From positions 1 through 57,182 of the forward strand of contig NZ_JXQZ01000035.1 of the NCBI RefSeq assembly GCF_000878135.1: 57,182 nt of DNA, written 5' to 3'. The DNA comes from Frigoribacterium sp. MEB024. GTDB lineage: Bacteria; Actinomycetota; Actinomycetes; Actinomycetales; Microbacteriaceae. Positions 1-57,182 of the stretch are shown piece after piece. Numbering within the stretch: position 1 is the first letter of the stretch; each line of letters opens with the position of its first letter. The notes below the pieces were generated by a model. That model made no database searches and was not told where the DNA came from. It was given only the letters and a program-made list of their open reading frames with translations. The position numbers were made by a program, and so were the translations under genes.

Positions 1-440
1 AAGTCGGTGGTCGCCCGGTGCTCCAGCCTCGAGTACCAGTCCCCCACGGCCTCGTGCCCGACGACCACCCGCGTCAGCTCGTCGGCGTCGTGCGGGCGAC
101 GACCCTCGTCGAACAACGCTCCCAGCTCGGGCACGGCCGCGCGGACCTCGACGAGCGCGTCGGCACGGGCGGCGACGACGGCCGGCACGGCCACGCGCGG
201 GTCCACCGCGCCGTAGCCCTCGCCTCCCGCCGAGCGCTGGACGAGCCCGAGCGAACGGAGGCGCTCCAGGGCGGCCAGGGCCGTCGCCTCGTCGAGGTGC
301 ACGGCCCGCGCCACGGCCTCGGGCGTCGGCCCGGCCGCCGTTCCCGCGGCGTCCGCCACCCCGGCCCCGGCGACGACGTGACGGTAGACCGCGACCGCGA
401 CGTCGTCGATCCCGAGGGCGGCGAAGGACGGAAGGGGCAC
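1..440 (-). CDS. TrmB-like / LuxR-type HTH transcriptional regulator, N-terminal part
   Basis: The gene is read leftward and runs off the window, so only about 146 N-terminal residues are seen. They begin MPLPSFAALGIDDVAVAVYR, followed by a winged-helix segment (LDEATALAALERLRSLGLVQRS) and a helical stretch ending in WYSRLEHRATTD. This layout matches actinobacterial regulators that join an N-terminal TrmB-like winged helix to a C-terminal LuxR HTH; the LuxR part would lie outside the window. I chose the GTG at 440 because the conserved start 'LGIDxxAxAVYR' sits just behind it and no other in-frame start lies upstream. The ribosome binding site is poor. It is divergent from the mannosyltransferase at 511 across 70 bp. 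The family is moderately sure; the target is unknown. Confidence 0.6.
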   Translation of the reverse strand, partial: MPLPSFAALGIDDVAVAVYRHVVAGAGVADAAGTAAGPTPEAVARAVHLDEATALAALERLRSLGLVQRSAGGEGYGAVDPRVAVPAVVAARADALVEVRAAVPELGALFDEGRRPHDADELTRVVVGHEAVGDWYSRLEHRATTD

Positions 441-510
441 GGGTCGATCTTGCCCCGTCCCAGCCGACTCTTGGTAGCGTCGTCCAGATGACCGGACACG
501 GGGCGGGGCG

Positions 511-1950
511 GTGAGCCGCGAGACGATCGCGTCGCCGTCGGCGGCGAGGCTGCGCCGACCCGCTTTCTCCGTCGATCTGGCCGGTCGATTGTCGGGCAGC
601 TGGCGCAGCGTGCTCGTCGTATACCTCGCGTCGCGGCTGTTCTCGACGAGCGTCCTCTTCGCCGTCTACGAGGTCGCGAAACTGGCCGGGGCGACCTTCA
701 TCACGCCGGGCAGCGACCGCAGCTTCCTCGACTTCACGTCGTCGTGGGACGCCGACCGGTACCGCACCATCGCGTTGCACGGCTATCCGTCGACCCTGCC
801 CACCGACGCCTCGGGCGAGGTGCTGCCGAACGAGTGGGCGTTCCTGCCGGTCTTCCCGTACCTCTGCCACCTGCTGATGGTGGCCACGGGCATGGACTTC
901 GTCGTCGCCGCGCCCCTGCTCGCCACCGTGTTCGGTGCGGGCGCGACGATCGTGCTCCACCGCCTGCTCGTGACGAAGGTCGGACGCACCGGTGCCCTCT
1001 GGGCCGTGCTGCTGTTCTGCTTCGGGCCGGTGGCGTTCGTCATGTCGGTCGGCTACGCCGAGAGCCTCTTCCTGCTGCTGATGTTCGGCGGCCTGCTCGC
1101 CATGCAGCGGCGGAACTACCCGCTCGTGGCGTCGGCGGGCATCCTCGCGTCGTTCGTCCGACCCGGGGCGCTCGCCCTGGCGTTGGCGCTCGGCATCCAC
1201 CTGATCGTGCGCTGGCACACCGAGCGGGAGCGTCCCCAGGCCCGGCCGTCGGCTGTGTCCGGGGGGCATGCCCCTGCCGCGACGGCCGCCGCCGCGACGA
1301 CCGGGGCGGCGACGCGGCCTCCCGCAGACGCCGGGACGCGACGGATCGCCGGGATCGGTACCGCGCCTCCTGCGCTCGCCCTCGCCGCCCGCACGTCGGT
1401 CCGCCGCGCCTGGGCCGGTCTGCGGGAGTTCGTCGTTGGCGACCGGATGCCGCCCCGTGAACTGACGACGATCGTCGTGGCGGGGCTCGCGATGGCCGCG
1501 GCCGGACTCGCGTGGCCGGTCGTCGCGCACGTCGTCACGGGTCAGTCGGACGCCTACCTCGAGACCGAGATGGCCTGGTGGGTCGACTACGTCGGCCGCC
1601 CGGCCTTCGTGCCCTTGACGCCGTGGTTCCTGCTGGCCGGCCGCTGGTTGGGCATCGGCGGCATCGTGCTCGTGCTGGCCATCATCGTGTCGTTCACGTT
1701 CTGGATGACCCGCCGCTCGACCCTGCGCCTCGGCCACGAGGTCGTCGGGTTCGTCGCGGGGTTCTTCGCCTACCTCGTCGCGGTGTTCCTGCCGCAGCAG
1801 AGCCTGTTCCGGCTGCTCATGCCGCTCAGCCCCGTGCTCGGCACGCCCGCGATCTCGTCGCGGCCGTGGCTGCGCCGCACGATGCTGCTCGGCGGGGCGG
1901 CCCTGCAGCCGGTCGCCGTCGTGTTCGTCTTCCTCTTCACCGCGCCGTAG
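511..1950 (+). CDS. PIG-V-like integral membrane mannosyltransferase
   Basis: The 479-residue protein has roughly 8-10 hydrophobic segments. Near the N-terminus is SWDADRYRTIALHGYP, which matches the WDxxxY loop of GPI mannosyltransferase 2 (PIG-V) relatives, followed by NEWAFLPVFPYL, the typical 'AFxPxFPxL' motif. Actinobacterial members are polyprenyl-phosphate-mannose-dependent glycosyltransferases of the cell envelope. A low-complexity Ala/Pro/Arg-rich cytoplasmic loop lies around residues 235-300. The start is a GTG with only a GC-rich stretch upstream, so an internal start cannot be excluded. The gene is a single unit that ends before the inverted repeat at 1971. The acceptor is unknown; the family call is fairly sure. 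Confidence 0.75.
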   Translation: MSRETIASPSAARLRRPAFSVDLAGRLSGSWRSVLVVYLASRLFSTSVLFAVYEVAKLAGATFITPGSDRSFLDFTSSWDADRYRTIALHGYPSTLPTDASGEVLPNEWAFLPVFPYLCHLLMVATGMDFVVAAPLLATVFGAGATIVLHRLLVTKVGRTGALWAVLLFCFGPVAFVMSVGYAESLFLLLMFGGLLAMQRRNYPLVASAGILASFVRPGALALALALGIHLIVRWHTERERPQARPSAVSGGHAPAATAAAATTGAATRPPADAGTRRIAGIGTAPPALALAARTSVRRAWAGLREFVVGDRMPPRELTTIVVAGLAMAAAGLAWPVVAHVVTGQSDAYLETEMAWWVDYVGRPAFVPLTPWFLLAGRWLGIGGIVLVLAIIVSFTFWMTRRSTLRLGHEVVGFVAGFFAYLVAVFLPQQSLFRLLMPLSPVLGTPAISSRPWLRRTMLLGGAALQPVAVVFVFLFTAP

Positions 1951-1970
1951 CCACCGGCTGCTACGACGAA

Positions 1971-2032
1971 GACACCGCCCAGCGGACAGGACACCGTCGC
2001 ATGTCTCGGTGTCCAGTCCACTCGGCGGTGTC
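1971..2032. terminator. Long inverted repeat between convergent genes (bidirectional terminator candidate)
   Basis: The 26-bp arms (1971-1996 and 2007-2032) pair with three mismatches around a 10-nt loop (TCGCATGTCT). Each arm holds GACACCG twice, 12 nt apart. It lies between the ends of the mannosyltransferase and the convergent flavoenzyme gene. There is no clear T-tract. It belongs to a set of five similar elements in this window (also 7241, 17489, 31337, 53759). Confidence 0.7.
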
Positions 2033-2076
2033 CGGCGGGAGGGGCGCAGCGCGTCTCGCCCGGAGGCGCCGGTGGG

Positions 2077-3090
2077 CTACGCGGCGGCGGGGGCCAGCTG
2101 CATCGCGTCGGCGAGGAGCGCGACCGAACGGAGGCGCGCCTCCGTCGACGAGGCCGCGTGCGCGACGATCAGCTCGTCGGCCTGGGCGGTGCGGGCGAAC
2201 TGCTCCATGTACTCGCGGGCGTCGCCGGGCGTGCCGACGGCGGTGTAGGTCGTCATGGTCTGGACGTGCTGGCCGACCGGGGTCCGCAGCAGGTGGTCGA
2301 GTTCGTCGTCACCGAACTCGCGCGTGGGGTCGATCTGGCCGCTCTGGCGCAGCAGCATCATCAGACGTTGGCGCTTCATGGTGGCGAACTGGGCGTCGGC
2401 CTCGTCCGCGTCGTCGGCGACGACCGCGTTGACGGCGGCGAGCACGTACGGCTCGCTGAGCTGGGTCGACGGCTGGAACTCTCGGCGGTAGGCCGAGACG
2501 GCGTCGATCAGGTCGCCGGGGGCGAAGTGGGAGGCGAACGCGTAGGGCAGGCCGAGGGCGGCGGCGAGCTTCGCGCCGAAGAGCGACGAGCCGAGGATGT
2601 ACAGCGGCACGTTCGTGCCGGCACCGGGGACGGCCTGGACGCCGGCGACGCGGGACTCCCCCGCGAGGAAGGCCTGCAGCTCGACGACGTCCTGCGGGAA
2701 GCGCTCGGACGACGAGGGGTCGCGGCGCATGGCGCGGAACGTGGCCTGGTCGCTTCCGGGGGCGCGGCCGAGGCCGAGGTCGATGCGGCCCGGGTGCAGG
2801 GTCTCGAGGGTGCCGAACTGCTCGGCGATGGCGAGCGGCGAGTGGTTCGGCAGCATGACGCCGCCGGAGCCGAGGCGGATGGTCGAGGTCTGGCTCGCGA
2901 TGTGGGCGATCAGCACCGACGTCGCGCTCGAGGCGATGGAGGCCATGTTGTGGTGCTCGGCGTACCAGACCCGCCGGTACCCACTCGCCTCGGCCTGCTG
3001 CGCCAGGGCCACGGAGGCCGCGAAGCTCTCGCGCACGGTCTGACCGGGTGCGACGGGGGCGAGGTCGAGGATCGAGAGGGGAATGCTCAT
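2077..3090 (-). CDS. LLM-class flavin-dependent oxidoreductase (luciferase-like, MsnO8/YhbW type)
   Basis: The 337-residue protein begins [19 protein letters not shown], the usual start of alkanal-monooxygenase-like proteins, then [26 protein letters not shown] and [23 protein letters not shown], the classic FMN-binding TIM-barrel motifs. Such enzymes use FMNH2 and oxygen on unknown small molecules. I set the start at 3090 by family alignment. A longer frame opens with ATG at 3201, which overlaps the ABC permease stop as ATGA and has a GAGGGG ribosome site, so translational coupling with a 37-residue N-terminal extension is possible. It is the last gene of the ABC operon. The gene ends close to the hairpin at 1971-2032. 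Confidence 0.8.
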
Positions 3091-3197
3091 GCGGGGGTGA
3101 ACAACGACGGGCGTCGCCGTATGCCCGGTCTCGGCGACGACGATGATGCTGTCTCGCAGACGGGGGCGGGCGGCTGAGCCCGTTCTCGCGTCGGCAC

Positions 3198-5663
3198 TCA
3201 TGACGTGCCCCTCAGAATCGTCAGGGGATCCGTGCGGGAGGCCCGCAGGACCGGCCCCACGGCGGCGAAGGCGAGAGCGATCGCCGTCACGCCGACGATT
3301 TCCGCGATCGTCACGGGATCGACCACCGGGTCGACCCCCACGCCGAGGAGCCTCGAGACGATCCGCGTCCCGAGTGCTCCCCCGAACGAGCCGAGGAACA
3401 GTCCTGCACTCAGCGACGCCACGGCGATCACGGTGGCGTCCCAGGCGACGAGGGCACCGACGCCGCGACGTCGGCACCCCACGGTGCGGAGCACGGCGAG
3501 TTCATCACGCCGCGATTCGACGTCGAGGCTCAGCGTGCTGCTGGCCCCCAGGGCCCCGAGGGCCAGAGTCACCGTCACCGCAGCGAAGAGTCCTGCCGTG
3601 AGGGCTGCCGTCTCGGAGGCTGCACGATCCCTCGTCGCCTCGGCGGTGATGACGTCGACACCGGGGACACCGACCACCTGCGCGGCGACGCGGTCTGACA
3701 AGTCGGCGACATCGACCCCTCCGTCTGCCGACACGTCCCACCGAGAGACCCCCGTGACACCGAGTTCCCCCGCCGTCCTGCGGTCGATGACGACCTGTTG
3801 CCCCGTGGCCACCGAGGTGAAGAGCCCGACGACTTCGAGGGGCACCTGAGTCCCCCCGGCCGACACGACGACCTCATCGCCCGGGGCCACAGTCAGGGAC
3901 TCGGCGACCCCCCTCGGCAGAGCGATGCCCCCACCGGCCCTCAGCAACTCGACACCTCTCGATCCGCCACCGGCGGACCACGCGAGCCCCGACACGTCGA
4001 ACCAGGTCTCGGGGTTGATCGCCTGGAACGGCACGTCGAGTTCGGCGGACGCCGACAGGACGGTGGCTTCACCGGACACCGACCGCGCGACGTCCCGAAC
4101 GCCGTCGACGACGACGATCGGCTCGGCGTCGTCCGACAAGGGCACGACCGACGTGACTTGCACGTCGGCCCCGAACTGCCGATCGATCTGTTCCCCTGTC
4201 GCGGAGGCGACGGCACCGACGCAGGTGGCGAGCGACACCGCACCGAAGACCACCAGGGTGAGGGCCCCGGTCACCGTCGACCTGCCGCGGGTCGGTCGGC
4301 GACGCGCCAGGTCGGCTGCCCATTGGAGCCTGGCCGCGAACGCCGCCAGGGGCGCGATCGCGAGGCGGGAGAGGGCCACCGCACAGGCCGCCAGAGCGAC
4401 CAGGCCCAGAGCATCGAGGACGGCGCCTGAGTCGAGGGCCCAGATCACCAGCGCTGAGACCGATGCGACCACGGCGACCGCGACGGTTCGTCGCCGTGAG
4501 CACGATCCGGGCGAACCGTCTGCGGGTTCGACGCCCCTCACGACGAACGCCGGCGGAATTCGACGGACGTCGGCGACGGCTCGTCGGGCTCCGAGCACGG
4601 CGGAGGTCGCTCCCGCGAGGACACCGAGACCGACCGAGAGGGTGAGGGTCGGAAGAGACGGGGTCTCCCCGTCCGTCCGACTCATCACCACCGCAGCGCC
4701 TGCGACGCCGACCGCGACGCCCACGACCGTTCCGGCCGCTGCGACGATGGCGATCTCGGCGCCGACCGACGAGACCAACCACCGCGTGGACGCGCCCGTG
4801 GCGCGCAGCACACCGTAGGTGCGGCGCCGTGCTCGGACGGCAGCCGTGCTCGCCAGTGAACCGAGCAGTGCCGACACGGCGAGGGCGACCAGAGCGAGCC
4901 CTGCCATCACCGCCGTCACGGCCGTTTCGATGGGCCCGAGGCCGTCGGCCACGGCCGACGTGTCCTGGAAGACGGCTCCGGACGGGAGCGCCGCTCGGTG
5001 TTCTGCTGCCCAGGTGGACGCGACTGCAGGATCGAGTTCGAGGTCGAGACGGGTGAGGTCACCCTCGAGCCCGAACGCCCTCTGGACGACCTCGAGGTCG
5101 GTGAAGAGGTTGTCCCGGGCGAAGACACCCAACGAGCGGGGGTCGACGAGCCCCACCACGTCGAACGAGCGGACGCCCGAGGGAGTCGTCATCGACATTC
5201 GACTCCCCAGGGAGGCGTCCATGCGGTCTGCGACATCGGTCGGCACCAGGACCTCGTCCGAGCCCGGTCGAGGAGCTCGACCGTCGGTGACCACCTGGGA
5301 GGCGAGCGAGTCCGGCCCGGCCGGGGCGCCGGTCAGGAGGAGGGTCTCCGCCTCACCTGTCGCGCCGACCGCGACCGTCTCTCGACTCAGGGTGGGGAGC
5401 GACGACACGACTCCGGGATCGGCGGCGAGTGCGTCCACGAGACCCTCGTCGACGAACTCACGATCCACCTCGGGGACGATGCCCACGTCCCCGAACGTGA
5501 GCAACGAATCGATTCCGTCGACGACCGTCTGGCGCGCCGTCAGTCCGGTGACGAGTGAGGCCGTGAGAAGGGCGACCCCCAAGGCTGCCGTGAGGGCGGT
5601 GAGTCCTGCCCGCCGCCGTCCGTCAGCGATGTTCCGCCAACCAAGCGCGAACGCGTTCTTCAT
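3198..5663 (-). CDS. ABC transporter permease, FtsX/MacB-like, two-module
   Basis: The 821-residue protein has a MacB-type layout. There is one N-terminal membrane helix (about residues 20-40), an extracytoplasmic domain to about 250, an FtsX domain with three to four helices (250-370), further helices around 400-500, a second periplasm-like domain, and a C-terminal FtsX domain with three helices (about 700-815). This duplicated form is common in Gram-positive peptide or lipid exporters. The start ATG at 5663 follows a strong GAGGGGAGG ribosome site and lies inside the end of the ATPase gene (41-bp overlap). The substrate is unknown. The divergent response regulator is the likely controller. 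Confidence 0.85.
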
Positions 5664-6396
5664 GGGCCCTCCCCTCGACGCTGTCGATCGTGGCCGCCGG
5701 TGTGAAGCGTTCGTCGGCGATGACTCGGCCGTCTCGCAGGACGATGATCCTGTCGGCGATGCAGGCGGTCTCGAGGTCATGGGTGACCACCACGACCGCT
5801 GACGCCTGGTCGTCGACGACCACGCCCCGGAGCAGCCTCAGGACATCCCGTGAGGTCGCACTGTCGAGCGCGCCGGTCGGCTCGTCGGCGAGGACGAGAG
5901 ACGGACGGGAGAAGAGCGCTCGAGCCAGGGCCACACGCTGGGCCTCTCCGCCCGACAAGGTGGCCGGACGGGCCGATCCGAGACCGTCGAGGCCGAGTTC
6001 GTCGAGCAGCGCGTGCGCTCGATCCGCCCATTCCGAGCGGCGTCTTCCCGCGACGAGTGACGTGAGCGCGACATTCTCGAGCACCGACAGGGTCGGGACG
6101 AGGTGGGAGTCCTGGAAGACGAATCCGATGCGATCTCTTCGCAGGACGGTGCGCTCCGCCTCGGAGAGGGAAGAAAGTGTCATTCCGTCGAAGACGATCT
6201 GACCGTGATCGGGGGTGTCGAGAGCACCGACCATCTGCACCAGAGTCGACTTGCCCGAGCCGGAGCGACCGACGATCGCGACGATCTCGCCCTCGTGAAG
6301 GTCCAACGAGACACGGTCGACGGCGGGCGGTCTCCCACCTCGGCTCTCGAAGAGCCGTGACACTTCTCGGATCTCGACGAGCGGAACCGTGCTCAT
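5623..6396 (-). CDS. ABC transporter ATP-binding protein, MacB/LolD-like
   Basis: The 257-residue protein has all ABC motifs in order: Walker A GRSGSGKST, Q-loop in FVFQDSHL, signature LSGGEAQR, Walker B VLADEPTG, D-loop ALD and the H-loop in VVTHD. The sequence is closest in style to the LolD/MacB group that partners FtsX-like permeases, which the next gene encodes. The chosen start is ATG 6396 (MSTVPLVEIREVSRLF). Longer upstream reading adds a Cys-rich stretch unlike the family. It is the first gene of a three-gene leftward operon and is divergent from the response regulator across 178 bp that must hold both promoters. Confidence 0.88.
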   Translation of the reverse strand: MSTVPLVEIREVSRLFESRGGRPPAVDRVSLDLHEGEIVAIVGRSGSGKSTLVQMVGALDTPDHGQIVFDGMTLSSLSEAERTVLRRDRIGFVFQDSHLVPTLSVLENVALTSLVAGRRRSEWADRAHALLDELGLDGLGSARPATLSGGEAQRVALARALFSRPSLVLADEPTGALDSATSRDVLRLLRGVVVDDQASAVVVVTHDLETACIADRIIVLRDGRVIADERFTPAATIDSVEGRAHEERVRAWLAEHR

Positions 6397-6574
6397 GCCG
6401 CCAAATCCGTCCGCATGCGCTTGCTCCTCCGTGATGAACCAATCGGACACTGTTGAGTCTCGACATCCGCACCCGGGCTCGATAGTCACCGTCGTCACCG
6501 ACTCACCACGCACGTGTCACGAAGGCGTCATGAGAGATACTGGTCACGAAGTCGATGACGAGTAGGGGGATGCC

Positions 6575-7183
6575 ATGTCGACCGACGGGAGGATCGACGT
6601 GTGCGTGGTCGCCGACGAGGTGCTGACGCGGTCGGCGATCGAGGCGTGCATCCGTGTGACGCCGGGGCTGAAAGCCGTCGCGATCCACGAGTCCGCGAAG
6701 CCCTCCTCCGAACCAGGGCCACCCCCGCGGAGCGTGCTGGTCATCGACGCCGACGACCACCCCGACGTCGTGGACGCCGCCCGGCGACTGCGCGAAGGGC
6801 ACGACGCGGTCGTCGTCCTGGGTCGCCGCTTGCCCGCCGTGCTCGTCCGTCAGATCGTCCAGTCGGGCATCGACGCGGTCGTCTCGAAGCAGGCGAGCAT
6901 CGACGAACTCCTCGCCGTCGTCCGGCGAACGGCTGCCGGAGAAGACCACGTCGACCCGAGGTTGGCGGCCACGGTCCTCCGCGCCGAGGCGTGCCCGCTC
7001 ACGGCACGCGAGCGTGACGTCTTGCGCCTCGTCGAGCGGTCGCTCTCGACCAGACGGTGCGCCGCCGAACTGCACCTCGCCGAGGGCACGGTGCGCAACC
7101 TGATCTCGTCCGCCGTCCGCAAGGTCGGGGCGCCCGACCGAGGACGGGCCGCCTCGGACGCGCGAGATCTCGGTTGGATCTAG
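6575..7183 (+). CDS. NarL/DesR-type response regulator, orphan
   Basis: The 202-residue protein has a receiver domain with acidic D14/E15, the likely phosphoacceptor D58 in VLVIDAD and K105 in VVSKQAS. A LuxR-type HTH follows at about 130-180 (LTARERDVLRLVERSLSTRRCAAELHLAEGTVRN, key residues only), and the end is the DesR-like DARDLGWI. A GGGGG ribosome site lies five bases before the ATG. No histidine kinase is next to it. It is divergent from the ABC exporter, which suggests it controls that operon. The receiver is short and diverged between residues 35 and 55, so phosphorylation is not certain. Confidence 0.85.
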   Translation: MSTDGRIDVCVVADEVLTRSAIEACIRVTPGLKAVAIHESAKPSSEPGPPPRSVLVIDADDHPDVVDAARRLREGHDAVVVLGRRLPAVLVRQIVQSGIDAVVSKQASIDELLAVVRRTAAGEDHVDPRLAATVLRAEACPLTARERDVLRLVERSLSTRRCAAELHLAEGTVRNLISSAVRKVGAPDRGRAASDARDLGWI

Positions 7184-7240
7184 ACCCGCGCCTCCTCGGG
7201 GCAGACGGGGTCGAGCGGGCTCAGCCATCGCGACGACGAA

Positions 7241-7288
7241 TGGTCCCGGACCGTCGTCCGCCGTGGGGCGGAGGACGATCCGGGACCA
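7241..7288. terminator. Inverted repeat between convergent genes
   Basis: The arms at 7241-7259 and 7270-7288 (TGGTCCCGGACCGTCGTCC and its complement with two mismatches) enclose a 10-nt loop. It lies between the response regulator and convergent araA and can serve both. Confidence 0.7.
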
Positions 7289-7346
7289 CTCGATGCGCAG
7301 ACCGCGCGAGAAGCGCGAACCGCGAACCGCGAGCCGGCCGCGAGGC

Positions 7347-8876
7347 CTACAGGCCGCGGGCGAGGCGGTGGTACGCGGCGTTCCAGGCGACCTCGTGACG
7401 GAAGTCGCGGATGCGGGTGTCCTCGTCGATGACCAGCAGCTCGGTCTCGACGATGCGCGCCAGGTCTTCGAAGGCCTCGAGCCCGACCGCGGTCGACATC
7501 ACCGTGTGGTGCGCGGCGCCGGCCGTCAGCCACGCCTCGGCCGACACGGCGAACGACGGGCGGGGCTTCCACACCGCGCGCCCCACCGGCAGGTTCGGCA
7601 GGTCCTCGTCGGGCTCGACCACGTCGACCACGTTGACCGTGAGGCGGAACCGGTCGCGCACGTCGCTCATCGCGACGACGACGGCCGGGCCGGGGTCGGC
7701 GGAGAAGACCAGGCGCACCGGGTCGTCCTTGCCGCCGATGCCGAGTGCGTGCACCTCGAGCGAGGCGCGCCCCGACGTCAGCGCCGGGCTGACCTCGAGC
7801 ATGTGCGCCCCGAGGATCTTCTCCTCGCCGGGCACCAGGTGGTACGTGTAGTCCTCCATCAAGGAGGCGCCACCCGGCAGCCCGGCGCCCATCACGTTGG
7901 CCGCACGCACCAGCACCGAGGTCTTCCAGTCGCCCTCGGCCCCGAAGCCGTAGCCCTCGGCCATCAGGCGCTGGACCGCGAGGCCGGGCAGCTGCTTCAG
8001 TGCGCCCAGGTCTTCGAAGTTCGTGGTGAACGCGCTGAACCCGCCGGCCTCGAGGAAGGACCGCAGCCCGATCTCGATCGCGGCACCGTCCCGCAGCGAC
8101 TGGTGACGCTCGCCACCGGCGCGCAGCGCGGGCACGACGTCGTACTCGGCCTCGTACACCGCGACGAGCTCGTCGATCGCCGTGTCGGTCGCCGCGGCGA
8201 CGGCCTCGGCCAGCTCGTTGACGCCCCAGGTGTTCACCTGGACGCCGAAGGCCAGCTCGGCCTCGGTCTTGTCGCCCTCGGTCACGCCGACGAAGCGCAT
8301 GTTGTCGCCGAAGCGGGCCAGCTTGAGCGAGCGCATCGCCGAGGCGCCCGCGGCGGCGCGCATCCAGGTGCCCACCTGCTGCTGCACGCGCGGGTCGCTG
8401 ACGTGGCCGACGACCGTCTTGCGCGGCACGCCGAGACGGGTCTGCATGTAGCCGAACTCGCGGTCGCCGTGGGCGGCCTGGTTGAGGTTCATGAAGTCGA
8501 AGTCGATGTCGGCCCAGGGCAGCGCCACGTTCGCCTGCGTGTGCAGGTGCAGCAGCGGCTTGCGCAGGGCGTCGAGGCCGCCGATCCACATCTTGGCCGG
8601 GCTGAACGTGTGCATCCAGGCCGTGACGCCGATGACCGAGTCGTCGAGGTTCGCCTCGAGCATCGTGCGGCGGATGGCGTCGGCGTCGGTCAGCACGGGC
8701 TTCCAGACGAGGCGCACCGGCACGTCGGAGGCGGCGGCCAGCTCGTCGGCGATGGCACGCGACTGGTCGGCGACCTGCCTCAGCGTCTCTTCGCCGTAGA
8801 GGCCCTGACTGCCGGTGAGGAACCACACCTCTCGCGAGGCGAGGAAGGCGGTGGGGTCGAGCGTGTCGTTCGTCAC
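7347..8876 (-). CDS. araA: L-arabinose isomerase
   Basis: The 509-residue protein is full length for AraA (about 500). It carries [17 protein letters not shown] at the N-terminus, [41 protein letters not shown] and EGDWKTS. These contain the conserved residues of the hexameric Mn-dependent isomerase that converts L-arabinose to L-ribulose in the cytoplasm. The GTG start at 8876 overlaps the araD stop as GTGA. It is the last gene of araB-araD-araA. The hairpin at 7241 closes the operon. Confidence 0.97.
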
Positions 8877-9586
8877 TTCAGTTCTCCTGCGGGTGCTTGT
8901 CCATAGACGTTCTGGTACCGGTCGAAGAGGGCGTCGATGCTCTCTGCCGGGATGGGGATGGGTTCGCCGAGCTGGCGGGTGATGTGGACGGTCCGGGCCA
9001 CGTCTTCGGTCATGACGGCGGCCTTGACCGCGTCGCGGGCGTCCTTGCCGATCGTGAAGACGCCGTGGTTCTGCATCAGCACGGCCCGGCTGCGGTGCCC
9101 CTCGAGCGTCGCGACGATGCCGCGGCCGATCGAGTCGTCGCCGATGATCGCGAACGGCCCGACGGGGATCTCGCCGCCGAACTCGTCGGCCATGGCCGTG
9201 ATCACGCAGGGGATCGCCTCGCCGCGCGCGGCCCAGGCCGTGGCGTAGGTCGAGTGCGTGTGCACCACTCCCCCGACGTGCGGCATGGTTCGGTACACGT
9301 AGGCGTGCGCGGCCGTGTCGCTCGACGGGCTGCGGTCGCTGCCCGGCGTGCCCTCGACCACGGTGCCGTCGAGGCGGCAGAGGATCTGGTTCTCGGCCGT
9401 CAGGTCGTCGTAGAGCACGCCGCTGGGCTTGATGACGAAGAGGTCGGTGCCGGGTACGCGACCCGACACGTTGCCGCCCGTCCAGACGACGAGCCCGTAG
9501 CGCACGAGCTCGGCGTGCAGGGTGGCGACGTCTTCTCGCGTCGCGTCGATGGCCGCCTGCGTCGAGCGGTCGATCCAGCCGGTCAT
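8873..9586 (-). CDS. araD: L-ribulose-5-phosphate 4-epimerase
   Basis: The 237-residue protein is a class II aldolase/epimerase. It has [20 protein letters not shown], the metal-binding HTHS in [13 protein letters not shown], and the C-terminal [12 protein letters not shown]. It converts L-ribulose 5-phosphate to D-xylulose 5-phosphate, the last step of the arabinose pathway before the pentose phosphate pathway. Its ATG at 9586 overlaps the araB stop (ATGA) and its stop overlaps the araA start (GTGA), so all three genes are translationally coupled. Confidence 0.96.
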
Positions 9587-11400
9587 GCGGTCACCCCCGC
9601 GTCGCTCGTGGCCGAGGCGGTGGCGTCCTGCTCGAGGGCGTCCGTGCCCCGGGCGCTCTCGGCGTTCGCCGAGGGACCCGAGGAGGCGCGGGTCGCCTCG
9701 CGACGCATCGCCCGCAGACGGTGCATCACGTCGTTGCCGCCCCGACCGAACCAGTCGTGCAGCAGGAGGTACTCGGCGTAGAGCGCGTCGTACGCGTCGG
9801 CGGCCGCCTCGTCGGGAACGTAGGTCGCCCGGTCGACGCTGCCCATGGCCTCGGCCGCCGAGCGGATGTCGGGGTAGGCACCCGCGGCGACGGCGGCGTG
9901 GATGGCCGAGCCGAGGGCCGGGCCCTGCTCGCTCGTGATGGTCGAGATCGGCAGGCGCAGCACGTCGCTGTAGGTCTGCATCAGGTGGGCGTTCTTGAGC
10001 AGGCCGCCTGCGGCGATGAACTCGGTGACCGGCACGCCGGACTCCTCGAAGGCCTGCACGATGCGGCGGGTGCCGAAGGCCGTGGCCTCGAGCAGCGCGC
10101 GGTAGCCCTCTTCGGGCGTCGTGCTGAGCGTCTGGCCGACGATGACGCCGCTGAGCTCGTGGTCGACGAGCACCGAGCGGTTGCCGCTGTGCCAGTCGAG
10201 GGCGACGAGGCCGTGGGCCCCGACGGGCTGCTCGTAGGCGAGGTCGGTGAGGTGCTGGTGCACGCTCTTGCCGGCCGCCGCGGCGGCCTCGACCGACGAC
10301 TGCGGCACCTGGTTCTTCACGTACCAGGCGAAGATGTCGCCGACGCCGGACTGGCCCGCCTCGTAGCCGTAGAGCCCGTCGACGATGCCGCCGTCGACGA
10401 CGCCGCACATGCCGGGCACCTCGGCCAGTTTGTCGCCGTTCATCACGTGGCAGGTGCTCGTGCCCATGATCGCGACCATCTGGCCGGGCTGGGTGGCCTT
10501 GGCGGCCGGGGCGGTGACGTGCGCGTCGACGTTGCCGACGGCGACGGCGACGCCCTCGGGCAGTCCGGTCCAGCCGGCGGCCTCGGCGGTCAGCGTGCCC
10601 GCGACGTCGCCCAGGGCGCCGATCTCGTGCACGACCTTGGTCTCGGCGAAGTCGGCGAAGTCGGGGTTGAGTGCGGCGAGGAACTCACGGCTGGGGTACT
10701 CGCCGTCCTGGTAGATGCCCTTGTAGCCCGCCGTGCAGGCGTTGCGGACGTACCGACCGCTCAGCTGCCAGACGATCCAGTCGGCGGCCTCGACCCAGTG
10801 CTCGGTCGCGGCGTAGACCTCAGGGTCCTCTTCGAGCAGCTGCAGGCCCTTGGCGAACTCCCACTCGCTCGAGATGAGCCCGCCGTACCGGGGCAGCCAC
10901 GACTCGCCACGCGACGCAGCCAACTCGTTGATGCGGTCGGCCTGGCCCTGCGCGGCATGGTGACGCCACAGCTTGACGAAGGCGTGCGGGCGGTCGGCGA
11001 AGCGGTCGAGCTCGTTGAGCGGGGTGCCGTCGGCGGTGGTCGGCACCATGGTGCAGGCGGTGAAGTCGGTGCCAATGCCGACGACCGCGGAGGGGTCGAC
11101 GCCCGACGCGCGAAGGGCCTCGGGCACTGCGTTCTTCAGCACGTCGACGTAGTCGGACGGCACCTGCAGGGCCCAGTCGGCGGGGAGGCGCTCGCCCGTG
11201 CCGGGGAGGGTGCGGTCGACGACGGCGTGCGGGTACTCGAACGTGGCACTGGCCAGTTCGGCGCCGTCGCGGACGCGCACGACGACGGCCCGGCCGCTGA
11301 GCGTGCCGTAGTCGACGCCGACGACGTACGTGTCGGCCGACGTGCCGGCGGGGTCGGGAGCCGCGGGCGACGAGTCGGAGGGGATGGCGGTCTCAGCCAT
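9583..11400 (-). CDS. araB: L-ribulokinase
   Basis: The 605-residue FGGY-family kinase has [15 protein letters not shown] at the N-terminus, the substrate loop [11 protein letters not shown], and [19 protein letters not shown] plus [15 protein letters not shown] in the ATP-binding C-terminal half. It phosphorylates L-ribulose to L-ribulose 5-phosphate. The last 35 or so residues are a Ser/Ala-rich tail not typical of the family, and the tail begins with one copy of the dispersed GAGGAGGCGCGGGTC motif (9680-9694, read as EATRASSG). A ribosome site AAGGACG precedes the ATG. Transcription starts behind the LacI-type operator at 11423-11440. Confidence 0.96.
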
Positions 11401-11422
11401 GGAACGTCCTTGTCCTGATGCG

Positions 11423-11440
11423 AAAGTGAGCGCTCACATT
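11423..11440. promoter_or_regulatory. LacI-type operator in front of araBDA
   Basis: The perfect 12-bp palindrome GTGAGCGCTCAC (11426-11437) is flanked by further A/T-rich symmetry. It lies directly downstream of the predicted -10 box, so a bound repressor would block araB transcription. The same core occurs at 17022-17037 and 19910-19925. Confidence 0.85.
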
Positions 11441-11467
11441 CTCACATGAGCGAGTGCGGCCGTGCAA
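11438..11467 (-). promoter_or_regulatory. Predicted araB promoter
   Basis: On the minus strand TTGCAC (11467-11462), an 18-bp spacer and GAGAAT (11443-11438) form a plausible sigma-70 type promoter. The -35 box lies in one arm of the hairpin that ends the repressor gene. Confidence 0.5.
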
Positions 11468-11480
11468 TGTCGCACGGCCG
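11457..11480 (-). terminator. Hairpin after the LacI-type gene
   Basis: A perfect 9-bp stem CGGCCGTGC/GCACGGCCG encloses a 6-nt loop. It lies between the repressor stop and the araB promoter, so it probably separates repressor and ara transcripts. No T-run is visible. Confidence 0.6.
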
Positions 11481-11492
11481 GGTCGGAGTCCG

Positions 11493-12482
11493 TCAGCGGG
11501 CGGGGGCCGCCGTCGACCGGCGGACCACGAGCTCGGGGTCGAGCGCCGCGACGGGCGCCTCGTCGCCGGCGAGCACCGCTTCGACGGTCGTCATGAGACG
11601 ACGTCCGAGCGCCTCGAAGTCCTGCCGCACGGTGGTCAGCGGCGGGACGAAGTGCTCGGCCTCGGGGATGTCGTCGAAGCCGACGATGCTGACGTCGCGC
11701 GGCACGACGCGACCGGCGTCGACGTAGGCGTGCACGACCCCGAGCGCCATCTGGTCGTTGCCGCAGAACACGGCCGTCACGTCGTCGCGCTCGGCCAGCT
11801 CTCGGCCGATGCGATGCCCCGAGCGCGGCGTCCAGTCTCCGCGCAGCAGCACCGTCGAGTCGACGCCGAGCCGGGCGCAGGCCTCATGCCAGCCCCGTTC
11901 GCGGTCGCGGCCGTCCATCCACCCGTCGGGTCCGGCGACGTGCGCGACGCGACGGTGCCCGAGCGACACGAGGTGCTCGACGGCGGCCTCGGCCCCGGCG
12001 GCCTGGTCGAACGACACCGTGTGGTGGCCGTCCTCGGCCTCGCTGTCGGCGGTGACGAGCGGAACCGACACCCCGGAGCGTCGCAGCACCTCGAGCGCCT
12101 CGGCGTCGGGCGCGATGAGCACGATGGCCGCCACGTTCTGGCCCACCAGCGAGTCGAGCGCCTGCCGCATGCCCAGCCGGTCGTCGACGTCGAGGGTGGC
12201 CATCGACACCTGGTACCCGGCGCGACGGGCCGCTCCGTTGAAGCCGTGCATCGTGCTGGACGGCCCGTAGAACGGGAACCCGGTGCTGATCACGCCGAGC
12301 GACCTCGTCTTGCGGCTCGCCAGGGCCCGGGCGGTCAGGCTGGGCCGGTAGTTGAGCTCGTCGATGGCGACGTCGACCTTGGCCTTGGTGGCGGGACGGA
12401 CGGTCGGGTCGCCGTTGACGACCCGCGACACGGTCTGGTGCGAGACGCCGGCCGCGGCCGCGACGTCGAAGAGGGTTGCCAC
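11493..12482 (-). CDS. LacI-family transcriptional repressor, likely of the pentose/alditol regulon
   Basis: The 329-residue protein has a LacI HTH at residues 1-25 (ATLFDVAAAAGVSHQTVSRV), the hinge helix (SLTARALASRKTRSLGV), and a periplasmic-binding-protein-like sensor domain with FCGNDQMALGV and VSIVGFDDIPEAEHFVPPLTTV. It starts with GTG and has AGGA nine bases upstream. Its place just upstream of araBDA and the shared operator GTGAGCGCTCAC suggest it represses araBDA, the ChvE-type transporter and the alditol oxidase genes, with a pentose as inducer. I see no operator copy in its own upstream region. Confidence 0.9.
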   Translation of the reverse strand: MATLFDVAAAAGVSHQTVSRVVNGDPTVRPATKAKVDVAIDELNYRPSLTARALASRKTRSLGVISTGFPFYGPSSTMHGFNGAARRAGYQVSMATLDVDDRLGMRQALDSLVGQNVAAIVLIAPDAEALEVLRRSGVSVPLVTADSEAEDGHHTVSFDQAAGAEAAVEHLVSLGHRRVAHVAGPDGWMDGRDRERGWHEACARLGVDSTVLLRGDWTPRSGHRIGRELAERDDVTAVFCGNDQMALGVVHAYVDAGRVVPRDVSIVGFDDIPEAEHFVPPLTTVRQDFEALGRRLMTTVEAVLAGDEAPVAALDPELVVRRSTAAPAR

Positions 12483-12585
12483 GAGGTGATCCTAGTTCGG
12501 TTCGGTTTTCGGGACGTCGGTGTCCTGCGCGGCCGACCCGCGCCTCCTGCGGTCTGGTCGGTGCCCGCCGGGGCGGGGAGACGAG

Positions 12586-12619
12586 GAGGCGCGGCTCCCG
12601 TGACCGGGAACCGCGCCTC
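12586..12619 (-). terminator. Terminator hairpin of the sugar transporter operon
   Basis: The 15-bp arms (12586-12600 and 12605-12619) pair with one mismatch around the loop TGAC, just past the mmsB stop. The left arm begins with the dispersed motif core GAGGCGCGG. A single reverse copy of the motif lies at 12535-12548. Confidence 0.8.
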
Positions 12620-12640
12620 TTCGCGGGATGGTGCGGCTCG

Positions 12641-13909
12641 TTACTTGCCGGAGGAGGCGGCGCGACGCTTGTTGAAGACGTCGAACGCGACCGCGGCGAG
12701 CAGCACGAGGCCCTTGATCAGGGACTGGTACTCGGTGCCGACACCGAGGATCGAGAGGCCGTTGTTCAGGATGCCGATGATCAGACCACCGATGATCGCG
12801 CCGGTGACCGTTCCGATGCCACCCGTGACGGCGGCGCCGCCGATGAAGACGGCCGCGATGGCGTCGAGCTCGAATCCAGTTCCAGCGCTGGACGCCGCGA
12901 GGTTCAGCTGGGCCGTGAAGACGACTCCGGCGAGGGCGGCGATGACGCCCATGTTGACGAAGAGCAGGAAGGTGACGCGCTTGGTCTTGACACCCGACAG
13001 CTCGGCGGCGTGCACGTTGCCGCCGATCGCGTAGACGTGACGACCGAAGACCGAGTTCTTCATCACAGTCGAGTAGACGACGACGAGCACGGCGAGGATG
13101 ACCAGCACGATCGGGGTGCCCGAGTAGCTCGCGAGCAGGAATCCGACGTACATGACGAGCGCGACGGTGAAGACCAGCTTGGTGACGAACCAGACGAAGG
13201 GCTCGTCCTCGAGCTGGTATTTACGACGCGTCGCCCGACCACGGAGGCCGGTGCCGATCAGGGCGACCGAGGCCACAGCGCCGAGGATGAGCGTCAGCGG
13301 CTCGTACCCGGTCGTGCCGAACGCCGGCAGGAAGCCCGAACCGATGTCACGGAACCCCTGGGGGAACGACGAGATCTGCGTGCTCTGCAGCGCGATCTGG
13401 GCGGCACCACGGAAGGCGAGCATGCCGGCCAGGGTGACGATGAACGCCGGGATGCCGAAGTAGGCGATCCAGAAGCCTTGCCAGGCCCCGACCAGGGCAC
13501 CGAGCACGAGGCAGAGCACCACGGCGAGCGGCCAGGGCAGGCCCCACTGCGTGATCATCACGCCGGCCATCGCACCGGTGAAGGCGACGATGGACCCGAC
13601 CGAGAGGTCGATGTGGCCGGCGATGATGACCATCACCATGCCGATGGCCAGGATCAGGATGTAGCTGTTCTGGACCACCAGGTTCGACACGTTGATCGGC
13701 GCCAGGGTGATGCCGTTCGTGGTGATCTGGAAGAACAGCACGATCACGATCAGCGCGATGAACAGGCCGATCTGGCGCAGTTGTCCGCCGAGGTACGAGA
13801 CGGCACCCGTGATCGGGTTGCCACCCGAACCGGACTGCGGCTGACGGGAGGTGGGCGACCCGCCCGTGGGCTTCGGGTCGGTGGCCTGGGTGGGGCTAGG
13901 CGCGCTCAT
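12641..13909 (-). CDS. mmsB: Multiple-monosaccharide ABC transporter permease (GguB/MmsB)
   Basis: The 422-residue protein has a Pro/Gly/Ser-rich cytoplasmic N-terminus of about 35 residues, then some ten membrane helices. The segment [26 protein letters not shown] is the hallmark of RbsC/XylH-type permeases, and the coupling loop is in [21 protein letters not shown]. Longer members like this with the extra loop (about 210-240) pair with ChvE. It overlaps the ATPase gene by 14 bp. It imports pentoses and related sugars together with the next two genes. Confidence 0.93.
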
Positions 13910-15446
13910 TGACGGGGCTCTCTCGTTCGAGGGTCATGTACTTCAGGAGGAATTCGGGGGTCGCCTCGGCGATCGGCACGTCGGCCGTGATGCGCCCCTC
14001 CGAGAGGGTGTAGATGCGGTCGCAGATGCCCAGCAGTTCGGGGAGCTCGGACGAGATGACGATGACGCCCTTGCCCGCGTCCGCGAGCTGGTTGATGATC
14101 GTGTAGATCTCGTACTTGGCACCGACGTCGATGCCGCGGGTGGGCTCGTCGAGGATCAGCACGTCCGGGTCGGCGTACATCCACTTGGACAGCACGACCT
14201 TCTGCTGGTTGCCGCCCGAGAGCTTTCCGGTCACGGCGGCCACGGTGGGCGCCTTGATGTTCATGCTCTTGCGGAAGCGCTCGGCGACGGTGCTCTCTTC
14301 GGACCGGTTGACGAAACCCCAGTTCGCGAGCTTGGAGAGCGCCGAACCCGAGACGTTGCGGGTGATGTCGTCGATCAGGTTGAGGCCGTACTTCTTGCGG
14401 TCCTCGGTGGCATAGGCGATGCCGGCCGCGATCGCCTTGCTGACGGTCGAGGTGTCGACCTTTTCGCCGCGCTTGTAGACGGTGCCCGAGATGCCGGTGC
14501 CGTAGCTCTTGCCGAAGACGCTCATCGCGAGCTCGGTTCGTCCGGCGCCCATCAGCCCGGCGATGCCGACGATCTCGCCGGCCTTCACGCTGAGGTTGGC
14601 CTGGTGGATGATCTCGCGCGTCGCGTCGAGGGGGTGGTGGACGGTCCAGTCCTCGATGCGCAGCAGCTCGGCGCCGACCTTCGACTCGTGGGCCGGGTAG
14701 CGGCTCTCGAGGTCGCGACCGACCATGCCTTTGATGATGCGATCTTCGGACACTTCGCCGGCGTGCATGTCGAGGGTCTCGATGGTCTTGCCGTCGCGGA
14801 TGATCGTCACCTTGTCGGCGATCGCCTTGATCTCGTTCAGCTTGTGGCTGATGATGATCGACGTGATGCCCTGGGCCTGCAGGCTCTTGATCAGGTCGAG
14901 CAGGTGGGCCGAGTCGTCGTCGTTGAGGGCGGCGGTCGGCTCGTCGAGGATCAAGATCTTCACGCGCTTCGAGAGCGCCTTGGCGATCTCGACCAGCTGC
15001 TGCTTGCCGACTCCGATGTCGACCACCTTGGTGATCGGGTTGTCGCGCAGGCCGACGCGGGCCAGCAGACCGGCGGCGTCGAGGTTGGTCTTGTTCCAGT
15101 CGATGAAGCCGCCCTTGGACTGCTCGTTGCCGAGGAAGATGTTCTCGGCGATCGACAGGAAGGGGCTGAGAGCGAGCTCTTGGTGGATGATGACGACGCC
15201 CGCGGCCTCGGAGTCGTTGATGTTCTTGAAGTCGACGGGCTGACCGTCGAGCAGGATCTGTCCGTCGAACGAGCCGTGCGGGTAGACACCCGAGAGCACC
15301 TTCATCAGCGTCGACTTGCCGGCGCCGTTCTCGCCGCAGATCGCGTGGACCTGGCCACGCTCGACCTCGAGCGTGACGTCCTGCAGGGCCTTGACGCCGG
15401 GGAACGTCTTGGTGATCTCCCGCATCTCGAGGATCGTGTTCGCCAC
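13896..15446 (-). CDS. mmsA: Multiple-monosaccharide ABC transporter ATP-binding protein (GguA/MmsA)
   Basis: The 516-residue protein has two ABC modules, as usual for the carbohydrate CUT2 family. The first has Walker [10 protein letters not shown], signature-like [15 protein letters not shown] and Walker [12 protein letters not shown]. The second has a degenerate Walker A (GLMGAGRTE), the signature [11 protein letters not shown] and Walker [16 protein letters not shown] start at 15446. A hairpin lies between this gene and the binding-protein gene upstream, so its transcript level may be lower than that of chvE. Confidence 0.95.
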
Positions 15447-15495
15447 GTGTTCCTTCTTCCGTGTGTCGGGTGGGTGCCGCTGGGGAGCAGAGAGA

Positions 15496-15530
15496 CGAGG
15501 AGGCGCTGGTCGGCGACCGGCGCCTCCTCG
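15496..15530 (-). terminator. Intra-operon hairpin between chvE and mmsA
   Basis: The 16-bp arms CGAGGAGGCGCTGGTC / GACCGGCGCCTCCTCG pair around a 3-nt loop. The arms are two inverted copies of the dispersed motif. Placed after the binding-protein gene, it could partly end or stabilise the transcript, giving excess binding protein. Confidence 0.7.
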
Positions 15531-15549
15531 GTTCTCGCAGGGGAGGGAC

Positions 15550-16704
15550 CTACTTGAGGTCGGCCTCGGTGTAGTAGCCGCTGTCGATCAGGACCTTCTT
15601 GTAGTTGTCCTTGGTGACGATGGTCGGCTGGAAGAGGAAGGTCGGGACGACCTTCTCGCCGTTGTCGTACGTCTTGTCGTCGTTCGTCTCGGGCGTCTTG
15701 CCGGTCAGCAGGTCGTCAGCCATCAGCACGGACTGGTCGGCGAGCTGGCGGGTGTCCTTGTAGATCGTCGAGTACTGCTGACCCTCGATGATCGACTTGA
15801 CCGAGGCGGCCTCGGCGTCCTGGCCGGTGATGACCGGCAGGGCGTCACTGGCGTAGCCAGCGCCCTCGAGGGCCGAGATGATGCCGATCGAGATGCCGTC
15901 GTAGGGCGAGAGCACGCCGTCGAGCTTGGTGCCGCCCGAGTAGGTCGAGGCGATCAGGTTCTGCATGCGGGCCTTGGCGGTGGCGGGGTCCCACTGCTGC
16001 GTCGCGGCCTGCGTGAACTGGTCCTGACCGGAGCCGATCGTCAGCGAGCCGTCTTCGATGTAGGGCTTGAGGGTGTCCATCGCGCCGTTGAAGAAGAAGG
16101 TCGCGTTGTTGTCGTCGGGGCTGCCGGCGAAGACCTCGATGGTCTTGGGCGAGGCGCCGTCGACCTTCTTGCCGTCGGCGTCGGCGAGGCCGAGACCGGT
16201 CAGCAGGCTGGTGCCCTGGTCGACGCCGACCTTGTAGTTGTCGAACGAGACGTAGTAGTCGACGTTCTCGTTGCCGGTCAGCAGGCGGTCGTACGAGATG
16301 ACCTTGATGCCGGCCTTGGCGGCCGAGTCGAGCTGGTCGCTGAGCGAGCCACCGTCGATCGAGGCGACGATGAGCACCTTGGCGCCCTTGGTGATCATGT
16401 TGCTGATCTGCTGGACCTGCTGGGGGATCTTGTTGTCGGCGTACTCGAGGTCGACCTTGTATCCCTTGTCTTCCAGGGCACTCTTGACGGCGTCGCCGTC
16501 CTTGATCCAGCGCTCGGACACCTTGGTGGGCATCGCGACGCCGACCAGCGCACCGGCGTTGTCGCCGCTGCTGCTGCCGCCGGCGTCACCGCCGCGTCCG
16601 CCGCCGCCGCCGGAGCAGGCGGCCAGGGAGAATGCCATGCCGACGGCGACGATGCCGACGAGGAGCTTTTTCTTCACGGTTGTTCCATTCGTGTCAGGTG
16701 TCAT
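15550..16704 (-). CDS. chvE: ChvE-type sugar-binding lipoprotein
   Basis: The 384-residue protein starts with a lipoprotein signal: KKK, a hydrophobic run, then the lipobox LAAC near residue 30, followed by a Gly/Ser linker. The mature part has [35 protein letters not shown] and [13 protein letters not shown], typical of ChvE (arabinose, xylose, galactose and other monosaccharides). It is anchored outside the membrane and feeds mmsAB. Start ATG 16704 gives [13 protein letters not shown]. The GTG at the Val before KKK is an equally good signal-peptide start. The promoter and operator lie about 330 bp upstream, so the leader is unusually long. Confidence 0.93.
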
Positions 16705-16839
16705 CTCGACGGCGTCGTCGATGACGGGTGATGGTGCTGTGAGGGGATCTCTGTGGTGCGGGCGCTCGACGGCTCGGGTGGCCGGGGATGCGCCGGGCCG
16801 ACGGGTGCGCGAGGCCTGCCCGTCGGGGCTGAGGGGACG

Positions 16840-16929
16840 TCAGGCCGGAGCGGCCGCGAGGAGGCGCGGGGCGGGCGACGTGCGGACGGCCCGGTGGGCG
16901 GCCGGGCGGCGGAGGGAGGAGCTGTTCAC
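16840..16929 (-). CDS. Possible 29-residue leader ORF in the chvE leader
   Basis: A GTG at 16929 is preceded by GAAGAGGT at good distance and opens a 29-codon frame (begins MNSSSLRRPAAH) that ends in TGA at 16840. Nearly every codon ends in G or C. It lies between the promoter at 17053 and chvE. The frame includes one copy of the dispersed motif (16858-16872). The surrounding DNA is so GC-rich that codon bias is weak evidence. No function can be given. Confidence 0.25.
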   Translation of the reverse strand: MNSSSLRRPAAHRAVRTSPAPRLLAAAPA

Positions 16930-17021
16930 GGTTGACCTCTTCGTCAGGAAACGTGTGGCTGGGGTGTCGCGGAGTGGAGCGGGATGGCCCGTCACGAGGA
17001 CGGTCGAGCGCTGACCTGAGA

Positions 17022-17037
17022 ATGTGAGCGCTCACAT
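17022..17037. promoter_or_regulatory. LacI-type operator in front of chvE-mmsA-mmsB
   Basis: A perfect 16-bp palindrome ATGTGAGCGCTCACAT with the same core as the araB operator. It lies about 16 bp downstream of the -10 box, over the start of the transcript, as expected for repression. Confidence 0.88.
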
Positions 17038-17052
17038 CGGTGGTGCTGGGCA

Positions 17053-17081
17053 ATACTGAACGAGGTCCAGGTGCTTGTCAA
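17053..17081 (-). promoter_or_regulatory. Predicted strong promoter of chvE-mmsA-mmsB
   Basis: On the minus strand a consensus TTGACA (17081-17076), a 17-bp spacer and CAGTAT (17058-17053). This is the best sigma-70-like promoter in the window. The predicted transcript starts near 17046, leaving a leader of about 340 nt before chvE. Confidence 0.75.
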
Positions 17082-17172
17082 GTCGGTTCGTGCCCGGCGT
17101 GTCGCGACATGATTTACACGTTCGCCACACGCCGTTCACGCGCGTGAGCGGTCGTCACGTCACAGTGTGCGC

Positions 17173-17475
17173 ATGATCACCGCGACCGCGACCGTCCACA
17201 CGGCGTACGACGCCGCCGGCCTGTTCTGGTTGTCGCGCCGCCTGCTCGCCGAGCACCGTGCCGCGCGGGTCGACGAGGGCCAGTACCTCGTGCAGCTCGC
17301 CGATGCCGGAACCGTGCTGCTCACCGAGCTGCCCGAGGCGCTGCGGTTCGACGTCGTCGTCCGGGACGAGCTGACCGCCCGCCGCACGCGTCGCGCCCTC
17401 GAGGCCGCCCTCGAGCGCTGCCTGCCCGGCACGGTCTCGGCCATGACCTGGCAGACCGAACCCGTCGCCGTCTGA
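17173..17475 (+). CDS. Small conserved-looking protein of unknown function
   Basis: It encodes about 100 residues (MITATATVHTAYDAAGLFWLSRRLLAEHRAARVDEGQ, key part only) with a mix of helix and strand and no membrane segment. A GTG two codons earlier (17167) is an alternative start. No clear ribosome site is visible, so it may be leaderless. Codon bias is strong. It lies alone, divergent from chvE, and ends before the inverted repeat at 17489. I do not recognise the family. Confidence 0.65.
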   Translation: MITATATVHTAYDAAGLFWLSRRLLAEHRAARVDEGQYLVQLADAGTVLLTELPEALRFDVVVRDELTARRTRRALEAALERCLPGTVSAMTWQTEPVAV

Positions 17476-17488
17476 GGGCGGCCCGGCG

Positions 17489-17552
17489 CGACACCCCCGA
17501 ACCAGCGCGACTCCCCGGGTTCGTGGGGTGTCGTGCTGGTTCGGAGGTGTCG
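17489..17552. terminator. Inverted repeat between convergent genes
   Basis: The 28-bp arms (17489-17516 and 17525-17552) pair with three mismatches around an 8-nt loop. Each arm carries a CGACxCC unit twice. It lies between the small gene ending at 17475 and the convergent mutarotase. Confidence 0.7.
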
Positions 17553-17559
17553 GGCCGCG

Positions 17560-18606
17560 CTAGAACGCGGCGATGGTCCAGCTCGCCGAGTGGGCCTCGC
17601 CCGGGGCGAGCAGTACGAGGTCGTCACCCGAGTTGAAGGCGTCCGGCGGACAGGTCATCGGCTCGACGGCCAACCCGACCCGGTCGTTCTCGGGCTCGGG
17701 GCGATCGGCGGTGTGCACCTGCACCCAGGGCAACTCGGCACCCCACGACATGGTGACGCCGTGCCCGTCGCGCGCGGTGACCGTGGCGGTGACCCGCGCC
17801 TCCTGTGCGGGGCCGCCCGCGCCGTCGACCGCGGTGAACGCGAGGTCGGTGAAGGCGTGGTCGACGAAGAGGTCGCCGATCGCGTGCCCGTCGCGGAAGT
17901 CGAAGCCGTCACGGTCGCCGACCGGCCGCGTGCCGACGGGCACGAGGCGGTCGTCGGTCACCTCGAGGTAGCTCGCGGCGGGCAACGTGAACGACCAGTC
18001 GTCGACGCGGCCCTCGCCGGCGACGAGGTAGGGGTGCGGCGCGGTGCCGTAGGGGGCGACGCCCGTGCCCGCGTTGCGGGCCGTGACGGTCGTGGTGAGC
18101 CCGTCGTCGGTCAGCTCGTAGACGACCGACAGCGCCAGTCGCCACGGGTAGCCGTCGCTCGGCACGAGCACGAACGAGGCCGAGGCCCTCGCGGCCTGGG
18201 CCTGGTCGATCGTCCAGTCGGCCCAGTGGGCCAGGCCGTGCAGGGCGTGGCCGCGTTCGACCTCGTTGAGCGGCAGCTGGTGCTCCACCCCGTCGCGCTC
18301 GTATCGGCCGTCGGTCACGCGGTTGGGCCACGGGGCGAGCAGCGCCCCGCGGAAGCCCGGTCGCACCTCGTCGGCGGCGAACGGCACGACCAGGTCGCGG
18401 CCCTCGAAGGTGAGGGTGCGCAGCGTGGCCCCGACCCCGGCGATCTCGGCCCGGTAGCCAGCACGCTCGAGCACGACCTGCGCACCCGAGACCGGCACCG
18501 GCGACGTGACGAGCCTCGCGGTCGGTGGCGCACCCGGTGCGGGCTCGACGACGGGGGGCGTGGTGCCGGGCGGCGGCACCGAGGCGACGGGGGTGGGCTC
18601 AGACAT
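17560..18606 (-). CDS. Aldose 1-epimerase (mutarotase), GalM family
   Basis: The 348-residue protein has a Pro-rich N-terminal extension of about 35 residues, then a galactose-mutarotase-like fold: LLAPWPNRVTDGRY, NEVERGHALHGLAHWADW (the catalytic-type His pair), YGTAPHPYLVAGEG and a C-terminal VGLAVEPMTCPPDAFNSGDDLVLLAPGE. The final Glu of AVEPM is the expected base. It interconverts sugar anomers. The ATG at 18606 overlaps the alditol oxidase stop by 8 bp, so both are made together. The dispersed motif at 17791-17804 encodes QEARVT in a surface-type loop. Confidence 0.85.
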   Translation of the reverse strand: MSEPTPVASVPPPGTTPPVVEPAPGAPPTARLVTSPVPVSGAQVVLERAGYRAEIAGVGATLRTLTFEGRDLVVPFAADEVRPGFRGALLAPWPNRVTDGRYERDGVEHQLPLNEVERGHALHGLAHWADWTIDQAQAARASASFVLVPSDGYPWRLALSVVYELTDDGLTTTVTARNAGTGVAPYGTAPHPYLVAGEGRVDDWSFTLPAASYLEVTDDRLVPVGTRPVGDRDGFDFRDGHAIGDLFVDHAFTDLAFTAVDGAGGPAQEARVTATVTARDGHGVTMSWGAELPWVQVHTADRPEPENDRVGLAVEPMTCPPDAFNSGDDLVLLAPGEAHSASWTIAAF

Positions 18607-19855
18607 GCGCGGGCTCTCCGAGGACGGACGCGGACAGGAACGGGTTGCGGAAACGCCCCTCGGGGTCGACCGACTCGACGTGGGCGGCGAAGTCGCCGAG
18701 ACGCGGGAACACCCGGCGCAGCTCGGCGTGCGTGGCGGTCGAGACCTTCCCCCAGTGCGGGCGGGCGTCGAACGCTCCGAGCACCCGTTCGATCTCGGGC
18801 AGGACGGCGAGCACCTCGTCGGGACGCCGGTGCCAGGTGAAGTGGAAGGCCACGCTCTGACGTCCACCGCTCGGGCTGATCCAGGCGTCGTCCGGGGCGA
18901 TCGTGCGGATCTCGCTGACCATCAGCACGTCGGCGAAGGTGTGCGCGATGCCCCGCAGCCCCTCGATCGCGGCCGCGGCGTGCTCGGCGGGGATCAGGAA
19001 CTCGCTCTGGATCTCTTCGCCGGCGCTCGGCGTGAAGTCGAACCGGAAGTGCGGCAGGCGCTCGAGCCAGGGACCGGCCACGCCGCCCTGCTGCGTCACG
19101 GCCGCGGTCTCGGCCCCGGGGATCATGTGCGTGGTGGCGTCGGCCCGCACCGCACCGAGGTCGCGGAGGTCGAGACCGACCTCGTCGCCGACCCGGTGCT
19201 TCGACCAGACCTGGTCCACCCCGTCGCCGTCGTACCGCGTGAAGAAGCTCAGGCTGTAAGCGCTGGCGAGCACGGCGTCGAGGTGCTCGAGGGCGGCCGC
19301 CCAGGGCAGGTGCTCGTGGATGGTCTGCTCGACGTCGAAGGTCGGCACGGTGTCGAGCTCGAGGGTCGTGACGACGCCCACGGCGCCGAGCGAGACGACG
19401 GAGGCGCCGAACGCGTCGTCACCGCGGCGGACGGTCTCGAGGCTGCCGTCGGCGCGCACGAGCTCGACGGCGCGGACGCCCGCCGAGAGGGCGGGGTTGC
19501 GGACCCCCGAACCGTGCGTGCCGGTCTGGACCGCACCGGCGACCGAGATGTGCGGCAGCGAGGCGAGGTTGTGCAGGGCGAGGCCGTGGCGCTGCAGCTC
19601 GCCCGCGAGGGCGGCGTGCGTCGTGCCCGCGCCGACGCGGACCGTGCCGGCGGCCGAGTCGATCTCGACGGGGGTGCCGAGCGCGTCGAGCGAGACGAGG
19701 GTGCCGTCGGTGTCGGCGACGCGGTTGAACGAGTGGCGCGAGCCCAGGGCCTTGACCAGGCGGCTGCCGGTGACGACGTCACGCAGCTCGTCGAGGCTCG
19801 TGGGGCGACGCAGGTCGGTCGTCGAGTACTCGACGTTGGCGGCCCAGTTCTGCAT
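18599..19855 (-). CDS. FAD-dependent alditol (xylitol/sorbitol-type) oxidase
   Basis: The 418-residue protein has the same length as Streptomyces AldO. The N-terminal FAD-binding domain has GSRHSFN with His41, which fits the covalent flavin site, and ISVAGAVQTGTHGSG for the pyrophosphate. The C-terminal half ends in RPHWGKV as in AldO and gulonolactone oxidase relatives. Such enzymes oxidise alditols to aldoses with release of H2O2. The ribosome site GAAGGAG precedes the ATG. An operator identical in core to the ara operator lies upstream, so it is probably induced together with arabinose uptake. L-gulono-lactone-type substrates are the main alternative. Confidence 0.82.
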   Translation of the reverse strand: MQNWAANVEYSTTDLRRPTSLDELRDVVTGSRLVKALGSRHSFNRVADTDGTLVSLDALGTPVEIDSAAGTVRVGAGTTHAALAGELQRHGLALHNLASLPHISVAGAVQTGTHGSGVRNPALSAGVRAVELVRADGSLETVRRGDDAFGASVVSLGAVGVVTTLELDTVPTFDVEQTIHEHLPWAAALEHLDAVLASAYSLSFFTRYDGDGVDQVWSKHRVGDEVGLDLRDLGAVRADATTHMIPGAETAAVTQQGGVAGPWLERLPHFRFDFTPSAGEEIQSEFLIPAEHAAAAIEGLRGIAHTFADVLMVSEIRTIAPDDAWISPSGGRQSVAFHFTWHRRPDEVLAVLPEIERVLGAFDARPHWGKVSTATHAELRRVFPRLGDFAAHVESVDPEGRFRNPFLSASVLGEPAHV

Positions 19856-19909
19856 GGAGACTCCTTCGGCTCGGGGTGCTGCGTCGAGTCTAGGCGAGCG
19901 GCCTACGGT

Positions 19910-19925
19910 GAGTGAGCGCTCACTC
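19910..19925. promoter_or_regulatory. LacI-type operator in front of the alditol oxidase operon
   Basis: The palindrome GAGTGAGCGCTCACTC shares the 12-bp core with the other two operators. A -10-like TAGACT lies at 19892-19887 on the minus strand, so the operator would cover the -35 region. It also covers the stop codon of the upstream flavoenzyme gene (19920-19922). Confidence 0.8.
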
Positions 19926-20990
19926 GGCTCCGTCGGTGGCCTGCCAGCCGAGGAGGGGGCCGAGGCGCTCGGCGGCGTCGGTCAGCACCTGCGTGTACTC
20001 GGCGAGGCCGAAGTCGAAGGGCAGCTCGACGATGAGGTCGTCGACCTCGCGCATCGCGGCGTTCTCGTGGAGCTGCTCGGCGATCCACTCGGACGGGCCG
20101 ACGAGGTCGCGGTCGAACATCATGCCCCGGGGACCGTGGGCCACGGTCGTGCGGTCGCGACGGGAGGACGCGTAGGCCTCGTACGCCGCACGCTGCTCGG
20201 CGGTGGCCGTGTCGGTGGGCAGGACGACCGCGCCCTTGGCGACCCGCGCCTCCTGACCCGCGGGGTGGACCGCGCGGAAGGCGCGGATCTGGTCGAGCTG
20301 CGACGCGGCGAAGCGGGTCGGCTCGATCGGCCCGGGCGCGCCCGCGAAGCTGACGTTGCTGATGAGCATGCCGAGGCCCTGCCGGCCCGCCCACTCGGCG
20401 GACCGCGGGCTGCCCGCGCCGTACCAGACGCGGTCGGCGAGACCGGGGCTCTGCGGCTGCACCCGCCCGGTGTAGACCTCGATGCCCTCGGTGCCCTCGA
20501 ACGCACTGACCTGCTCGCCACGCACGAGCGAGAGGAACTTCTCGACCCGGCCGTACGAGAAGTCCTGGTGATCGGAGGCGTCGCCGTAGAGGTGCGGGGC
20601 GATCTCGTCGTAACCGCGGGGCTCGCCGACGCTGACCCCCAGCTGCAGCCGTCCACGCGACAGCACGTCGACCGTGCCCCAGTCCTCGGCCAGGCGGAAC
20701 GGGTTCTCCCAGCCGAGCGGCATCACGGCCGTGCCGAGGGTGAGGCGCGAGGTGCGCTGCGCCGCGGCCGAGAGGAACGCGACGGGCGACGAGATGCCGA
20801 ACTGGAGGTGCCGCGTACGCGTCCAGCCGCCGTCGAGACCCAGCGCCTCGGCCCGCTCGAACAGCTCGAGCCCCTGCTCGAGACCGGCGGTCGGGTCATC
20901 GCCCTCGAAGGCGCCGATGGTGAGGAAGCCGAGACGGCGCAGCGGCCTCGCGGCGGCGGACGGGGCGGACGACGAGGAGGCGGTGGTCAC
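19920..20990 (-). CDS. LLM-class flavin-dependent oxidoreductase
   Basis: The 356-residue protein has the bacterial luciferase-like fold: RLGFLTIGAFEGDDP, FERAEALGLDGGWTRTRHL, LTLGTAVMPLGWENPFRLAEDWGTVDVLSRGRLQLGVSVG. The substrate is unknown. The GTG start at 20990 gives a Ser/Ala-rich N-terminus, and a start nearer RRLGFLTIG is possible. The dispersed motif at 20241-20254 is read as QEARVA in a variable region after the barrel core. It lies upstream of the alditol oxidase on the same strand, separated by that gene's own operator and promoter. Confidence 0.85.
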   Translation of the reverse strand: MTTASSSSAPSAAARPLRRLGFLTIGAFEGDDPTAGLEQGLELFERAEALGLDGGWTRTRHLQFGISSPVAFLSAAAQRTSRLTLGTAVMPLGWENPFRLAEDWGTVDVLSRGRLQLGVSVGEPRGYDEIAPHLYGDASDHQDFSYGRVEKFLSLVRGEQVSAFEGTEGIEVYTGRVQPQSPGLADRVWYGAGSPRSAEWAGRQGLGMLISNVSFAGAPGPIEPTRFAASQLDQIRAFRAVHPAGQEARVAKGAVVLPTDTATAEQRAAYEAYASSRRDRTTVAHGPRGMMFDRDLVGPSEWIAEQLHENAAMREVDDLIVELPFDFGLAEYTQVLTDAAERLGPLLGWQATDGAE

Positions 20991-21048
20991 CGGTCGAGCC
21001 TAGCCAGACGACTCGACGCCCCGGCCCGTGTCCCCGGACCGCCTCCCC

Positions 21049-21093
21049 CGGCTCGCGTCCCCCCGCTCGCGTCCCCCGATCCGCGTCCCCCGG
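21049..21093. repeat. Short tandem repeat
   Basis: Three imperfect units of about 14-15 bp with the core CGCGTCCCCC stand in the gene-free stretch 20991-21241. The rest of that stretch shows nothing but C-rich sequence. Confidence 0.6.
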
Positions 21094-21241
21094 ACTGGGG
21101 ACCGGCCCACCCCCGTACTGGGTGGCCGTGCCCCGTTGTCCCCCGGGCCCGCGTGCGGTTCGCTGGACGGAGCCGTTCGAGAGTCATGTCGACGACGACA
21201 CGACCACGGACGCCACCACGACTTCAGGGGAACAGAACACG

Positions 21242-21721
21242 ATGGACACCGCAGAGCCCGACACCGGACGCCCGGGCACGACCGACCCGTCGGACGCCGC
21301 GACCACGCTCGGCCCCGTCACCACCGTCGGGGCCGCCCCGGCGACCTCGACCCGTCCGACGCGCCTCCGCCGCGAACGCGCCACCCGCCTGCGTCGACCC
21401 GCCACCTTCGTGCTGTCCTGGCTCGACCTGCCGAACGACGGCAGCGACCCCACGCTGCCCCTCGGCACCTGCCTGGTGCTCCGCACGGTCGGACGCCCCG
21501 CGCGCGACGTGCTCGTCGACCTGCCCGGCGGGCCCGTCCGGGGTCGCGACAAGCTGCGCCCCGGGGCTCCGCTCGGCATCGCGACCCCCGTCGAGCTCGA
21601 CGCGGTGGTCGCCCTCGGCACCGTCTTCGTCGAGTGGTCGGACGGCCGGGGCGTCAGCCGGACCACGTGGCTCCGCGTCCCGCCGGTCCCGGCGCGGTAC
21701 CGCAGCCCCGCCGCTCGCTGA
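21242..21721 (+). CDS. Hypothetical protein, 159 residues
   Basis: The first 50 residues are Thr/Pro/Ala-rich and likely disordered. The rest (TFVLSWLDLPNDGSDPTLPLGTCLVLRTVGRPARDVLV, key part) looks like a small beta domain. AGGGG stands 11 bases before the ATG at 21242. The frame is open farther upstream but that part has poor coding character. I do not recognise the family. It is convergent with the monooxygenase ending at 21804. Confidence 0.55.
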   Translation: MDTAEPDTGRPGTTDPSDAATTLGPVTTVGAAPATSTRPTRLRRERATRLRRPATFVLSWLDLPNDGSDPTLPLGTCLVLRTVGRPARDVLVDLPGGPVRGRDKLRPGAPLGIATPVELDAVVALGTVFVEWSDGRGVSRTTWLRVPPVPARYRSPAAR

Positions 21722-21803
21722 CCTCGTCGGCGCGTCGACCTGAGCCCGGTCGCTCACCGAACGGACGCGAACGGCGCATCGGGCCGCGCCGCGCCTCCCG
21801 GGC

Positions 21804-23243
21804 TCAGCGGCGGTAGGCCGCCGCCGGATGTGTCCCGGGCAGCCGGGGCCCACCGCCGGTCAGCCGCTCGCGCAGCGTCTCGCCGGGCACGTACGCCTCG
21901 CGCAGTCGACCGCGTCGACGCAGCTCGGGCACGATCAGCTCGACGAAGTCGGTCAGCGTGTCGAACGAGTGGTACTGGCGCAGGTTGATGCCGTCGATCC
22001 CCTCGTCGTCGAGCCAGCGCTCGACGGCGTCCGCCACGACCGTCGGTGTACCGGCGACGAAGAACGTGCCGCCCCAGGCCTCGTCGACCGAGTCGATCAG
22101 CTGGCCCACCGTGATGTCGAGCGGCAGCGCGGCGGCTCCCGGGTGGTCGAGCCGACCCTCGGCCTCGAGCGCCTCGCGCACGGTGCGGTCGCGGGGGTGC
22201 GACGGGGCGTCGAACGGGATGCTGCGGTGGATCAGTTTGCCCTGCTCGCTGGCGAACGAGCGGTAGAGCGCGAGCTTCTCGGCGACGACCTCGTCGGTCT
22301 CGCCCGTGATGACGCCGGCCTGCACGATGAACGACACGTCGTCGGCGGAGCGCCCGGCCGCGACGGCCGCCTCGCGCGTGGCGGCGCCGACCGCCTTGAC
22401 GGCGGGACCGCCGGTGAAGACGACCTCGGCGTTGCGGGCCGCCTGCTCGACGCCCTTCGGCGACGCGGTCGCGAGGAAGAGCACGGGCGTGCGCTGCGGC
22501 GACGGCTCGCTGAGGTGCGGACCGGCGACCCGGAAGTGCTCGCCGACGTGGTCGATCGCGTGCACCTTCGCGGGGTCGGTGTAGACGCCCGAGCCGGGTT
22601 CGAGGCCGTCGGCGGTGGGGTCGGCGACGACGGCGTCGTCCTCCCACGAGCCCTCCCACAACTTGTAGAGCACGTCGAGGTACTCGGCGGCGCGGGCGTA
22701 GCGCTCGGCCTTGGGGATCTCGGCGTCGAGGCCGAAGTTGCGCGCGGCGTTCGGCAGGTACGACGTGACGACGTTCCAGCCCACGCGTCCCTTCGTGAGG
22801 TGGTCGAGGGTCGACATGCGCCGCGCGAAGGCGAACGGCGGCTCGTAGCTCGTCGAGAACGTGATGCCGAAGCCGAGGTGCTCGGTCACGGCCGCCATCG
22901 CCGGCACGACCATCATCGGGTCGTTGTTCGGCGCCTGGATTCCCTCGAGCAGGGCCGGCGCCGGGCTGTCGCCGAAGACGTCGTAGGCACCCAGCACGTC
23001 GGCGATGAAGATCGCGTCGAAACCGCCGCGTTCGGCCAGGCGGGCCAGCTCGAGCCAGTACGCCAGGTCTTTGTACTCGCTGCGATGGTTGTGCGGCAGC
23101 CTCCAGAGGCCGTGCGTGATGTGCCCGACGCAGTTCATCTCGAAGAGGTTGAGGATCAGCTTCTTCTTGGTGGTGGGGGCGTCGACGGCGACGGACGAGA
23201 CGGTGGCGGACGGGTCGGGCGCGGGGGTGTCTGCGGTGCTCAC
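21804..23243 (-). CDS. NtaA/SnaA/DszA-family flavin monooxygenase
   Basis: The 479-residue protein belongs to the long luciferase-like subfamily. It has MNCVGHITHGLWRLPHN, DLAYWLELARLAERGGFDAIFIADVLG, TSYEPPFAFARRMSTLDHLTKGRVGWNVVTSYL with the family's signature, and an NLRQYHSFDTLTDFVELIVPEL-type end. Members oxidise nitrilotriacetate, dibenzothiophene sulfone, pristinamycin or other heterocycles with FMNH2 supplied by a separate reductase. No reductase gene is next to it. I chose GTG 23243 (STADTPAPD) because the upstream part is low complexity. Confidence 0.85.
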   Translation of the reverse strand: MSTADTPAPDPSATVSSVAVDAPTTKKKLILNLFEMNCVGHITHGLWRLPHNHRSEYKDLAYWLELARLAERGGFDAIFIADVLGAYDVFGDSPAPALLEGIQAPNNDPMMVVPAMAAVTEHLGFGITFSTSYEPPFAFARRMSTLDHLTKGRVGWNVVTSYLPNAARNFGLDAEIPKAERYARAAEYLDVLYKLWEGSWEDDAVVADPTADGLEPGSGVYTDPAKVHAIDHVGEHFRVAGPHLSEPSPQRTPVLFLATASPKGVEQAARNAEVVFTGGPAVKAVGAATREAAVAAGRSADDVSFIVQAGVITGETDEVVAEKLALYRSFASEQGKLIHRSIPFDAPSHPRDRTVREALEAEGRLDHPGAAALPLDITVGQLIDSVDEAWGGTFFVAGTPTVVADAVERWLDDEGIDGINLRQYHSFDTLTDFVELIVPELRRRGRLREAYVPGETLRERLTGGGPRLPGTHPAAAYRR

Positions 23244-23367
23244 GCGTCCTACTGTGCCGCACCGCGCCTCCTCGTCCACCGGGCGGTGACGCCGTGTTGC
23301 ACGACGGGAAGGCCGGGCGGCACCCGTCGCCCCGCGTTTCGTGCACGACACCGCGACGAGACGAGGT

Positions 23368-23425
23368 GCGGTGCACGGAACGCGGTGCGGTGCAGTGCGG
23401 TGCGGTGCAGTTCGGGGACGGTGCG
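23368..23425. repeat. GCGGTGCA-type short tandem repeat
   Basis: The stretch between two leftward genes has about five repeats of GGTGCGGTGCA-like units. No T-run or clear hairpin follows. Confidence 0.5.
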
Positions 23426-23430
23426 GCGGG

Positions 23431-24066
23431 TCAGCGCTCGCGGATCGTGGTCGTCACGTCGACGAGGCTGGGGTCGGCGGGCGCCGAGCCGAAGCCGAAC
23501 CGCACGGGCGGGTCGAGCGGGGCCAGCACCCCGAGCGCACGACCGTCGAGACGGGCGTCGACCGCGACGATGCGCCGGGCCAGCGTCACGCCGTAGTACT
23601 CGCGACGGCCGCCGCCGGCCGTGCCCGCCGTGCGGGCACCCCGCACGATCAGCCGGGCCACCGGATCGATCAGCGTGAGCCAGCCGGGCCGGGTCGCGAA
23701 CGCCCGGGGCACGAGCCGCAGCAGCCACCCGAGCGGCGACACGGGGCCGATCTCGAGCGACAGGTCGAGCACGTCGCCGCCCGCGTCGTCCGGGCCCGCC
23801 GAGACCCGCAGCGTCCGGTCGACGCCGCGCCACGAGACGGGTTGCACCCGCACCTCGTCGAACGTGTAGGTCGACGAGACGTAGTCGGCGACGGCCTGCG
23901 ACGGTGCCAGCAAGGTGCGGTGACCGTCGGCGTCCTCGACCATGACGTCGACGAAGCGACCGAGCGGCGAACGGTTCCACAGCCCGACGACGACGCGCGT
24001 CCCGGACTCGGTGCCGAAGCCGGCGATGCGTCCGTGGAACCGCTGGTCGGGGGGCACGCTGCTCAT
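23431..24066 (-). CDS. Hypothetical protein, 211 residues
   Basis: The protein starts MSSVPPDQRFHGRIAGFGTE and has strand-rich character with one hydrophobic patch (SPLGWLLRLVPRAFATRPGWL) that could be a membrane-contacting helix. It follows the aldo/keto reductase by 5 bp on the same strand, so both form an operon. I recognise similar proteins only as unnamed actinobacterial ORFs. No function is assigned. Confidence 0.65.
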   Translation of the reverse strand: MSSVPPDQRFHGRIAGFGTESGTRVVVGLWNRSPLGRFVDVMVEDADGHRTLLAPSQAVADYVSSTYTFDEVRVQPVSWRGVDRTLRVSAGPDDAGGDVLDLSLEIGPVSPLGWLLRLVPRAFATRPGWLTLIDPVARLIVRGARTAGTAGGGRREYYGVTLARRIVAVDARLDGRALGVLAPLDPPVRFGFGSAPADPSLVDVTTTIRER

Positions 24067-24071
24067 CGTCG

Positions 24072-25019
24072 CTACTCGGCCACCCGGGCCGAGACGGTCT
24101 CGAGGGCGGCGAGCTCGTCGGCGCTGAGGGCGACGCTCGCGCTGGCCAGCAACGCGGGCAGCTGCTCGAGGGTGCGGGCGCTGGCGATGGGGGCGACGAC
24201 GCGGGGCTGGGCCTGCAGCCAGGCGAGGGCGATCGTGGCGATCTCGACCTGGTGGGCACTCGCGATGTCACGCAGGGCGGCCACGACGTCGAGCCCCTCG
24301 TCGCTGAAGTAGCCCTCGACGTTGCCACTGCGGGCCCCGGCGATGTCGTCGCGGGTCTGGTACTTGCCGGTGAGGAAGCCCGCGGCGAGCGAGAAGTACG
24401 GCGTGACGCCGAGCTGGTTCGTGGCGGCGAGCGGAGCCAGGTCGCGCTCGTATGCCTTCCGGGTCACGAGGTTGTAGTGCGGCTGCAGGGCGACCGGGGC
24501 CGCGAACCCCTCACGGCGCGCGATCTCCACCCACTCGGTGATTCGCTCGGGCGAGAAGTTCGAGATGCCGACGTGCCGCACCTTGCCGGCCTTCTGCAGG
24601 GCGTCGAAGGCGCCGAGGGTCTCGACGAGGTCGTCGCCGGTGTCGAAGTGCGCCCAGTACAGGTCGATGTGGTCCGTCTGCAGACGGGTGAGCGAGGCGT
24701 CGGCGGCGGCCGCGACGTTGGCGGCACCGAGCCCGGAGAACTCGGGGTGCTGGCTGACCTTCGTGCCGAGGACGATCCGGTCACGACGCGAGGCGCCGCC
24801 CTGGGCGAGCCAGGTGCCGATGACCGTCTCGGACTCACCGCCCGAGTTGCCGTCGGCCCAGGCCGAGTACACGTCGGCCGTGTCGACGAAGTTGCCGCCG
24901 CCGGCGACGAAGGCGTCGAGCACCGAGTGCGACTCGGCCTCGTCGCTCGTCCAGCCGAAGGTGTTGCCGCCGAGGGCGAGGGGGAAGACGTCGAGGTCGG
25001 ATGTTCCGATGAGGGGCAT
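24072..25019 (-). CDS. Aldo/keto reductase
   Basis: The 315-residue TIM-barrel protein has the catalytic tetrad D46 and Y51 (FVDTADVYS), K87 (LGTKVSQ) and H124 (LYWAHFD). The NADPH-binding loop is in VAPIASARTLEQLPALL. It resembles the YghZ/IolS branch that reduces small aldehydes. The ATG at 25019 opens MPLIGTSDLDVFPLALGGNTFG, the normal family start. It is the first gene of a two-gene operon with the 211-residue unknown. Confidence 0.9.
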   Translation of the reverse strand: MPLIGTSDLDVFPLALGGNTFGWTSDEAESHSVLDAFVAGGGNFVDTADVYSAWADGNSGGESETVIGTWLAQGGASRRDRIVLGTKVSQHPEFSGLGAANVAAAADASLTRLQTDHIDLYWAHFDTGDDLVETLGAFDALQKAGKVRHVGISNFSPERITEWVEIARREGFAAPVALQPHYNLVTRKAYERDLAPLAATNQLGVTPYFSLAAGFLTGKYQTRDDIAGARSGNVEGYFSDEGLDVVAALRDIASAHQVEIATIALAWLQAQPRVVAPIASARTLEQLPALLASASVALSADELAALETVSARVAE

Positions 25020-25111
25020 GCGGGGGTTCCTTTCGCGAACGTCGCGTCGGGTCGGCGCGGCGACTACCCAGGTCTAACGCGTCGGGGTCGGGTTCGTTCC
25101 CAGGTGGACGA

Positions 25112-26086
25112 TCAGTAGCCCTGCTCGACGTCGACGACGCCCTCGGGGTCACCGCCGTCGGCCAGCGCCCGGATGTTCGCCTCGACCCGGGCCTGGAAGA
25201 GCGGCTCGGTCATCGCGTTCGTGTTGGCCTGGTGCGGGGTGAGCAGGGCACGGGGTTCGGCCCACAGCGGGTGACCGTCGGGCAGCGGCTCGGGGTCGAC
25301 GACGTCGAGGCCCGCCGCCCCGATCCGCCCCTCGGCGAGCGCCGCGACGAGGGCGTCGGTGTCGACGAGCGGACCGCGGGCGATGTTGACGAGCACGGCC
25401 GTGTCCTTCATGGCGGCGAACTCGTCGGCTCCGAGCAGGCTGCGGGTGCCGCCGGTGAGCGCCGCGGCGACGACGACGACGTCGCTCGTCGGCAGCACCT
25501 CGGCCAGGCGGTCGACCGTGATGGTGCGGGCCGCGCCCGGGACGTCCTCGTCGGTACGGCGCACCATCGTCACCTCGACGTCGAACGGCTGCAGCAGGCG
25601 CAGCAGCTCGGTCCCGATGCCGCCGGCGCCGACGATGGTGACGCTCGCCCCGTTCAGCGAGATGCCCCGCTGCTCGCGTTCCCACGAGGAGGCGCGGGCC
25701 CTGATCTGCAGGGAGCGCAGGGTCGCCAGCGTCAGCGCCAGGGCGTGCTCGGCCACGGGTGCGCTGTAGGCCCCCTTGGCGCTGGTGAAGACGAGACCGT
25801 CCCGGGCGGTGGCCTGCATGGTCTCGACGTAGGCGTCGACGCCCGCGCTCGGCAGCTGCACGATGCGGACGCCGGGGTGCTGCTCGATCGCGGATCGCAA
25901 CTCGCCCTGGTCGATGCGGCCGCCGACGACGATCATCTCGGTCTCGTCGCCGAGCTCGACCAGGCGGGCGTCGGTCGCGTCCACCGCCCGCTTCGCGGGC
26001 GCGACGCCCCACGTGTCGCCCGACGACCCCTCGGAGTCGGCGGTGGCGGAGGCGGCGGGGAGGACGGTGACGGCGACGGTGCTCAT
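25112..26086 (-). CDS. D-isomer-specific 2-hydroxyacid dehydrogenase
   Basis: The 324-residue protein has the NAD-binding GAGGIG of the Rossmann fold (about residue 150), and the catalytic Arg (VNIARGPLVDTDAL), Glu (LDVVDPEPLPDG) and His (LLTPHQANTNAM). It would reduce 2-keto acids or oxidise D-2-hydroxy acids; the substrate is unknown. The N-terminal 30 residues are Ser/Ala-rich, so a start farther in is possible. A copy of the dispersed motif (25686-25700) encodes RARASS just before the Rossmann domain, at the interdomain linker. Confidence 0.85.
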   Translation of the reverse strand: MSTVAVTVLPAASATADSEGSSGDTWGVAPAKRAVDATDARLVELGDETEMIVVGGRIDQGELRSAIEQHPGVRIVQLPSAGVDAYVETMQATARDGLVFTSAKGAYSAPVAEHALALTLATLRSLQIRARASSWEREQRGISLNGASVTIVGAGGIGTELLRLLQPFDVEVTMVRRTDEDVPGAARTITVDRLAEVLPTSDVVVVAAALTGGTRSLLGADEFAAMKDTAVLVNIARGPLVDTDALVAALAEGRIGAAGLDVVDPEPLPDGHPLWAEPRALLTPHQANTNAMTEPLFQARVEANIRALADGGDPEGVVDVEQGY

Positions 26087-26644
26087 CCGTCCACCGTATC
26101 GATCAGGTCACGAAAGCGACTCAGGCTCGTGTCTTCGTCGGACCGGTGGCAGAGTGACGCCGTCTGCCGGTCGCGAAACCCGATCGTGGACGCGGGAGGC
26201 ACGGGTCAACGGCGACACGCGCCTCCTTCCCTCCGACCTCGCCCGGCGACGGTCGACCGCCCCTGCGGGCAGGGGTACGCTGTCCCACGGCCCAGGCGGG
26301 CCCACGGCCCCACCGGGCCCGGCGGCAGCACGACGGAAGGCAGGTGAGCGGCGATGGCTGGTGACAGTACTGGCGCCCCGCGGCATCGCTCCGTGATCGC
26401 GCCGTCCGCCCCGCTCGTCTGAGCTGCGGGCCCGACCGACCACGAGCGATGCCCACGGGCACCGACGTCTCCTGTCGACGCACGTCGTCGACGACCCGAC
26501 ACCCCGGTGTCGTCTCGTCGCCCGTGTGCGTCGCCCCGGCCCCCACCGCACACCCGTCGTCCGCACGGCTGTCGTGACCACCACCGGTACGACATCGTCC
26601 CTCGACGGACGGTCGTCGCACCCCGAACGGCAGGAGCGCAGACC
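26087..26644 (+). other. Gene-free 558-bp region and probable corA leader
   Basis: No convincing gene is present. It contains GC-rich direct repeats around 26293-26326, a possible folded stretch with GCGATG...CATCGC arms at about 26351-26387, and a strong hairpin at 26489-26520 (15-nt arms, 2-nt loop, short bulges), about 125 bp before corA. Metal-sensing leaders occur before Mg transporters, but I could not match the known M-box core. Confidence 0.35.
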
Positions 26645-27703
26645 ATGGCACTCATCGACAACGGCATCTACGTCGCGGGGCACCGCACCGACAGCCCGGC
26701 GAACCTCGACGAGACGTTCGAGTTGCTGCACGAGCACCAGGGCATGGCCTGGATCGGCCTGTACCGCGCCGACCCCGACGAGGTGCGCGCCATCGCCCAG
26801 GAGTTCGAGCTTCACCCGCTCGCCGTCGAGGACGCGCTCAAGGGGCACCAGCGCGCGAAGCTCGAGCGCTTCGGCGAGACCCTCTTCGTCGTGCTGCGCT
26901 CGGCCCGCTACCTCGACGCCGAGGAGACGGTCGAGTTCGGCGAGGTGCACGTGTTCGTCGGCCCGGGCTTCGTCATCACGATCCGGCACGCCGAGAACCC
27001 CGACCTCGGCCGGGTGCGCCGCCGCCTCGAGTCGAACCCCGAGCTGCTCGCGCTCGGTCCCGAGGCCGTGCTCTACGCCGTGCTCGACCAGGTGGTCGAC
27101 GGCTACGGCCCGGTCGTCGCCGGCATCGAGAAGGACATCGACGAGATCGAGGACGAGCTCTTCGGCGGCGACCCCGAGGTCTCCCGACGCATCTACGAGC
27201 TGCTGCGCGAGGTCATCAGCTTCCAGCGCGCGACGAGCCCACTGCGCGGCATGCTCGAGAACCTGCTGCGCGGGTCGGACAAGTACGGCGTCGACGTCGA
27301 ACTGCAGCGCTCGCTGCGCGACGTGCTCGACCACGTGCTGCGCATCGGCGAGCGCGCCGACACCTTCCGCGCGCTGCTCGAGAACGCACTGACGGTGCAC
27401 TCGACGCTCGTCACCCAGGCGCAGAACGACGAGATGCGTCGTCTGTCCGAGGCCGGGCTCGCCCAGAACGAGGAGACCCGGCGACTGTCCGAGGTCGGCC
27501 TGCAGCAGAACGACGAGGTCAAGAAGATCTCGGGCTGGGCGGCCATCCTGTTCGCCCCGACCCTGGTCGGCGGCGTCTACGGCATGAACTTCGACCACAT
27601 GCCCGAACTGCACTGGCAGTTCGGCTACCCGATGGCGGTCGCGGCCATGGTCGCGGTCGGCGCGAGCATCTGGGGAGTCTTCAAGTGGAAGAAGTGGCTC
27701 TGA
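26645..27703 (+). CDS. corA: CorA-family magnesium/cobalt transporter
   Basis: The 352-residue protein has the CorA cytoplasmic domain (HPLAVEDALKGHQRAKLERFGETLFVVLR is the family landmark), a long stalk helix and two C-terminal membrane helices with the pore motif YGMNF followed by MPELHW. It ends in the basic FKWKKWL. The ATG at 26645 follows GGAG by 8 bases. Residues 260-296 carry two and a half 14-residue repeats (QNDEMRRLSEAGLA, QNEETRRLSEVGLQ, QNDEVKKIS), where most homologues that I know have one unit. The gene is solitary and ends in a strong hairpin shared with the convergent osmC. Confidence 0.93.
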   Translation: MALIDNGIYVAGHRTDSPANLDETFELLHEHQGMAWIGLYRADPDEVRAIAQEFELHPLAVEDALKGHQRAKLERFGETLFVVLRSARYLDAEETVEFGEVHVFVGPGFVITIRHAENPDLGRVRRRLESNPELLALGPEAVLYAVLDQVVDGYGPVVAGIEKDIDEIEDELFGGDPEVSRRIYELLREVISFQRATSPLRGMLENLLRGSDKYGVDVELQRSLRDVLDHVLRIGERADTFRALLENALTVHSTLVTQAQNDEMRRLSEAGLAQNEETRRLSEVGLQQNDEVKKISGWAAILFAPTLVGGVYGMNFDHMPELHWQFGYPMAVAAMVAVGASIWGVFKWKKWL

Positions 27704-27724
27704 CGCGGTCGGGCCGGTGACGCG

Positions 27725-27772
27725 GAGAACGCAGGAGGCGCGGGTCGGGTGACCTGCGCCTCCTGCGTTCTC
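27725..27772. terminator. Bidirectional terminator hairpin between corA and osmC
   Basis: The 22-bp arms (27725-27746 and 27751-27772) pair with a single mismatch around GGGT. Each arm contains a copy of the dispersed motif, so the hairpin is an inverted pair of that motif. Confidence 0.85.
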
Positions 27773-27799
27773 GAGGCGGTGCGGTGCTGCGGTCGGGGC

Positions 27800-28240
27800 C
27801 TAGGCCTCGAGCGCGGCGTCGAGCGTGATCTCGACGCCGGTGAGGGCCTTCGAGACGGGGCACGTCTCTTTGGCGTTCTGGGCGGCCTCGAGGAAGCCGG
27901 CCTCGTCGATGCCGGAGACCTCGCCGCGGACGGTGAGGGCGATGCCGGTGAGCTTGAAGCCGCCGGCCGAGTCCGGGCCGAGCGAGACGTCGGCCTTGAC
28001 GTCGAGCGCCTCGACGGTGCCGCCGGCCTGGCCGAGGACGGCCGAGAACTGCATGGCGTAGCAGGCCGAGTGGGCGGCGGCGAGCAGCTCTTCGGGGCTG
28101 GTCGCGCCGTTGGCGTCGTCGGCCGCACGCTTGGGGAACGAGACGTCGTAGGTGCCGAGCTTGGAGCTCGACAGTTCGACCTGGCCTTCGCCGGTCTCGA
28201 GGCTGCCGTTCCAGGCGGTGCGTGAGGTGCGAGTGGGCAT
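27800..28240 (-). CDS. OsmC/Ohr-family peroxiredoxin
   Basis: The 146-residue protein is an OsmC subfamily thiol peroxidase. It has the peroxidatic Cys60 (HSACYAMQF) and resolving Cys127 (KETCPVSKAL), with the conserved N-terminal R/E region (TSPEELLAAAHSAC). It reduces organic hydroperoxides in the cytoplasm, usually with lipoyl-dependent electron supply. It lies 88 bp downstream of the MarR-type gene that probably senses the same peroxides. Confidence 0.92.
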   Translation of the reverse strand: MPTRTSRTAWNGSLETGEGQVELSSSKLGTYDVSFPKRAADDANGATSPEELLAAAHSACYAMQFSAVLGQAGGTVEALDVKADVSLGPDSAGGFKLTGIALTVRGEVSGIDEAGFLEAAQNAKETCPVSKALTGVEITLDAALEA

Positions 28241-28328
28241 GTGGTGCCTTCTTTCGTGGAGGGGGCCGACGTCGGGGTCGGCTCCGGGTGGGGTGTTCGG
28301 GGGTGTTCTGGTCGGTCGGTGAGGCGGG

Positions 28329-28814
28329 TCAGAGGTGCTGGTCGGTGAGGGCGGCCGTGTTCGCCCGGACGGCGGCGGCGAGCGCGGCGATGTCGGCTCG
28401 CAGCGTCTGCAGGTCGGTCAGCTCGAGACCGGTGGCGCCGCAGATCTGGTCGGCGAAGCCGGCGGCCTGCTCGCGGAGCGCGACCCCGGCGTCGGTCAGG
28501 GCGACGTCGACGGTGCGCTCGTCGGCGGCCGAGCGCGTGCGCGTGACCAGGCCGTGGGCCTCGAGCCGCTTGAGCAGGGGCGACAACGTGCCCGACTCGA
28601 GCTGCAGCTGGTGGCCGAGCTCGGAGACGGTCGTCGGGCCGCCCTGCCAGAGGACCAGCAGCACGAGGTACTGCGGGTAGGTGAGGCCGAGCGGGGCGAG
28701 CAGGTCGCGGTACCGCGCCGTGACGGCACGCGAGGCGTTGTAGAGCGCGAAGCAGATCTGCTCGTCGAGCACGGGCGCCGGGCCCGGAGTCGTCGTCTCG
28801 GCTGCTGTCGTCAT
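28329..28814 (-). CDS. ohrR: MarR-family peroxide-sensing repressor, OhrR-like
   Basis: The 161-residue winged-helix protein begins, after a Thr/Pro tail, LDEQICFALYNASRAVTARYRDLLAPLGLTYPQYLVLLVLW, the standard OhrR start with the sensing Cys21. The wing is in SAADERTVDVALTDAG. Oxidation of the Cys releases the operator. The ATG at 28814 was chosen by family length. Palindromes directly upstream (28833-28857) are likely its operator. It is in tandem with osmC and probably controls itself and osmC. Confidence 0.88.
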   Translation of the reverse strand: MTTAAETTTPGPAPVLDEQICFALYNASRAVTARYRDLLAPLGLTYPQYLVLLVLWQGGPTTVSELGHQLQLESGTLSPLLKRLEAHGLVTRTRSAADERTVDVALTDAGVALREQAAGFADQICGATGLELTDLQTLRADIAALAAAVRANTAALTDQHL

Positions 28815-28832
28815 GTCGGCGACTGTAGCACG

Positions 28833-28857
28833 TCGTGCGCGATTTGGTTGTGCACAA
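28833..28857. promoter_or_regulatory. Putative OhrR operator
   Basis: A perfect TTGTGCACAA palindrome (28848-28857) and a related TCGTGCGCGA (28833-28842) lie 19-43 bp before the ohrR start codon. Confidence 0.55.
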
Positions 28858-28904
28858 TCGAATGGCACCGAGCGAGACGCGGGGCGGGCGGCGACGAACC
28901 CGCC

Positions 28905-29459
28905 TCAGTCGACGTCGGCCCGGCGCTCGCGGAAGGCGATCATGTTGACGCGGTTGCCGCAGCGGACGCTGCAGAACCGCTTCGAGCCGTTGCGCGACAG
29001 GTCGACGAAGACGCCGTCGCAGTCGTCCGCCGCACAGGCTCGCAGCCGGCCGGTCTCGTCGGTGCGGATCACGTCGACCAGGGCGAGCGCGGACTCGACT
29101 CGGATGCGGTCGGCGAGGGGCGCGTCGTCGCTCGTCGCGTGCAGGTGCCAGTCGAGGGCGTCGTGTCGCACGAGCCGGGGCGACGAGACGCTGTCGGCCA
29201 GCATGCGGTTGACCTCGGCGGCGAGCAGATCGCGCTCGAGCGTCCAGATGCGTCGCAGTTCGGCCCGGACGCCCTGCACCGAGGCCAGTTCCGCGTCGTC
29301 CCGGTCGAAGCGGCCCGAGAAGGCGAACGAGTCGAGCAGGTCCTTCAGCTCGGCGCGGCTCGAGAGCTCGTCGTCACCGGACCGACTCGCGCCGGCGCCG
29401 GTGTTGACCAGGGCGACGTTGAACTCGAGGACGTCTTCGGTGTCAGGGGCAAAATGCAA
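28905..29459 (-). CDS. CGNR zinc-finger / ABATE-domain transcriptional regulator
   Basis: The 184-residue protein starts HFAPDTEDVLEFNVALVNTG, the usual ABATE domain start, and ends with the treble-clef finger RACAADDCDGVFVD...RFCSVRCGNRVNMIAFRERR, whose four cysteines bind zinc. I chose a TTG start at 29459 because AAGGAG stands five bases before it and the family start fits; the in-frame ATG and longer frame upstream do not. It is divergent from the EamA exporter across 92 bp, a pairing seen often, so it probably regulates that exporter. Confidence 0.82.
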   Translation of the reverse strand: MHFAPDTEDVLEFNVALVNTGAGASRSGDDELSSRAELKDLLDSFAFSGRFDRDDAELASVQGVRAELRRIWTLERDLLAAEVNRMLADSVSSPRLVRHDALDWHLHATSDDAPLADRIRVESALALVDVIRTDETGRLRACAADDCDGVFVDLSRNGSKRFCSVRCGNRVNMIAFRERRADVD

Positions 29460-29551
29460 GTTGACTCCTTGTGAGAGGCGGTCATACGCTCGCGACAGAA
29501 GCGGCGCGTCACCACCCATTGTGCACGACGGCCCTGACAGAAGGAGTCCCC

Positions 29552-30592
29552 GTGAGCACCGGTGCGACCACGACCCCGCCCGCGACGACGCCCCTCGCCG
29601 ACGGGCGCCCCGCCTCGACCACCGCAGGCCTGCTCGTCGCGCTGCTCGCCGCGGCCTCGTTCGGCTTCTCGGGGCCCTTCGTCAAGCCGCTGCTCGAGTC
29701 GGGGTGGAGCCCCGTGGCGGCCGTCACCGTCCGCGCCCTGATCGGCGGGGTGGTCCTCGCACCCGTCGCCCTGGTCGCCCTCCGCGGTCGGCTCGGCCCG
29801 ATCTGGCGGGCCCGCCGGCGCGTGCTCGGCATGGCCGTGATCGGCGTCGCCGGCACGCAGGTCTTCTACTTCGCGGCGGTGGTGCGCATCCCGGTCGGGA
29901 CCGCGATCCTCGTCGAGTACCTCGCCCCGCTGCTGCTCGTCGGAGTGGCCTGGGCGACCACGCGGCGTGTGCCGCAGGTCGTGGTGCTCGTGGGCTCCGC
30001 GATCGCCTTCGCGGGCCTCCTGCTGGTCGTCGCCCCGAGTGGCGGCGTGGCGCTCGACCCCGTCGGGCTCGCCCTGGCCGGGGCGGCCATGGTCTGCTGT
30101 GCGGCTTACTTCGTGATCGCCGCCCGACCGAGCGGCGACCTGCCCCCGGTCGCGCTGGCGGCGTCGGGCCTGCTCGTCGGCGCCGGACTGCTCGGCCTGC
30201 TCGGCCTGACCGGTCTGGTGCCGTTCACGACCTCCGCGGCCGACGTGCCCCTGTTCGACGCGATCGTGCCGTGGTGGGTGCCGATGCTCGTGGTCGGCGT
30301 CGTCGCCACGGCGGTCGCCTACGCCACGAGCATCACGGCCAGCAGCATGCTCGGCTCGCGCCTGGCGTCGTTCGTCGGCCTGCTCGAGGTCGCGGCCGCC
30401 GCGCTCTACGCCTGGCTGCTGCTCGGCGAGGCCCTCACTACGCTGCAACTCGGCGGCGGCCTGCTGATCGTCGTCGGCATCGGCTTCGTGCGGGCCGAGC
30501 GCACCCGCGAGGCCGAGGTCGTGGCCGACGCGGTGGCCGAGACGCCCCTCGCCGACGCGGTGGCCGAGGGCCGGGGTGCGACCATGAGGTGA
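29552..30592 (+). CDS. EamA/DMT-family exporter (RhtA-like)
   Basis: The 346-residue protein has ten membrane helices in two EamA repeats. Landmarks are AAASFGFSGPFVKPLLESGWSPVAAVTVRALIGG in repeat one and ATSITASSMLGSRLASFVGLLEVAAAALYAWLLLGEAL in repeat two. RhtA-type members export amino acids or similar metabolites. The GTG at 29552 follows AAGGAG. The stop overlaps the next start by one base (TGATG), so the unknown gene behind it is co-translated. The C-terminus has a repeat of ADAVAE. Confidence 0.88.
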   Translation: MSTGATTTPPATTPLADGRPASTTAGLLVALLAAASFGFSGPFVKPLLESGWSPVAAVTVRALIGGVVLAPVALVALRGRLGPIWRARRRVLGMAVIGVAGTQVFYFAAVVRIPVGTAILVEYLAPLLLVGVAWATTRRVPQVVVLVGSAIAFAGLLLVVAPSGGVALDPVGLALAGAAMVCCAAYFVIAARPSGDLPPVALAASGLLVGAGLLGLLGLTGLVPFTTSAADVPLFDAIVPWWVPMLVVGVVATAVAYATSITASSMLGSRLASFVGLLEVAAAALYAWLLLGEALTTLQLGGGLLIVVGIGFVRAERTREAEVVADAVAETPLADAVAEGRGATMR

Positions 30593-31275
30593 TGGACCCC
30601 GTCGAGAACGCCAGCTTGCACGACCTCCCCCGCCCGGACACGGCCTCCGAGATCGCGGCGACGTTCGGTCGCCCCGTGTACACGTTCGTCGAGCAGCCCC
30701 GCCTGGACCTCACGCAGCCCAGCACGATCGCGCACGACGACGTGCTGGACACCGTTGCCCTGAACTACGTGTTCGTCGCCGACCCGTCCGACCCCGGTGC
30801 CCCGTCCAACCTGGTCGAGAACGTCGCCGAGATCGACCATCACCTGGCGAACGCGGTGGACGCCGGACAGCCCGAGTGGTTCCTGGCCGGACTGCGGGCG
30901 TTCCGGTACCCGATGCTGTGGGAGGCGGTGGCCACCACGGTCGTACCCGACGAACCGGAACGGTCGGGCGGACGCGATCCCGTGGCGGAGCATCTCGCTC
31001 GGCACGTGAACCACGTGCTGATCAACACGGCCGAGGGGCGGAGCACCCGACCCGACGGCGCCGTGCCCGTGGTGGACGCCCCCGTGACCGTCCGGCATGC
31101 GCAGCCGGGAGCGGTGCTCGTCGTCGACGGGGTCGAACACGACGCCGTGCTGATCGACACCGATCCCGACCTGGTCGGCTGGGGCACCGAGGTCGACGGC
31201 TCGATCGTGCTCGTGGTGCTGCCGCGGGACCTCGTGCCGCTGGTCGACCTGCGGTTGGCGTCCCTCGCGACCTGA
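30592..31275 (+). CDS. Hypothetical protein co-translated with the EamA exporter
   Basis: The 227-residue soluble acidic protein begins MDPVENASLHDLPRPDTASE. Its centre has PSNLVENVAEIDHHLANAVDAGQPEWFLAGLRAFRYPMLWEAV, mostly helix, and its end is strand-rich (AVLVVDGVEHDAVLIDTDPDLVGWG). No known motif is visible to me. Its start overlaps the exporter stop by 1 bp, so a role linked to the exporter or its substrate is a fair guess, not more. Confidence 0.7.
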   Translation: MDPVENASLHDLPRPDTASEIAATFGRPVYTFVEQPRLDLTQPSTIAHDDVLDTVALNYVFVADPSDPGAPSNLVENVAEIDHHLANAVDAGQPEWFLAGLRAFRYPMLWEAVATTVVPDEPERSGGRDPVAEHLARHVNHVLINTAEGRSTRPDGAVPVVDAPVTVRHAQPGAVLVVDGVEHDAVLIDTDPDLVGWGTEVDGSIVLVVLPRDLVPLVDLRLASLAT

Positions 31276-31336
31276 CCCGCGCCTCCTCGGCTTCCCTCCC
31301 CCACCGCCACCTGCGGGCGCTCGACGACGACAGGGC

Positions 31337-31416
31337 GTCGGGTTCGACCTAGCCGGGAGGCGCTCTGGCGGGCCGAACCCGACCTGCCAGAGCCCGAACG
31401 TCGTACCGAACCCGAC
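31337..31416. terminator. Long inverted repeat, same architecture as 1971-2032
   Basis: The outer arms GTCGGGTTCG/CGAACCCGAC (31337-31346, 31407-31416) and inner arms CTCTGGCGGG/CCTGCCAGAG (31363-31372, 31383-31392) enclose a 10-nt loop. The loop itself repeats CGAACCCGA. It lies between two rightward genes, after the 227-residue gene. Confidence 0.6.
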
Positions 31417-31538
31417 AGAACCCGTGCGACACGCCGCTCACGACCGTCCATGACCAGGCTCGCGCCGGCAGTCGTCGCGAATTGCACACGGGGGCTGGGC
31501 GAGGCCGAGCGAACCGGGGGCGGGCATAGGGTCGGGGG

Positions 31539-33053
31539 GTGACTCCGACGACGCTGCCGCGCAACACGCCCTCCGCCCAGAACGTCGACGCGGCGGGCAT
31601 CGCCGCGTTCGTCGACGCCCTCGAGACCACCGCCGGCGTCGAGCCGCACAGCATCATGCTGCTGCGCCACGGGCAGGTCGTCGCCGAGGGCTGGTGGGCT
31701 CCGTACTCGGCCGACCGCGCCCACCTCCTCTACTCGCTCAGCAAGAGCTTCACCTCGTCCGCGGTCGGGTTCGCCGTCGCCGAGGGGCTGATGGGGCTCG
31801 ACGACACCGTGCTCGGCCACTTCCCCGAACTCGACGACGAGGTCACCGACCCGCGCAGCCGCTCGATGCTCGTGCGCCACGTGCTCGCGATGGCCAGCGG
31901 GCACCGTGCCGAGACCCTCGACCGGGCGCTCGCCGTCGACCCGGTCGACGTCGTCCGGGGCTTCCTGCTCACGCCGCCCGACGACGAGCCCGGCACCGTC
32001 TTCGCCTACAACCAGCCCTGCACCTTCGCCGCCGGCGCGATCGTGCAACGCGTCACGGGCCAGTCGCTGAGCGAGTACCTGCGCCCGCGCCTGCTCGACC
32101 CGCTCGGCATCGGCGAGGTCGGGTGGCAGCGTGACGCGTCCGGCCGTGAGCTCGGCTTCAGCGGGTTGCACGCCACCACCCACGCGATCGCCGCCCTCGG
32201 TCAGCTGTACCTGCAGCAGGGCGAGTGGGACGGCGTGCAGCTGCTGCCGCGCGAGTGGGTCGCCGAGGCCACGCGCTCGCACGTCTCGAACGCGGGCGAG
32301 TCGAACCCCGACTGGGCCCAGGGCTACGGCTTCCAGTTCTGGATGGCCCGCCACGGCTACCGCGGCGACGGCGCCTACGGGCAGTTCTCCGTCGTGTTGC
32401 CCGAGCACGACGTCGTGCTCGCCCTGACCGGCCAGTCGCTCGACATGCAGGCCGTGCTCGACGCCGCGTGGACGCACCTGCTGCCCGCGTTCGGCACGGA
32501 CACGATCCGCGTCGGTGACGCCGCGGCAGACGACTCGCTGGCGGCCCGCCTCGCCGACCTGACGCTGCCCGGGGTGGCCGGTCCGACCGAGCACGACGCC
32601 GCACCGGTCCGACCGGCGGACGAGGAGGCACGGGTCGGCGACCGGCACTCCCCCGGCACCGAGCGCCTCGTCTCGTTCACCGCGGCCGAGGGCAACGACC
32701 AGCCCGGCCTCACCCTCGTCGAACTGCGCGCCTCGGCCGACGCCGCGACCACGCTCACCCTCGTCGAGGGCGACTCCCGCCTCGTGGCCCGCGTCGAGGC
32801 CGAGGACTGGGTCGTCACCGACGGCTTCGGCACCGACCCCGGCACCGGCTCCGGCACCGGTTCCGTCGCGGCTCCGGTCGCCGCGAGCGCCACCCGGTCG
32901 GCCGACCTGCTGCACGTCGACCTCGTCTTCGTCGAGACGCCGCACCGCCTGCACCTCACGCTCGACGAGGCGGACGCGACCTTCACGGCCCTGTGGGAGA
33001 CCCAGCCGCTGCACGCGCCCGCGCTGACGCAGCTGCGCATGCCGCGCGGCTGA
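31539..33053 (+). CDS. Serine hydrolase, beta-lactamase class C / DD-peptidase fold
   Basis: The 504-residue protein has S66-x-x-K69 (YSLSKSF), the YxN element (FAYNQPC, about 165) and a Gly-rich third motif region around WMARHGYRGDGAYGQF. There is no signal peptide, so it acts inside the cell or leaves by an unknown route. The family includes esterases and D-aminopeptidases. The C-terminal 150 residues form a separate beta domain. A copy of the dispersed motif (32622-32636) encodes EEARVG in the linker between the two domains. The GTG start at 31539 has only a G-rich stretch before it. Confidence 0.82.
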   Translation: MTPTTLPRNTPSAQNVDAAGIAAFVDALETTAGVEPHSIMLLRHGQVVAEGWWAPYSADRAHLLYSLSKSFTSSAVGFAVAEGLMGLDDTVLGHFPELDDEVTDPRSRSMLVRHVLAMASGHRAETLDRALAVDPVDVVRGFLLTPPDDEPGTVFAYNQPCTFAAGAIVQRVTGQSLSEYLRPRLLDPLGIGEVGWQRDASGRELGFSGLHATTHAIAALGQLYLQQGEWDGVQLLPREWVAEATRSHVSNAGESNPDWAQGYGFQFWMARHGYRGDGAYGQFSVVLPEHDVVLALTGQSLDMQAVLDAAWTHLLPAFGTDTIRVGDAAADDSLAARLADLTLPGVAGPTEHDAAPVRPADEEARVGDRHSPGTERLVSFTAAEGNDQPGLTLVELRASADAATTLTLVEGDSRLVARVEAEDWVVTDGFGTDPGTGSGTGSVAAPVAASATRSADLLHVDLVFVETPHRLHLTLDEADATFTALWETQPLHAPALTQLRMPRG

Positions 33054-33085
33054 CGCAGCGGGGCACGCCGAGCGCAGCGCGGGGA

Positions 33086-33655
33086 TCAGCCGAGGACGCC
33101 CGTGTGCTCGAGCACGATGTTCACGCCGATCAGGATCAGGATCACGCCACCGGCGATCTCGGCCGGCTTGCCGAACCTCGCACCCACCCGGCGCCCGACG
33201 AGCACGCCGACGAAGGTCAGCACGGCGGTCGTCACGCCGATCAGCAGGATCGCCCAGCCGATCGACACCGGCAGGAACGCCAGGGTCACGCCGACCGCGA
33301 GGGCGTCGATGCTCGTGGCGATCGCGAGCACGGCGAGTTCGCGGAGGTTCAGCCGGTCGGTGTCCTTCTCGTCGTCCTCGCCCGACGAGAACGCCTCGTA
33401 GAGCATCTTGCCGCCGATCAGGGCGAGCAGGCCGAAGGCGACCCAGTGGTCGAACGGCGCGATGTACTGCGCGAAGGTCGAGCCGAGCAGCCAGCCCAGC
33501 AGCGGCATCAGCGCCTGGAAGGCACCGAAGGTGAGGGCGATGACGACCGCGTGGCGCGCGTTGAAGCGCGTCATGTGCAGGCCCTTGCCGAGGGCGACGG
33601 CGAAGGCGTCCGCGGAGACGCCGAGCGCGATGAGGAAGAGGGCCCAGAACGACAT
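33086..33655 (-). CDS. mntP: Manganese efflux pump MntP
   Basis: The 189-residue protein has six membrane helices in two repeats with the conserved Asp motifs GVSADAFAVALGKG (helix 1) and TSIDALAVGVTLAF (helix 4), and the GGKMLYEAF loop. It exports Mn2+. The central loop is acidic and basic (SSGEDDEKDTDR). A palindromic operator lies about 110 bp upstream. I see no MntR gene nearby. Confidence 0.94.
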   Translation of the reverse strand: MSFWALFLIALGVSADAFAVALGKGLHMTRFNARHAVVIALTFGAFQALMPLLGWLLGSTFAQYIAPFDHWVAFGLLALIGGKMLYEAFSSGEDDEKDTDRLNLRELAVLAIATSIDALAVGVTLAFLPVSIGWAILLIGVTTAVLTFVGVLVGRRVGARFGKPAEIAGGVILILIGVNIVLEHTGVLG

Positions 33656-33764
33656 GGGGGCAGCGCCTTTCGAGACGGTCGGGTGGAGACGCCGGTGTCT
33701 CGGAACCTGACGATCCTGGCATGCCGAGCGCGCCTCCTCGACCGAAAAAGTGCTGATCAGAGGT

Positions 33765-33780
33765 ATTCGGCACGCCGAAT
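33765..33780. promoter_or_regulatory. Palindromic operator upstream of mntP (MntR/DtxR-like candidate)
   Basis: ATTCGGCACGCCGAAT has perfect 7-bp arms around two central bases and overlaps a second palindrome CCGAATTCGG. This region is also markedly less GC-rich than its surroundings. The link to a manganese-sensing DtxR-family repressor is inferred from the gene it precedes. Confidence 0.5.
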
Positions 33781-33876
33781 TCGGGGTGTTGGCAAACCGT
33801 CGCGCGGGGCGCTGCGAGCCGAACGGCGACCACCGGACGCCGACCCGCGGTCGACGGTCAGGAGGCGCGGCGCCGC

Positions 33877-34806
33877 TCAGGCGGGGACGAGCACGTCCCG
33901 AGGCAGCACGGCGTGCACGCCCCAGGTCCGGTTGGCGACCTGGGTGACGCGCAGGTCGACGACCGTGCTCGCGAAGGCCAGTGCCGTGGCGGCGTCGACG
34001 CCGTAGAGCTGCTGCATCCAGATCACCATCGCGGCGAGCGCGTCCCCGCTGGCGACGTTGAGGTCGGCGTCGAAGCCGAAGGTGATGCGGGCTTCGGGGG
34101 TCTCGGCGTGGATCGTCGTGAGCGGGCGGTCCGTCGCCAGGCCGACCCGCGCCTCCGTCGTCATGCCGGTCTCGATCGCGGTGCCACCGACCTCGCCGTC
34201 GCCCTGGGCCGCGTGCCCGTCGCCGAGGTAGAGCAGGGCGTCGTCGACCGCCACCGGCAACCAGAGGGTCGTGCCCGCGACGAGGTCACGGCAGTCGATG
34301 TTGCCGCCCACGGAGGTGCGGGGCGGGATGGTCGAGTGTTCTCCGGCCTCGGCGGGGGCGAGTCCCATGACGCCGAGGAAGGGCGCGATCGGTCGACGCA
34401 GGCCCCTGCTCTCGGTGGCGGTGCCCGCCTCGTGGTCGATGCTCCAGAGCAGCCAGGCGGCTTCGGCGTCGACCAGGCCGAGGTGGCGGGTGATCGGGGT
34501 GTCGGCGGCCGCGGCGACCGTGAATCCCCAGTCGTCGGGGGTGAGCGAGAGCAGGTCGAGCTGGAGCATGTCGCCCGGACGGGCTCCGCGGACGGCGATC
34601 GGACCGGTCAGGGCGTGACCCCGCCGCGTCGGGAAGAGGTACGGCGTGACCTCGCCGGGCACGGTCTGCGGCTCGAGGTGACCCGAGGCGTCGAGCGAGC
34701 GCACGACGACGGTGTCACCGGGGTCGATCGTCAGCACGGGGGCGTGGTCGCGCGAGAAGACCTCGTGGGCGGTGTCGGTGCTGGGGTCGAGGCGGTGGGT
34801 CGTCAT
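33877..34806 (-). CDS. Acetamidase/formamidase family protein
   Basis: The 309-residue beta-rich protein has GRARPGD-type VRGARPGDMLQLDLL, the metal-site region GGNIDCRDLVAGTTLWLPV and LYLGDGHAAQGDGEVGGTAIE, all hallmarks of FmdA/AmdA. It hydrolyses formamide or short amides to ammonia. ATG 34806 was chosen by family start (MTTHRLDPS). It stands alone, divergent from the small gene at 34938. A copy of the dispersed motif (34144-34156) encodes TEARVG in a loop. Confidence 0.9.
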   Translation of the reverse strand: MTTHRLDPSTDTAHEVFSRDHAPVLTIDPGDTVVVRSLDASGHLEPQTVPGEVTPYLFPTRRGHALTGPIAVRGARPGDMLQLDLLSLTPDDWGFTVAAAADTPITRHLGLVDAEAAWLLWSIDHEAGTATESRGLRRPIAPFLGVMGLAPAEAGEHSTIPPRTSVGGNIDCRDLVAGTTLWLPVAVDDALLYLGDGHAAQGDGEVGGTAIETGMTTEARVGLATDRPLTTIHAETPEARITFGFDADLNVASGDALAAMVIWMQQLYGVDAATALAFASTVVDLRVTQVANRTWGVHAVLPRDVLVPA

Positions 34807-34937
34807 CGTCCGAGCGTAGGCCGCGACGCCGACACCCACGCTCCGCCGGACGTGCCGCGCCCAGGGGCCCTCGGTACGATGGACCCCTGTTCCGCCCAGA
34901 CCCCGCCCCACCTGCTCACAGAGAGACCGACGCCCCC

Positions 34938-35033
34938 ATGGTCCTGTTCTTCCACGTCCTCATCATCGCCATCTCGGTCGTCGGCGCCGGCCTGATCTCG
35001 GCCGCGCTCGTGGGCCTCGCCACCTCGAAGTAA
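34938..35033 (+). CDS. 31-residue single-pass membrane peptide
   Basis: The frame begins MVLFFHVLIIAISVVGAGL and ends LVGLATSK with TAA. All codons but the ends have G or C in the third position and the product is one clean membrane helix with Lys at the C-terminus. A -10-like TACGAT lies at 34876-34881. The ribosome site is weak (GAGAGA). It may be a small regulatory membrane protein; no family is recognised. Confidence 0.5.
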   Translation: MVLFFHVLIIAISVVGAGLISAALVGLATSK

Positions 35034-35100
35034 CCACCGCCGGTACCGCCCGAACGGGGTCTGGACGACCCGACCCCGGGGATGGTCGGATGAGGCAGTG

Positions 35101-35742
35101 ATGGAAACACCCGACGCCCCGCACGACACCGTCCGCCCGAGCCACGACACCGAGACCCGGGTCCGCATCGTGAGGGCCGTCGTCACGGCGTTCCGTACGC
35201 GGGCCTTCCACGAGACCACGTACGCCGTCGTCGCCGAGATCGCCGACCTGCCGGTCGACACGGTCGAGCGCCACTTCCCCCGGTGGGACGGCCTCGTCAT
35301 GGCCGCGGTCGACCGTTGGAACGCCGAGCGCATGGAGCCGGTGATCCCCCTCCTGCAGAGCCACGGCACCGTGCGGTTCCTCCGGGGCATCGTGGAGCAG
35401 AACGTCCTCGACCCCTCTCTCATGCGCCTCCTCACGTCGCTGCTGAACGTGGCGGCGACACCGGGCCATCCGATGGCCCCGACCCTGCAGCACGAATGGC
35501 AGAAGTTCCACGCTCTCGTCCTGCGAGGCCTCACCCAGGACGTCGCCGTCGGTCGTGAACCGGCGACGATGCAACCGGATCGCGGGGCCGAGCAACTCAT
35601 CGCCCTCTACGAGGGCCTGCAGATGCAGTCCATGGTCCGGCCGCGCATGGACCTCCTGGCCTCGTACGACCGGGCGGTCACGCGCCTCCGGGCCGGATGG
35701 TCGCAGTCCTACGCCGAGCAGGTCTGGGACCTCGACCGCTAG
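35101..35742 (+). CDS. TetR-family regulator
   Basis: The 213-residue protein has the TetR HTH at about residues 18-62 (RVRIVRAVVTAF...YAVVAEIADLPVDTVERHFPRWDGL). The rest is an all-helical ligand domain. ATG 35101 follows GAGG by five bases; the GTG one codon before is too close to it. The recognition helix DTVERHFPRWDGL is unusual in having 'VERHFP' where 'GTLYxHF' is common. Target unknown. It precedes an ArsR-type gene on the same strand. Confidence 0.78.
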   Translation: METPDAPHDTVRPSHDTETRVRIVRAVVTAFRTRAFHETTYAVVAEIADLPVDTVERHFPRWDGLVMAAVDRWNAERMEPVIPLLQSHGTVRFLRGIVEQNVLDPSLMRLLTSLLNVAATPGHPMAPTLQHEWQKFHALVLRGLTQDVAVGREPATMQPDRGAEQLIALYEGLQMQSMVRPRMDLLASYDRAVTRLRAGWSQSYAEQVWDLDR

Positions 35743-35840
35743 CCCCTGCTCGCGCAGGCTCGCGACCTCCGCAGGGAGTGCGGAGCCGACCCCCAAAGAC
35801 CCGTTTGACGGTCGGCCCGGGTGGCCTGCACCATGGCCAC

Positions 35841-36374
35841 ATGTCCGCACTCGACGAACTCCGCGCCACGGCCCACCCGATCCGTCTGCGCCTCCTGTCG
35901 CTCCTCACCGGCGTCGCGATGAGCGCCGCCGAGGCCGGTCGCGAGCTCGGGCTGTCGCAGGCCACCGCGAGCTACCACCTGCGCGTGCTCGAGCGCGTGG
36001 GTCTCGTCGAGGTCGTCGAGCTCGTCACCATCCGCGGCGGCGAGGCCAAGCGCTACCGGCACCTGTCGTCGGCGCAGCCGTTCCCCGTCGTCCCGCCCAC
36101 CGCCGACGGGACCGACGCCGACACCGACGCCGAGCGCGCCCGCTACGTCGACGCACTGGCCGACGAGCTGCGCCGCCGCTCCCCCCGGCGGGCGGACGGT
36201 CCCCAGATCTCGACCGACGCCGAGCTCTGGGTCGACGCCGAGACCTGGCAGCGGGTCGTGCGCCACGTGGGTCACGCCTCCGCCCTCCTGCACGCGGCCG
36301 CGCAGCGCCCCCGGACACCGGGCACGAACCCGGTGTCGATGACGGCCGCGCTGTTCCCGATGAGGCGACCGTGA
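35841..36374 (+). CDS. ArsR-type winged-helix regulator
   Basis: The 177-residue protein starts SALDELRATAHPIRLRLLSLLTG and carries the HTH LSQATASYHLRVLERVGLVEVV, as in ArsR/HTH_20 proteins, followed by a C-terminal domain of about 90 residues. No metal-binding CxC is present. Its stop overlaps the GTG of the MFS gene (GTGA), so it is the likely regulator of that exporter. Confidence 0.85.
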   Translation: MSALDELRATAHPIRLRLLSLLTGVAMSAAEAGRELGLSQATASYHLRVLERVGLVEVVELVTIRGGEAKRYRHLSSAQPFPVVPPTADGTDADTDAERARYVDALADELRRRSPRRADGPQISTDAELWVDAETWQRVVRHVGHASALLHAAAQRPRTPGTNPVSMTAALFPMRRP

Positions 36375-37705
36375 CCGGGGACGCAGGAGGCGCCTCCTCG
36401 GTCACCCGGGCACCTCGCGACCACCGCGGCCCCCTCGCTCACGGCACGTTCCGCTGGCTGCTCGCGGCGCGCACGACGGGCGTGCTCGGCAACGCCGTCG
36501 CCCCGATCGCGCTCGCGTTCGCCGTGCTCGACCTGACCGGGTCGGCGGCGGACCTCGGACTCGTGGTGGCCGCCCGATCGATCGCCAACGTCGCGGTGCT
36601 GCTCTTCGGAGGCGTGATCGCCGACCGGCTGCGGCGCGACGTCGTGCTCGTCGGGACGTCGCTGGCCGCGGCCGGGACGCAGGCCGTGGTCGCGACGCTC
36701 GTCATCACGGGGTCGGCGACGATCCCGCTGCTCGTCGTGTTGGGCGTGCTGAACGGGGCGGTCGCCGCGGTGAGCCTGCCCGCGGCGGCGGCTCTCGTGG
36801 CCGAGACGGTGCCCGACGCCCTGCTGCGGCCCGCCAACGCGCTGCTGCGCCTCGGCCTGAACGGAGGCAGCGTCGTCGGGGCCTCGGCCGGGGCGGGCAT
36901 CGTGGCGGTGGTCGGGCCGGGGTGGGGTCTGGTGATCGACGCCGCGGGGTTCGCGCTCGCGGGCGTGCTGTACTCGCGGCTGCGCCTGCCCGCCCGGCCG
37001 GGAACCCCGGCGACCGGCGCGGCAGACACGGGCTCGGGCACGGGCACGGGCACGGGCTCGGGCTCGTCGGTGCTCGCCGACCTGCGCGACGGGTGGCAGG
37101 AGTTCACCCGGCGCTCGTGGGTCTGGATCGTGGTGGCGCAGTTCGCGGTGCTGAACGCCGCGTTCGTGGGGGCGACGACGGTGCTCGGGCCCGTCGTGGC
37201 GGACGGGTCGTTCGGGCGGGCGGCCTGGGGACTCGTCGTCGCGGCCCAGACCGTCGGCCTCGGCCTCGGGGCCGTCGTCGCCCTGCGCTGGCGACCCCGG
37301 CACGGCCTCGCCGTGGGCGTGGGGCTGATGGCCGTGACGGCGATGCCGGTGGCGATGCTCGGGCTGGCGCCGGCGGTGCCCACGCTGGTGGTGGCGTTCC
37401 TGCTGGGCGGCGTCGCCCTCGAGATCTTCGCCATCTCGTGGGACCAGTCGTTGCAGGGCAACGTTCCCCGCGCCTCCCTGGCCCGGGTCTACTCGTACGA
37501 CATGGTCGGCTCGTTCGTGGCCGTGCCGCTCGGCGAGGTGTTCGCCGGGCCGGCGGCACACCATTTCGGCACGCGACCGACGCTGCTCGTCTGTGCCGCG
37601 ATCATCGTCACGGCGACCCTGGCGGCCGTGGCGACGCCTGGTGTCCGCCGACTGACGACCGAGGTGACGACCGGAGCCACGACCGACCGGGCTATCGGGC
37701 CGTGA
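36371..37705 (+). CDS. MFS exporter, MFS_3/enterobactin-exporter type
   Basis: The 444-residue protein has 12 predicted helices. Helix 1 region is FRWLLAARTTGVLGNAVAPIALAFAVLDLTGSAADLG, and the 2-3 loop is GGVIADRLRRD. The central loop holds a Gly/Thr/Ser repeat made by a GGGCAC tandem repeat at 37032-37060. The GTG start overlaps the ArsR stop and the first codons contain the palindrome AGGAGGCGCCTCCT, an inverted pair of the dispersed motif's core. Its 3' end overlaps the convergent umuC gene by 14 bp. Substrate unknown, probably a drug-like compound. Confidence 0.85.
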   Translation: MTGDAGGASSVTRAPRDHRGPLAHGTFRWLLAARTTGVLGNAVAPIALAFAVLDLTGSAADLGLVVAARSIANVAVLLFGGVIADRLRRDVVLVGTSLAAAGTQAVVATLVITGSATIPLLVVLGVLNGAVAAVSLPAAAALVAETVPDALLRPANALLRLGLNGGSVVGASAGAGIVAVVGPGWGLVIDAAGFALAGVLYSRLRLPARPGTPATGAADTGSGTGTGTGSGSSVLADLRDGWQEFTRRSWVWIVVAQFAVLNAAFVGATTVLGPVVADGSFGRAAWGLVVAAQTVGLGLGAVVALRWRPRHGLAVGVGLMAVTAMPVAMLGLAPAVPTLVVAFLLGGVALEIFAISWDQSLQGNVPRASLARVYSYDMVGSFVAVPLGEVFAGPAAHHFGTRPTLLVCAAIIVTATLAAVATPGVRRLTTEVTTGATTDRAIGP

Positions 37706-39011
37706 CGGTCGCGAGTTCGTCCCAATGGGTGGTCGCGCGCGGCGAGACCATGTCGCGCTTCATCGACCACCCGCGGCGGTGCCGGAGACCCGCGATGCCG
37801 AGCCCCAGGGTGTCTTCGCCGAACTTGCCGGCGATCCGGTCGATGACGGCCCCGTAGGCGGGCGGTGCCGCGTCGGCCTGTCCGAAGACGTCGAGGCTCG
37901 CGTGTTCGTCGCGCGGGGTGAGCTCCATCAGGGTGACGCCGGCTCGGACGTAACGCTTGCCGGGTTCGAGCTGCGGGCCGAGGGCGGCGATGGCCGAGCG
38001 GTACAACAGGGCGGCGTCGTCGGTCGGCTCGGGGAACGCCACCGACACCGAATGGTTCGTGTGGGCGGCGCTGTCGGAGAACGGCGAGGTCGCGGTGAAG
38101 CACCGCATCATGCGCGTCAACGAGCCCTGCTGTCGCAACCGGGCCGCCGCGCGCTGCGTGTACACCGACAGCACCTCTTCGAGTTCGGTGACGGTCGTGA
38201 TGGGCACTGCGAACGAGCGCGAGTGGTGGATCTGCTCGCGCTCGGGCTGCACCTGCTCGATCGGCAGGCAGTCGACGCCGCGCAGCTCGTGCACCACCCG
38301 GGCCTGCACGACGCCGAAGCGCGAGCGGATGCGGGCCGCGTCGGCGTCGCGGAGGTCGGCCGCGGTGTGGATGCCGAGCGGCGCGAGCTTCTTCGCCGTA
38401 CGTCGGCCGATGCCCCAGACGTCGCCGACGTCGACGCTCGCGAGGATGGCGGTCTGCTGCTCGGGGGCGTAGCTGCCCAGGTGGCACACACCGGCAAGGG
38501 CGGCGTTCTGCTTGGAGCCGCGGTTGGCCAACTTGGCCAGGGTCTTGGTCGGCGCGATGCCGATGCTGACCGGCAGACCGATAAGTTTGCGCAGGGCCCG
38601 GCGGATCTCGCGGGCCTGCGCGATCGTGTCGTCGAGCGAACCCGTCAACTCGATGAACGACTCGTCGATCGAGTACACCTCTTGGTCGCTGGTGTACCGG
38701 CTGAGGATCTCGGCCGACCGCGCCGACATGTCGCCGTAGAGCTCGTAGTTGCTCGACACCGCGACCACGCCCTGCATCGCCGCGATCGGCGCGATGCTGT
38801 GCCACGGTGCGGCCATGTCGACGTTCAGCGCCTTCGCCTCTTGCGAGCGCGCGATGACGCAGCCGTCGTTGTTCGACAGCACGACCACCGGTCGGCCCTC
38901 GAGGGCCGGGTTGAACACGCGCTCGCACGACACGTAGAAGTTGTTGGCGTCGACGATGGCGACGCTGCGCTCGGACGTGGCGGACCTGGAGGTCGTGACG
39001 GACTCAGACAC
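37692..39011 (-). CDS. umuC: Y-family DNA polymerase V subunit UmuC
   Basis: The 439-residue protein has the catalytic IVDANNFYVSCERVF and YSIDESFIEL motifs, the fingers motif VVVLSNNDGCVIARS, the helix-hairpin-helix VWGIGRRTAKKLAPLGI and the little-finger domain with MMRCFTATSPF. The short C-terminal DUF4113 domain (ARAGV..GLRHRRGWSMKRDMVSPRATTHWDELATV) is complete and typical. It makes error-prone lesion bypass with UmuD'. GTG start at 39011 overlaps the umuD stop by 8 bp. Confidence 0.95.
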   Translation of the reverse strand: MSESVTTSRSATSERSVAIVDANNFYVSCERVFNPALEGRPVVVLSNNDGCVIARSQEAKALNVDMAAPWHSIAPIAAMQGVVAVSSNYELYGDMSARSAEILSRYTSDQEVYSIDESFIELTGSLDDTIAQAREIRRALRKLIGLPVSIGIAPTKTLAKLANRGSKQNAALAGVCHLGSYAPEQQTAILASVDVGDVWGIGRRTAKKLAPLGIHTAADLRDADAARIRSRFGVVQARVVHELRGVDCLPIEQVQPEREQIHHSRSFAVPITTVTELEEVLSVYTQRAAARLRQQGSLTRMMRCFTATSPFSDSAAHTNHSVSVAFPEPTDDAALLYRSAIAALGPQLEPGKRYVRAGVTLMELTPRDEHASLDVFGQADAAPPAYGAVIDRIAGKFGEDTLGLGIAGLRHRRGWSMKRDMVSPRATTHWDELATVTAR

Positions 39012-39435
39012 GGTGCAGGCACCTCGTCACGACGCCCCAGATCGTCGCCTCGTCGAGCTCGGACAGCACGATCTCTGGGTAGGCCGGGTTCTCGGGGCTG
39101 AGCACCATCTGCCCCTGCCGGTACGAGAGGCGCTTGACCGTCAGCTCGGCGTTGACGACGGCGACGACCACGTGCCCGTCGTGCGCGTCGAGGCCCCGGT
39201 CGACGACGAGCTCGTCACCGTCGAAGATGCCGGCGCCGGTCATGCTGTCGCCGCTGACGCGGACCAGGAACGTCGCGGTCGGGTCGCGCATCAGGTGCCG
39301 GTTGAGGTCGACCGGCCCGTTGTAGTACCCCTGTGCCGGCGAGGGGAATCCGGCGTGGACGGCTTCGGCGGCTTGCTGCGGCAGCAGGTGGTCGGGACGT
39401 TCGTCGCCGCCGACGGGACCGATGACGGCGGTCAC
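39004..39435 (-). CDS. umuD: UmuD, LexA-like self-cleaving partner of UmuC
   Basis: The 143-residue S24 peptidase has the Ala-Gly cleavage site in AVHAGFPSP, the nucleophile Ser in SGDSMTGAGIFDGD and the general base Lys in ELTVKRLS. GTG 39435 follows GAGGGC at good distance. Cleavage after DNA damage gives UmuD', which binds UmuC. I looked for the actinobacterial SOS box (TCGAAC-N4-GTTCGA) within 130 bp upstream and did not find one. Confidence 0.93.
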   Translation of the reverse strand: MTAVIGPVGGDERPDHLLPQQAAEAVHAGFPSPAQGYYNGPVDLNRHLMRDPTATFLVRVSGDSMTGAGIFDGDELVVDRGLDAHDGHVVVAVVNAELTVKRLSYRQGQMVLSPENPAYPEIVLSELDEATIWGVVTRCLHRV

Positions 39436-39615
39436 CGTGCGCCCTCGCGCCCGGCCCGAGGGTCGTCGAAGAGGCGCGCGCCGGTTCGCGCGGTCGGCTG
39501 CCGGTGGTCTCTCATCACGCCTCCCACCGAGGACGTTACGACAGACCATCGACACCGCGCCCCTCTCCGCTCCGGGAAGGCCGCCCCGCCGCCCGACCGC
39601 CCGCCCCGCCGCGTG

Positions 39616-39711
39616 GTCGGCAACTCCTGCTTCGTGCGGAGTCGTTCCGCGGCGCCCCTGAGCTTCCGGGCCCGGGGGTTCGCGAGGCGGCACCGGTCCG
39701 GAGTTGCCGAC
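39616..39711. repeat. 96-bp palindromic element, copy A
   Basis: The ends are GTCGGCAACTCC and GGAGTTGCCGAC, a perfect 12-bp inverted repeat. Inner parts can also pair, and TTCCGGGCCCGG marks the centre region. Copy B has the same length and layout. Confidence 0.75.
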
Positions 39712-39811
39712 GGGTACCGTGGCGATGCGCCGTCACGACCGGACCGATCCGATTCGACGCGCACCCCCGGCACGCCACCCCGCCACCCCGCCCTGCGCGT
39801 GGCCTCCCGAT

Positions 39812-39907
39812 GCGGGCAATTCCTGCCTCCGGGTGCAGCGACCGGCACGGGCCCCGGGTTTCCGGGCCCGGCATCCGGCGCTGCGGCACCAGCCCGGAGT
39901 TGCCGAC
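39812..39907. repeat. 96-bp palindromic element, copy B
   Basis: Homologous to copy A, same orientation and same length. The ends are GCGGGCAATTCC and GGAGTTGCCGAC. Inner arms GGTGCAGCG / CGCTGCGGCACC pair. It shares GCGGCACC, TTCCGGGCCCGG and CCGGAGTTGCCGAC with copy A. Confidence 0.75.
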
Positions 39908-39945
39908 ACGAACGCACGGCACCCACGAACTCGGGGCCGGGGCCG

Positions 39946-40036
39946 AGCTAGGGGTCGAGACCGGGGTCGAGCCCGGGGTCGGGGCCGGCGTCGAGGCAGA
40001 GGTCGAGGCCGGGGCCGGGGCCGGGGCCGGGGGCGA
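39946..40036. repeat. Low-complexity GGGTCGAG/GGGGCC repeat
   Basis: About 90 bp of imperfect 6- and 12-bp units stand between the palindromic elements and the DUF2254 gene. The whole gap 39436-40146 has no convincing gene. Confidence 0.65.
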
Positions 40037-40146
40037 CGTCGCGCGCGGCACGTTCCCGGCGCGACGTGCACCTCGGCGATGCCGGACCCTGCCCCTCGAT
40101 CCACCCGGCTGCCTGCCGACGCGTGCGGTCGGCGGCGGCGGACGCC

Positions 40147-41379
40147 TCAGCCGGCGAGGGCGTCCCGCAGGGCGGTCTCGTGATCGACCAGTCGACCGGC
40201 GCGGGCCGACGACGCCACCTCGTCGAGCCGCTCGGCGAGGTGCAGCGCCGCTGCCAGCACGGCCGGTTGGTCGAGGGCGTAGGTGCGGACGGTGTGGAAG
40301 AGCGAGTCGACGAGCGCGTCCACCGTCGGCCACGTGACGAGGACGACCGGCTCACCCCGGTCGTCCAGCAGGGCCGTGAAGGGCTCGCCCCGACGCCAGA
40401 GCGGCACGAGCACCCCGGCCGACATGTCGAGCGCACTCACCGCGGTGTACGGGTCGTTGCTCCCCGAGGCGAGACCGCGCACGGCGATCTCGACGAGTTG
40501 TTGCAGGGCGAACCCGACGTCCTGGTGAGGGGTCCGGGCGGGTCCCAGGGTGGCCGCCCGTCGCAGCTCACGGACCGTGTCGGACCCCGGGGAGGCGCTG
40601 GTCACCACGAGCGGGTCCCCCACGATCACGTACCGGTCGGGCATCGCCACGACCTCGACGACGAGGCCTTCGCGCACGGCGACGCGGCGGAGCGCCTCCC
40701 ACGCGACGGTCTGCACGTAGCCGTCGGCGTGTGCCCGGACGACGGCCGCGTCGGCCGGGAGCGGACCGTCCGCCGAGGACCCCACCCGCGCCTCCTGACT
40801 GACGTCGTCGGCCGGGCTCGTGGGGTAGACGACGTCGGTCACGGCCCGGAGGTCGTCGAGCACGCGCGCCTGCAACGAGGTGATCTGCACCGAGCCGGCG
40901 ATGTGGTGGATGAAGAAGACCAGCACCCCGACGTCGAACACGCTGAGCAGGACCGCGACGTGGACGGCGATCACCGGGACGAAGGCGCTGGTGTCGTCGA
41001 CCTCGGTGTGGACGGTGCGCGTCACGACGATGCAGTAGAGGAAGGTCGAGGTGAAGGTCGCCAGCACGAACTGGTTGGCACGGTCGGCCATGAAGTGGCG
41101 GACGAGTCGCGGGCCGTAGGTCGACGACGTCGTGGCGAGCACCGAGATCGTGATCGAGAACGACGTCCCGGCCACGGTCAGCATGGACGTCCCGATGCCC
41201 GACAGCAACGACCGTCCCCCGGAGGCGCTGAGGGCACCCAGCAGCGGCAGCCCCTCGGTCACCGTCGTCGGCAGGGACCGGTCGACCGTCACCAGCACCT
41301 CGGCGAGGACGACGGCGACGAGCCCGAACACGGCGGGCAGGAACCAGAACGACTCCCGCACGCGGGTCGACGACAGCAT
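40147..41379 (-). CDS. DUF2254 membrane protein
   Basis: The 410-residue protein has four N-terminal membrane helices (about 12-35, 60-85, 105-125, 135-165) with the family pattern ...SMLTVAGTSFSITISVLATTSSTYGPRLVRHFMADRANQFVLATFTSTFLYCIVVTRTV. A soluble C-terminal domain of 230 residues follows (DGYVQTVAWEALRRVAVREGLV). The role of DUF2254 is unknown. The dispersed motif (40783-40797) encodes QEARVG in the linker between the membrane and soluble parts. Confidence 0.85.
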   Translation of the reverse strand: MLSSTRVRESFWFLPAVFGLVAVVLAEVLVTVDRSLPTTVTEGLPLLGALSASGGRSLLSGIGTSMLTVAGTSFSITISVLATTSSTYGPRLVRHFMADRANQFVLATFTSTFLYCIVVTRTVHTEVDDTSAFVPVIAVHVAVLLSVFDVGVLVFFIHHIAGSVQITSLQARVLDDLRAVTDVVYPTSPADDVSQEARVGSSADGPLPADAAVVRAHADGYVQTVAWEALRRVAVREGLVVEVVAMPDRYVIVGDPLVVTSASPGSDTVRELRRAATLGPARTPHQDVGFALQQLVEIAVRGLASGSNDPYTAVSALDMSAGVLVPLWRRGEPFTALLDDRGEPVVLVTWPTVDALVDSLFHTVRTYALDQPAVLAAALHLAERLDEVASSARAGRLVDHETALRDALAG

Positions 41380-41442
41380 GCCGCCGAGCGTAGACGGTGC
41401 CTCCCGCCGGGCACCGCCCGAGGAAGAGGACTCCCCCGCCGA

Positions 41443-42045
41443 TCAGCGGGCCGTGACCACGCGCCGTCCAAGGTCGGAGTCGAGCATCGTGTCCATGGCC
41501 GTGCCCACCAGGCGGTCCCCGAGGGGTCGTTCGACGCGGCCCGAGGCGACGAGCGCCGCGATCCCCTGCATCGTCGCCGCGAAGAGCATCTTGAAGTGGT
41601 CGCGCGACTCGTCGCCGGACGCCTCGGACTCCGCCGGCCCCAGGGCTCCGTCGAGCACGGCGAAGAGGGTGCCGGCCGCCTCGTGCACGGCCTCGGGCTT
41701 CGTCGTGACCTTGGCCTGGAACATCAGCTCCATGAGCGCGGCGTCGTCGACGGCGAAGTCGACGTAGGCGCGGGCGACGCGGTGCAGGCGTTCCGTCCGA
41801 CCTCCCCCGCCGTCGAGTGCGCGCCGGATCGCGGTGGTGAGCCGCTCGAACCCGGCTCCGGCGAGCGCGTCGAGCAGCGCCTGACGGTCGACGAAGTGGC
41901 TCCGGGGGGCACCGTGACTGACCCCGGCCCGACGGGCGAGGTCGCGGAGCGAGAGGCCGTCGACACCGGACTCGCGCACGACCTCGATCGCCTCGTCCAG
42001 CAGCACCGCGCGGAGGTTCCCGTGGTGGAAGGGCCGCTGCGTCAT
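41443..42045 (-). CDS. TetR-family regulator
   Basis: The 200-residue protein has the HTH at residues 12-55 (VLLDEAIEVVRESGVDGLSLRDLARRAGVSHGAPRSHFVDRQALL). The C-terminal domain resembles TetR_C_33-type. It is divergent from the NAD-binding protein gene with a 62-bp gap that holds a perfect palindrome (42066-42080). It therefore likely represses both itself and the enzyme gene. Confidence 0.88.
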   Translation of the reverse strand: MTQRPFHHGNLRAVLLDEAIEVVRESGVDGLSLRDLARRAGVSHGAPRSHFVDRQALLDALAGAGFERLTTAIRRALDGGGGRTERLHRVARAYVDFAVDDAALMELMFQAKVTTKPEAVHEAAGTLFAVLDGALGPAESEASGDESRDHFKMLFAATMQGIAALVASGRVERPLGDRLVGTAMDTMLDSDLGRRVVTAR

Positions 42046-42065
42046 GCCTCGATCCTAATCCCCGA

Positions 42066-42080
42066 CTAGTCATTGACTAG
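42066..42080. promoter_or_regulatory. Operator between TetR gene and NAD-binding enzyme gene
   Basis: CTAGTCATTGACTAG is a perfect palindrome with 7-bp arms around one base. It covers the -35 box TTGACT of the rightward promoter. Confidence 0.8.
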
Positions 42081-42101
42081 ATACTAGACACCGCCTAGAT
42101 T
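42073..42101 (+). promoter_or_regulatory. Promoter of the NAD-binding enzyme gene; likely leaderless transcript
   Basis: TTGACT (42073-42078), 17-bp spacer, TAGATT (42096-42101). The ATG begins only 6 bp after the -10 box, so transcription should start on or next to the start codon. Confidence 0.78.
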
Positions 42102-42107
42102 AAATCC

Positions 42108-42758
42108 ATGACCACTCCACGAACCCTCCTCGTGCTCGGCGCCACGGGCCAGACCGGGCAACACTTCACGCGACTGGCCCTCGACGCCGGGCATCGGCTC
42201 CGCGCCCTCGCGCGGACGCCCGGCAAGCTCGCGATCGAGCACGACGACCTCGAGGTCGTCCAGGGCTCCCTCGACGACGACCTCGACCTCGACGCCCTGC
42301 TCGACGGCGTCGACGCCGTCGTGATGATGCTCGGGGACGCGGCCGCCCAGCGCGATCGGCAGGTGAACACGATCTTCGTCCGATCGCTCGTCCCCGCCAT
42401 GCGCCGCAGCGGCACGCGACGACTCCTCTACCAGGCCGGAGGCCTGAGCGCGGCACCGGGCAGGCCCCTCGCGCCGGCGTTGCGGATCGTCCGCCGCACG
42501 ATCGCCCGCGGGTACATCGGGCAGCACGAGGACAACGAGGCCGTCATGCGCTACCTCGACGAGGACGCCCGCGACGTCGAGTGGATGGTCCACCGGGCGG
42601 GCATCGGCTCCGACGGCCCCTCCAAGGGAGAGCTGCACCGCTCGTCCTCCATCATCAGCATCGGGACGTTCGTCGACTGCGCGACCTACAATCTGCGCAT
42701 TCTCTCGGACGATTCGGCCGTCCACACCTCCGACGGCAGCCGGTACCGACGACGCTGA
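42108..42758 (+). CDS. NAD(P)-binding atypical SDR-type protein
   Basis: The 216-residue protein opens TLLVLGATGQTGQHFTRLAL, the GxxGxxG dinucleotide motif of atypical short-chain dehydrogenases (SDR_a5, NmrA-like), and has RRLLYQAGGLS and DVEWMVHRAGIGSD. Such proteins act as flavin/NADPH reductase-like enzymes or redox sensors. It lacks a ribosome site, in line with a leaderless transcript. It ends 4 bp from the convergent TetR gene. Confidence 0.85.
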   Translation: MTTPRTLLVLGATGQTGQHFTRLALDAGHRLRALARTPGKLAIEHDDLEVVQGSLDDDLDLDALLDGVDAVVMMLGDAAAQRDRQVNTIFVRSLVPAMRRSGTRRLLYQAGGLSAAPGRPLAPALRIVRRTIARGYIGQHEDNEAVMRYLDEDARDVEWMVHRAGIGSDGPSKGELHRSSSIISIGTFVDCATYNLRILSDDSAVHTSDGSRYRRR

Positions 42759-42762
42759 CCGG

Positions 42763-43359
42763 TCATCGCGGCGGGCTCGACGGCAGGGCGGCGGCGAGGA
42801 CGAACTCGAGCGCCTGCAGCTGACGCGCCGTGGTCCATCGGCCGGGGTCGCCCGCCGCGAGGCTCGAGACCCCTTCCACGGCCGCGACGAGGGCCGCCGC
42901 CCGGGTGGCCGCCTCGTCTCGGACCCCGGGATCACCGGCCTCGAGCAACCGGGTCAGACGATCGGCGAACGCGCGACTGTTGCGCGCATGCCGCTCGGCC
43001 AGGACGGGATCGTCGAGCGCCGCCGCCAGGAAGCCGACCCACACGCGGGCCTCGGCGAGACGCTCGTCGTCGGTCGGCAGGGTGCCCAGGACGACGGCAC
43101 GTACGGCGGCGATCGCGTCGCCGGCATCGCGCTCGAGCGCGTCCGAGCGCTCGCGGGTGCGCTCGTGGAGCACGTCTCGAGCGTGGAGCAGCAGGGCCTG
43201 CTTGTCCCGGAAGGTGTGCAGGACGAGGCCCGTCGTGCAACCCGCCCGTTCGGCGACCGCGCGGAGGGTGAGTCCCGTCGGCCCCCGCTCGGCGAGGGTC
43301 GTGAACACGGCGTCCGAGAGGCGCCTCCGGGTGTCGGTCACATCTCGCGTCCTGCTCAT
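42763..43359 (-). CDS. TetR-family regulator
   Basis: The 198-residue protein has its HTH at residues 10-55 (LSDAVFTTLAERGPTGLTLRAVAERAGCTTGLVLHTFRDKQAL). The C-terminal domain matches the TetR_C_6/BetI-like style. Divergent from the GNAT gene at 43410 over 50 bp that contains palindromes with GTAAC arms. It probably regulates the acetyltransferase. Confidence 0.87.
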   Translation of the reverse strand: MSRTRDVTDTRRRLSDAVFTTLAERGPTGLTLRAVAERAGCTTGLVLHTFRDKQALLLHARDVLHERTRERSDALERDAGDAIAAVRAVVLGTLPTDDERLAEARVWVGFLAAALDDPVLAERHARNSRAFADRLTRLLEAGDPGVRDEAATRAAALVAAVEGVSSLAAGDPGRWTTARQLQALEFVLAAALPSSPPR

Positions 43360-43368
43360 CCCGACATC

Positions 43369-43382
43369 GTAACGTCTGTTAC
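43369..43382. promoter_or_regulatory. Operator candidate between TetR and GNAT genes
   Basis: GTAAC-GTCT-GTTAC is palindromic and is followed at once by CCGTAACGG. Both repeat the GTAAC half-site. Confidence 0.6.
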
Positions 43383-43409
43383 CGTAACGGTCGTCACGAA
43401 AGGACCCCC

Positions 43410-43880
43410 ATGAGCTGGACGATCACCCGGACCCCCTTCGACCACCCCGACGCCGGCGGACTCCGCCGCGCGCAACGGGTCGAACTCGACGCCCGGTACG
43501 GCAGCGACGACCACGAGCCCGGCACGCCGCCGTCGGCGGCCGACGTCCCCGTGTTCCTCGTCGCCCGCGCGGACGACGGCCGGCCGATCGCCTGCGGTGG
43601 GCTGCGCCCCCTGGCCGACACGGTGCTCGGCCCGGCCACGGTCGAGGTCAAACGCATGTACGTCTCGCCCGAGGCGAGAGGGTCGGGGGTGGCGACCGCC
43701 GTCCTCCGAGCCCTCGAGGACGCCGCTCGCGACCTGGGCACCCGCTGCATCGTGCTCGAGACGGGCATCCTCCAGCCGGACGCCATCCGCTTCTACGAAC
43801 GGGAGGGCTACGAGAGCATCCCGCCCTTCGGCTCGTACGTCGGATCGGCCGAGTCGGTCTGCTTCGCCCGCGACGTCTGA
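43410..43880 (+). CDS. GNAT-family N-acetyltransferase
   Basis: The 156-residue protein has the acetyl-CoA-binding motif A in VEVKRMYVSPEARGSGVATAVLRALEDAARDLG and motif B in LETGILQPDAIRFYEREGYESIPPFG. AAAGGA precedes the ATG by about 7 bases. The acetyl acceptor is not known. Its gene is divergent from a TetR gene. The 236 bp behind it hold only a GC-rich hairpin at about 43937-43953. Confidence 0.9.
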   Translation: MSWTITRTPFDHPDAGGLRRAQRVELDARYGSDDHEPGTPPSAADVPVFLVARADDGRPIACGGLRPLADTVLGPATVEVKRMYVSPEARGSGVATAVLRALEDAARDLGTRCIVLETGILQPDAIRFYEREGYESIPPFGSYVGSAESVCFARDV

Positions 43881-44116
43881 GCCGTGGCCGCGGCACCCCG
43901 TCGACCCGCCGGCGGCCTCCCGGCCCGCGACGGGACGCCGCCCCCGGGGCGGGACACGTCTTCTGGGGTAGGGACAGCTGCCGGTGGATGCGGCATCGTG
44001 TCCGTCAGACCTCCCGTCGGCGATTCGTGACGAAACCTGCTCGACCCTCGTCCCCATTGCTGAGGCCACGTCCCACCAACGTGCGCCCCGGACGAGAGGA
44101 GGACCAGGAGATCACC

Positions 44117-45127
44117 ATGCCCAGCACCTACATGCCCGCGACCGGACCGGCGCCCGACGAGCGCGCGCCCGACGAGCGCGCACCCGACGAGTTCCGACGG
44201 GACGCCTGGTCGAGCGACGACATCGAGGAGGCGCGCGACAGTCTGCAGACGGTCCTCGCCGGCCGGGACTTCCGTGCTCGCGTCGGCGCGGAGCCGTTCG
44301 CGTTCCGCTTCGCCTCCGCCGGTGACGCCCGTCTGGCGCTGCAGACCGGCACCTTCACCGGTCACCTGCAGGGCACGATCCCGTGGTCCCGGGACTACGT
44401 CGTGTCCTGGTTCCAGCAGGGCTCCGTGACCATCGACCACCCCACCGGTCAACTCACCAGCGTGGGCACCCGGCCGTTCCTGACCCCGACCGAGACGTCC
44501 TTCTCCTTCGTCATGAGCCCCCACCGGCACGGCATCGTCCAGATCGACGGCGCCTTCTTCGAGGAGGTCGCCACCGAACGCCACGCCGGGCCGGCGCAAC
44601 GGATCGTCTTCGACTACGCCGCCGTCCCGAGCGACGTCGCCCTCGCCGCCTGGCAGCGCACCCTCGGCACGGCCACCCCGACGATCGTCGACCCGCGGAC
44701 CCCTCCCCTCGCCCGACACAGTGCCCAGACGGCGATCGTCAGGACGCTGCTGGACGTGTTTCCCTGGCGAGCGGTCGACGTCCCCGACACCCTGCGCACC
44801 GAACGGACGAAACGCCTGCGACTGGCCGCCGAGTACGTGCACGCCTACGCCGACCAGGCGATCTCGTCGGCGGACATCGCCACGGCCGCCGGCATGCACA
44901 CCCGGACCCTGCAGCAACTGATGAACGAGCACCTGGGTTCCAGTCCGTCGAAGTACCTCAGACACGTCCGCCTCGACCGGGTGCGCCAGGACCTCGTCGC
45001 GGGCGACCCGGGGACGACCCTCGTCTCGGAGGTCGCCGGCCGCTGGGGCTTCGGGAACATGGGCCGGTTCTCGGCTGCGTACCTGGCCCGCTTCGGCGAG
45101 CACCCGAAGGACACCCTCGCGCGCTGA
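44117..45127 (+). CDS. AraC-family regulator
   Basis: The 336-residue protein has an N-terminal tail with the repeat DERAP, a cupin-like sensor part (AraC-binding-like_2, about 60-200), and the AraC HTH pair at the C-terminus (ISSADIATAAGMHTRTLQQLMNEHLGSSPSKYLRHVRLDRVRQDL...VAGRWGFGNMGRFSAAYLARFGEHPKDTL). AGGAG lies six bases before ATG 44117. It is followed by an MFS exporter and a hydrolase on the same strand, its likely targets. Confidence 0.9.
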   Translation: MPSTYMPATGPAPDERAPDERAPDEFRRDAWSSDDIEEARDSLQTVLAGRDFRARVGAEPFAFRFASAGDARLALQTGTFTGHLQGTIPWSRDYVVSWFQQGSVTIDHPTGQLTSVGTRPFLTPTETSFSFVMSPHRHGIVQIDGAFFEEVATERHAGPAQRIVFDYAAVPSDVALAAWQRTLGTATPTIVDPRTPPLARHSAQTAIVRTLLDVFPWRAVDVPDTLRTERTKRLRLAAEYVHAYADQAISSADIATAAGMHTRTLQQLMNEHLGSSPSKYLRHVRLDRVRQDLVAGDPGTTLVSEVAGRWGFGNMGRFSAAYLARFGEHPKDTLAR

Positions 45128-45269
45128 GCGGACGACGGCCAGGGTTCCGTCGTCGCCTCCGGTCCGTGTATTGTCTCCCTCACTGAGGTAAAAGGCGTCG
45201 CGATCCGCGACGCACCCGCACGCGGCATCGGACGATCCGCCACTTCTTCCCTCGAAGGAGTGCGCCCTC

Positions 45270-46817
45270 GTGTCGCCCAGCCCCCACCTCATCCGCCGCG
45301 CCGGTCTGCGTACCGGCGACGCGCCTCCTCGCCTCTCGGACGCCTGGATCGCCCTCGCCGGGTTGTCCGCGGTGTTCCTGTTCGAGATGCTCGACAACTC
45401 GGTGCTGAACGTCGCGCTGCCGACGATCGGCCGCGAGCTGGACGCGTCGACGACGGGCCTGCAGTGGGTGTCCGCTGCCTACTCGGTCGCCTTCGGCGGG
45501 CTCATGCTGCTGTTCGGCGCCGTCGCCGACCGCGTCGGCCGCCGCCGCGTGATGCTGACGGGCCTCGTCCTGCTGGCCGCGGCGAGCCTCGCCACCGCGG
45601 CGGTCACGACGACCGGAGAACTCGTCGCCGTCCGCGTGCTCATGGGGGCCGCCGCCGCGATGACCACACCGGGGTCGATGGCGCTGGCGTTCCGCCTCTT
45701 CGACGACGAGCGCCTGCGCGTCCGGGCGCTGACCGTCATCTCGACCGCGGGCCTCGTCGGCCTCGCCGTCGGACCGACGCTCGGCGGGTTCGTGCTGGCG
45801 GTCGCACCGTGGCAGGTGCTGCTGCTCGCCGACGCGCCGATCGCCGTGCTGGCCCTGGTCGGCATCCGGTCGGGCATCGCCCGGGACGACCCCGCAGGGC
45901 TCCGACGCGACCCGGTCGACGTCGTCGGGGCGCTTCTCGGCACGGTGACCGTGTCCGCGGCCCTCGTGACGCCGACCGTCCTCGTGGAGTCGGGTGGCGC
46001 CTCCGGGTGGGGGTGGCTCGGCGTCGCCGTGACCGTCGTCGGCGCCGTCGGGTTCGTGGCCCGGGAGCGGTCGGCCCGACACCCGGTGGTCGATCTCCCG
46101 CTGCTCGCCCGTCCGCTGGTGTCGAGCGGCCTGGCGTTCAAGGCGGCGTCGGGCCTCGCCGTCGCCGGGCTCTCGTACCTGGTGACGCTGCAACTGCAGT
46201 TCGCCTGGGGCTGGCCTCCGGCCCTCGCCGCCGTGGGCACGCTTCCGCAGGTCGTCGTGCTGCTCGCCGGCGGCCGACTCGTCGGGCCGTTCGTCCGGCG
46301 GGTGGGCCTGGGCCGCGCGGCGGGGATCAGCGCGGCGGCCGTCGTCGCGGGTCTCGCGGTCTTCGGCGCCCTGAGTCGCCACGGGTACGTCTGGGTGCTC
46401 GTCGCGCTCGTGCTGGTCGCGGCGGGGATGCGCGTGGTCGGGGTCGTCGCGGGCGCCTCGGTGCTCACCGGCCTGCCCACCGACCGCACCTCGGTCGGCG
46501 CCGCCCTCGTCGACACGTCGAGCGAGCTCGCGAGCGGTGCCGCCGTCACGGCGGCCGGGACGGTCGTCGCCGTCCTCGTCGACGGCAGCATCACCACGAC
46601 CACCTGGACGGCCGCGCGTCTGGCCACGTTCCAGGACGCGCTGACGGTCGCGGGCCTCGGACTCTGCGTCGTGGCCGCCGCGCTCGTCGTGCTCGGGATG
46701 CTCCGGGCCCGGGCCGACGACGGCGGTGCCGACCGCGGCCGTACGGAACCCCCTCCCACACACCTCTCGACCCCTGCCCGTTCGACCACCCCCACCGAGG
46801 AGACCACCCGTGCCTGA
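45270..46817 (+). CDS. MFS drug exporter, DHA2 (EmrB/QacA) family
   Basis: The 515-residue protein has 14 predicted helices. Helix 1 has FEMLDNSVLNVALPTIGRELDAS, the DHA2 motif D1 region, then LQWVSAAYSVAFGGLMLLFGAVADRVGRRRVM (motif A). GTG 45270 follows GAAGGAG. The N-terminal tail contains part of the dispersed motif (45319-). The stop overlaps the hydrolase start by 8 bp. Drug or metabolite export is likely. Confidence 0.9.
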   Translation: MSPSPHLIRRAGLRTGDAPPRLSDAWIALAGLSAVFLFEMLDNSVLNVALPTIGRELDASTTGLQWVSAAYSVAFGGLMLLFGAVADRVGRRRVMLTGLVLLAAASLATAAVTTTGELVAVRVLMGAAAAMTTPGSMALAFRLFDDERLRVRALTVISTAGLVGLAVGPTLGGFVLAVAPWQVLLLADAPIAVLALVGIRSGIARDDPAGLRRDPVDVVGALLGTVTVSAALVTPTVLVESGGASGWGWLGVAVTVVGAVGFVARERSARHPVVDLPLLARPLVSSGLAFKAASGLAVAGLSYLVTLQLQFAWGWPPALAAVGTLPQVVVLLAGGRLVGPFVRRVGLGRAAGISAAAVVAGLAVFGALSRHGYVWVLVALVLVAAGMRVVGVVAGASVLTGLPTDRTSVGAALVDTSSELASGAAVTAAGTVVAVLVDGSITTTTWTAARLATFQDALTVAGLGLCVVAAALVVLGMLRARADDGGADRGRTEPPPTHLSTPARSTTPTEETTRA

Positions 46818-47790
46818 CACCACCACCCTGCCCCGCCCGCCGTTCGACCCCGAGTTCGTCCCCTTCCTGGAGGCGATGGACGCCCGCGGCCGCTTCCGTC
46901 TCGAGACCGAGATGCTGCCGCGGATGCGACAGCTCGAGATGACGGAGGCGCAGCTCGACGAAGGACTGCACGCCCGCGGTCTCGAGAGGCGCAGCATCAC
47001 CGTCCCCGGGCACCTCGGCGCCCCGATCGCCCTCGCGGTCGTCCAGCGGATCGGCCGCACCGGGACGGCGGCCTGCGCCTACGCGATCCACGGGGGCGGC
47101 ATGATGTTCGGCCACCACCTCGGCAACCTCGACTCGTACGACGACTGGCTGCTCGTGCACGACGTCGTCCTCGTCAGCCCCGACTACCGTCTCGCCCCGG
47201 AGCACCCCGACCCGTACCCGGTCGAGGACTGCTACGCCGGCCTGGCCTGGGTCGCCGAGCACGTCGACGAGCTCGGCGTCGACCCCGCGCGGATCGTCCT
47301 CGTCGGCCAGAGCGCCGGAGCCGGACTCGCCGCGGGCACGGCGCTCCTCGCCCGGGACCGACAGGGTCCGGCCGTCGCCGGCCAGGTGCTCGTCAGCCCC
47401 ATGCTCGACGACCGCGACGCGACCCTCTCCGCCCGGCAGTTCGACGGGGTGGGCGTCGCCGACCGGGAGATGACCCGGTTCGGCTGGGACGCCTACCTCG
47501 GCGACCGTCGCGGCAGCGACGACGTGTCGATCCACGCGGCCCCCGGCCGCGCGACCGACCTGGCCGGTCTGCCGCCGGCGTACGTCGACTGCGGCAGCGC
47601 CGAGGTGTTCCGTGACGAGGCCGTCGCCTACGCCGGCGCGCTCTGGGCGGCCGGCGTGCAGGCCGAACTACACGTGTGGCCGGGGGCCTTCCACGGCTCG
47701 GCCAGCATGCTGCCGCAGGCGACCCTCTCGCGACGGGCCGTCGCGGCCCTGCGGGACTGGACCGGGCGCCTCCTCGGCTCTGCCGCCTGA
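46810..47790 (+). CDS. Alpha/beta hydrolase, hormone-sensitive-lipase family
   Basis: The 326-residue protein has the oxyanion motif HGGGM, the nucleophile GQSAGAG, the acid in YVDCGSAEVFRDEAVAYA and the His in GAFHGS. HSL-type esterases cleave short acyl esters. GTG 46810 lies in the end of the exporter gene, with GAGGAG before it. Together exporter and esterase may deal with one ester-type compound under AraC control. Confidence 0.9.
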   Translation: MPDTTTLPRPPFDPEFVPFLEAMDARGRFRLETEMLPRMRQLEMTEAQLDEGLHARGLERRSITVPGHLGAPIALAVVQRIGRTGTAACAYAIHGGGMMFGHHLGNLDSYDDWLLVHDVVLVSPDYRLAPEHPDPYPVEDCYAGLAWVAEHVDELGVDPARIVLVGQSAGAGLAAGTALLARDRQGPAVAGQVLVSPMLDDRDATLSARQFDGVGVADREMTRFGWDAYLGDRRGSDDVSIHAAPGRATDLAGLPPAYVDCGSAEVFRDEAVAYAGALWAAGVQAELHVWPGAFHGSASMLPQATLSRRAVAALRDWTGRLLGSAA

Positions 47791-47855
47791 CCGAGGCCCA
47801 GGCCCAGGCCCGAGCCTGGGCCCGGGCCCGGGCCTGGGCCGGTCACGATCGGCGG
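47791..47855. terminator. GGCCCAGG-rich inverted repeat between convergent genes
   Basis: Direct and inverted copies of GGCCCAGGCCC / GGGCCTGGGCC follow the hydrolase stop and precede the surface protein's end, so they can end both transcripts. They also form a short tandem repeat. Confidence 0.6.
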
Positions 47856-47878
47856 CCTGCGGCAAGGGCGGGACACGG

Positions 47879-50800
47879 TCAGGAGTCCCGTCGGCGGTGC
47901 GCGGCGAGAGCGAGAAGCGCTCCGAGGACGAGGAGGCCGAGCGCGGCGATGCCGATGACGGCCGGTTCGGTGCCCGTGAAGGCGAGCAGACGATCTCTCC
48001 ATTGCGCACCGGGACCGGCCGACGGATTCGAGATCGTGTCCTCGGCGCCGACGGGTGCCTCAGGGTCGAATGGCACCCCCGGGTCGACGGGAGTCCCTGG
48101 GTCGACGGGCGCCCCCGGGTCGACGGGCGCCCCTGGATCGACGGCCGCCAGCAGGCCCGCGTCGATGCTTCGGTCCCTGTCGACCCCGACGAGCTCGTCT
48201 CCCTCGAGGACGGTCGAGAGCACCACCGACGCGGTGCCGTCGGCCGCGACGTCGGAGTCGACGGTCTCGTCATCACCCTGATGGCGTGCGGTCCAGGCCC
48301 TGTCGGGCAGCGAGGAGAACGCGACGGTGTAGGCCCCCGGGCGGAGCCCGTCGAAGACGTACGTGCCCCCGATGTCGGTCGTGGTGTGACGTTCGACCGG
48401 ACGGCCCCGGTCGTCGGCGCCGACGAGGGTCACCGGGAGGGACGGAGTGCCGCTCTCGGCAGGTCCCTGGAGCCCGTCGGCGTCCGCGTCGTCCCACACG
48501 AGGTCACCGACGGCGCCGGCGACGACGGTGATGGAGGCCCTGTTCGAGAAAGCGGGGAGCGCGAGGTTCGTCGCGCGCAGGCCGAACCGGTTCGTGACGA
48601 CGTCTCCGTCACGTGCCTCCGTCGTCGTCGCGGTCAGGTCGTGGGTGACGACCTCGCCGACGTCGACGGCCGTGGTCCGCTGGATGCGGACGGCGGTGAC
48701 GTCCTCGAGCGCCACCCCGTCGCCCCCCGTTCCGATGCGGGACCCGTCGAACCAGGCGGTGTCTCCACCGGGTGCGTTGCTCGGATCGTCACCGTCCAGG
48801 GAGATGCTGCCCGGGGTGGCCGTGGTGTAGCTGACGCGTTCACCGGCGGCGGGGTCGACGGCGACCGGGGCGGCGAGGTCGACCTGTCCACCGCCGGGGC
48901 CGACGGACGGCAGGACGTCGATCAGGTCGACGGCCGCGATGGGGACGGCGTCGGTGTTCCGGTACTCGAGGGCCCAGACGAGCGGGTCGCCGACGACCAC
49001 GGTGGGCTCCTCGGCGGTCTTCTGGACCCCGATGCCGCTCGAGGACTCGACTCGGACACCACGGAGCGCGGTACGCCGTTCCTCGGGCGACAGGTCGTCC
49101 TCGGAGAAGACGCGGGCGGTGTTGTTCACCGACCCCGCCGGGGCGGTGCCGGACACGTCGAGCCGGTAGGTGAGGGCAGTGATCGGACGGTTGGGGACGA
49201 CGTCCTCGAGGGTCCAGACGATGGTCTCGTGGACCTCACCGTCGATCGTCGTGGTCTCGACGCTCGTCGGTTCGAGGGAACTCGAACCACGCTGGTACGT
49301 GGTGTGCGGGGGCAGGACGTCGGTCACCGTGAGGACCTGGGGGCGGCCCCCCTCCGTGGCGTTCGTGAGGGTCGGGTAGAGGGCGTAGTCGACGCTCGTC
49401 CCGGCGACGACGAACGCGGTCTTGTCGGGAGTGGTCGCGGCGCTGGTGCCGGGGTCGACGATCTTCTTCACGATCCTGGCCCTGACCTGGGTGACGATGA
49501 CGCTGTCGGCCAGGGGCCCCGCGCCGTTGACCGCAGGCGCCGTGTCGTGGACCCAGGCACTCGTGCCGTCGAAGATCGAGCCGAAGTCGTAGAGGCGGGT
49601 GTCGTTCGGCGCGGCCTGCACCTCGAAGTAGCTGAAGAGGTTGCCCGCCCTCCCGCCGGCGACCGTCCCGACGGCGCGGATCTTGCCGATCGCGTCGACA
49701 CCGCCGGGGACGTCCTCGGGGCTGTCGTACCAGGGCCCGTCGGAGTCGTCGCACGTGGCGTCACGACCGACGGAGGGGTCGGTGAAGGAGAACGCCGCGT
49801 ACTCGACGCGGACGCCGTCGTTCCACCCGTTGGTGGCGGCGTGGTTGCCGAACAGGGTCGTCAGTTTCTGGAATCGGTTGTCGTAGACGTCGCAGGCGAT
49901 CGCCCCGACGTAGTCCGAGACACCCTTGTTCGCGAGGTTCACCTGGGACCGGATGCGCGTCCCGGGTGTGACGTAGGGGTCACCGGACTTGGCCGAACCG
50001 ACGGCGGTGGAGCCGTCGTCCCGGGTCTGGCCGAGGTGCTTGAAGCCCCCTCCCGGGACGAAGTACGACAGGTTGCGGTCGACGGAGTTGTTCGTCAGCG
50101 GCTCGGTCGAACCCGGGAAGTTGGAGGCACCGCTGATGCCCGTGGTCTGCAGGGGCGTGTAGGTGTTGGTCGCGATCAGGGACTGGCCGGCGTCGAGGCC
50201 GGGAACCCAGATGCTGATGTAGCCGCTGATCACGTAGGGCTTGACGCCCCCCTGGATCGGCTGGCCGGTGGCGCTCTGCGAAGGGATGCCCCGCGACGGC
50301 GTGATGTCGGTGTCGGTGCCCGTGATCGTGACGTCGACGGGCTGCCCCGGGGCGGGTTGGGTGCAGTCGAACCGGCCCGAGTGCAGGACCGCCGTGGACC
50401 TGCCACCGCTGCCGCCGGGGAGGACCGGGAACGTGCGTCCGTCGTTCAGCCCGCAGGCCGCCCTTCCGTCGTGACCGAAGAGGACCGCCGGGGACGGGAG
50501 ATCGCCGAACATGCGGGAGACGTCGTCCTGGAAGGTGAAGGTGCCCGCCGAACGTTCGTAGCCGAGGAGCCCCTGCCCGGGGACGACGGGCTCCCAGGCG
50601 ACGGCCACGGGGTACTGGACGACCGTGCCCTCGGTGCCGTCGGGACCGACGACGCCGGGGTGGAAGTTGGAGTTCGCGACGGATTTGCTGAGATCGAAGC
50701 GAGGCGCGGCGGACACGGTCGTCGACACCGAGGTGACGGGGCCGGCCGGGGCGGCGACGTCGTCACCGGTCACGGTGCCCGTGATCGCGACGGTGCCACC

Positions 50801-51325
50801 GCCCGCCTGCGAGTCGATGGTCAGGACGACCGGGGTGGCGAGGACCTGCCCCTCGCCGACCATGCCGACGTTGCAGGTGAGCTCGGCGCCGACGATCGCG
50901 GAGCCGTCGGCCTGGCAGGTGTTCGGCAGACCGGCCCAGGTGGTGCCGGCGGGTGCGGTGACGGTGAACCGCTCGTTCGTCACCGAACCGCCGTTGGCAC
51001 TGACGGTGACACGGTAGGTGATGGCGTCGAAGGTGCGGACGATGCCGTTGGAGGCGCCGGCGTCGGCACCGGGCCCGTCGGCAGGCGTGAAGGGGCCGCT
51101 GCCGTCGGCACGGCGCTCGATCTCGAGGTCGACGGTCGCGGCCGAGGCCGGTACGGCGGGCGCGGTGGAGGCCGGGGCCGGTGCGGTGGGCGAAGCGGAG
51201 GCGGAAGCGGAGGCCGGAGCGGTGGCGGCGGGCGTCGCCGCGGCAGGTGTCGCCGCGAGGACCGCGGTCACCATCGCCAGGGCCACCGTCACACCGACCC
51301 CTCGGATGCCTGTGGTCGTGTTCAT
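47879..51325 (-). CDS. Large sortase-anchored surface protein with DUF11 and SdrD-B-like domains
   Basis: The 1148-residue protein has a signal peptide (residues 1-35, cut near ATPAAA), an Ala/Ser/Pro-rich stretch, a long strand-rich region and DUF11-type repeats. The clearest repeats are IVKKIVDPGTSA...LTVTDVLPPHTTYQRGS and IGVQKTAEEPTVVVGDPLVWALEYRNTD. An SdrD-B/Cna-B-like domain follows (GDLVWDDADADGLQ...GTYVFDGLRPGAYTVAF). After that come a VDPGAP tandem spacer (48066-48140), the sorting motif LAFTG, a membrane helix and RRRDS. LAFTG fits class E sortases of actinobacteria. No sortase gene is in the window. Its role is probably adhesion or surface coat. Confidence 0.85.
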   Translation of the reverse strand: MNTTTGIRGVGVTVALAMVTAVLAATPAAATPAATAPASASASASPTAPAPASTAPAVPASAATVDLEIERRADGSGPFTPADGPGADAGASNGIVRTFDAITYRVTVSANGGSVTNERFTVTAPAGTTWAGLPNTCQADGSAIVGAELTCNVGMVGEGQVLATPVVLTIDSQAGGGTVAITGTVTGDDVAAPAGPVTSVSTTVSAAPRFDLSKSVANSNFHPGVVGPDGTEGTVVQYPVAVAWEPVVPGQGLLGYERSAGTFTFQDDVSRMFGDLPSPAVLFGHDGRAACGLNDGRTFPVLPGGSGGRSTAVLHSGRFDCTQPAPGQPVDVTITGTDTDITPSRGIPSQSATGQPIQGGVKPYVISGYISIWVPGLDAGQSLIATNTYTPLQTTGISGASNFPGSTEPLTNNSVDRNLSYFVPGGGFKHLGQTRDDGSTAVGSAKSGDPYVTPGTRIRSQVNLANKGVSDYVGAIACDVYDNRFQKLTTLFGNHAATNGWNDGVRVEYAAFSFTDPSVGRDATCDDSDGPWYDSPEDVPGGVDAIGKIRAVGTVAGGRAGNLFSYFEVQAAPNDTRLYDFGSIFDGTSAWVHDTAPAVNGAGPLADSVIVTQVRARIVKKIVDPGTSAATTPDKTAFVVAGTSVDYALYPTLTNATEGGRPQVLTVTDVLPPHTTYQRGSSSLEPTSVETTTIDGEVHETIVWTLEDVVPNRPITALTYRLDVSGTAPAGSVNNTARVFSEDDLSPEERRTALRGVRVESSSGIGVQKTAEEPTVVVGDPLVWALEYRNTDAVPIAAVDLIDVLPSVGPGGGQVDLAAPVAVDPAAGERVSYTTATPGSISLDGDDPSNAPGGDTAWFDGSRIGTGGDGVALEDVTAVRIQRTTAVDVGEVVTHDLTATTTEARDGDVVTNRFGLRATNLALPAFSNRASITVVAGAVGDLVWDDADADGLQGPAESGTPSLPVTLVGADDRGRPVERHTTTDIGGTYVFDGLRPGAYTVAFSSLPDRAWTARHQGDDETVDSDVAADGTASVVLSTVLEGDELVGVDRDRSIDAGLLAAVDPGAPVDPGAPVDPGTPVDPGVPFDPEAPVGAEDTISNPSAGPGAQWRDRLLAFTGTEPAVIGIAALGLLVLGALLALAAHRRRDS

Positions 51326-51367
51326 CGTGTGCGCCTCTCCTGGATCGCGACAGGCCACCCGGAAGGT

Positions 51368-51389
51368 GACATGTTCGAGATCACATGTC
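51368..51389. promoter_or_regulatory. Inverted repeat in the surface-protein promoter region
   Basis: GACATGT and ACATGTC with an 8-bp spacer lie 43-64 bp before the start codon. A -10-like TAGGAT is found on the minus strand at about 51402-51397. It could be an operator. Confidence 0.45.
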
Positions 51390-51457
51390 GGCTGTCATCC
51401 TAGGGCGCGGTCGACCCAGGACGGAACCCACGGAAGGCCGACGGAGCGACCCGATCG

Positions 51458-52846
51458 TCAGTCGCGCTTGGCGCAGGTGACCTGATCGGCGGACTGGCCC
51501 GTCACGCTGCTCGGGAGCTCGGCCGACGTCGGCGCCGGCTCGGGCGTCGGCGCCACACCGGTCGCCGACCCGTCGGCCGGAGCGACGTCGGGCGCCGGCG
51601 CGGACGGCTCGCCCGTCGCCTCGGCGGACGGGTCGGTCGACGTGCTCGGCGCCGGTGCGTCCGGGTCGAGCACCGCCGACCGCCCGAGGCTGTCCGTCGA
51701 CAGGGTCAGCGGCAGGTCGCGCTGCAGCGCCTCGTCCAGGACCGACGCCGACGCCTCGTCGACCAGGACGCGGTTGCGATCCGCGGGGTCGTCCACCGCC
51801 GGGTACTGCACGAAGACCATGTTCGACAGCCCGACCGTGTTCACGGCGAGGGCGAGCTTGGCGAGGGTCGACGCGTCGGCCAGCGTGTCGCTCAGCGTCA
51901 TGTTCGCGAACGCCACCCGCGCGATGGCCAGCACCTTGGTCGGGTCGGTCAGCGTCCCCGCCGACACCGTCTGCCGGGCGAGCGCCGAGAGGAACGTCTG
52001 CTGGTTGCTGATGCGCCCGAGGTCGCTCGAGTCGCCGACCCCGTAGCGCGACCGGAGGAACGCCCCGGCCTCGGCCCCCGACAACGTCCGCGTGCCGGCG
52101 GGCAGGTCGAGGGCGGGCTGGACCTCGGTGTCGCGGATCGGCGTCGCCAGGCACACGTCGACGCCGCCGATGGCGTCGGCCATCGACACGACCCCCTCGA
52201 AGGTGATCGACCCGGCGTAGTCGATCTGCAGTCCGGTCAGCTGGCCGATCGTCTGCGCCACGCACGACAGCCCGTTCTTCGGTCCGCCACGACCCAGCGC
52301 GGTGTTCAGCATCGCGCCCGAGGTCGCCGGGCTGACCGTGCCGTCGTCGTTCGGGCACGCGGGCATCGGCACGATCAGGTCGCGCGGGAAGCTGACGACC
52401 GCCATGTTCGTGTGGTCCTCGGAGATGTGCACGAGCACCGTCGAGTCGTTCTTGCCCGCCCCCGAGCTGGCCCGCTGGTTGGCGGCGTCGTTGAACCCGG
52501 TGCCCAACCCCTCGCGGGTGTCGGTGCCGATCAGCAGCAGGTTCACCTCGCCGGTCTGTGCCGTCAGCTGCGGTACGGGCGAGGCGGACGACCCGTCGGG
52601 TCCGGCGAGCGGCACCGTGGGCCTCGCGCCCTGCAGCACCTGCCACGTGGCGATGGCCGCGACCGAGGTCGTGCTGACGAGCACGACGGCCAGCGCGGCC
52701 GCCGTGATCTTCGCCGCGAACGCCACGGGGTGGCCACGGCGGAGGCGACCGTGGCGGGCGATCCCGCCTTCGCGCACCGCGCCTCCTCGGCTCGTCGAGC
52801 CGTCGGCGTCGTCGAGTGCTCGCTCGGTGCGTCCGTCGTCGGTCAT
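51458..52846 (-). CDS. LytR-CpsA-Psr (LCP) family glycopolymer transferase
   Basis: The 462-residue protein has a cytoplasmic N-terminus of about 40 residues, one membrane helix (about 45-68) and the LCP domain: NLLLIGTDTREG, STVLVHISEDHTNMAVVSFPRDLIVPMP, GVDVCLATPI, LSGAEAGAFLRSRYGVGDSSDLGRISNQQTFLSALA. The conserved Arg and Asp residues for polyprenyl-phosphate binding are present. The C-terminal tail is Pro/Ala/Thr-rich. LCP enzymes join wall polymers to peptidoglycan. It follows the glycosyltransferases and precedes the LAFTG protein on the same strand. Confidence 0.93.
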   Translation of the reverse strand: MTDDGRTERALDDADGSTSRGGAVREGGIARHGRLRRGHPVAFAAKITAAALAVVLVSTTSVAAIATWQVLQGARPTVPLAGPDGSSASPVPQLTAQTGEVNLLLIGTDTREGLGTGFNDAANQRASSGAGKNDSTVLVHISEDHTNMAVVSFPRDLIVPMPACPNDDGTVSPATSGAMLNTALGRGGPKNGLSCVAQTIGQLTGLQIDYAGSITFEGVVSMADAIGGVDVCLATPIRDTEVQPALDLPAGTRTLSGAEAGAFLRSRYGVGDSSDLGRISNQQTFLSALARQTVSAGTLTDPTKVLAIARVAFANMTLSDTLADASTLAKLALAVNTVGLSNMVFVQYPAVDDPADRNRVLVDEASASVLDEALQRDLPLTLSTDSLGRSAVLDPDAPAPSTSTDPSAEATGEPSAPAPDVAPADGSATGVAPTPEPAPTSAELPSSVTGQSADQVTCAKRD

Positions 52847-52958
52847 GCGCGCCCCCTCGGCGAGAAAGGGCTCGGGCGGCCCTCGTCGGGACGAAGCATA
52901 GGAGGCGCGGGCCGGGAAACCCCGGAGGTCGCCCCGTCGGCGTCCCCGGCCGTCCCGG

Positions 52959-53288
52959 TCAGGCGCTCTCGCCGAGCGTGGCCGGCGCGACGGCGGGCAG
53001 GACGTCCTCGGTCCAGTCGACCCGCAGGGAGCCGGACCCCGACCAGCCACGCAACTCGGCACCGACCGTGTCCCGGAAGGTGGCCGCCTCGTCGCGGTCG
53101 CCCACGACGACGTCGAGCCGCAGCCGCGCCAACTGCTCGGTGACGCGGACGGGGAGGCCCCAGGCCTGCAGCACGAGCACCTCGGACGCGGCGCTCAACG
53201 CCGGGAAGTGCCGCCGGAGCTTCTGCTCGACGACGTGCAGCACGGCCACTTCGTCGGTGGGGTGGATCACTCCGGTCAGCGAGATCAT
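52959..53288 (-). CDS. Hypothetical protein, 109 residues
   Basis: A small soluble alpha/beta protein, MISLTGVIHPTDEVAVLHVVEQKL at the start, with a central ASEVLVLQAWGLPVRVTEQLARLRLDVVVGDRDEAATF. No known motif. It stands 112 bp upstream of the LCP gene on the same strand; the gap holds a copy of the dispersed motif (52910-52920). Confidence 0.65.
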   Translation of the reverse strand: MISLTGVIHPTDEVAVLHVVEQKLRRHFPALSAASEVLVLQAWGLPVRVTEQLARLRLDVVVGDRDEAATFRDTVGAELRGWSGSGSLRVDWTEDVLPAVAPATLGESA

Positions 53289-53442
53289 GCCTGATGGTCC
53301 GCCCGGGAGGTTACGGCAGTATGGCCACCCGCTGTGAAAGCACCCGGCCTCGCCTCGTCCCCTGCGGCGGCTTGTCCCCCGGCGGGTCCCCCGCGGGCAC
53401 GACCGTGTTGGCAGATCGGCCCCGGGTGGGCATGATCGTCAC

Positions 53443-53727
53443 ATGGCGAAAAAGCTCAAGACGGCCCACCGCGACCTCGTCGAGGCGCTCGACCACCACC
53501 GCAAGGTCATGCAGGAGAAACCGCTGTCGAGCAAGCGCGCCGGGCGGGCGACCGCCAAGCTGCGACTCGCCGTCTCGGCCTACTCGGCGGTCGTCGCCGA
53601 CAAGACGGGCCAGCCCGACCCGTTCGTCGACTACGACGCCCTCGACCCGGCCACCGTCGCGTCGCTCGCCGCCGAACGCGACGCCATCGCCCACAAGAAG
53701 TCGTCCGACCAGGGCACGCTCGACTGA
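53443..53727 (+). CDS. Hypothetical protein, 94 residues
   Basis: A small charged helical protein, MAKKLKTAHRDLVEALDHHRKVMQEK at the start and KKSSDQGTLD at the end, Lys-rich at both ends. It has no cysteines or membrane helix. No clear ribosome site is seen, so the transcript may be leaderless. It lies between two leftward units and ends before the inverted repeat at 53759. Function unknown. Confidence 0.65.
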   Translation: MAKKLKTAHRDLVEALDHHRKVMQEKPLSSKRAGRATAKLRLAVSAYSAVVADKTGQPDPFVDYDALDPATVASLAAERDAIAHKKSSDQGTLD

Positions 53728-53758
53728 CCCGGCCGCGCCGCGCCTCCTCGGGGCGGTG

Positions 53759-53822
53759 TCGCACCGCCGACCGGACGTCGCACCGCCCACATCGACGGTG
53801 CGGTGTTCAGTCGGCGGTGCGA
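53759..53822. terminator. Long inverted repeat between convergent genes
   Basis: The 27-bp arms (53759-53785, 53796-53822) pair with about five mismatches around a 10-nt loop. The left arm repeats CGCACCG with a 12-nt spacing, the same internal layout as in the element at 1971. A copy of the dispersed motif lies just before it (53738-53750). Confidence 0.7.
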
Positions 53823-53862
53823 TTCCGGCCCGCCGACTCGGGGCGGGTCAGACCGGGGCGGC

Positions 53863-54699
53863 TCAGCTCGGGACGGCCGTACCCTCGACGAGCGCCCAGC
53901 CGCCGTCGGTCGTGCGGCGCACCGCCCCGGCCCGCTCGAACGCGTCGAGCCAGCCACCCATCGGCCACTCACCCCAGCGTTCGGCGAACAAGCCACCGTT
54001 GCGCACGACGTCGGCCAGGTGCCGCCACGGCGGGGACGAGGTCGGGTGGTACTGGTGGTACGCGTGGGCGCCGCCGACCCAGACGAGCGGGACGTCGAGC
54101 GAGCGCGCGGTGAACGCGAAGTCGGTGTCCTCGCCGCCGTAGCCCTCGTACCGTTCGTCGAAGCCGCCGAGCCGCGCCCAGGTGTCCGGCGTCACCGCGA
54201 ACGAGAGCGACCAGAACAGCGGGTAGTCCGCGGCGCCCGCGACGAGCGTCGTCCCGGCGGGAGGCGCGGGTCGCGCCGCGTGCGGAGCGGTCGCCGCCTC
54301 GAGTCCCTCGCCGCCACCGAGCACGAACCCGTCGGGCAGGTAGGTGACGGGTCCGCTCAAGAGGGCCCCCGGGTGGTCGAGCGCCGCCTGCTCGTAGTGA
54401 CGGAAGAGGTCGGCACCCGGGACGCAGTCGGCGTCGAGGAACACGATCAGCGTCGCGCCGTGACCGACGGCCGCGTCGGCTCCGCGGTTGCGCCCCGCGG
54501 CGAGGCGCAGGCCGTCGGGGCCGGGCGGGACGTGCAGGGTCGTCACGCCGGCCAGGGCGGGCACGTCGGGGGCCGGGGTCTCGTCGAGCCAGACGACCAC
54601 GTGGCCGGCGTCGGGGGCGACCTGCCGGACGAACCGCAGCTGGTTCGCGACGTGCTTCATGCGGGTGGCGGACGCGAGGGTCACGACGACGACGGTCAC
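53863..54699 (-). CDS. Family 2 glycosyltransferase
   Basis: The 278-residue GT-A protein has VTVVVVTLASATRMKHVANQL at the N-terminus, GLRLAAGRNRGADAA, the DxD motif in LIVFLDADCVPGADLF, and the GFDERYEGYGGEDTDFAFTAR acceptor motif. It adds a sugar from a nucleotide donor to a wall or exopolymer glycan. GTG start overlaps the upstream stop as GTGA. It is the last gene of the glycosyltransferase chain. A copy of the dispersed motif (54260-54272) encodes ARPAPPAG in a loop. Confidence 0.88.
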   Translation of the reverse strand: MTVVVVTLASATRMKHVANQLRFVRQVAPDAGHVVVWLDETPAPDVPALAGVTTLHVPPGPDGLRLAAGRNRGADAAVGHGATLIVFLDADCVPGADLFRHYEQAALDHPGALLSGPVTYLPDGFVLGGGEGLEAATAPHAARPAPPAGTTLVAGAADYPLFWSLSFAVTPDTWARLGGFDERYEGYGGEDTDFAFTARSLDVPLVWVGGAHAYHQYHPTSSPPWRHLADVVRNGGLFAERWGEWPMGGWLDAFERAGAVRRTTDGGWALVEGTAVPS

Positions 54700-55781
54700 G
54701 ACGCGGCTCCTGCCCCGGCTGTCGGCACGGCGACCTCGGCGACCACCGCGGCGGCGCGGGCGGCAGCCCCCTCGACCTGCCACGCCGACCAGTCGGGCCG
54801 CAGACCGCGTGCCCGCTCGATCAGCGCCGGCCACTCGTCGTCCTCCGGCCAGGACGACGCGACGACGGCGAGGCCCGCCCGGTCGAGCGCCCGGGCGGTC
54901 GTGAGCTGCTCGTCGAAGGGTCGGGTCTGCGGCACGACCACGGCACGGGCACCGAGGGCGGCCAGGTCGGCGACGGTGTTCTGACCGGCCCAGGTCACGA
55001 CCACCTCGGCCGCGGTCATGGCCGCCCACGGGTCGTCGACCCAGGTGTCGAGGCCGAGGGCCGACCAGCTCGTGCCGGGTGTGGCCCGGTCGGCACGGGC
55101 GACCGCGGCAGCGAGGTCGTCGTGGTCGCTGCCGCCGGCACCGCCGACGAAGAGGACGTTGCCGGGCACGACGGTCGGCGTGGGCACCGGGACCCGACGC
55201 CCGTCCTGTCGCGAGATCCCACCGACCCAGCGCACCTTCTCGGCCACCCGGTCGAGCGCCGTCGAGTCGTGCGTCCCGGCGGGCCACGGGGCGATCACGC
55301 GCGACGCGGCGTCGTAGGCGAGTCGATGGGGTTCGTCGGTGCGGTCGCCGGGTTGCGAGACCACGACGACCTCGACGCCGAGCAACCGGACGAACAGCGT
55401 CACCTCGACCGAGACGTCGACGACCATCGCGTCGAACGGACGCCCGTCGGCCGCGGCCCCGGCGATCTCCCGGGCGATGCGGCCCAGGCGGGAGGTGTGC
55501 CCGGGGTGCCCCACCGGAGCCCAGTGCAGCAGACCGCCCACGGTCGGCGACGCGTCGGCGGGGTGCCGGACCACGCCGTCCGATCCCGTGGTCGGGGCGT
55601 CGTCCCGCTCGAGTTCGATCCAGGTGGTGTCGGCCGGCAGGTCGACGGGAGCGCTCAGCGAACTGAAGACGACGACGTCGGCGTCGAGGTGCGGCCGGAC
55701 GGCCGAGAAGCGGGTGCGGTGCCCGGCACCGTGGTGGTGCACGTACCAGCCGACGAGGGGGCGGGCGACCGTCGACGTCAC
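54696..55781 (-). CDS. GT-B glycosyltransferase, MurG/GT28-like
   Basis: The 361-residue protein begins VTSTVARPLVGWYVHHHGAGHRTRF, where the Gly/His-rich loop is the usual acceptor-side motif of MurG-like enzymes. The C-terminal half has NVLFVGGAGG, AEVVVTWAGQNTVADLAALGARAVVVPQTRPFDEQLTTARAL, typical for binding the UDP sugar. GTG overlaps the upstream gene's stop (GTGA). The product is unknown, probably a surface glycan step. Confidence 0.8.
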   Translation of the reverse strand: MTSTVARPLVGWYVHHHGAGHRTRFSAVRPHLDADVVVFSSLSAPVDLPADTTWIELERDDAPTTGSDGVVRHPADASPTVGGLLHWAPVGHPGHTSRLGRIAREIAGAAADGRPFDAMVVDVSVEVTLFVRLLGVEVVVVSQPGDRTDEPHRLAYDAASRVIAPWPAGTHDSTALDRVAEKVRWVGGISRQDGRRVPVPTPTVVPGNVLFVGGAGGSDHDDLAAAVARADRATPGTSWSALGLDTWVDDPWAAMTAAEVVVTWAGQNTVADLAALGARAVVVPQTRPFDEQLTTARALDRAGLAVVASSWPEDDEWPALIERARGLRPDWSAWQVEGAAARAAAVVAEVAVPTAGAGAAS

Positions 55782-57025
55782 GCCGTCACGACCCGTCGGC
55801 CGGTGCCGGCCGGGCGGACGGCCGACAGGCCGCCGGTGAGGGACGAGGAGGCACGGTGCCGGCCACCCACGCCGGTCGCCTCCGTCGCGGCGCCGGCGGA
55901 CGTGCCCGGCACGCGCTCGTCGGAGGCGACGACGTCGGAGTACAGCCGCTCGAGCACGGCGGCCCGGGCTCGCAGCGAGAACCGGTCGACGGCGTCCTGC
56001 CGCACCGTGCGACGGGCGTCGGCGTCCGTCCCGACCCGGCGCAGCAGGTCGTCGGCGGCGCGCGCCATGCCGTCGAGGTCGCCGGCGGGGACCAGGGCGG
56101 CCCCGACCGAACCCGCCACGACCTCGGGGACTCCCCCGACGGCGAACGAGACGACCGGCGTGCCGGTGACCAGCGCCTCCGCGATGACGAGACCGAAGGG
56201 CTCCTCCCACACGGGCGTGACGAGGGCGCAGCCGCTGTGGCCGACGAGGGCCGCGAGCTCGGGCTGGCGCAGCTCGCCGACGTAGTGGGCGGTGACGCCG
56301 AGGTGCGGGGCGACCTCGGTCTCGAAGTAGTCGACGTCGCCGATGCGACCGGCGATGACGAGGCGGCGCCCGGCGCGACGGGCCACCTCGAGGGCGAGGT
56401 GCAACCCCTTCTCGGGGACGATGCGTCCCGACCAGACGAGGTCGTCGCCCCCGGGTCCGAAGCCCCAGCGCTCGGTGTCGACGCCGTTCGGCAGGACGCT
56501 CGCCTCGACGCCTTCCCGCGCCCAGGCGGCGGCGGTGTGACCGCTGACGGCGACGAAGCGGCTGCGCGGCCCGGTGGACGAGCGGTGCGCGGCGAGCATG
56601 TCGGGCAGGGTCGGCGTGTGCAGCGTGCTGACCATGGGCACGCCGATGCGGTCGGCCCGGGCGAGCGGGACGCCGTGCAGGCTGTGGTTGTCGACGAGGT
56701 CGTAGTCGTCGGCGTGGTCGGCGACGAACTGCAGGGCGCGTTCGAGAGCCGGCAGCGCGCGCTCGAGGTAGCCGTCCGGGTAGGTCGTGTCCGTCGCCTC
56801 GGCCGGGTCGTCGAACACCACGGCGGGCAGGACGAACTCGGGCGGGCTCTGGTCGAGGTGGTCGGACCCCTCGGTCGCGATCAGCGAGACGCGGTGACCG
56901 CGCTCGCGCAGGGTGCGCACCTGGTGGTGGACCGACGACTCGAGGCCGCCGGCGAACGGCTCGCGGATCGGGTAGCGCAACGGCGCCACGACGACGATGC
57001 GCAGGGGCCGGGAGGCGCGGATCAC
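55778..57025 (-). CDS. Family 4 glycosyltransferase
   Basis: The 415-residue GT-B protein begins RIVVVAPLRYPIREPFAGGLESSVHHQVRTLRERGH and has the C-terminal donor site SGRIVPEKGLHLAL, AALVGHSGCALVTPVWEEPFGLVIAEALVTGTPVVSFAVGGVPEVV with the E-x7-E pair. The C-terminal 45 residues are a Gly/Ala/Arg-rich tail. GTG at 57025 overlaps the stop of the upstream glycosyltransferase. Confidence 0.9.
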   Translation of the reverse strand: MIRASRPLRIVVVAPLRYPIREPFAGGLESSVHHQVRTLRERGHRVSLIATEGSDHLDQSPPEFVLPAVVFDDPAEATDTTYPDGYLERALPALERALQFVADHADDYDLVDNHSLHGVPLARADRIGVPMVSTLHTPTLPDMLAAHRSSTGPRSRFVAVSGHTAAAWAREGVEASVLPNGVDTERWGFGPGGDDLVWSGRIVPEKGLHLALEVARRAGRRLVIAGRIGDVDYFETEVAPHLGVTAHYVGELRQPELAALVGHSGCALVTPVWEEPFGLVIAEALVTGTPVVSFAVGGVPEVVAGSVGAALVPAGDLDGMARAADDLLRRVGTDADARRTVRQDAVDRFSLRARAAVLERLYSDVVASDERVPGTSAGAATEATGVGGRHRASSSLTGGLSAVRPAGTGRRVVTA

Positions 57026-57182
57026 GCCGTCACCGCCGCGACCGTCGCGAGGGCGCGCTCGTACACCGCGAGATGGGCGGCGGCCACGTCGTGGCGTTGT
57101 CGTCGCCGCACGGACCGACGCTGCCGCTGCAGGGCGGCGCGCTGCGGGGTGCCGCGGCGCGAGGCCGGCACGCGGGCCGCGT
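57022..57182 (-). CDS. C-terminal end of a further glycosyltransferase
   Basis: The 53 residues seen end RRQRHDVAAAHLAVYERALATVAAVTA. The pattern VAAAHLAVYERAL is the usual end of family 4 glycosyltransferases. The stop overlaps the next GTG as GTGA. The rest lies outside the window. Confidence 0.65.
   Translation of the reverse strand, partial: AARVPASRRGTPQRAALQRQRRSVRRRQRHDVAAAHLAVYERALATVAAVTA

Follow-up and report, generated by a model that had tools for sequence, protein, structure and literature searches.

A short repeated DNA word in Frigoribacterium as a candidate self-recognition tag resembling DNA uptake sequences

Copies of the motif in the window

The window, which is the whole 57,182-nt stretch of Frigoribacterium DNA analysed here, contains 14 exact copies of the 11-mer GGAGGCGCGGG when both strands are read (6 plus and 8 minus); the first-pass annotation had counted at least 13, and the observation proved to be real and larger than claimed. 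The full 15-mer GAGGAGGCGCGGGTC occurs 3 times, and AGGAGGCGCGGGTC is found at 56 places when up to three mismatches are allowed, 7 of them exact and 12 with one mismatch. Single copies between genes, inverted pairs and copies inside genes were all found as described. An exact copy is intergenic at 12535-12548 (minus strand), and core-exact copies lie at 52900-52913 (plus), also intergenic, and at 16859-16872 (plus) in a divergent intergenic region. At gene 3' ends, an exact AGGAGGCGCGGGTC at 7183-7196 (minus) shares the final base of a predicted TAG stop codon, an exact copy at 31274-31287 (minus) overlaps a predicted stop codon with its core starting one base past the stop, and core-exact copies are located at 33860-33873 (plus) and, where genes converge, at 53735-53748 (minus). 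A GGAGGCGCGG copy with G as its first base (21786-21799, minus) sits between convergent genes, 4 bases off a gene 3' end.

The inverted pair at 12584-12621, with a plus arm at 12584-12597 and a minus arm at 12608-12621, is predicted to fold into a hairpin of -37.1 kcal/mol (z -4.0), and that at 15498-15528, which lies 3' of a gene and has one-mismatch arms, into one of -43.6 kcal/mol (z -6.5). Between convergent genes, the pair at 27733-27764, with one exact and one one-mismatch arm, gives an extended hairpin of -49.2 kcal/mol (z -9.8), and a degenerate pair at 26194-26227 gives a weak one (z -1.5).

Inside predicted genes, exact copies are present at 17791-17804 and 20241-20254 (both minus), and an exact AGGAGGCGCGGGTC at 9681-9694 (plus) lies in a minus-strand gene. 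Core-exact copies lie at 40783-40796 (minus) and, in an opposite-strand gene, at 25687-25700 (plus); a GGAGGCGCGGG copy is at 37465-37478 (minus), and AGGAGGCGCGG core copies are at 52774-52787 (minus) and, in an opposite-strand gene, at 1358-1371 (minus). One-mismatch copies occur at 32623-32636 (plus) and 34144-34157 (minus), the latter being an exact GGAGGCGCGG, and opposite-strand genes also carry a GGAGGCGCGGGTC copy at 54259-54272 (plus) and a GGAGGCGCGG copy with G as its first base at 57010-57023 (plus). A further AGGAGGCGCGG core copy is close to a predicted gene start (23259-23272, minus). Genes were called by our own coding-potential script, which called none at 3202-6604 of the window and only 74% of the pooled samples as coding, so that genes are missed and all gene and intergenic counts given here are approximate.

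Abundance, placement and orientation across the genome

In the genome (3,406,371 bp in 136 contigs), GGAGGCGCGGG occurs 846 times, whereas its reversed-letter control occurs 14 times (9 + 5), an enrichment of roughly 60-fold. GGAGGCGCGG was observed 181 times in a sample of 437,582 bp, against 4.5 expected under a third-order Markov model. This sample (~438 kb) holds 137 exact 11-mers and 147 with one mismatch, the excess of the latter falling mostly in the outer positions. The rough consensus is (C/G)AGGAGGCGCGG(G/T)(T/G)C. Its centre, GGAGG-C-GC, is strict and tolerates few substitutions, and the flanks display weak preferences only, out to about +17. Copies are spaced 2.9 kb apart on average, no more regularly than random (KS p 0.48). 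The motif is a short non-palindromic word with hundreds of genome-wide copies, in genes and at gene ends.

Among the 137 exact AGGAGGCGCGG copies in the ~438-kb sample, 75 are in genes by our approximate gene calls, 36 in sense and 39 in antisense orientation, against 4.4 (1.6 + 2.8) expected from a global synonymous-codon shuffle and 5.9 (2.9 + 3.0) from a within-gene one (30 shuffles each). Codon usage, which the first-pass annotation had named as the account that would undo its proposal, is thereby rejected as the cause. The non-genic copies concentrate at gene 3' ends, with 20 exact copies in 7.4 kb of convergent, 38 in 25.0 kb of tandem and 4 in 16.0 kb of divergent intergenic DNA. The motif starts with AGGAGG, and a Shine-Dalgarno role was considered and rejected because intergenic copies favour gene 3' ends and few of them lie in the divergent regions 5' of genes.

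Where two copies, each with no more than one mismatch, start 20-29 bp apart, they face each other in 14 cases, stand back to back in 3 and point the same way in 3. When z-scores were computed across the samples with single-base shuffles, taking the better of both strands, 10 of 13 pairs had a z below -2, compared with 5 of 100 random windows, and the single copies in genes were unstructured (1 of 74). By predicted folding, the inverted pairs at gene ends are able to form terminator hairpins. Intergenic inverted pairs are also what would be seen with REP/BIME-like extragenic repeats moved by a RAYT transposase, and a REP-like repeat was among the proposals of the first-pass annotation. However, over half of the sampled exact copies are in genes, where singles are unstructured, and a search of 7 genomes for a Y1 (RAYT-type) transposase found it in none. 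The REP/RAYT reading was rejected on these grounds of gene location and the empty transposase search, and we consider its chance of being correct negligible.

There is no strand bias of GGAGGCGCGGG in the genome totals (432 forward and 414 reverse), and leading and lagging copies, assigned by a gene-direction proxy in four Frigoribacterium samples, numbered 44/49, 26/33, 3/6 and 28/35, none of which is significant. KOPS-type replichore polarity was likewise not found in the genome totals, by the gene-direction proxy or in 20 samples taken from a single complete contig. The suggestion of an origin- or replication-orienting signal therefore found no support in the totals or in the leading-strand proxy, and on this strand symmetry we rejected both chi and KOPS or other architecture-imparting oriented motifs. 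A chi-like recombination hotspot read by a nuclease of the RecBCD, AddAB or AdnAB type would share with the motif its hundreds of short non-palindromic copies, many of them in genes. However, besides lacking an orientation bias, the motif prefers facing pairs and is longer than known chi sites, which have 5-8 bases, and this reading is very improbable.

Conservation and distribution in the genus and family

Between species, aligned copies of the motif are better conserved than control words. Against G401, a relative of 90% identity, 17 of 24 coding sites (control 0.244, p 2e-6) and 12 of 20 intergenic sites (control 0.274, p 0.002) were fully kept, and against G330 (82%) 6 of 21 coding (control 0.092, p 0.01) and 6 of 14 intergenic sites (control 0.040, p 9e-6) were so. 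The depletion in recently acquired DNA that would be expected of an uptake tag was not seen, as stretches unshared with relatives hold 8 copies in 32.7 kb and shared ones 52 in 187.3 kb, but these numbers are small and include unshared stretches partly beyond the compared range of the relatives. The first-pass annotation had proposed a genome-wide element, and counting in the genome and its relatives bears this out, as all 10 Frigoribacterium genomes, our own included, are rich in GGAGGCGCGGG (394-846 copies vs 14-37 for the control). SAGGAGGCGCGG occurs 341-1010 times in the same 10 genomes.

In the sister genus g32, which is most likely Curtobacterium, the one-base variant CTGGAGGCGCGG is present in 388-479 copies in 4 of 9 genomes and in 10-48 copies in the other 5. 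A search of 77 kb from named Curtobacterium strains, made up of 10 loci chosen for their AGGAGG pairs, gave a single copy and so did not confirm the variant there, and no clear candidate for a replacement motif was seen in 40 kb each of two g32 genomes without the variant (G295 and G327). In another genome of this genus, G105, the coding copies are in weak excess (8 vs 2.8 expected) and 16 of the 32 CTGGAGGCGCGG copies are arms of intergenic pairs. The latter, together with the strong folding of gene-end pairs, is consistent with a motif whose main role is in hairpin transcription terminators with a standardised stem, and whose in-gene copies are by-products. For Frigoribacterium this reading is already weakened, since the 75 in-gene copies, on both strands, far exceed the 4.4-5.9 expected and are unstructured and conserved, and we regard it as improbable.

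A different motif, CGGATGCC, is enriched at least 5-fold over its control in 45 of the 84 Microbacteriaceae genera, with up to 4,093 copies per genome, and at most 3.8-fold in 111 genomes from other families of the order. The centre GGA(T/G)GC is common to CGGATGCC and to AGGAGGCGCGG or CTGGAGGCGCGG. An apparent replication polarity of CGGATGCC in G049 and G077, where all places listed were on the plus strand, is taken to be an effect of which places had been listed. It was dropped because 20-kb samples show CGGATGC on both strands (7/9 in G049, and in G077 9/2, a difference short of significance at 0.01). The genome totals of CGGATGCC are also about equal by strand (286/353 and 571/554, respectively). 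Variant words specific to clades could follow the specificity subunit of a restriction-modification or phage-defence system, and the motif might then be its target sequence. A sixty-fold enrichment or pairing at gene ends is, however, not usual for such sites, and we give this reading very little chance.

A candidate self-recognition tag and its comparison with known systems

We tentatively favour, with a nearly even chance of its being right, the reading that the motif is a genus-specific DNA self-recognition tag working like a DNA uptake sequence. The observations behind it are the abundance of the motif, its presence in all genus members examined, its occurrence in genes beyond codon usage, its unbiased strands, its enrichment at 3' ends, the hairpin-forming pairs, the excess conservation and the one-base variant in the sister genus. 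From these we infer a recognising protein, a link to DNA uptake, terminator activity and spread by recombination. Some DNA-binding component of the competence machinery would favour motif-bearing DNA, such a preference would make transformation draw on the DNA of kin, and the copies would be maintained and spread as tagged DNA recombines, while inverted pairs at gene ends might double as hairpin terminators. From the first-pass annotation's proposal of a protein-binding or recombination-guiding site, a protein-recognised site guiding DNA exchange is retained as the preferred reading, and the replication-orienting part is not supported.

The competence genes were searched with this in mind. Matches to HHH_3 (ComEA-type) and ComEC start 0.85 kb apart in our own genome, but they do not discriminate, as genomes have them whether or not they carry the motif (ComEC in 16 of 16 and HHH_3 in 34 of 34). 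No uptake pilus tracks the motif, since two of the 10 Frigoribacterium genomes, the motif-rich G330 and G357, gave no PilM match, and TadE was not found in 4 of 6 genomes searched (present in 2). Correlation of the motif with PilM, TadE, HHH_3 and ComEC singled out no receptor system. This failure of competence genes to track the motif, and its genome-wide, unoriented and conserved copies with a substitution-poor centre, would also suit a site bound by some protein outside the uptake machinery that organises the chromosome or acts in repair or recombination. In the cases known to us, however, the sites of such proteins do not usually form hairpin pairs, lie at 3' ends or vary by clade, and this alternative appears unlikely.

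With regard to the family, it is possible, although we consider it doubtful, that Microbacteriaceae have a family-wide uptake-sequence-like self-recognition with dialects, outside Proteobacteria, in which about half of the genera use CGGATGCC and Frigoribacterium and its sister genus have switched to a lengthened word, AGGAGGCGCGG or CTGGAGGCGCGG. If so, the dialect switch would be a barrier to genetic exchange between genera and a natural experiment on dialect switching, natural competence would be predicted for Microbacteriaceae, and the tagging of 'self' DNA would have arisen again in a different envelope, that of high-GC Gram-positive bacteria. Even without a part in uptake, a site that is conserved, unoriented and present hundreds of times throughout a genus represents unexplained genome biology.

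To our knowledge, genome-wide uptake tags are known from two Proteobacterial families. In the portions available, three papers on uptake sequences (PMC3630211, PMC2397512, PMC12616744) treat only those two. No actinobacterial uptake sequence was found among the titles and abstract beginnings searched, little was found on natural competence in Microbacteriaceae or Curtobacterium in the literature searched, and no paper on an over-represented motif in Microbacteriaceae was relevant by title among the matches listed. A term search of the available text of two Micrococcus luteus competence papers (PMC4322843, PMC8467076) gave no mention of uptake sequences.

Among known systems, the best analogue is the DNA uptake sequence of Neisseriaceae and Pasteurellaceae, a 'self' tag by which Neisseria and Haemophilus tell their own DNA from other DNA. 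As far as the available parts of these papers describe them, published uptake sequences number hundreds to thousands per genome, often form inverted repeats that act as terminators, and have clade dialects (PMC12616744, PMC3630211, PMC2397512). Unlike the DUS of Neisseriaceae, the Frigoribacterium motif is a GC-rich, unrelated sequence in another phylum, is sparser (mean 2.9 kb), and has a putative receptor and a putative role in uptake. Its outer positions are also looser, which counts against an uptake tag, because one-mismatch copies are as common as exact ones here (147 vs 137), whereas in one Neisseriaceae dialect allowing one mismatch adds 21%, according to the available part of PMC3630211. 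On the other hand, both are contiguous non-palindromic words of 10-13 bases with many genic and intergenic copies, terminator-linked pairs and dialects (PMC3630211, PMC2397512, PMC12616744, in the parts available). The USS of Pasteurellaceae differs in its AT-rich downstream tracts, in place of which the present motif has the weak flank preferences to about +17, and is alike in being a genome-wide tag with subclade types that often occurs as inverted repeats, as described in the available part of PMC12616744.

Abundance and distribution of the motif

The 11-mer GGAGGCGCGGG, which occurs 14 times in the window (57,182 bp), was present in 846 copies in the whole genome of Frigoribacterium sp. 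MEB024 (432 and 414 on the two strands) compared with 14 for the reversed-letter control, bearing out the genome-wide element suggested by the first-pass annotation. The motif is real, conserved and present in every genus member examined: among the 398 genomes of the family comparison set, all 10 members of the genus, MEB024 included, carried 394–846 copies against controls of 14–37. The excess was weaker in seven of the nine genomes of the genus g32 (66–166 vs 16–32) and absent in its genomes G327 (18 vs 13) and G354 (21 vs 24), G055 of the genus g55 had 92 copies vs 44, and counts in the remaining genomes were mostly close to controls. As for the identity of these organisms, a locus of Frigoribacterium sp. 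Leaf8 was 94.9% identical to the MEB024 genome across 8,000 bases, and g32 is most likely Curtobacterium, because its samples matched named Curtobacterium loci (2.9–4.8 kb) at 81–84% identity and Frigoribacterium loci at 76%. Inverted pairs of the AGGAGG type were found at no fewer than 80 loci when the collection was scanned; among the matches listed, 63 were from Frigoribacterium, 10 from Curtobacterium and seven from scattered unrelated taxa.

Variant words were counted in 21 genomes. SAGGAGGCGCGG, which comprises two words, reached 341–1010 in 10/10 Frigoribacterium genomes and 6–35 in 9/9 g32 genomes. CTGGAGGCGCGG stayed at 10–20 in Frigoribacterium; in g32 it was found 388, 428, 409 and 479 times in four genomes, 30 and 48 times in two, and 10–20 times in three. 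The high counts in four genomes therefore show a one-base variant in part of g32. However, the g32 genome G105 had a facing partner for 17 of 32 GGAGGCGCGG copies, 16 of these being intergenic, compared with 6.6% for random own windows, and the in-gene count was 8 against 2.8 expected (maximum of 6 in 20 shuffles); thus, the hairpin form prevails there. The named Curtobacterium loci (n = 10, 77 kb, chosen via the AGGAGG-pair scan) held the g32 variant once. Separately, GGAGGCGCGGG occurred 686 and 672 times in the Frigoribacterium genomes G298 and G035, where SAGGAGGCGCGG reached just 341 and 436, hinting at an additional sub-variant at the first bases.

Constraint and placement of the copies

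We analyzed a sample of 437,582 bp (the window plus 380 kb), with genes taken from our own coding-potential calls. Exact AGGAGGCGCGG occurred 137 times, 75 of them in genes (36 sense, 39 antisense). Shuffling of synonymous codons predicted 4.4 when done globally and 5.9 when done within each gene, which rules out codon usage, named beforehand as the refuting explanation, as the source of the motif. The same location in genes, together with the lack of Y1 transposase in 7/7 genomes searched, contradicts the REP-like reading of the first-pass annotation. Its suggestion of an origin-guiding sequence was likewise not supported, as no orientation bias was seen: beyond the near-even strand totals of the whole genome, leading/lagging counts in four Frigoribacterium samples, with majority gene direction as the leading-strand proxy, were 44/49, 26/33, 3/6 and 28/35. 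Spacing fitted random placement (mean of 2.9 kb, 132 intervals). No gene was called at 3202–6604 of the window, yet a long minus-strand ORF (860 aa) lies at 3198–5780; either its composition is unusual or the coding-potential script falls short here.

The other 62 exact copies were within 49 kb of intergenic sequence: regions flanked by convergent genes (7.4 kb) held 20, those flanked by tandem genes (25.0 kb) held 38 and those flanked by divergent genes (16.0 kb) held 4. Therefore, intergenic copies mark 3' ends and are scarce upstream of divergent genes. Pairs (up to one mismatch, starts 20–29 bp apart) were facing in 14 cases, back to back in 3 and same-direction in 3. The hairpins proposed for inverted pairs were confirmed by folding, with z < −2 for 10/13 paired copies, 8/43 intergenic singles, 1/74 in-gene singles and 5/100 random windows; among the pairs of the window, those at 27733/27764, 15498/15528 and 12584/12621 and a degenerate one at 26194/26227 folded at −49.2, −43.6, −37.1 and −23.9 kcal/mol, respectively.

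One-mismatch copies numbered 147 against the 137 exact ones. A substitution profile was drawn from the coding part of four Frigoribacterium samples (1.07 Mb in total; consensus 165 vs 12.6 expected). Single substitutions at the centre were mostly about or under expectation, with exceptions at position 7 (C to T, 17 vs 2.4) and position 8 (G to A, 8 vs 2.5). The first base allowed C (44 vs 8.6) and G (37 vs 4.5) and, less so, T (11 vs 2.8), and the final two positions were loose. This profile resembles that of a site that would be read by a protein.

Conservation, also raised as a check by the first-pass annotation, was evaluated for 60 sites on one 220-kb MEB024 contig against stretches of two relatives, using as controls 10-mers of equal GC count (and, in genes, equal codon phase). 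For G401 (90% identical where aligned), 44/60 sites aligned, and 17/24 coding and 12/20 intergenic sites were fully conserved, compared with control fractions of 0.244 and 0.274; for G330 (82% identity), 35/60 aligned, with 6/21 (control 0.092) and 6/14 (control 0.040). Aligned sites were thus kept beyond controls in both. No depletion was seen in stretches without an alignment (8 sites in 32.7 kb vs 52 in 187.3 kb elsewhere), in a comparison that was small and in part extended past the sequence retrieved from the relatives.

A second word across the family

CGGATGC/CGGATGCC was enriched in many of the other genera that we surveyed (60 stretches requested, 6 of them shorter than 6 kb). By whole-genome counts, CGGATGCC was at least 5 times its reversed control in 50/100 genomes and 45/84 genera, with a ratio of at least 10 in 27 and at most 2 in 19 of the 100 genomes; the top ratio was 34.8 (4,041 vs 116), and the most copies (4,093) were in G142. 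Outside the family, the 111 genomes counted from the same order had ratios of at most about 3.8. Family members in which CGGATGCC is a genome-wide motif include G057, G142, G063, G025, G029 and G079; its strand totals show no bias, and some copies form facing pairs, such as that at G063:C1 1786/1804. Pooled samples of 20 genera, picked because enriched, had 354 coding CGGATGC vs 110 by codon shuffle; pairs within 45 bp were facing in 15 cases, back to back in 5 and same-direction in 6. Whereas the Frigoribacterium motif is concentrated between convergent genes, CGGATGC is not (3 in 5.4 kb; divergent, 15 in 9.1 kb). CGGATGC was about equal to Markov expectation in Frigoribacterium (99/89.5) and g32 (40/43.0) samples, and CGGATGCC was 1.6-fold its reversed control in MEB024, 1.2-fold in G035 and 2.9-fold in G031 (g32). 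The common centre of the two words, GGA(T/G)GC, suggests that one may have replaced the other.

Other repeats were also observed: ACGGATGC was extreme in the genus of G053 (G053:C1:1-60000, L193–L195), at 36 separated places in 60 kb vs 3.05 expected, and G008:C1 (L202, genus g9) carried at 4767–9473 a repeated unit around CGGGTTGAGGA, in part as tandem arrays.

Competence genes and likeness to uptake sequences

Matches to ComEC (16/16 genomes) and HHH_3 (ComEA type; 34/34) were found regardless of the motif. PilM was found in 8/10 Frigoribacterium genomes, the motif-rich G330 and G357 being without a match, in 9/9 g32 genomes, motif-less ones included, and in 2/2 g55 genomes; it was in 7/9 CGGATGCC-rich picks vs 2/12 CGGATGCC-poor picks, five of the latter being small genomes. 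TadE was in 2/6 Frigoribacterium genomes searched. The machinery evidence is neutral to negative for an uptake role and singles out no receptor. Transformation of Micrococcus luteus is reported to work through Flp pilus genes (PMC4322843). The comEA-comEC region of MEB024 (L268, G000:C92:68500-73500) contains four GGAGGCGCGG copies in 5 kb. At L265 (G327:C1:2119500-2127500), from a motif-less g32 genome, the comEA-type gene and comEC are separated by about 3.6 kb that contains other reading frames; in the remaining five loci of the comparison, the two genes are near neighbours.

No earlier description of the Frigoribacterium motif was found in the limited literature collection searched. Published uptake sequences are contiguous non-palindromic words with hundreds of copies on both strands, located in genes and at gene ends, with hairpin pairs and clade variants (PMC3630211, PMC2397512, PMC12616744). 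The motif is most like an uptake sequence, a candidate for which class membership is not claimed and which we hold at slightly under even chances; confidence in it, and in a family-wide system, was lowered slightly because of the g32 identity, the named-Curtobacterium result and the one-mismatch comparison. Uptake-like self-recognition throughout Microbacteriaceae, with CGGATGCC and the Frigoribacterium/g32 words as dialects, is possible but rather doubtful. It is the match to the published profile that led us to propose that the motif could be a DNA self-recognition tag for transformation: like uptake sequences, it is contiguous and non-palindromic, occurs in hundreds of copies on both strands, lies in genes and at gene ends, forms hairpin pairs and has clade variants.
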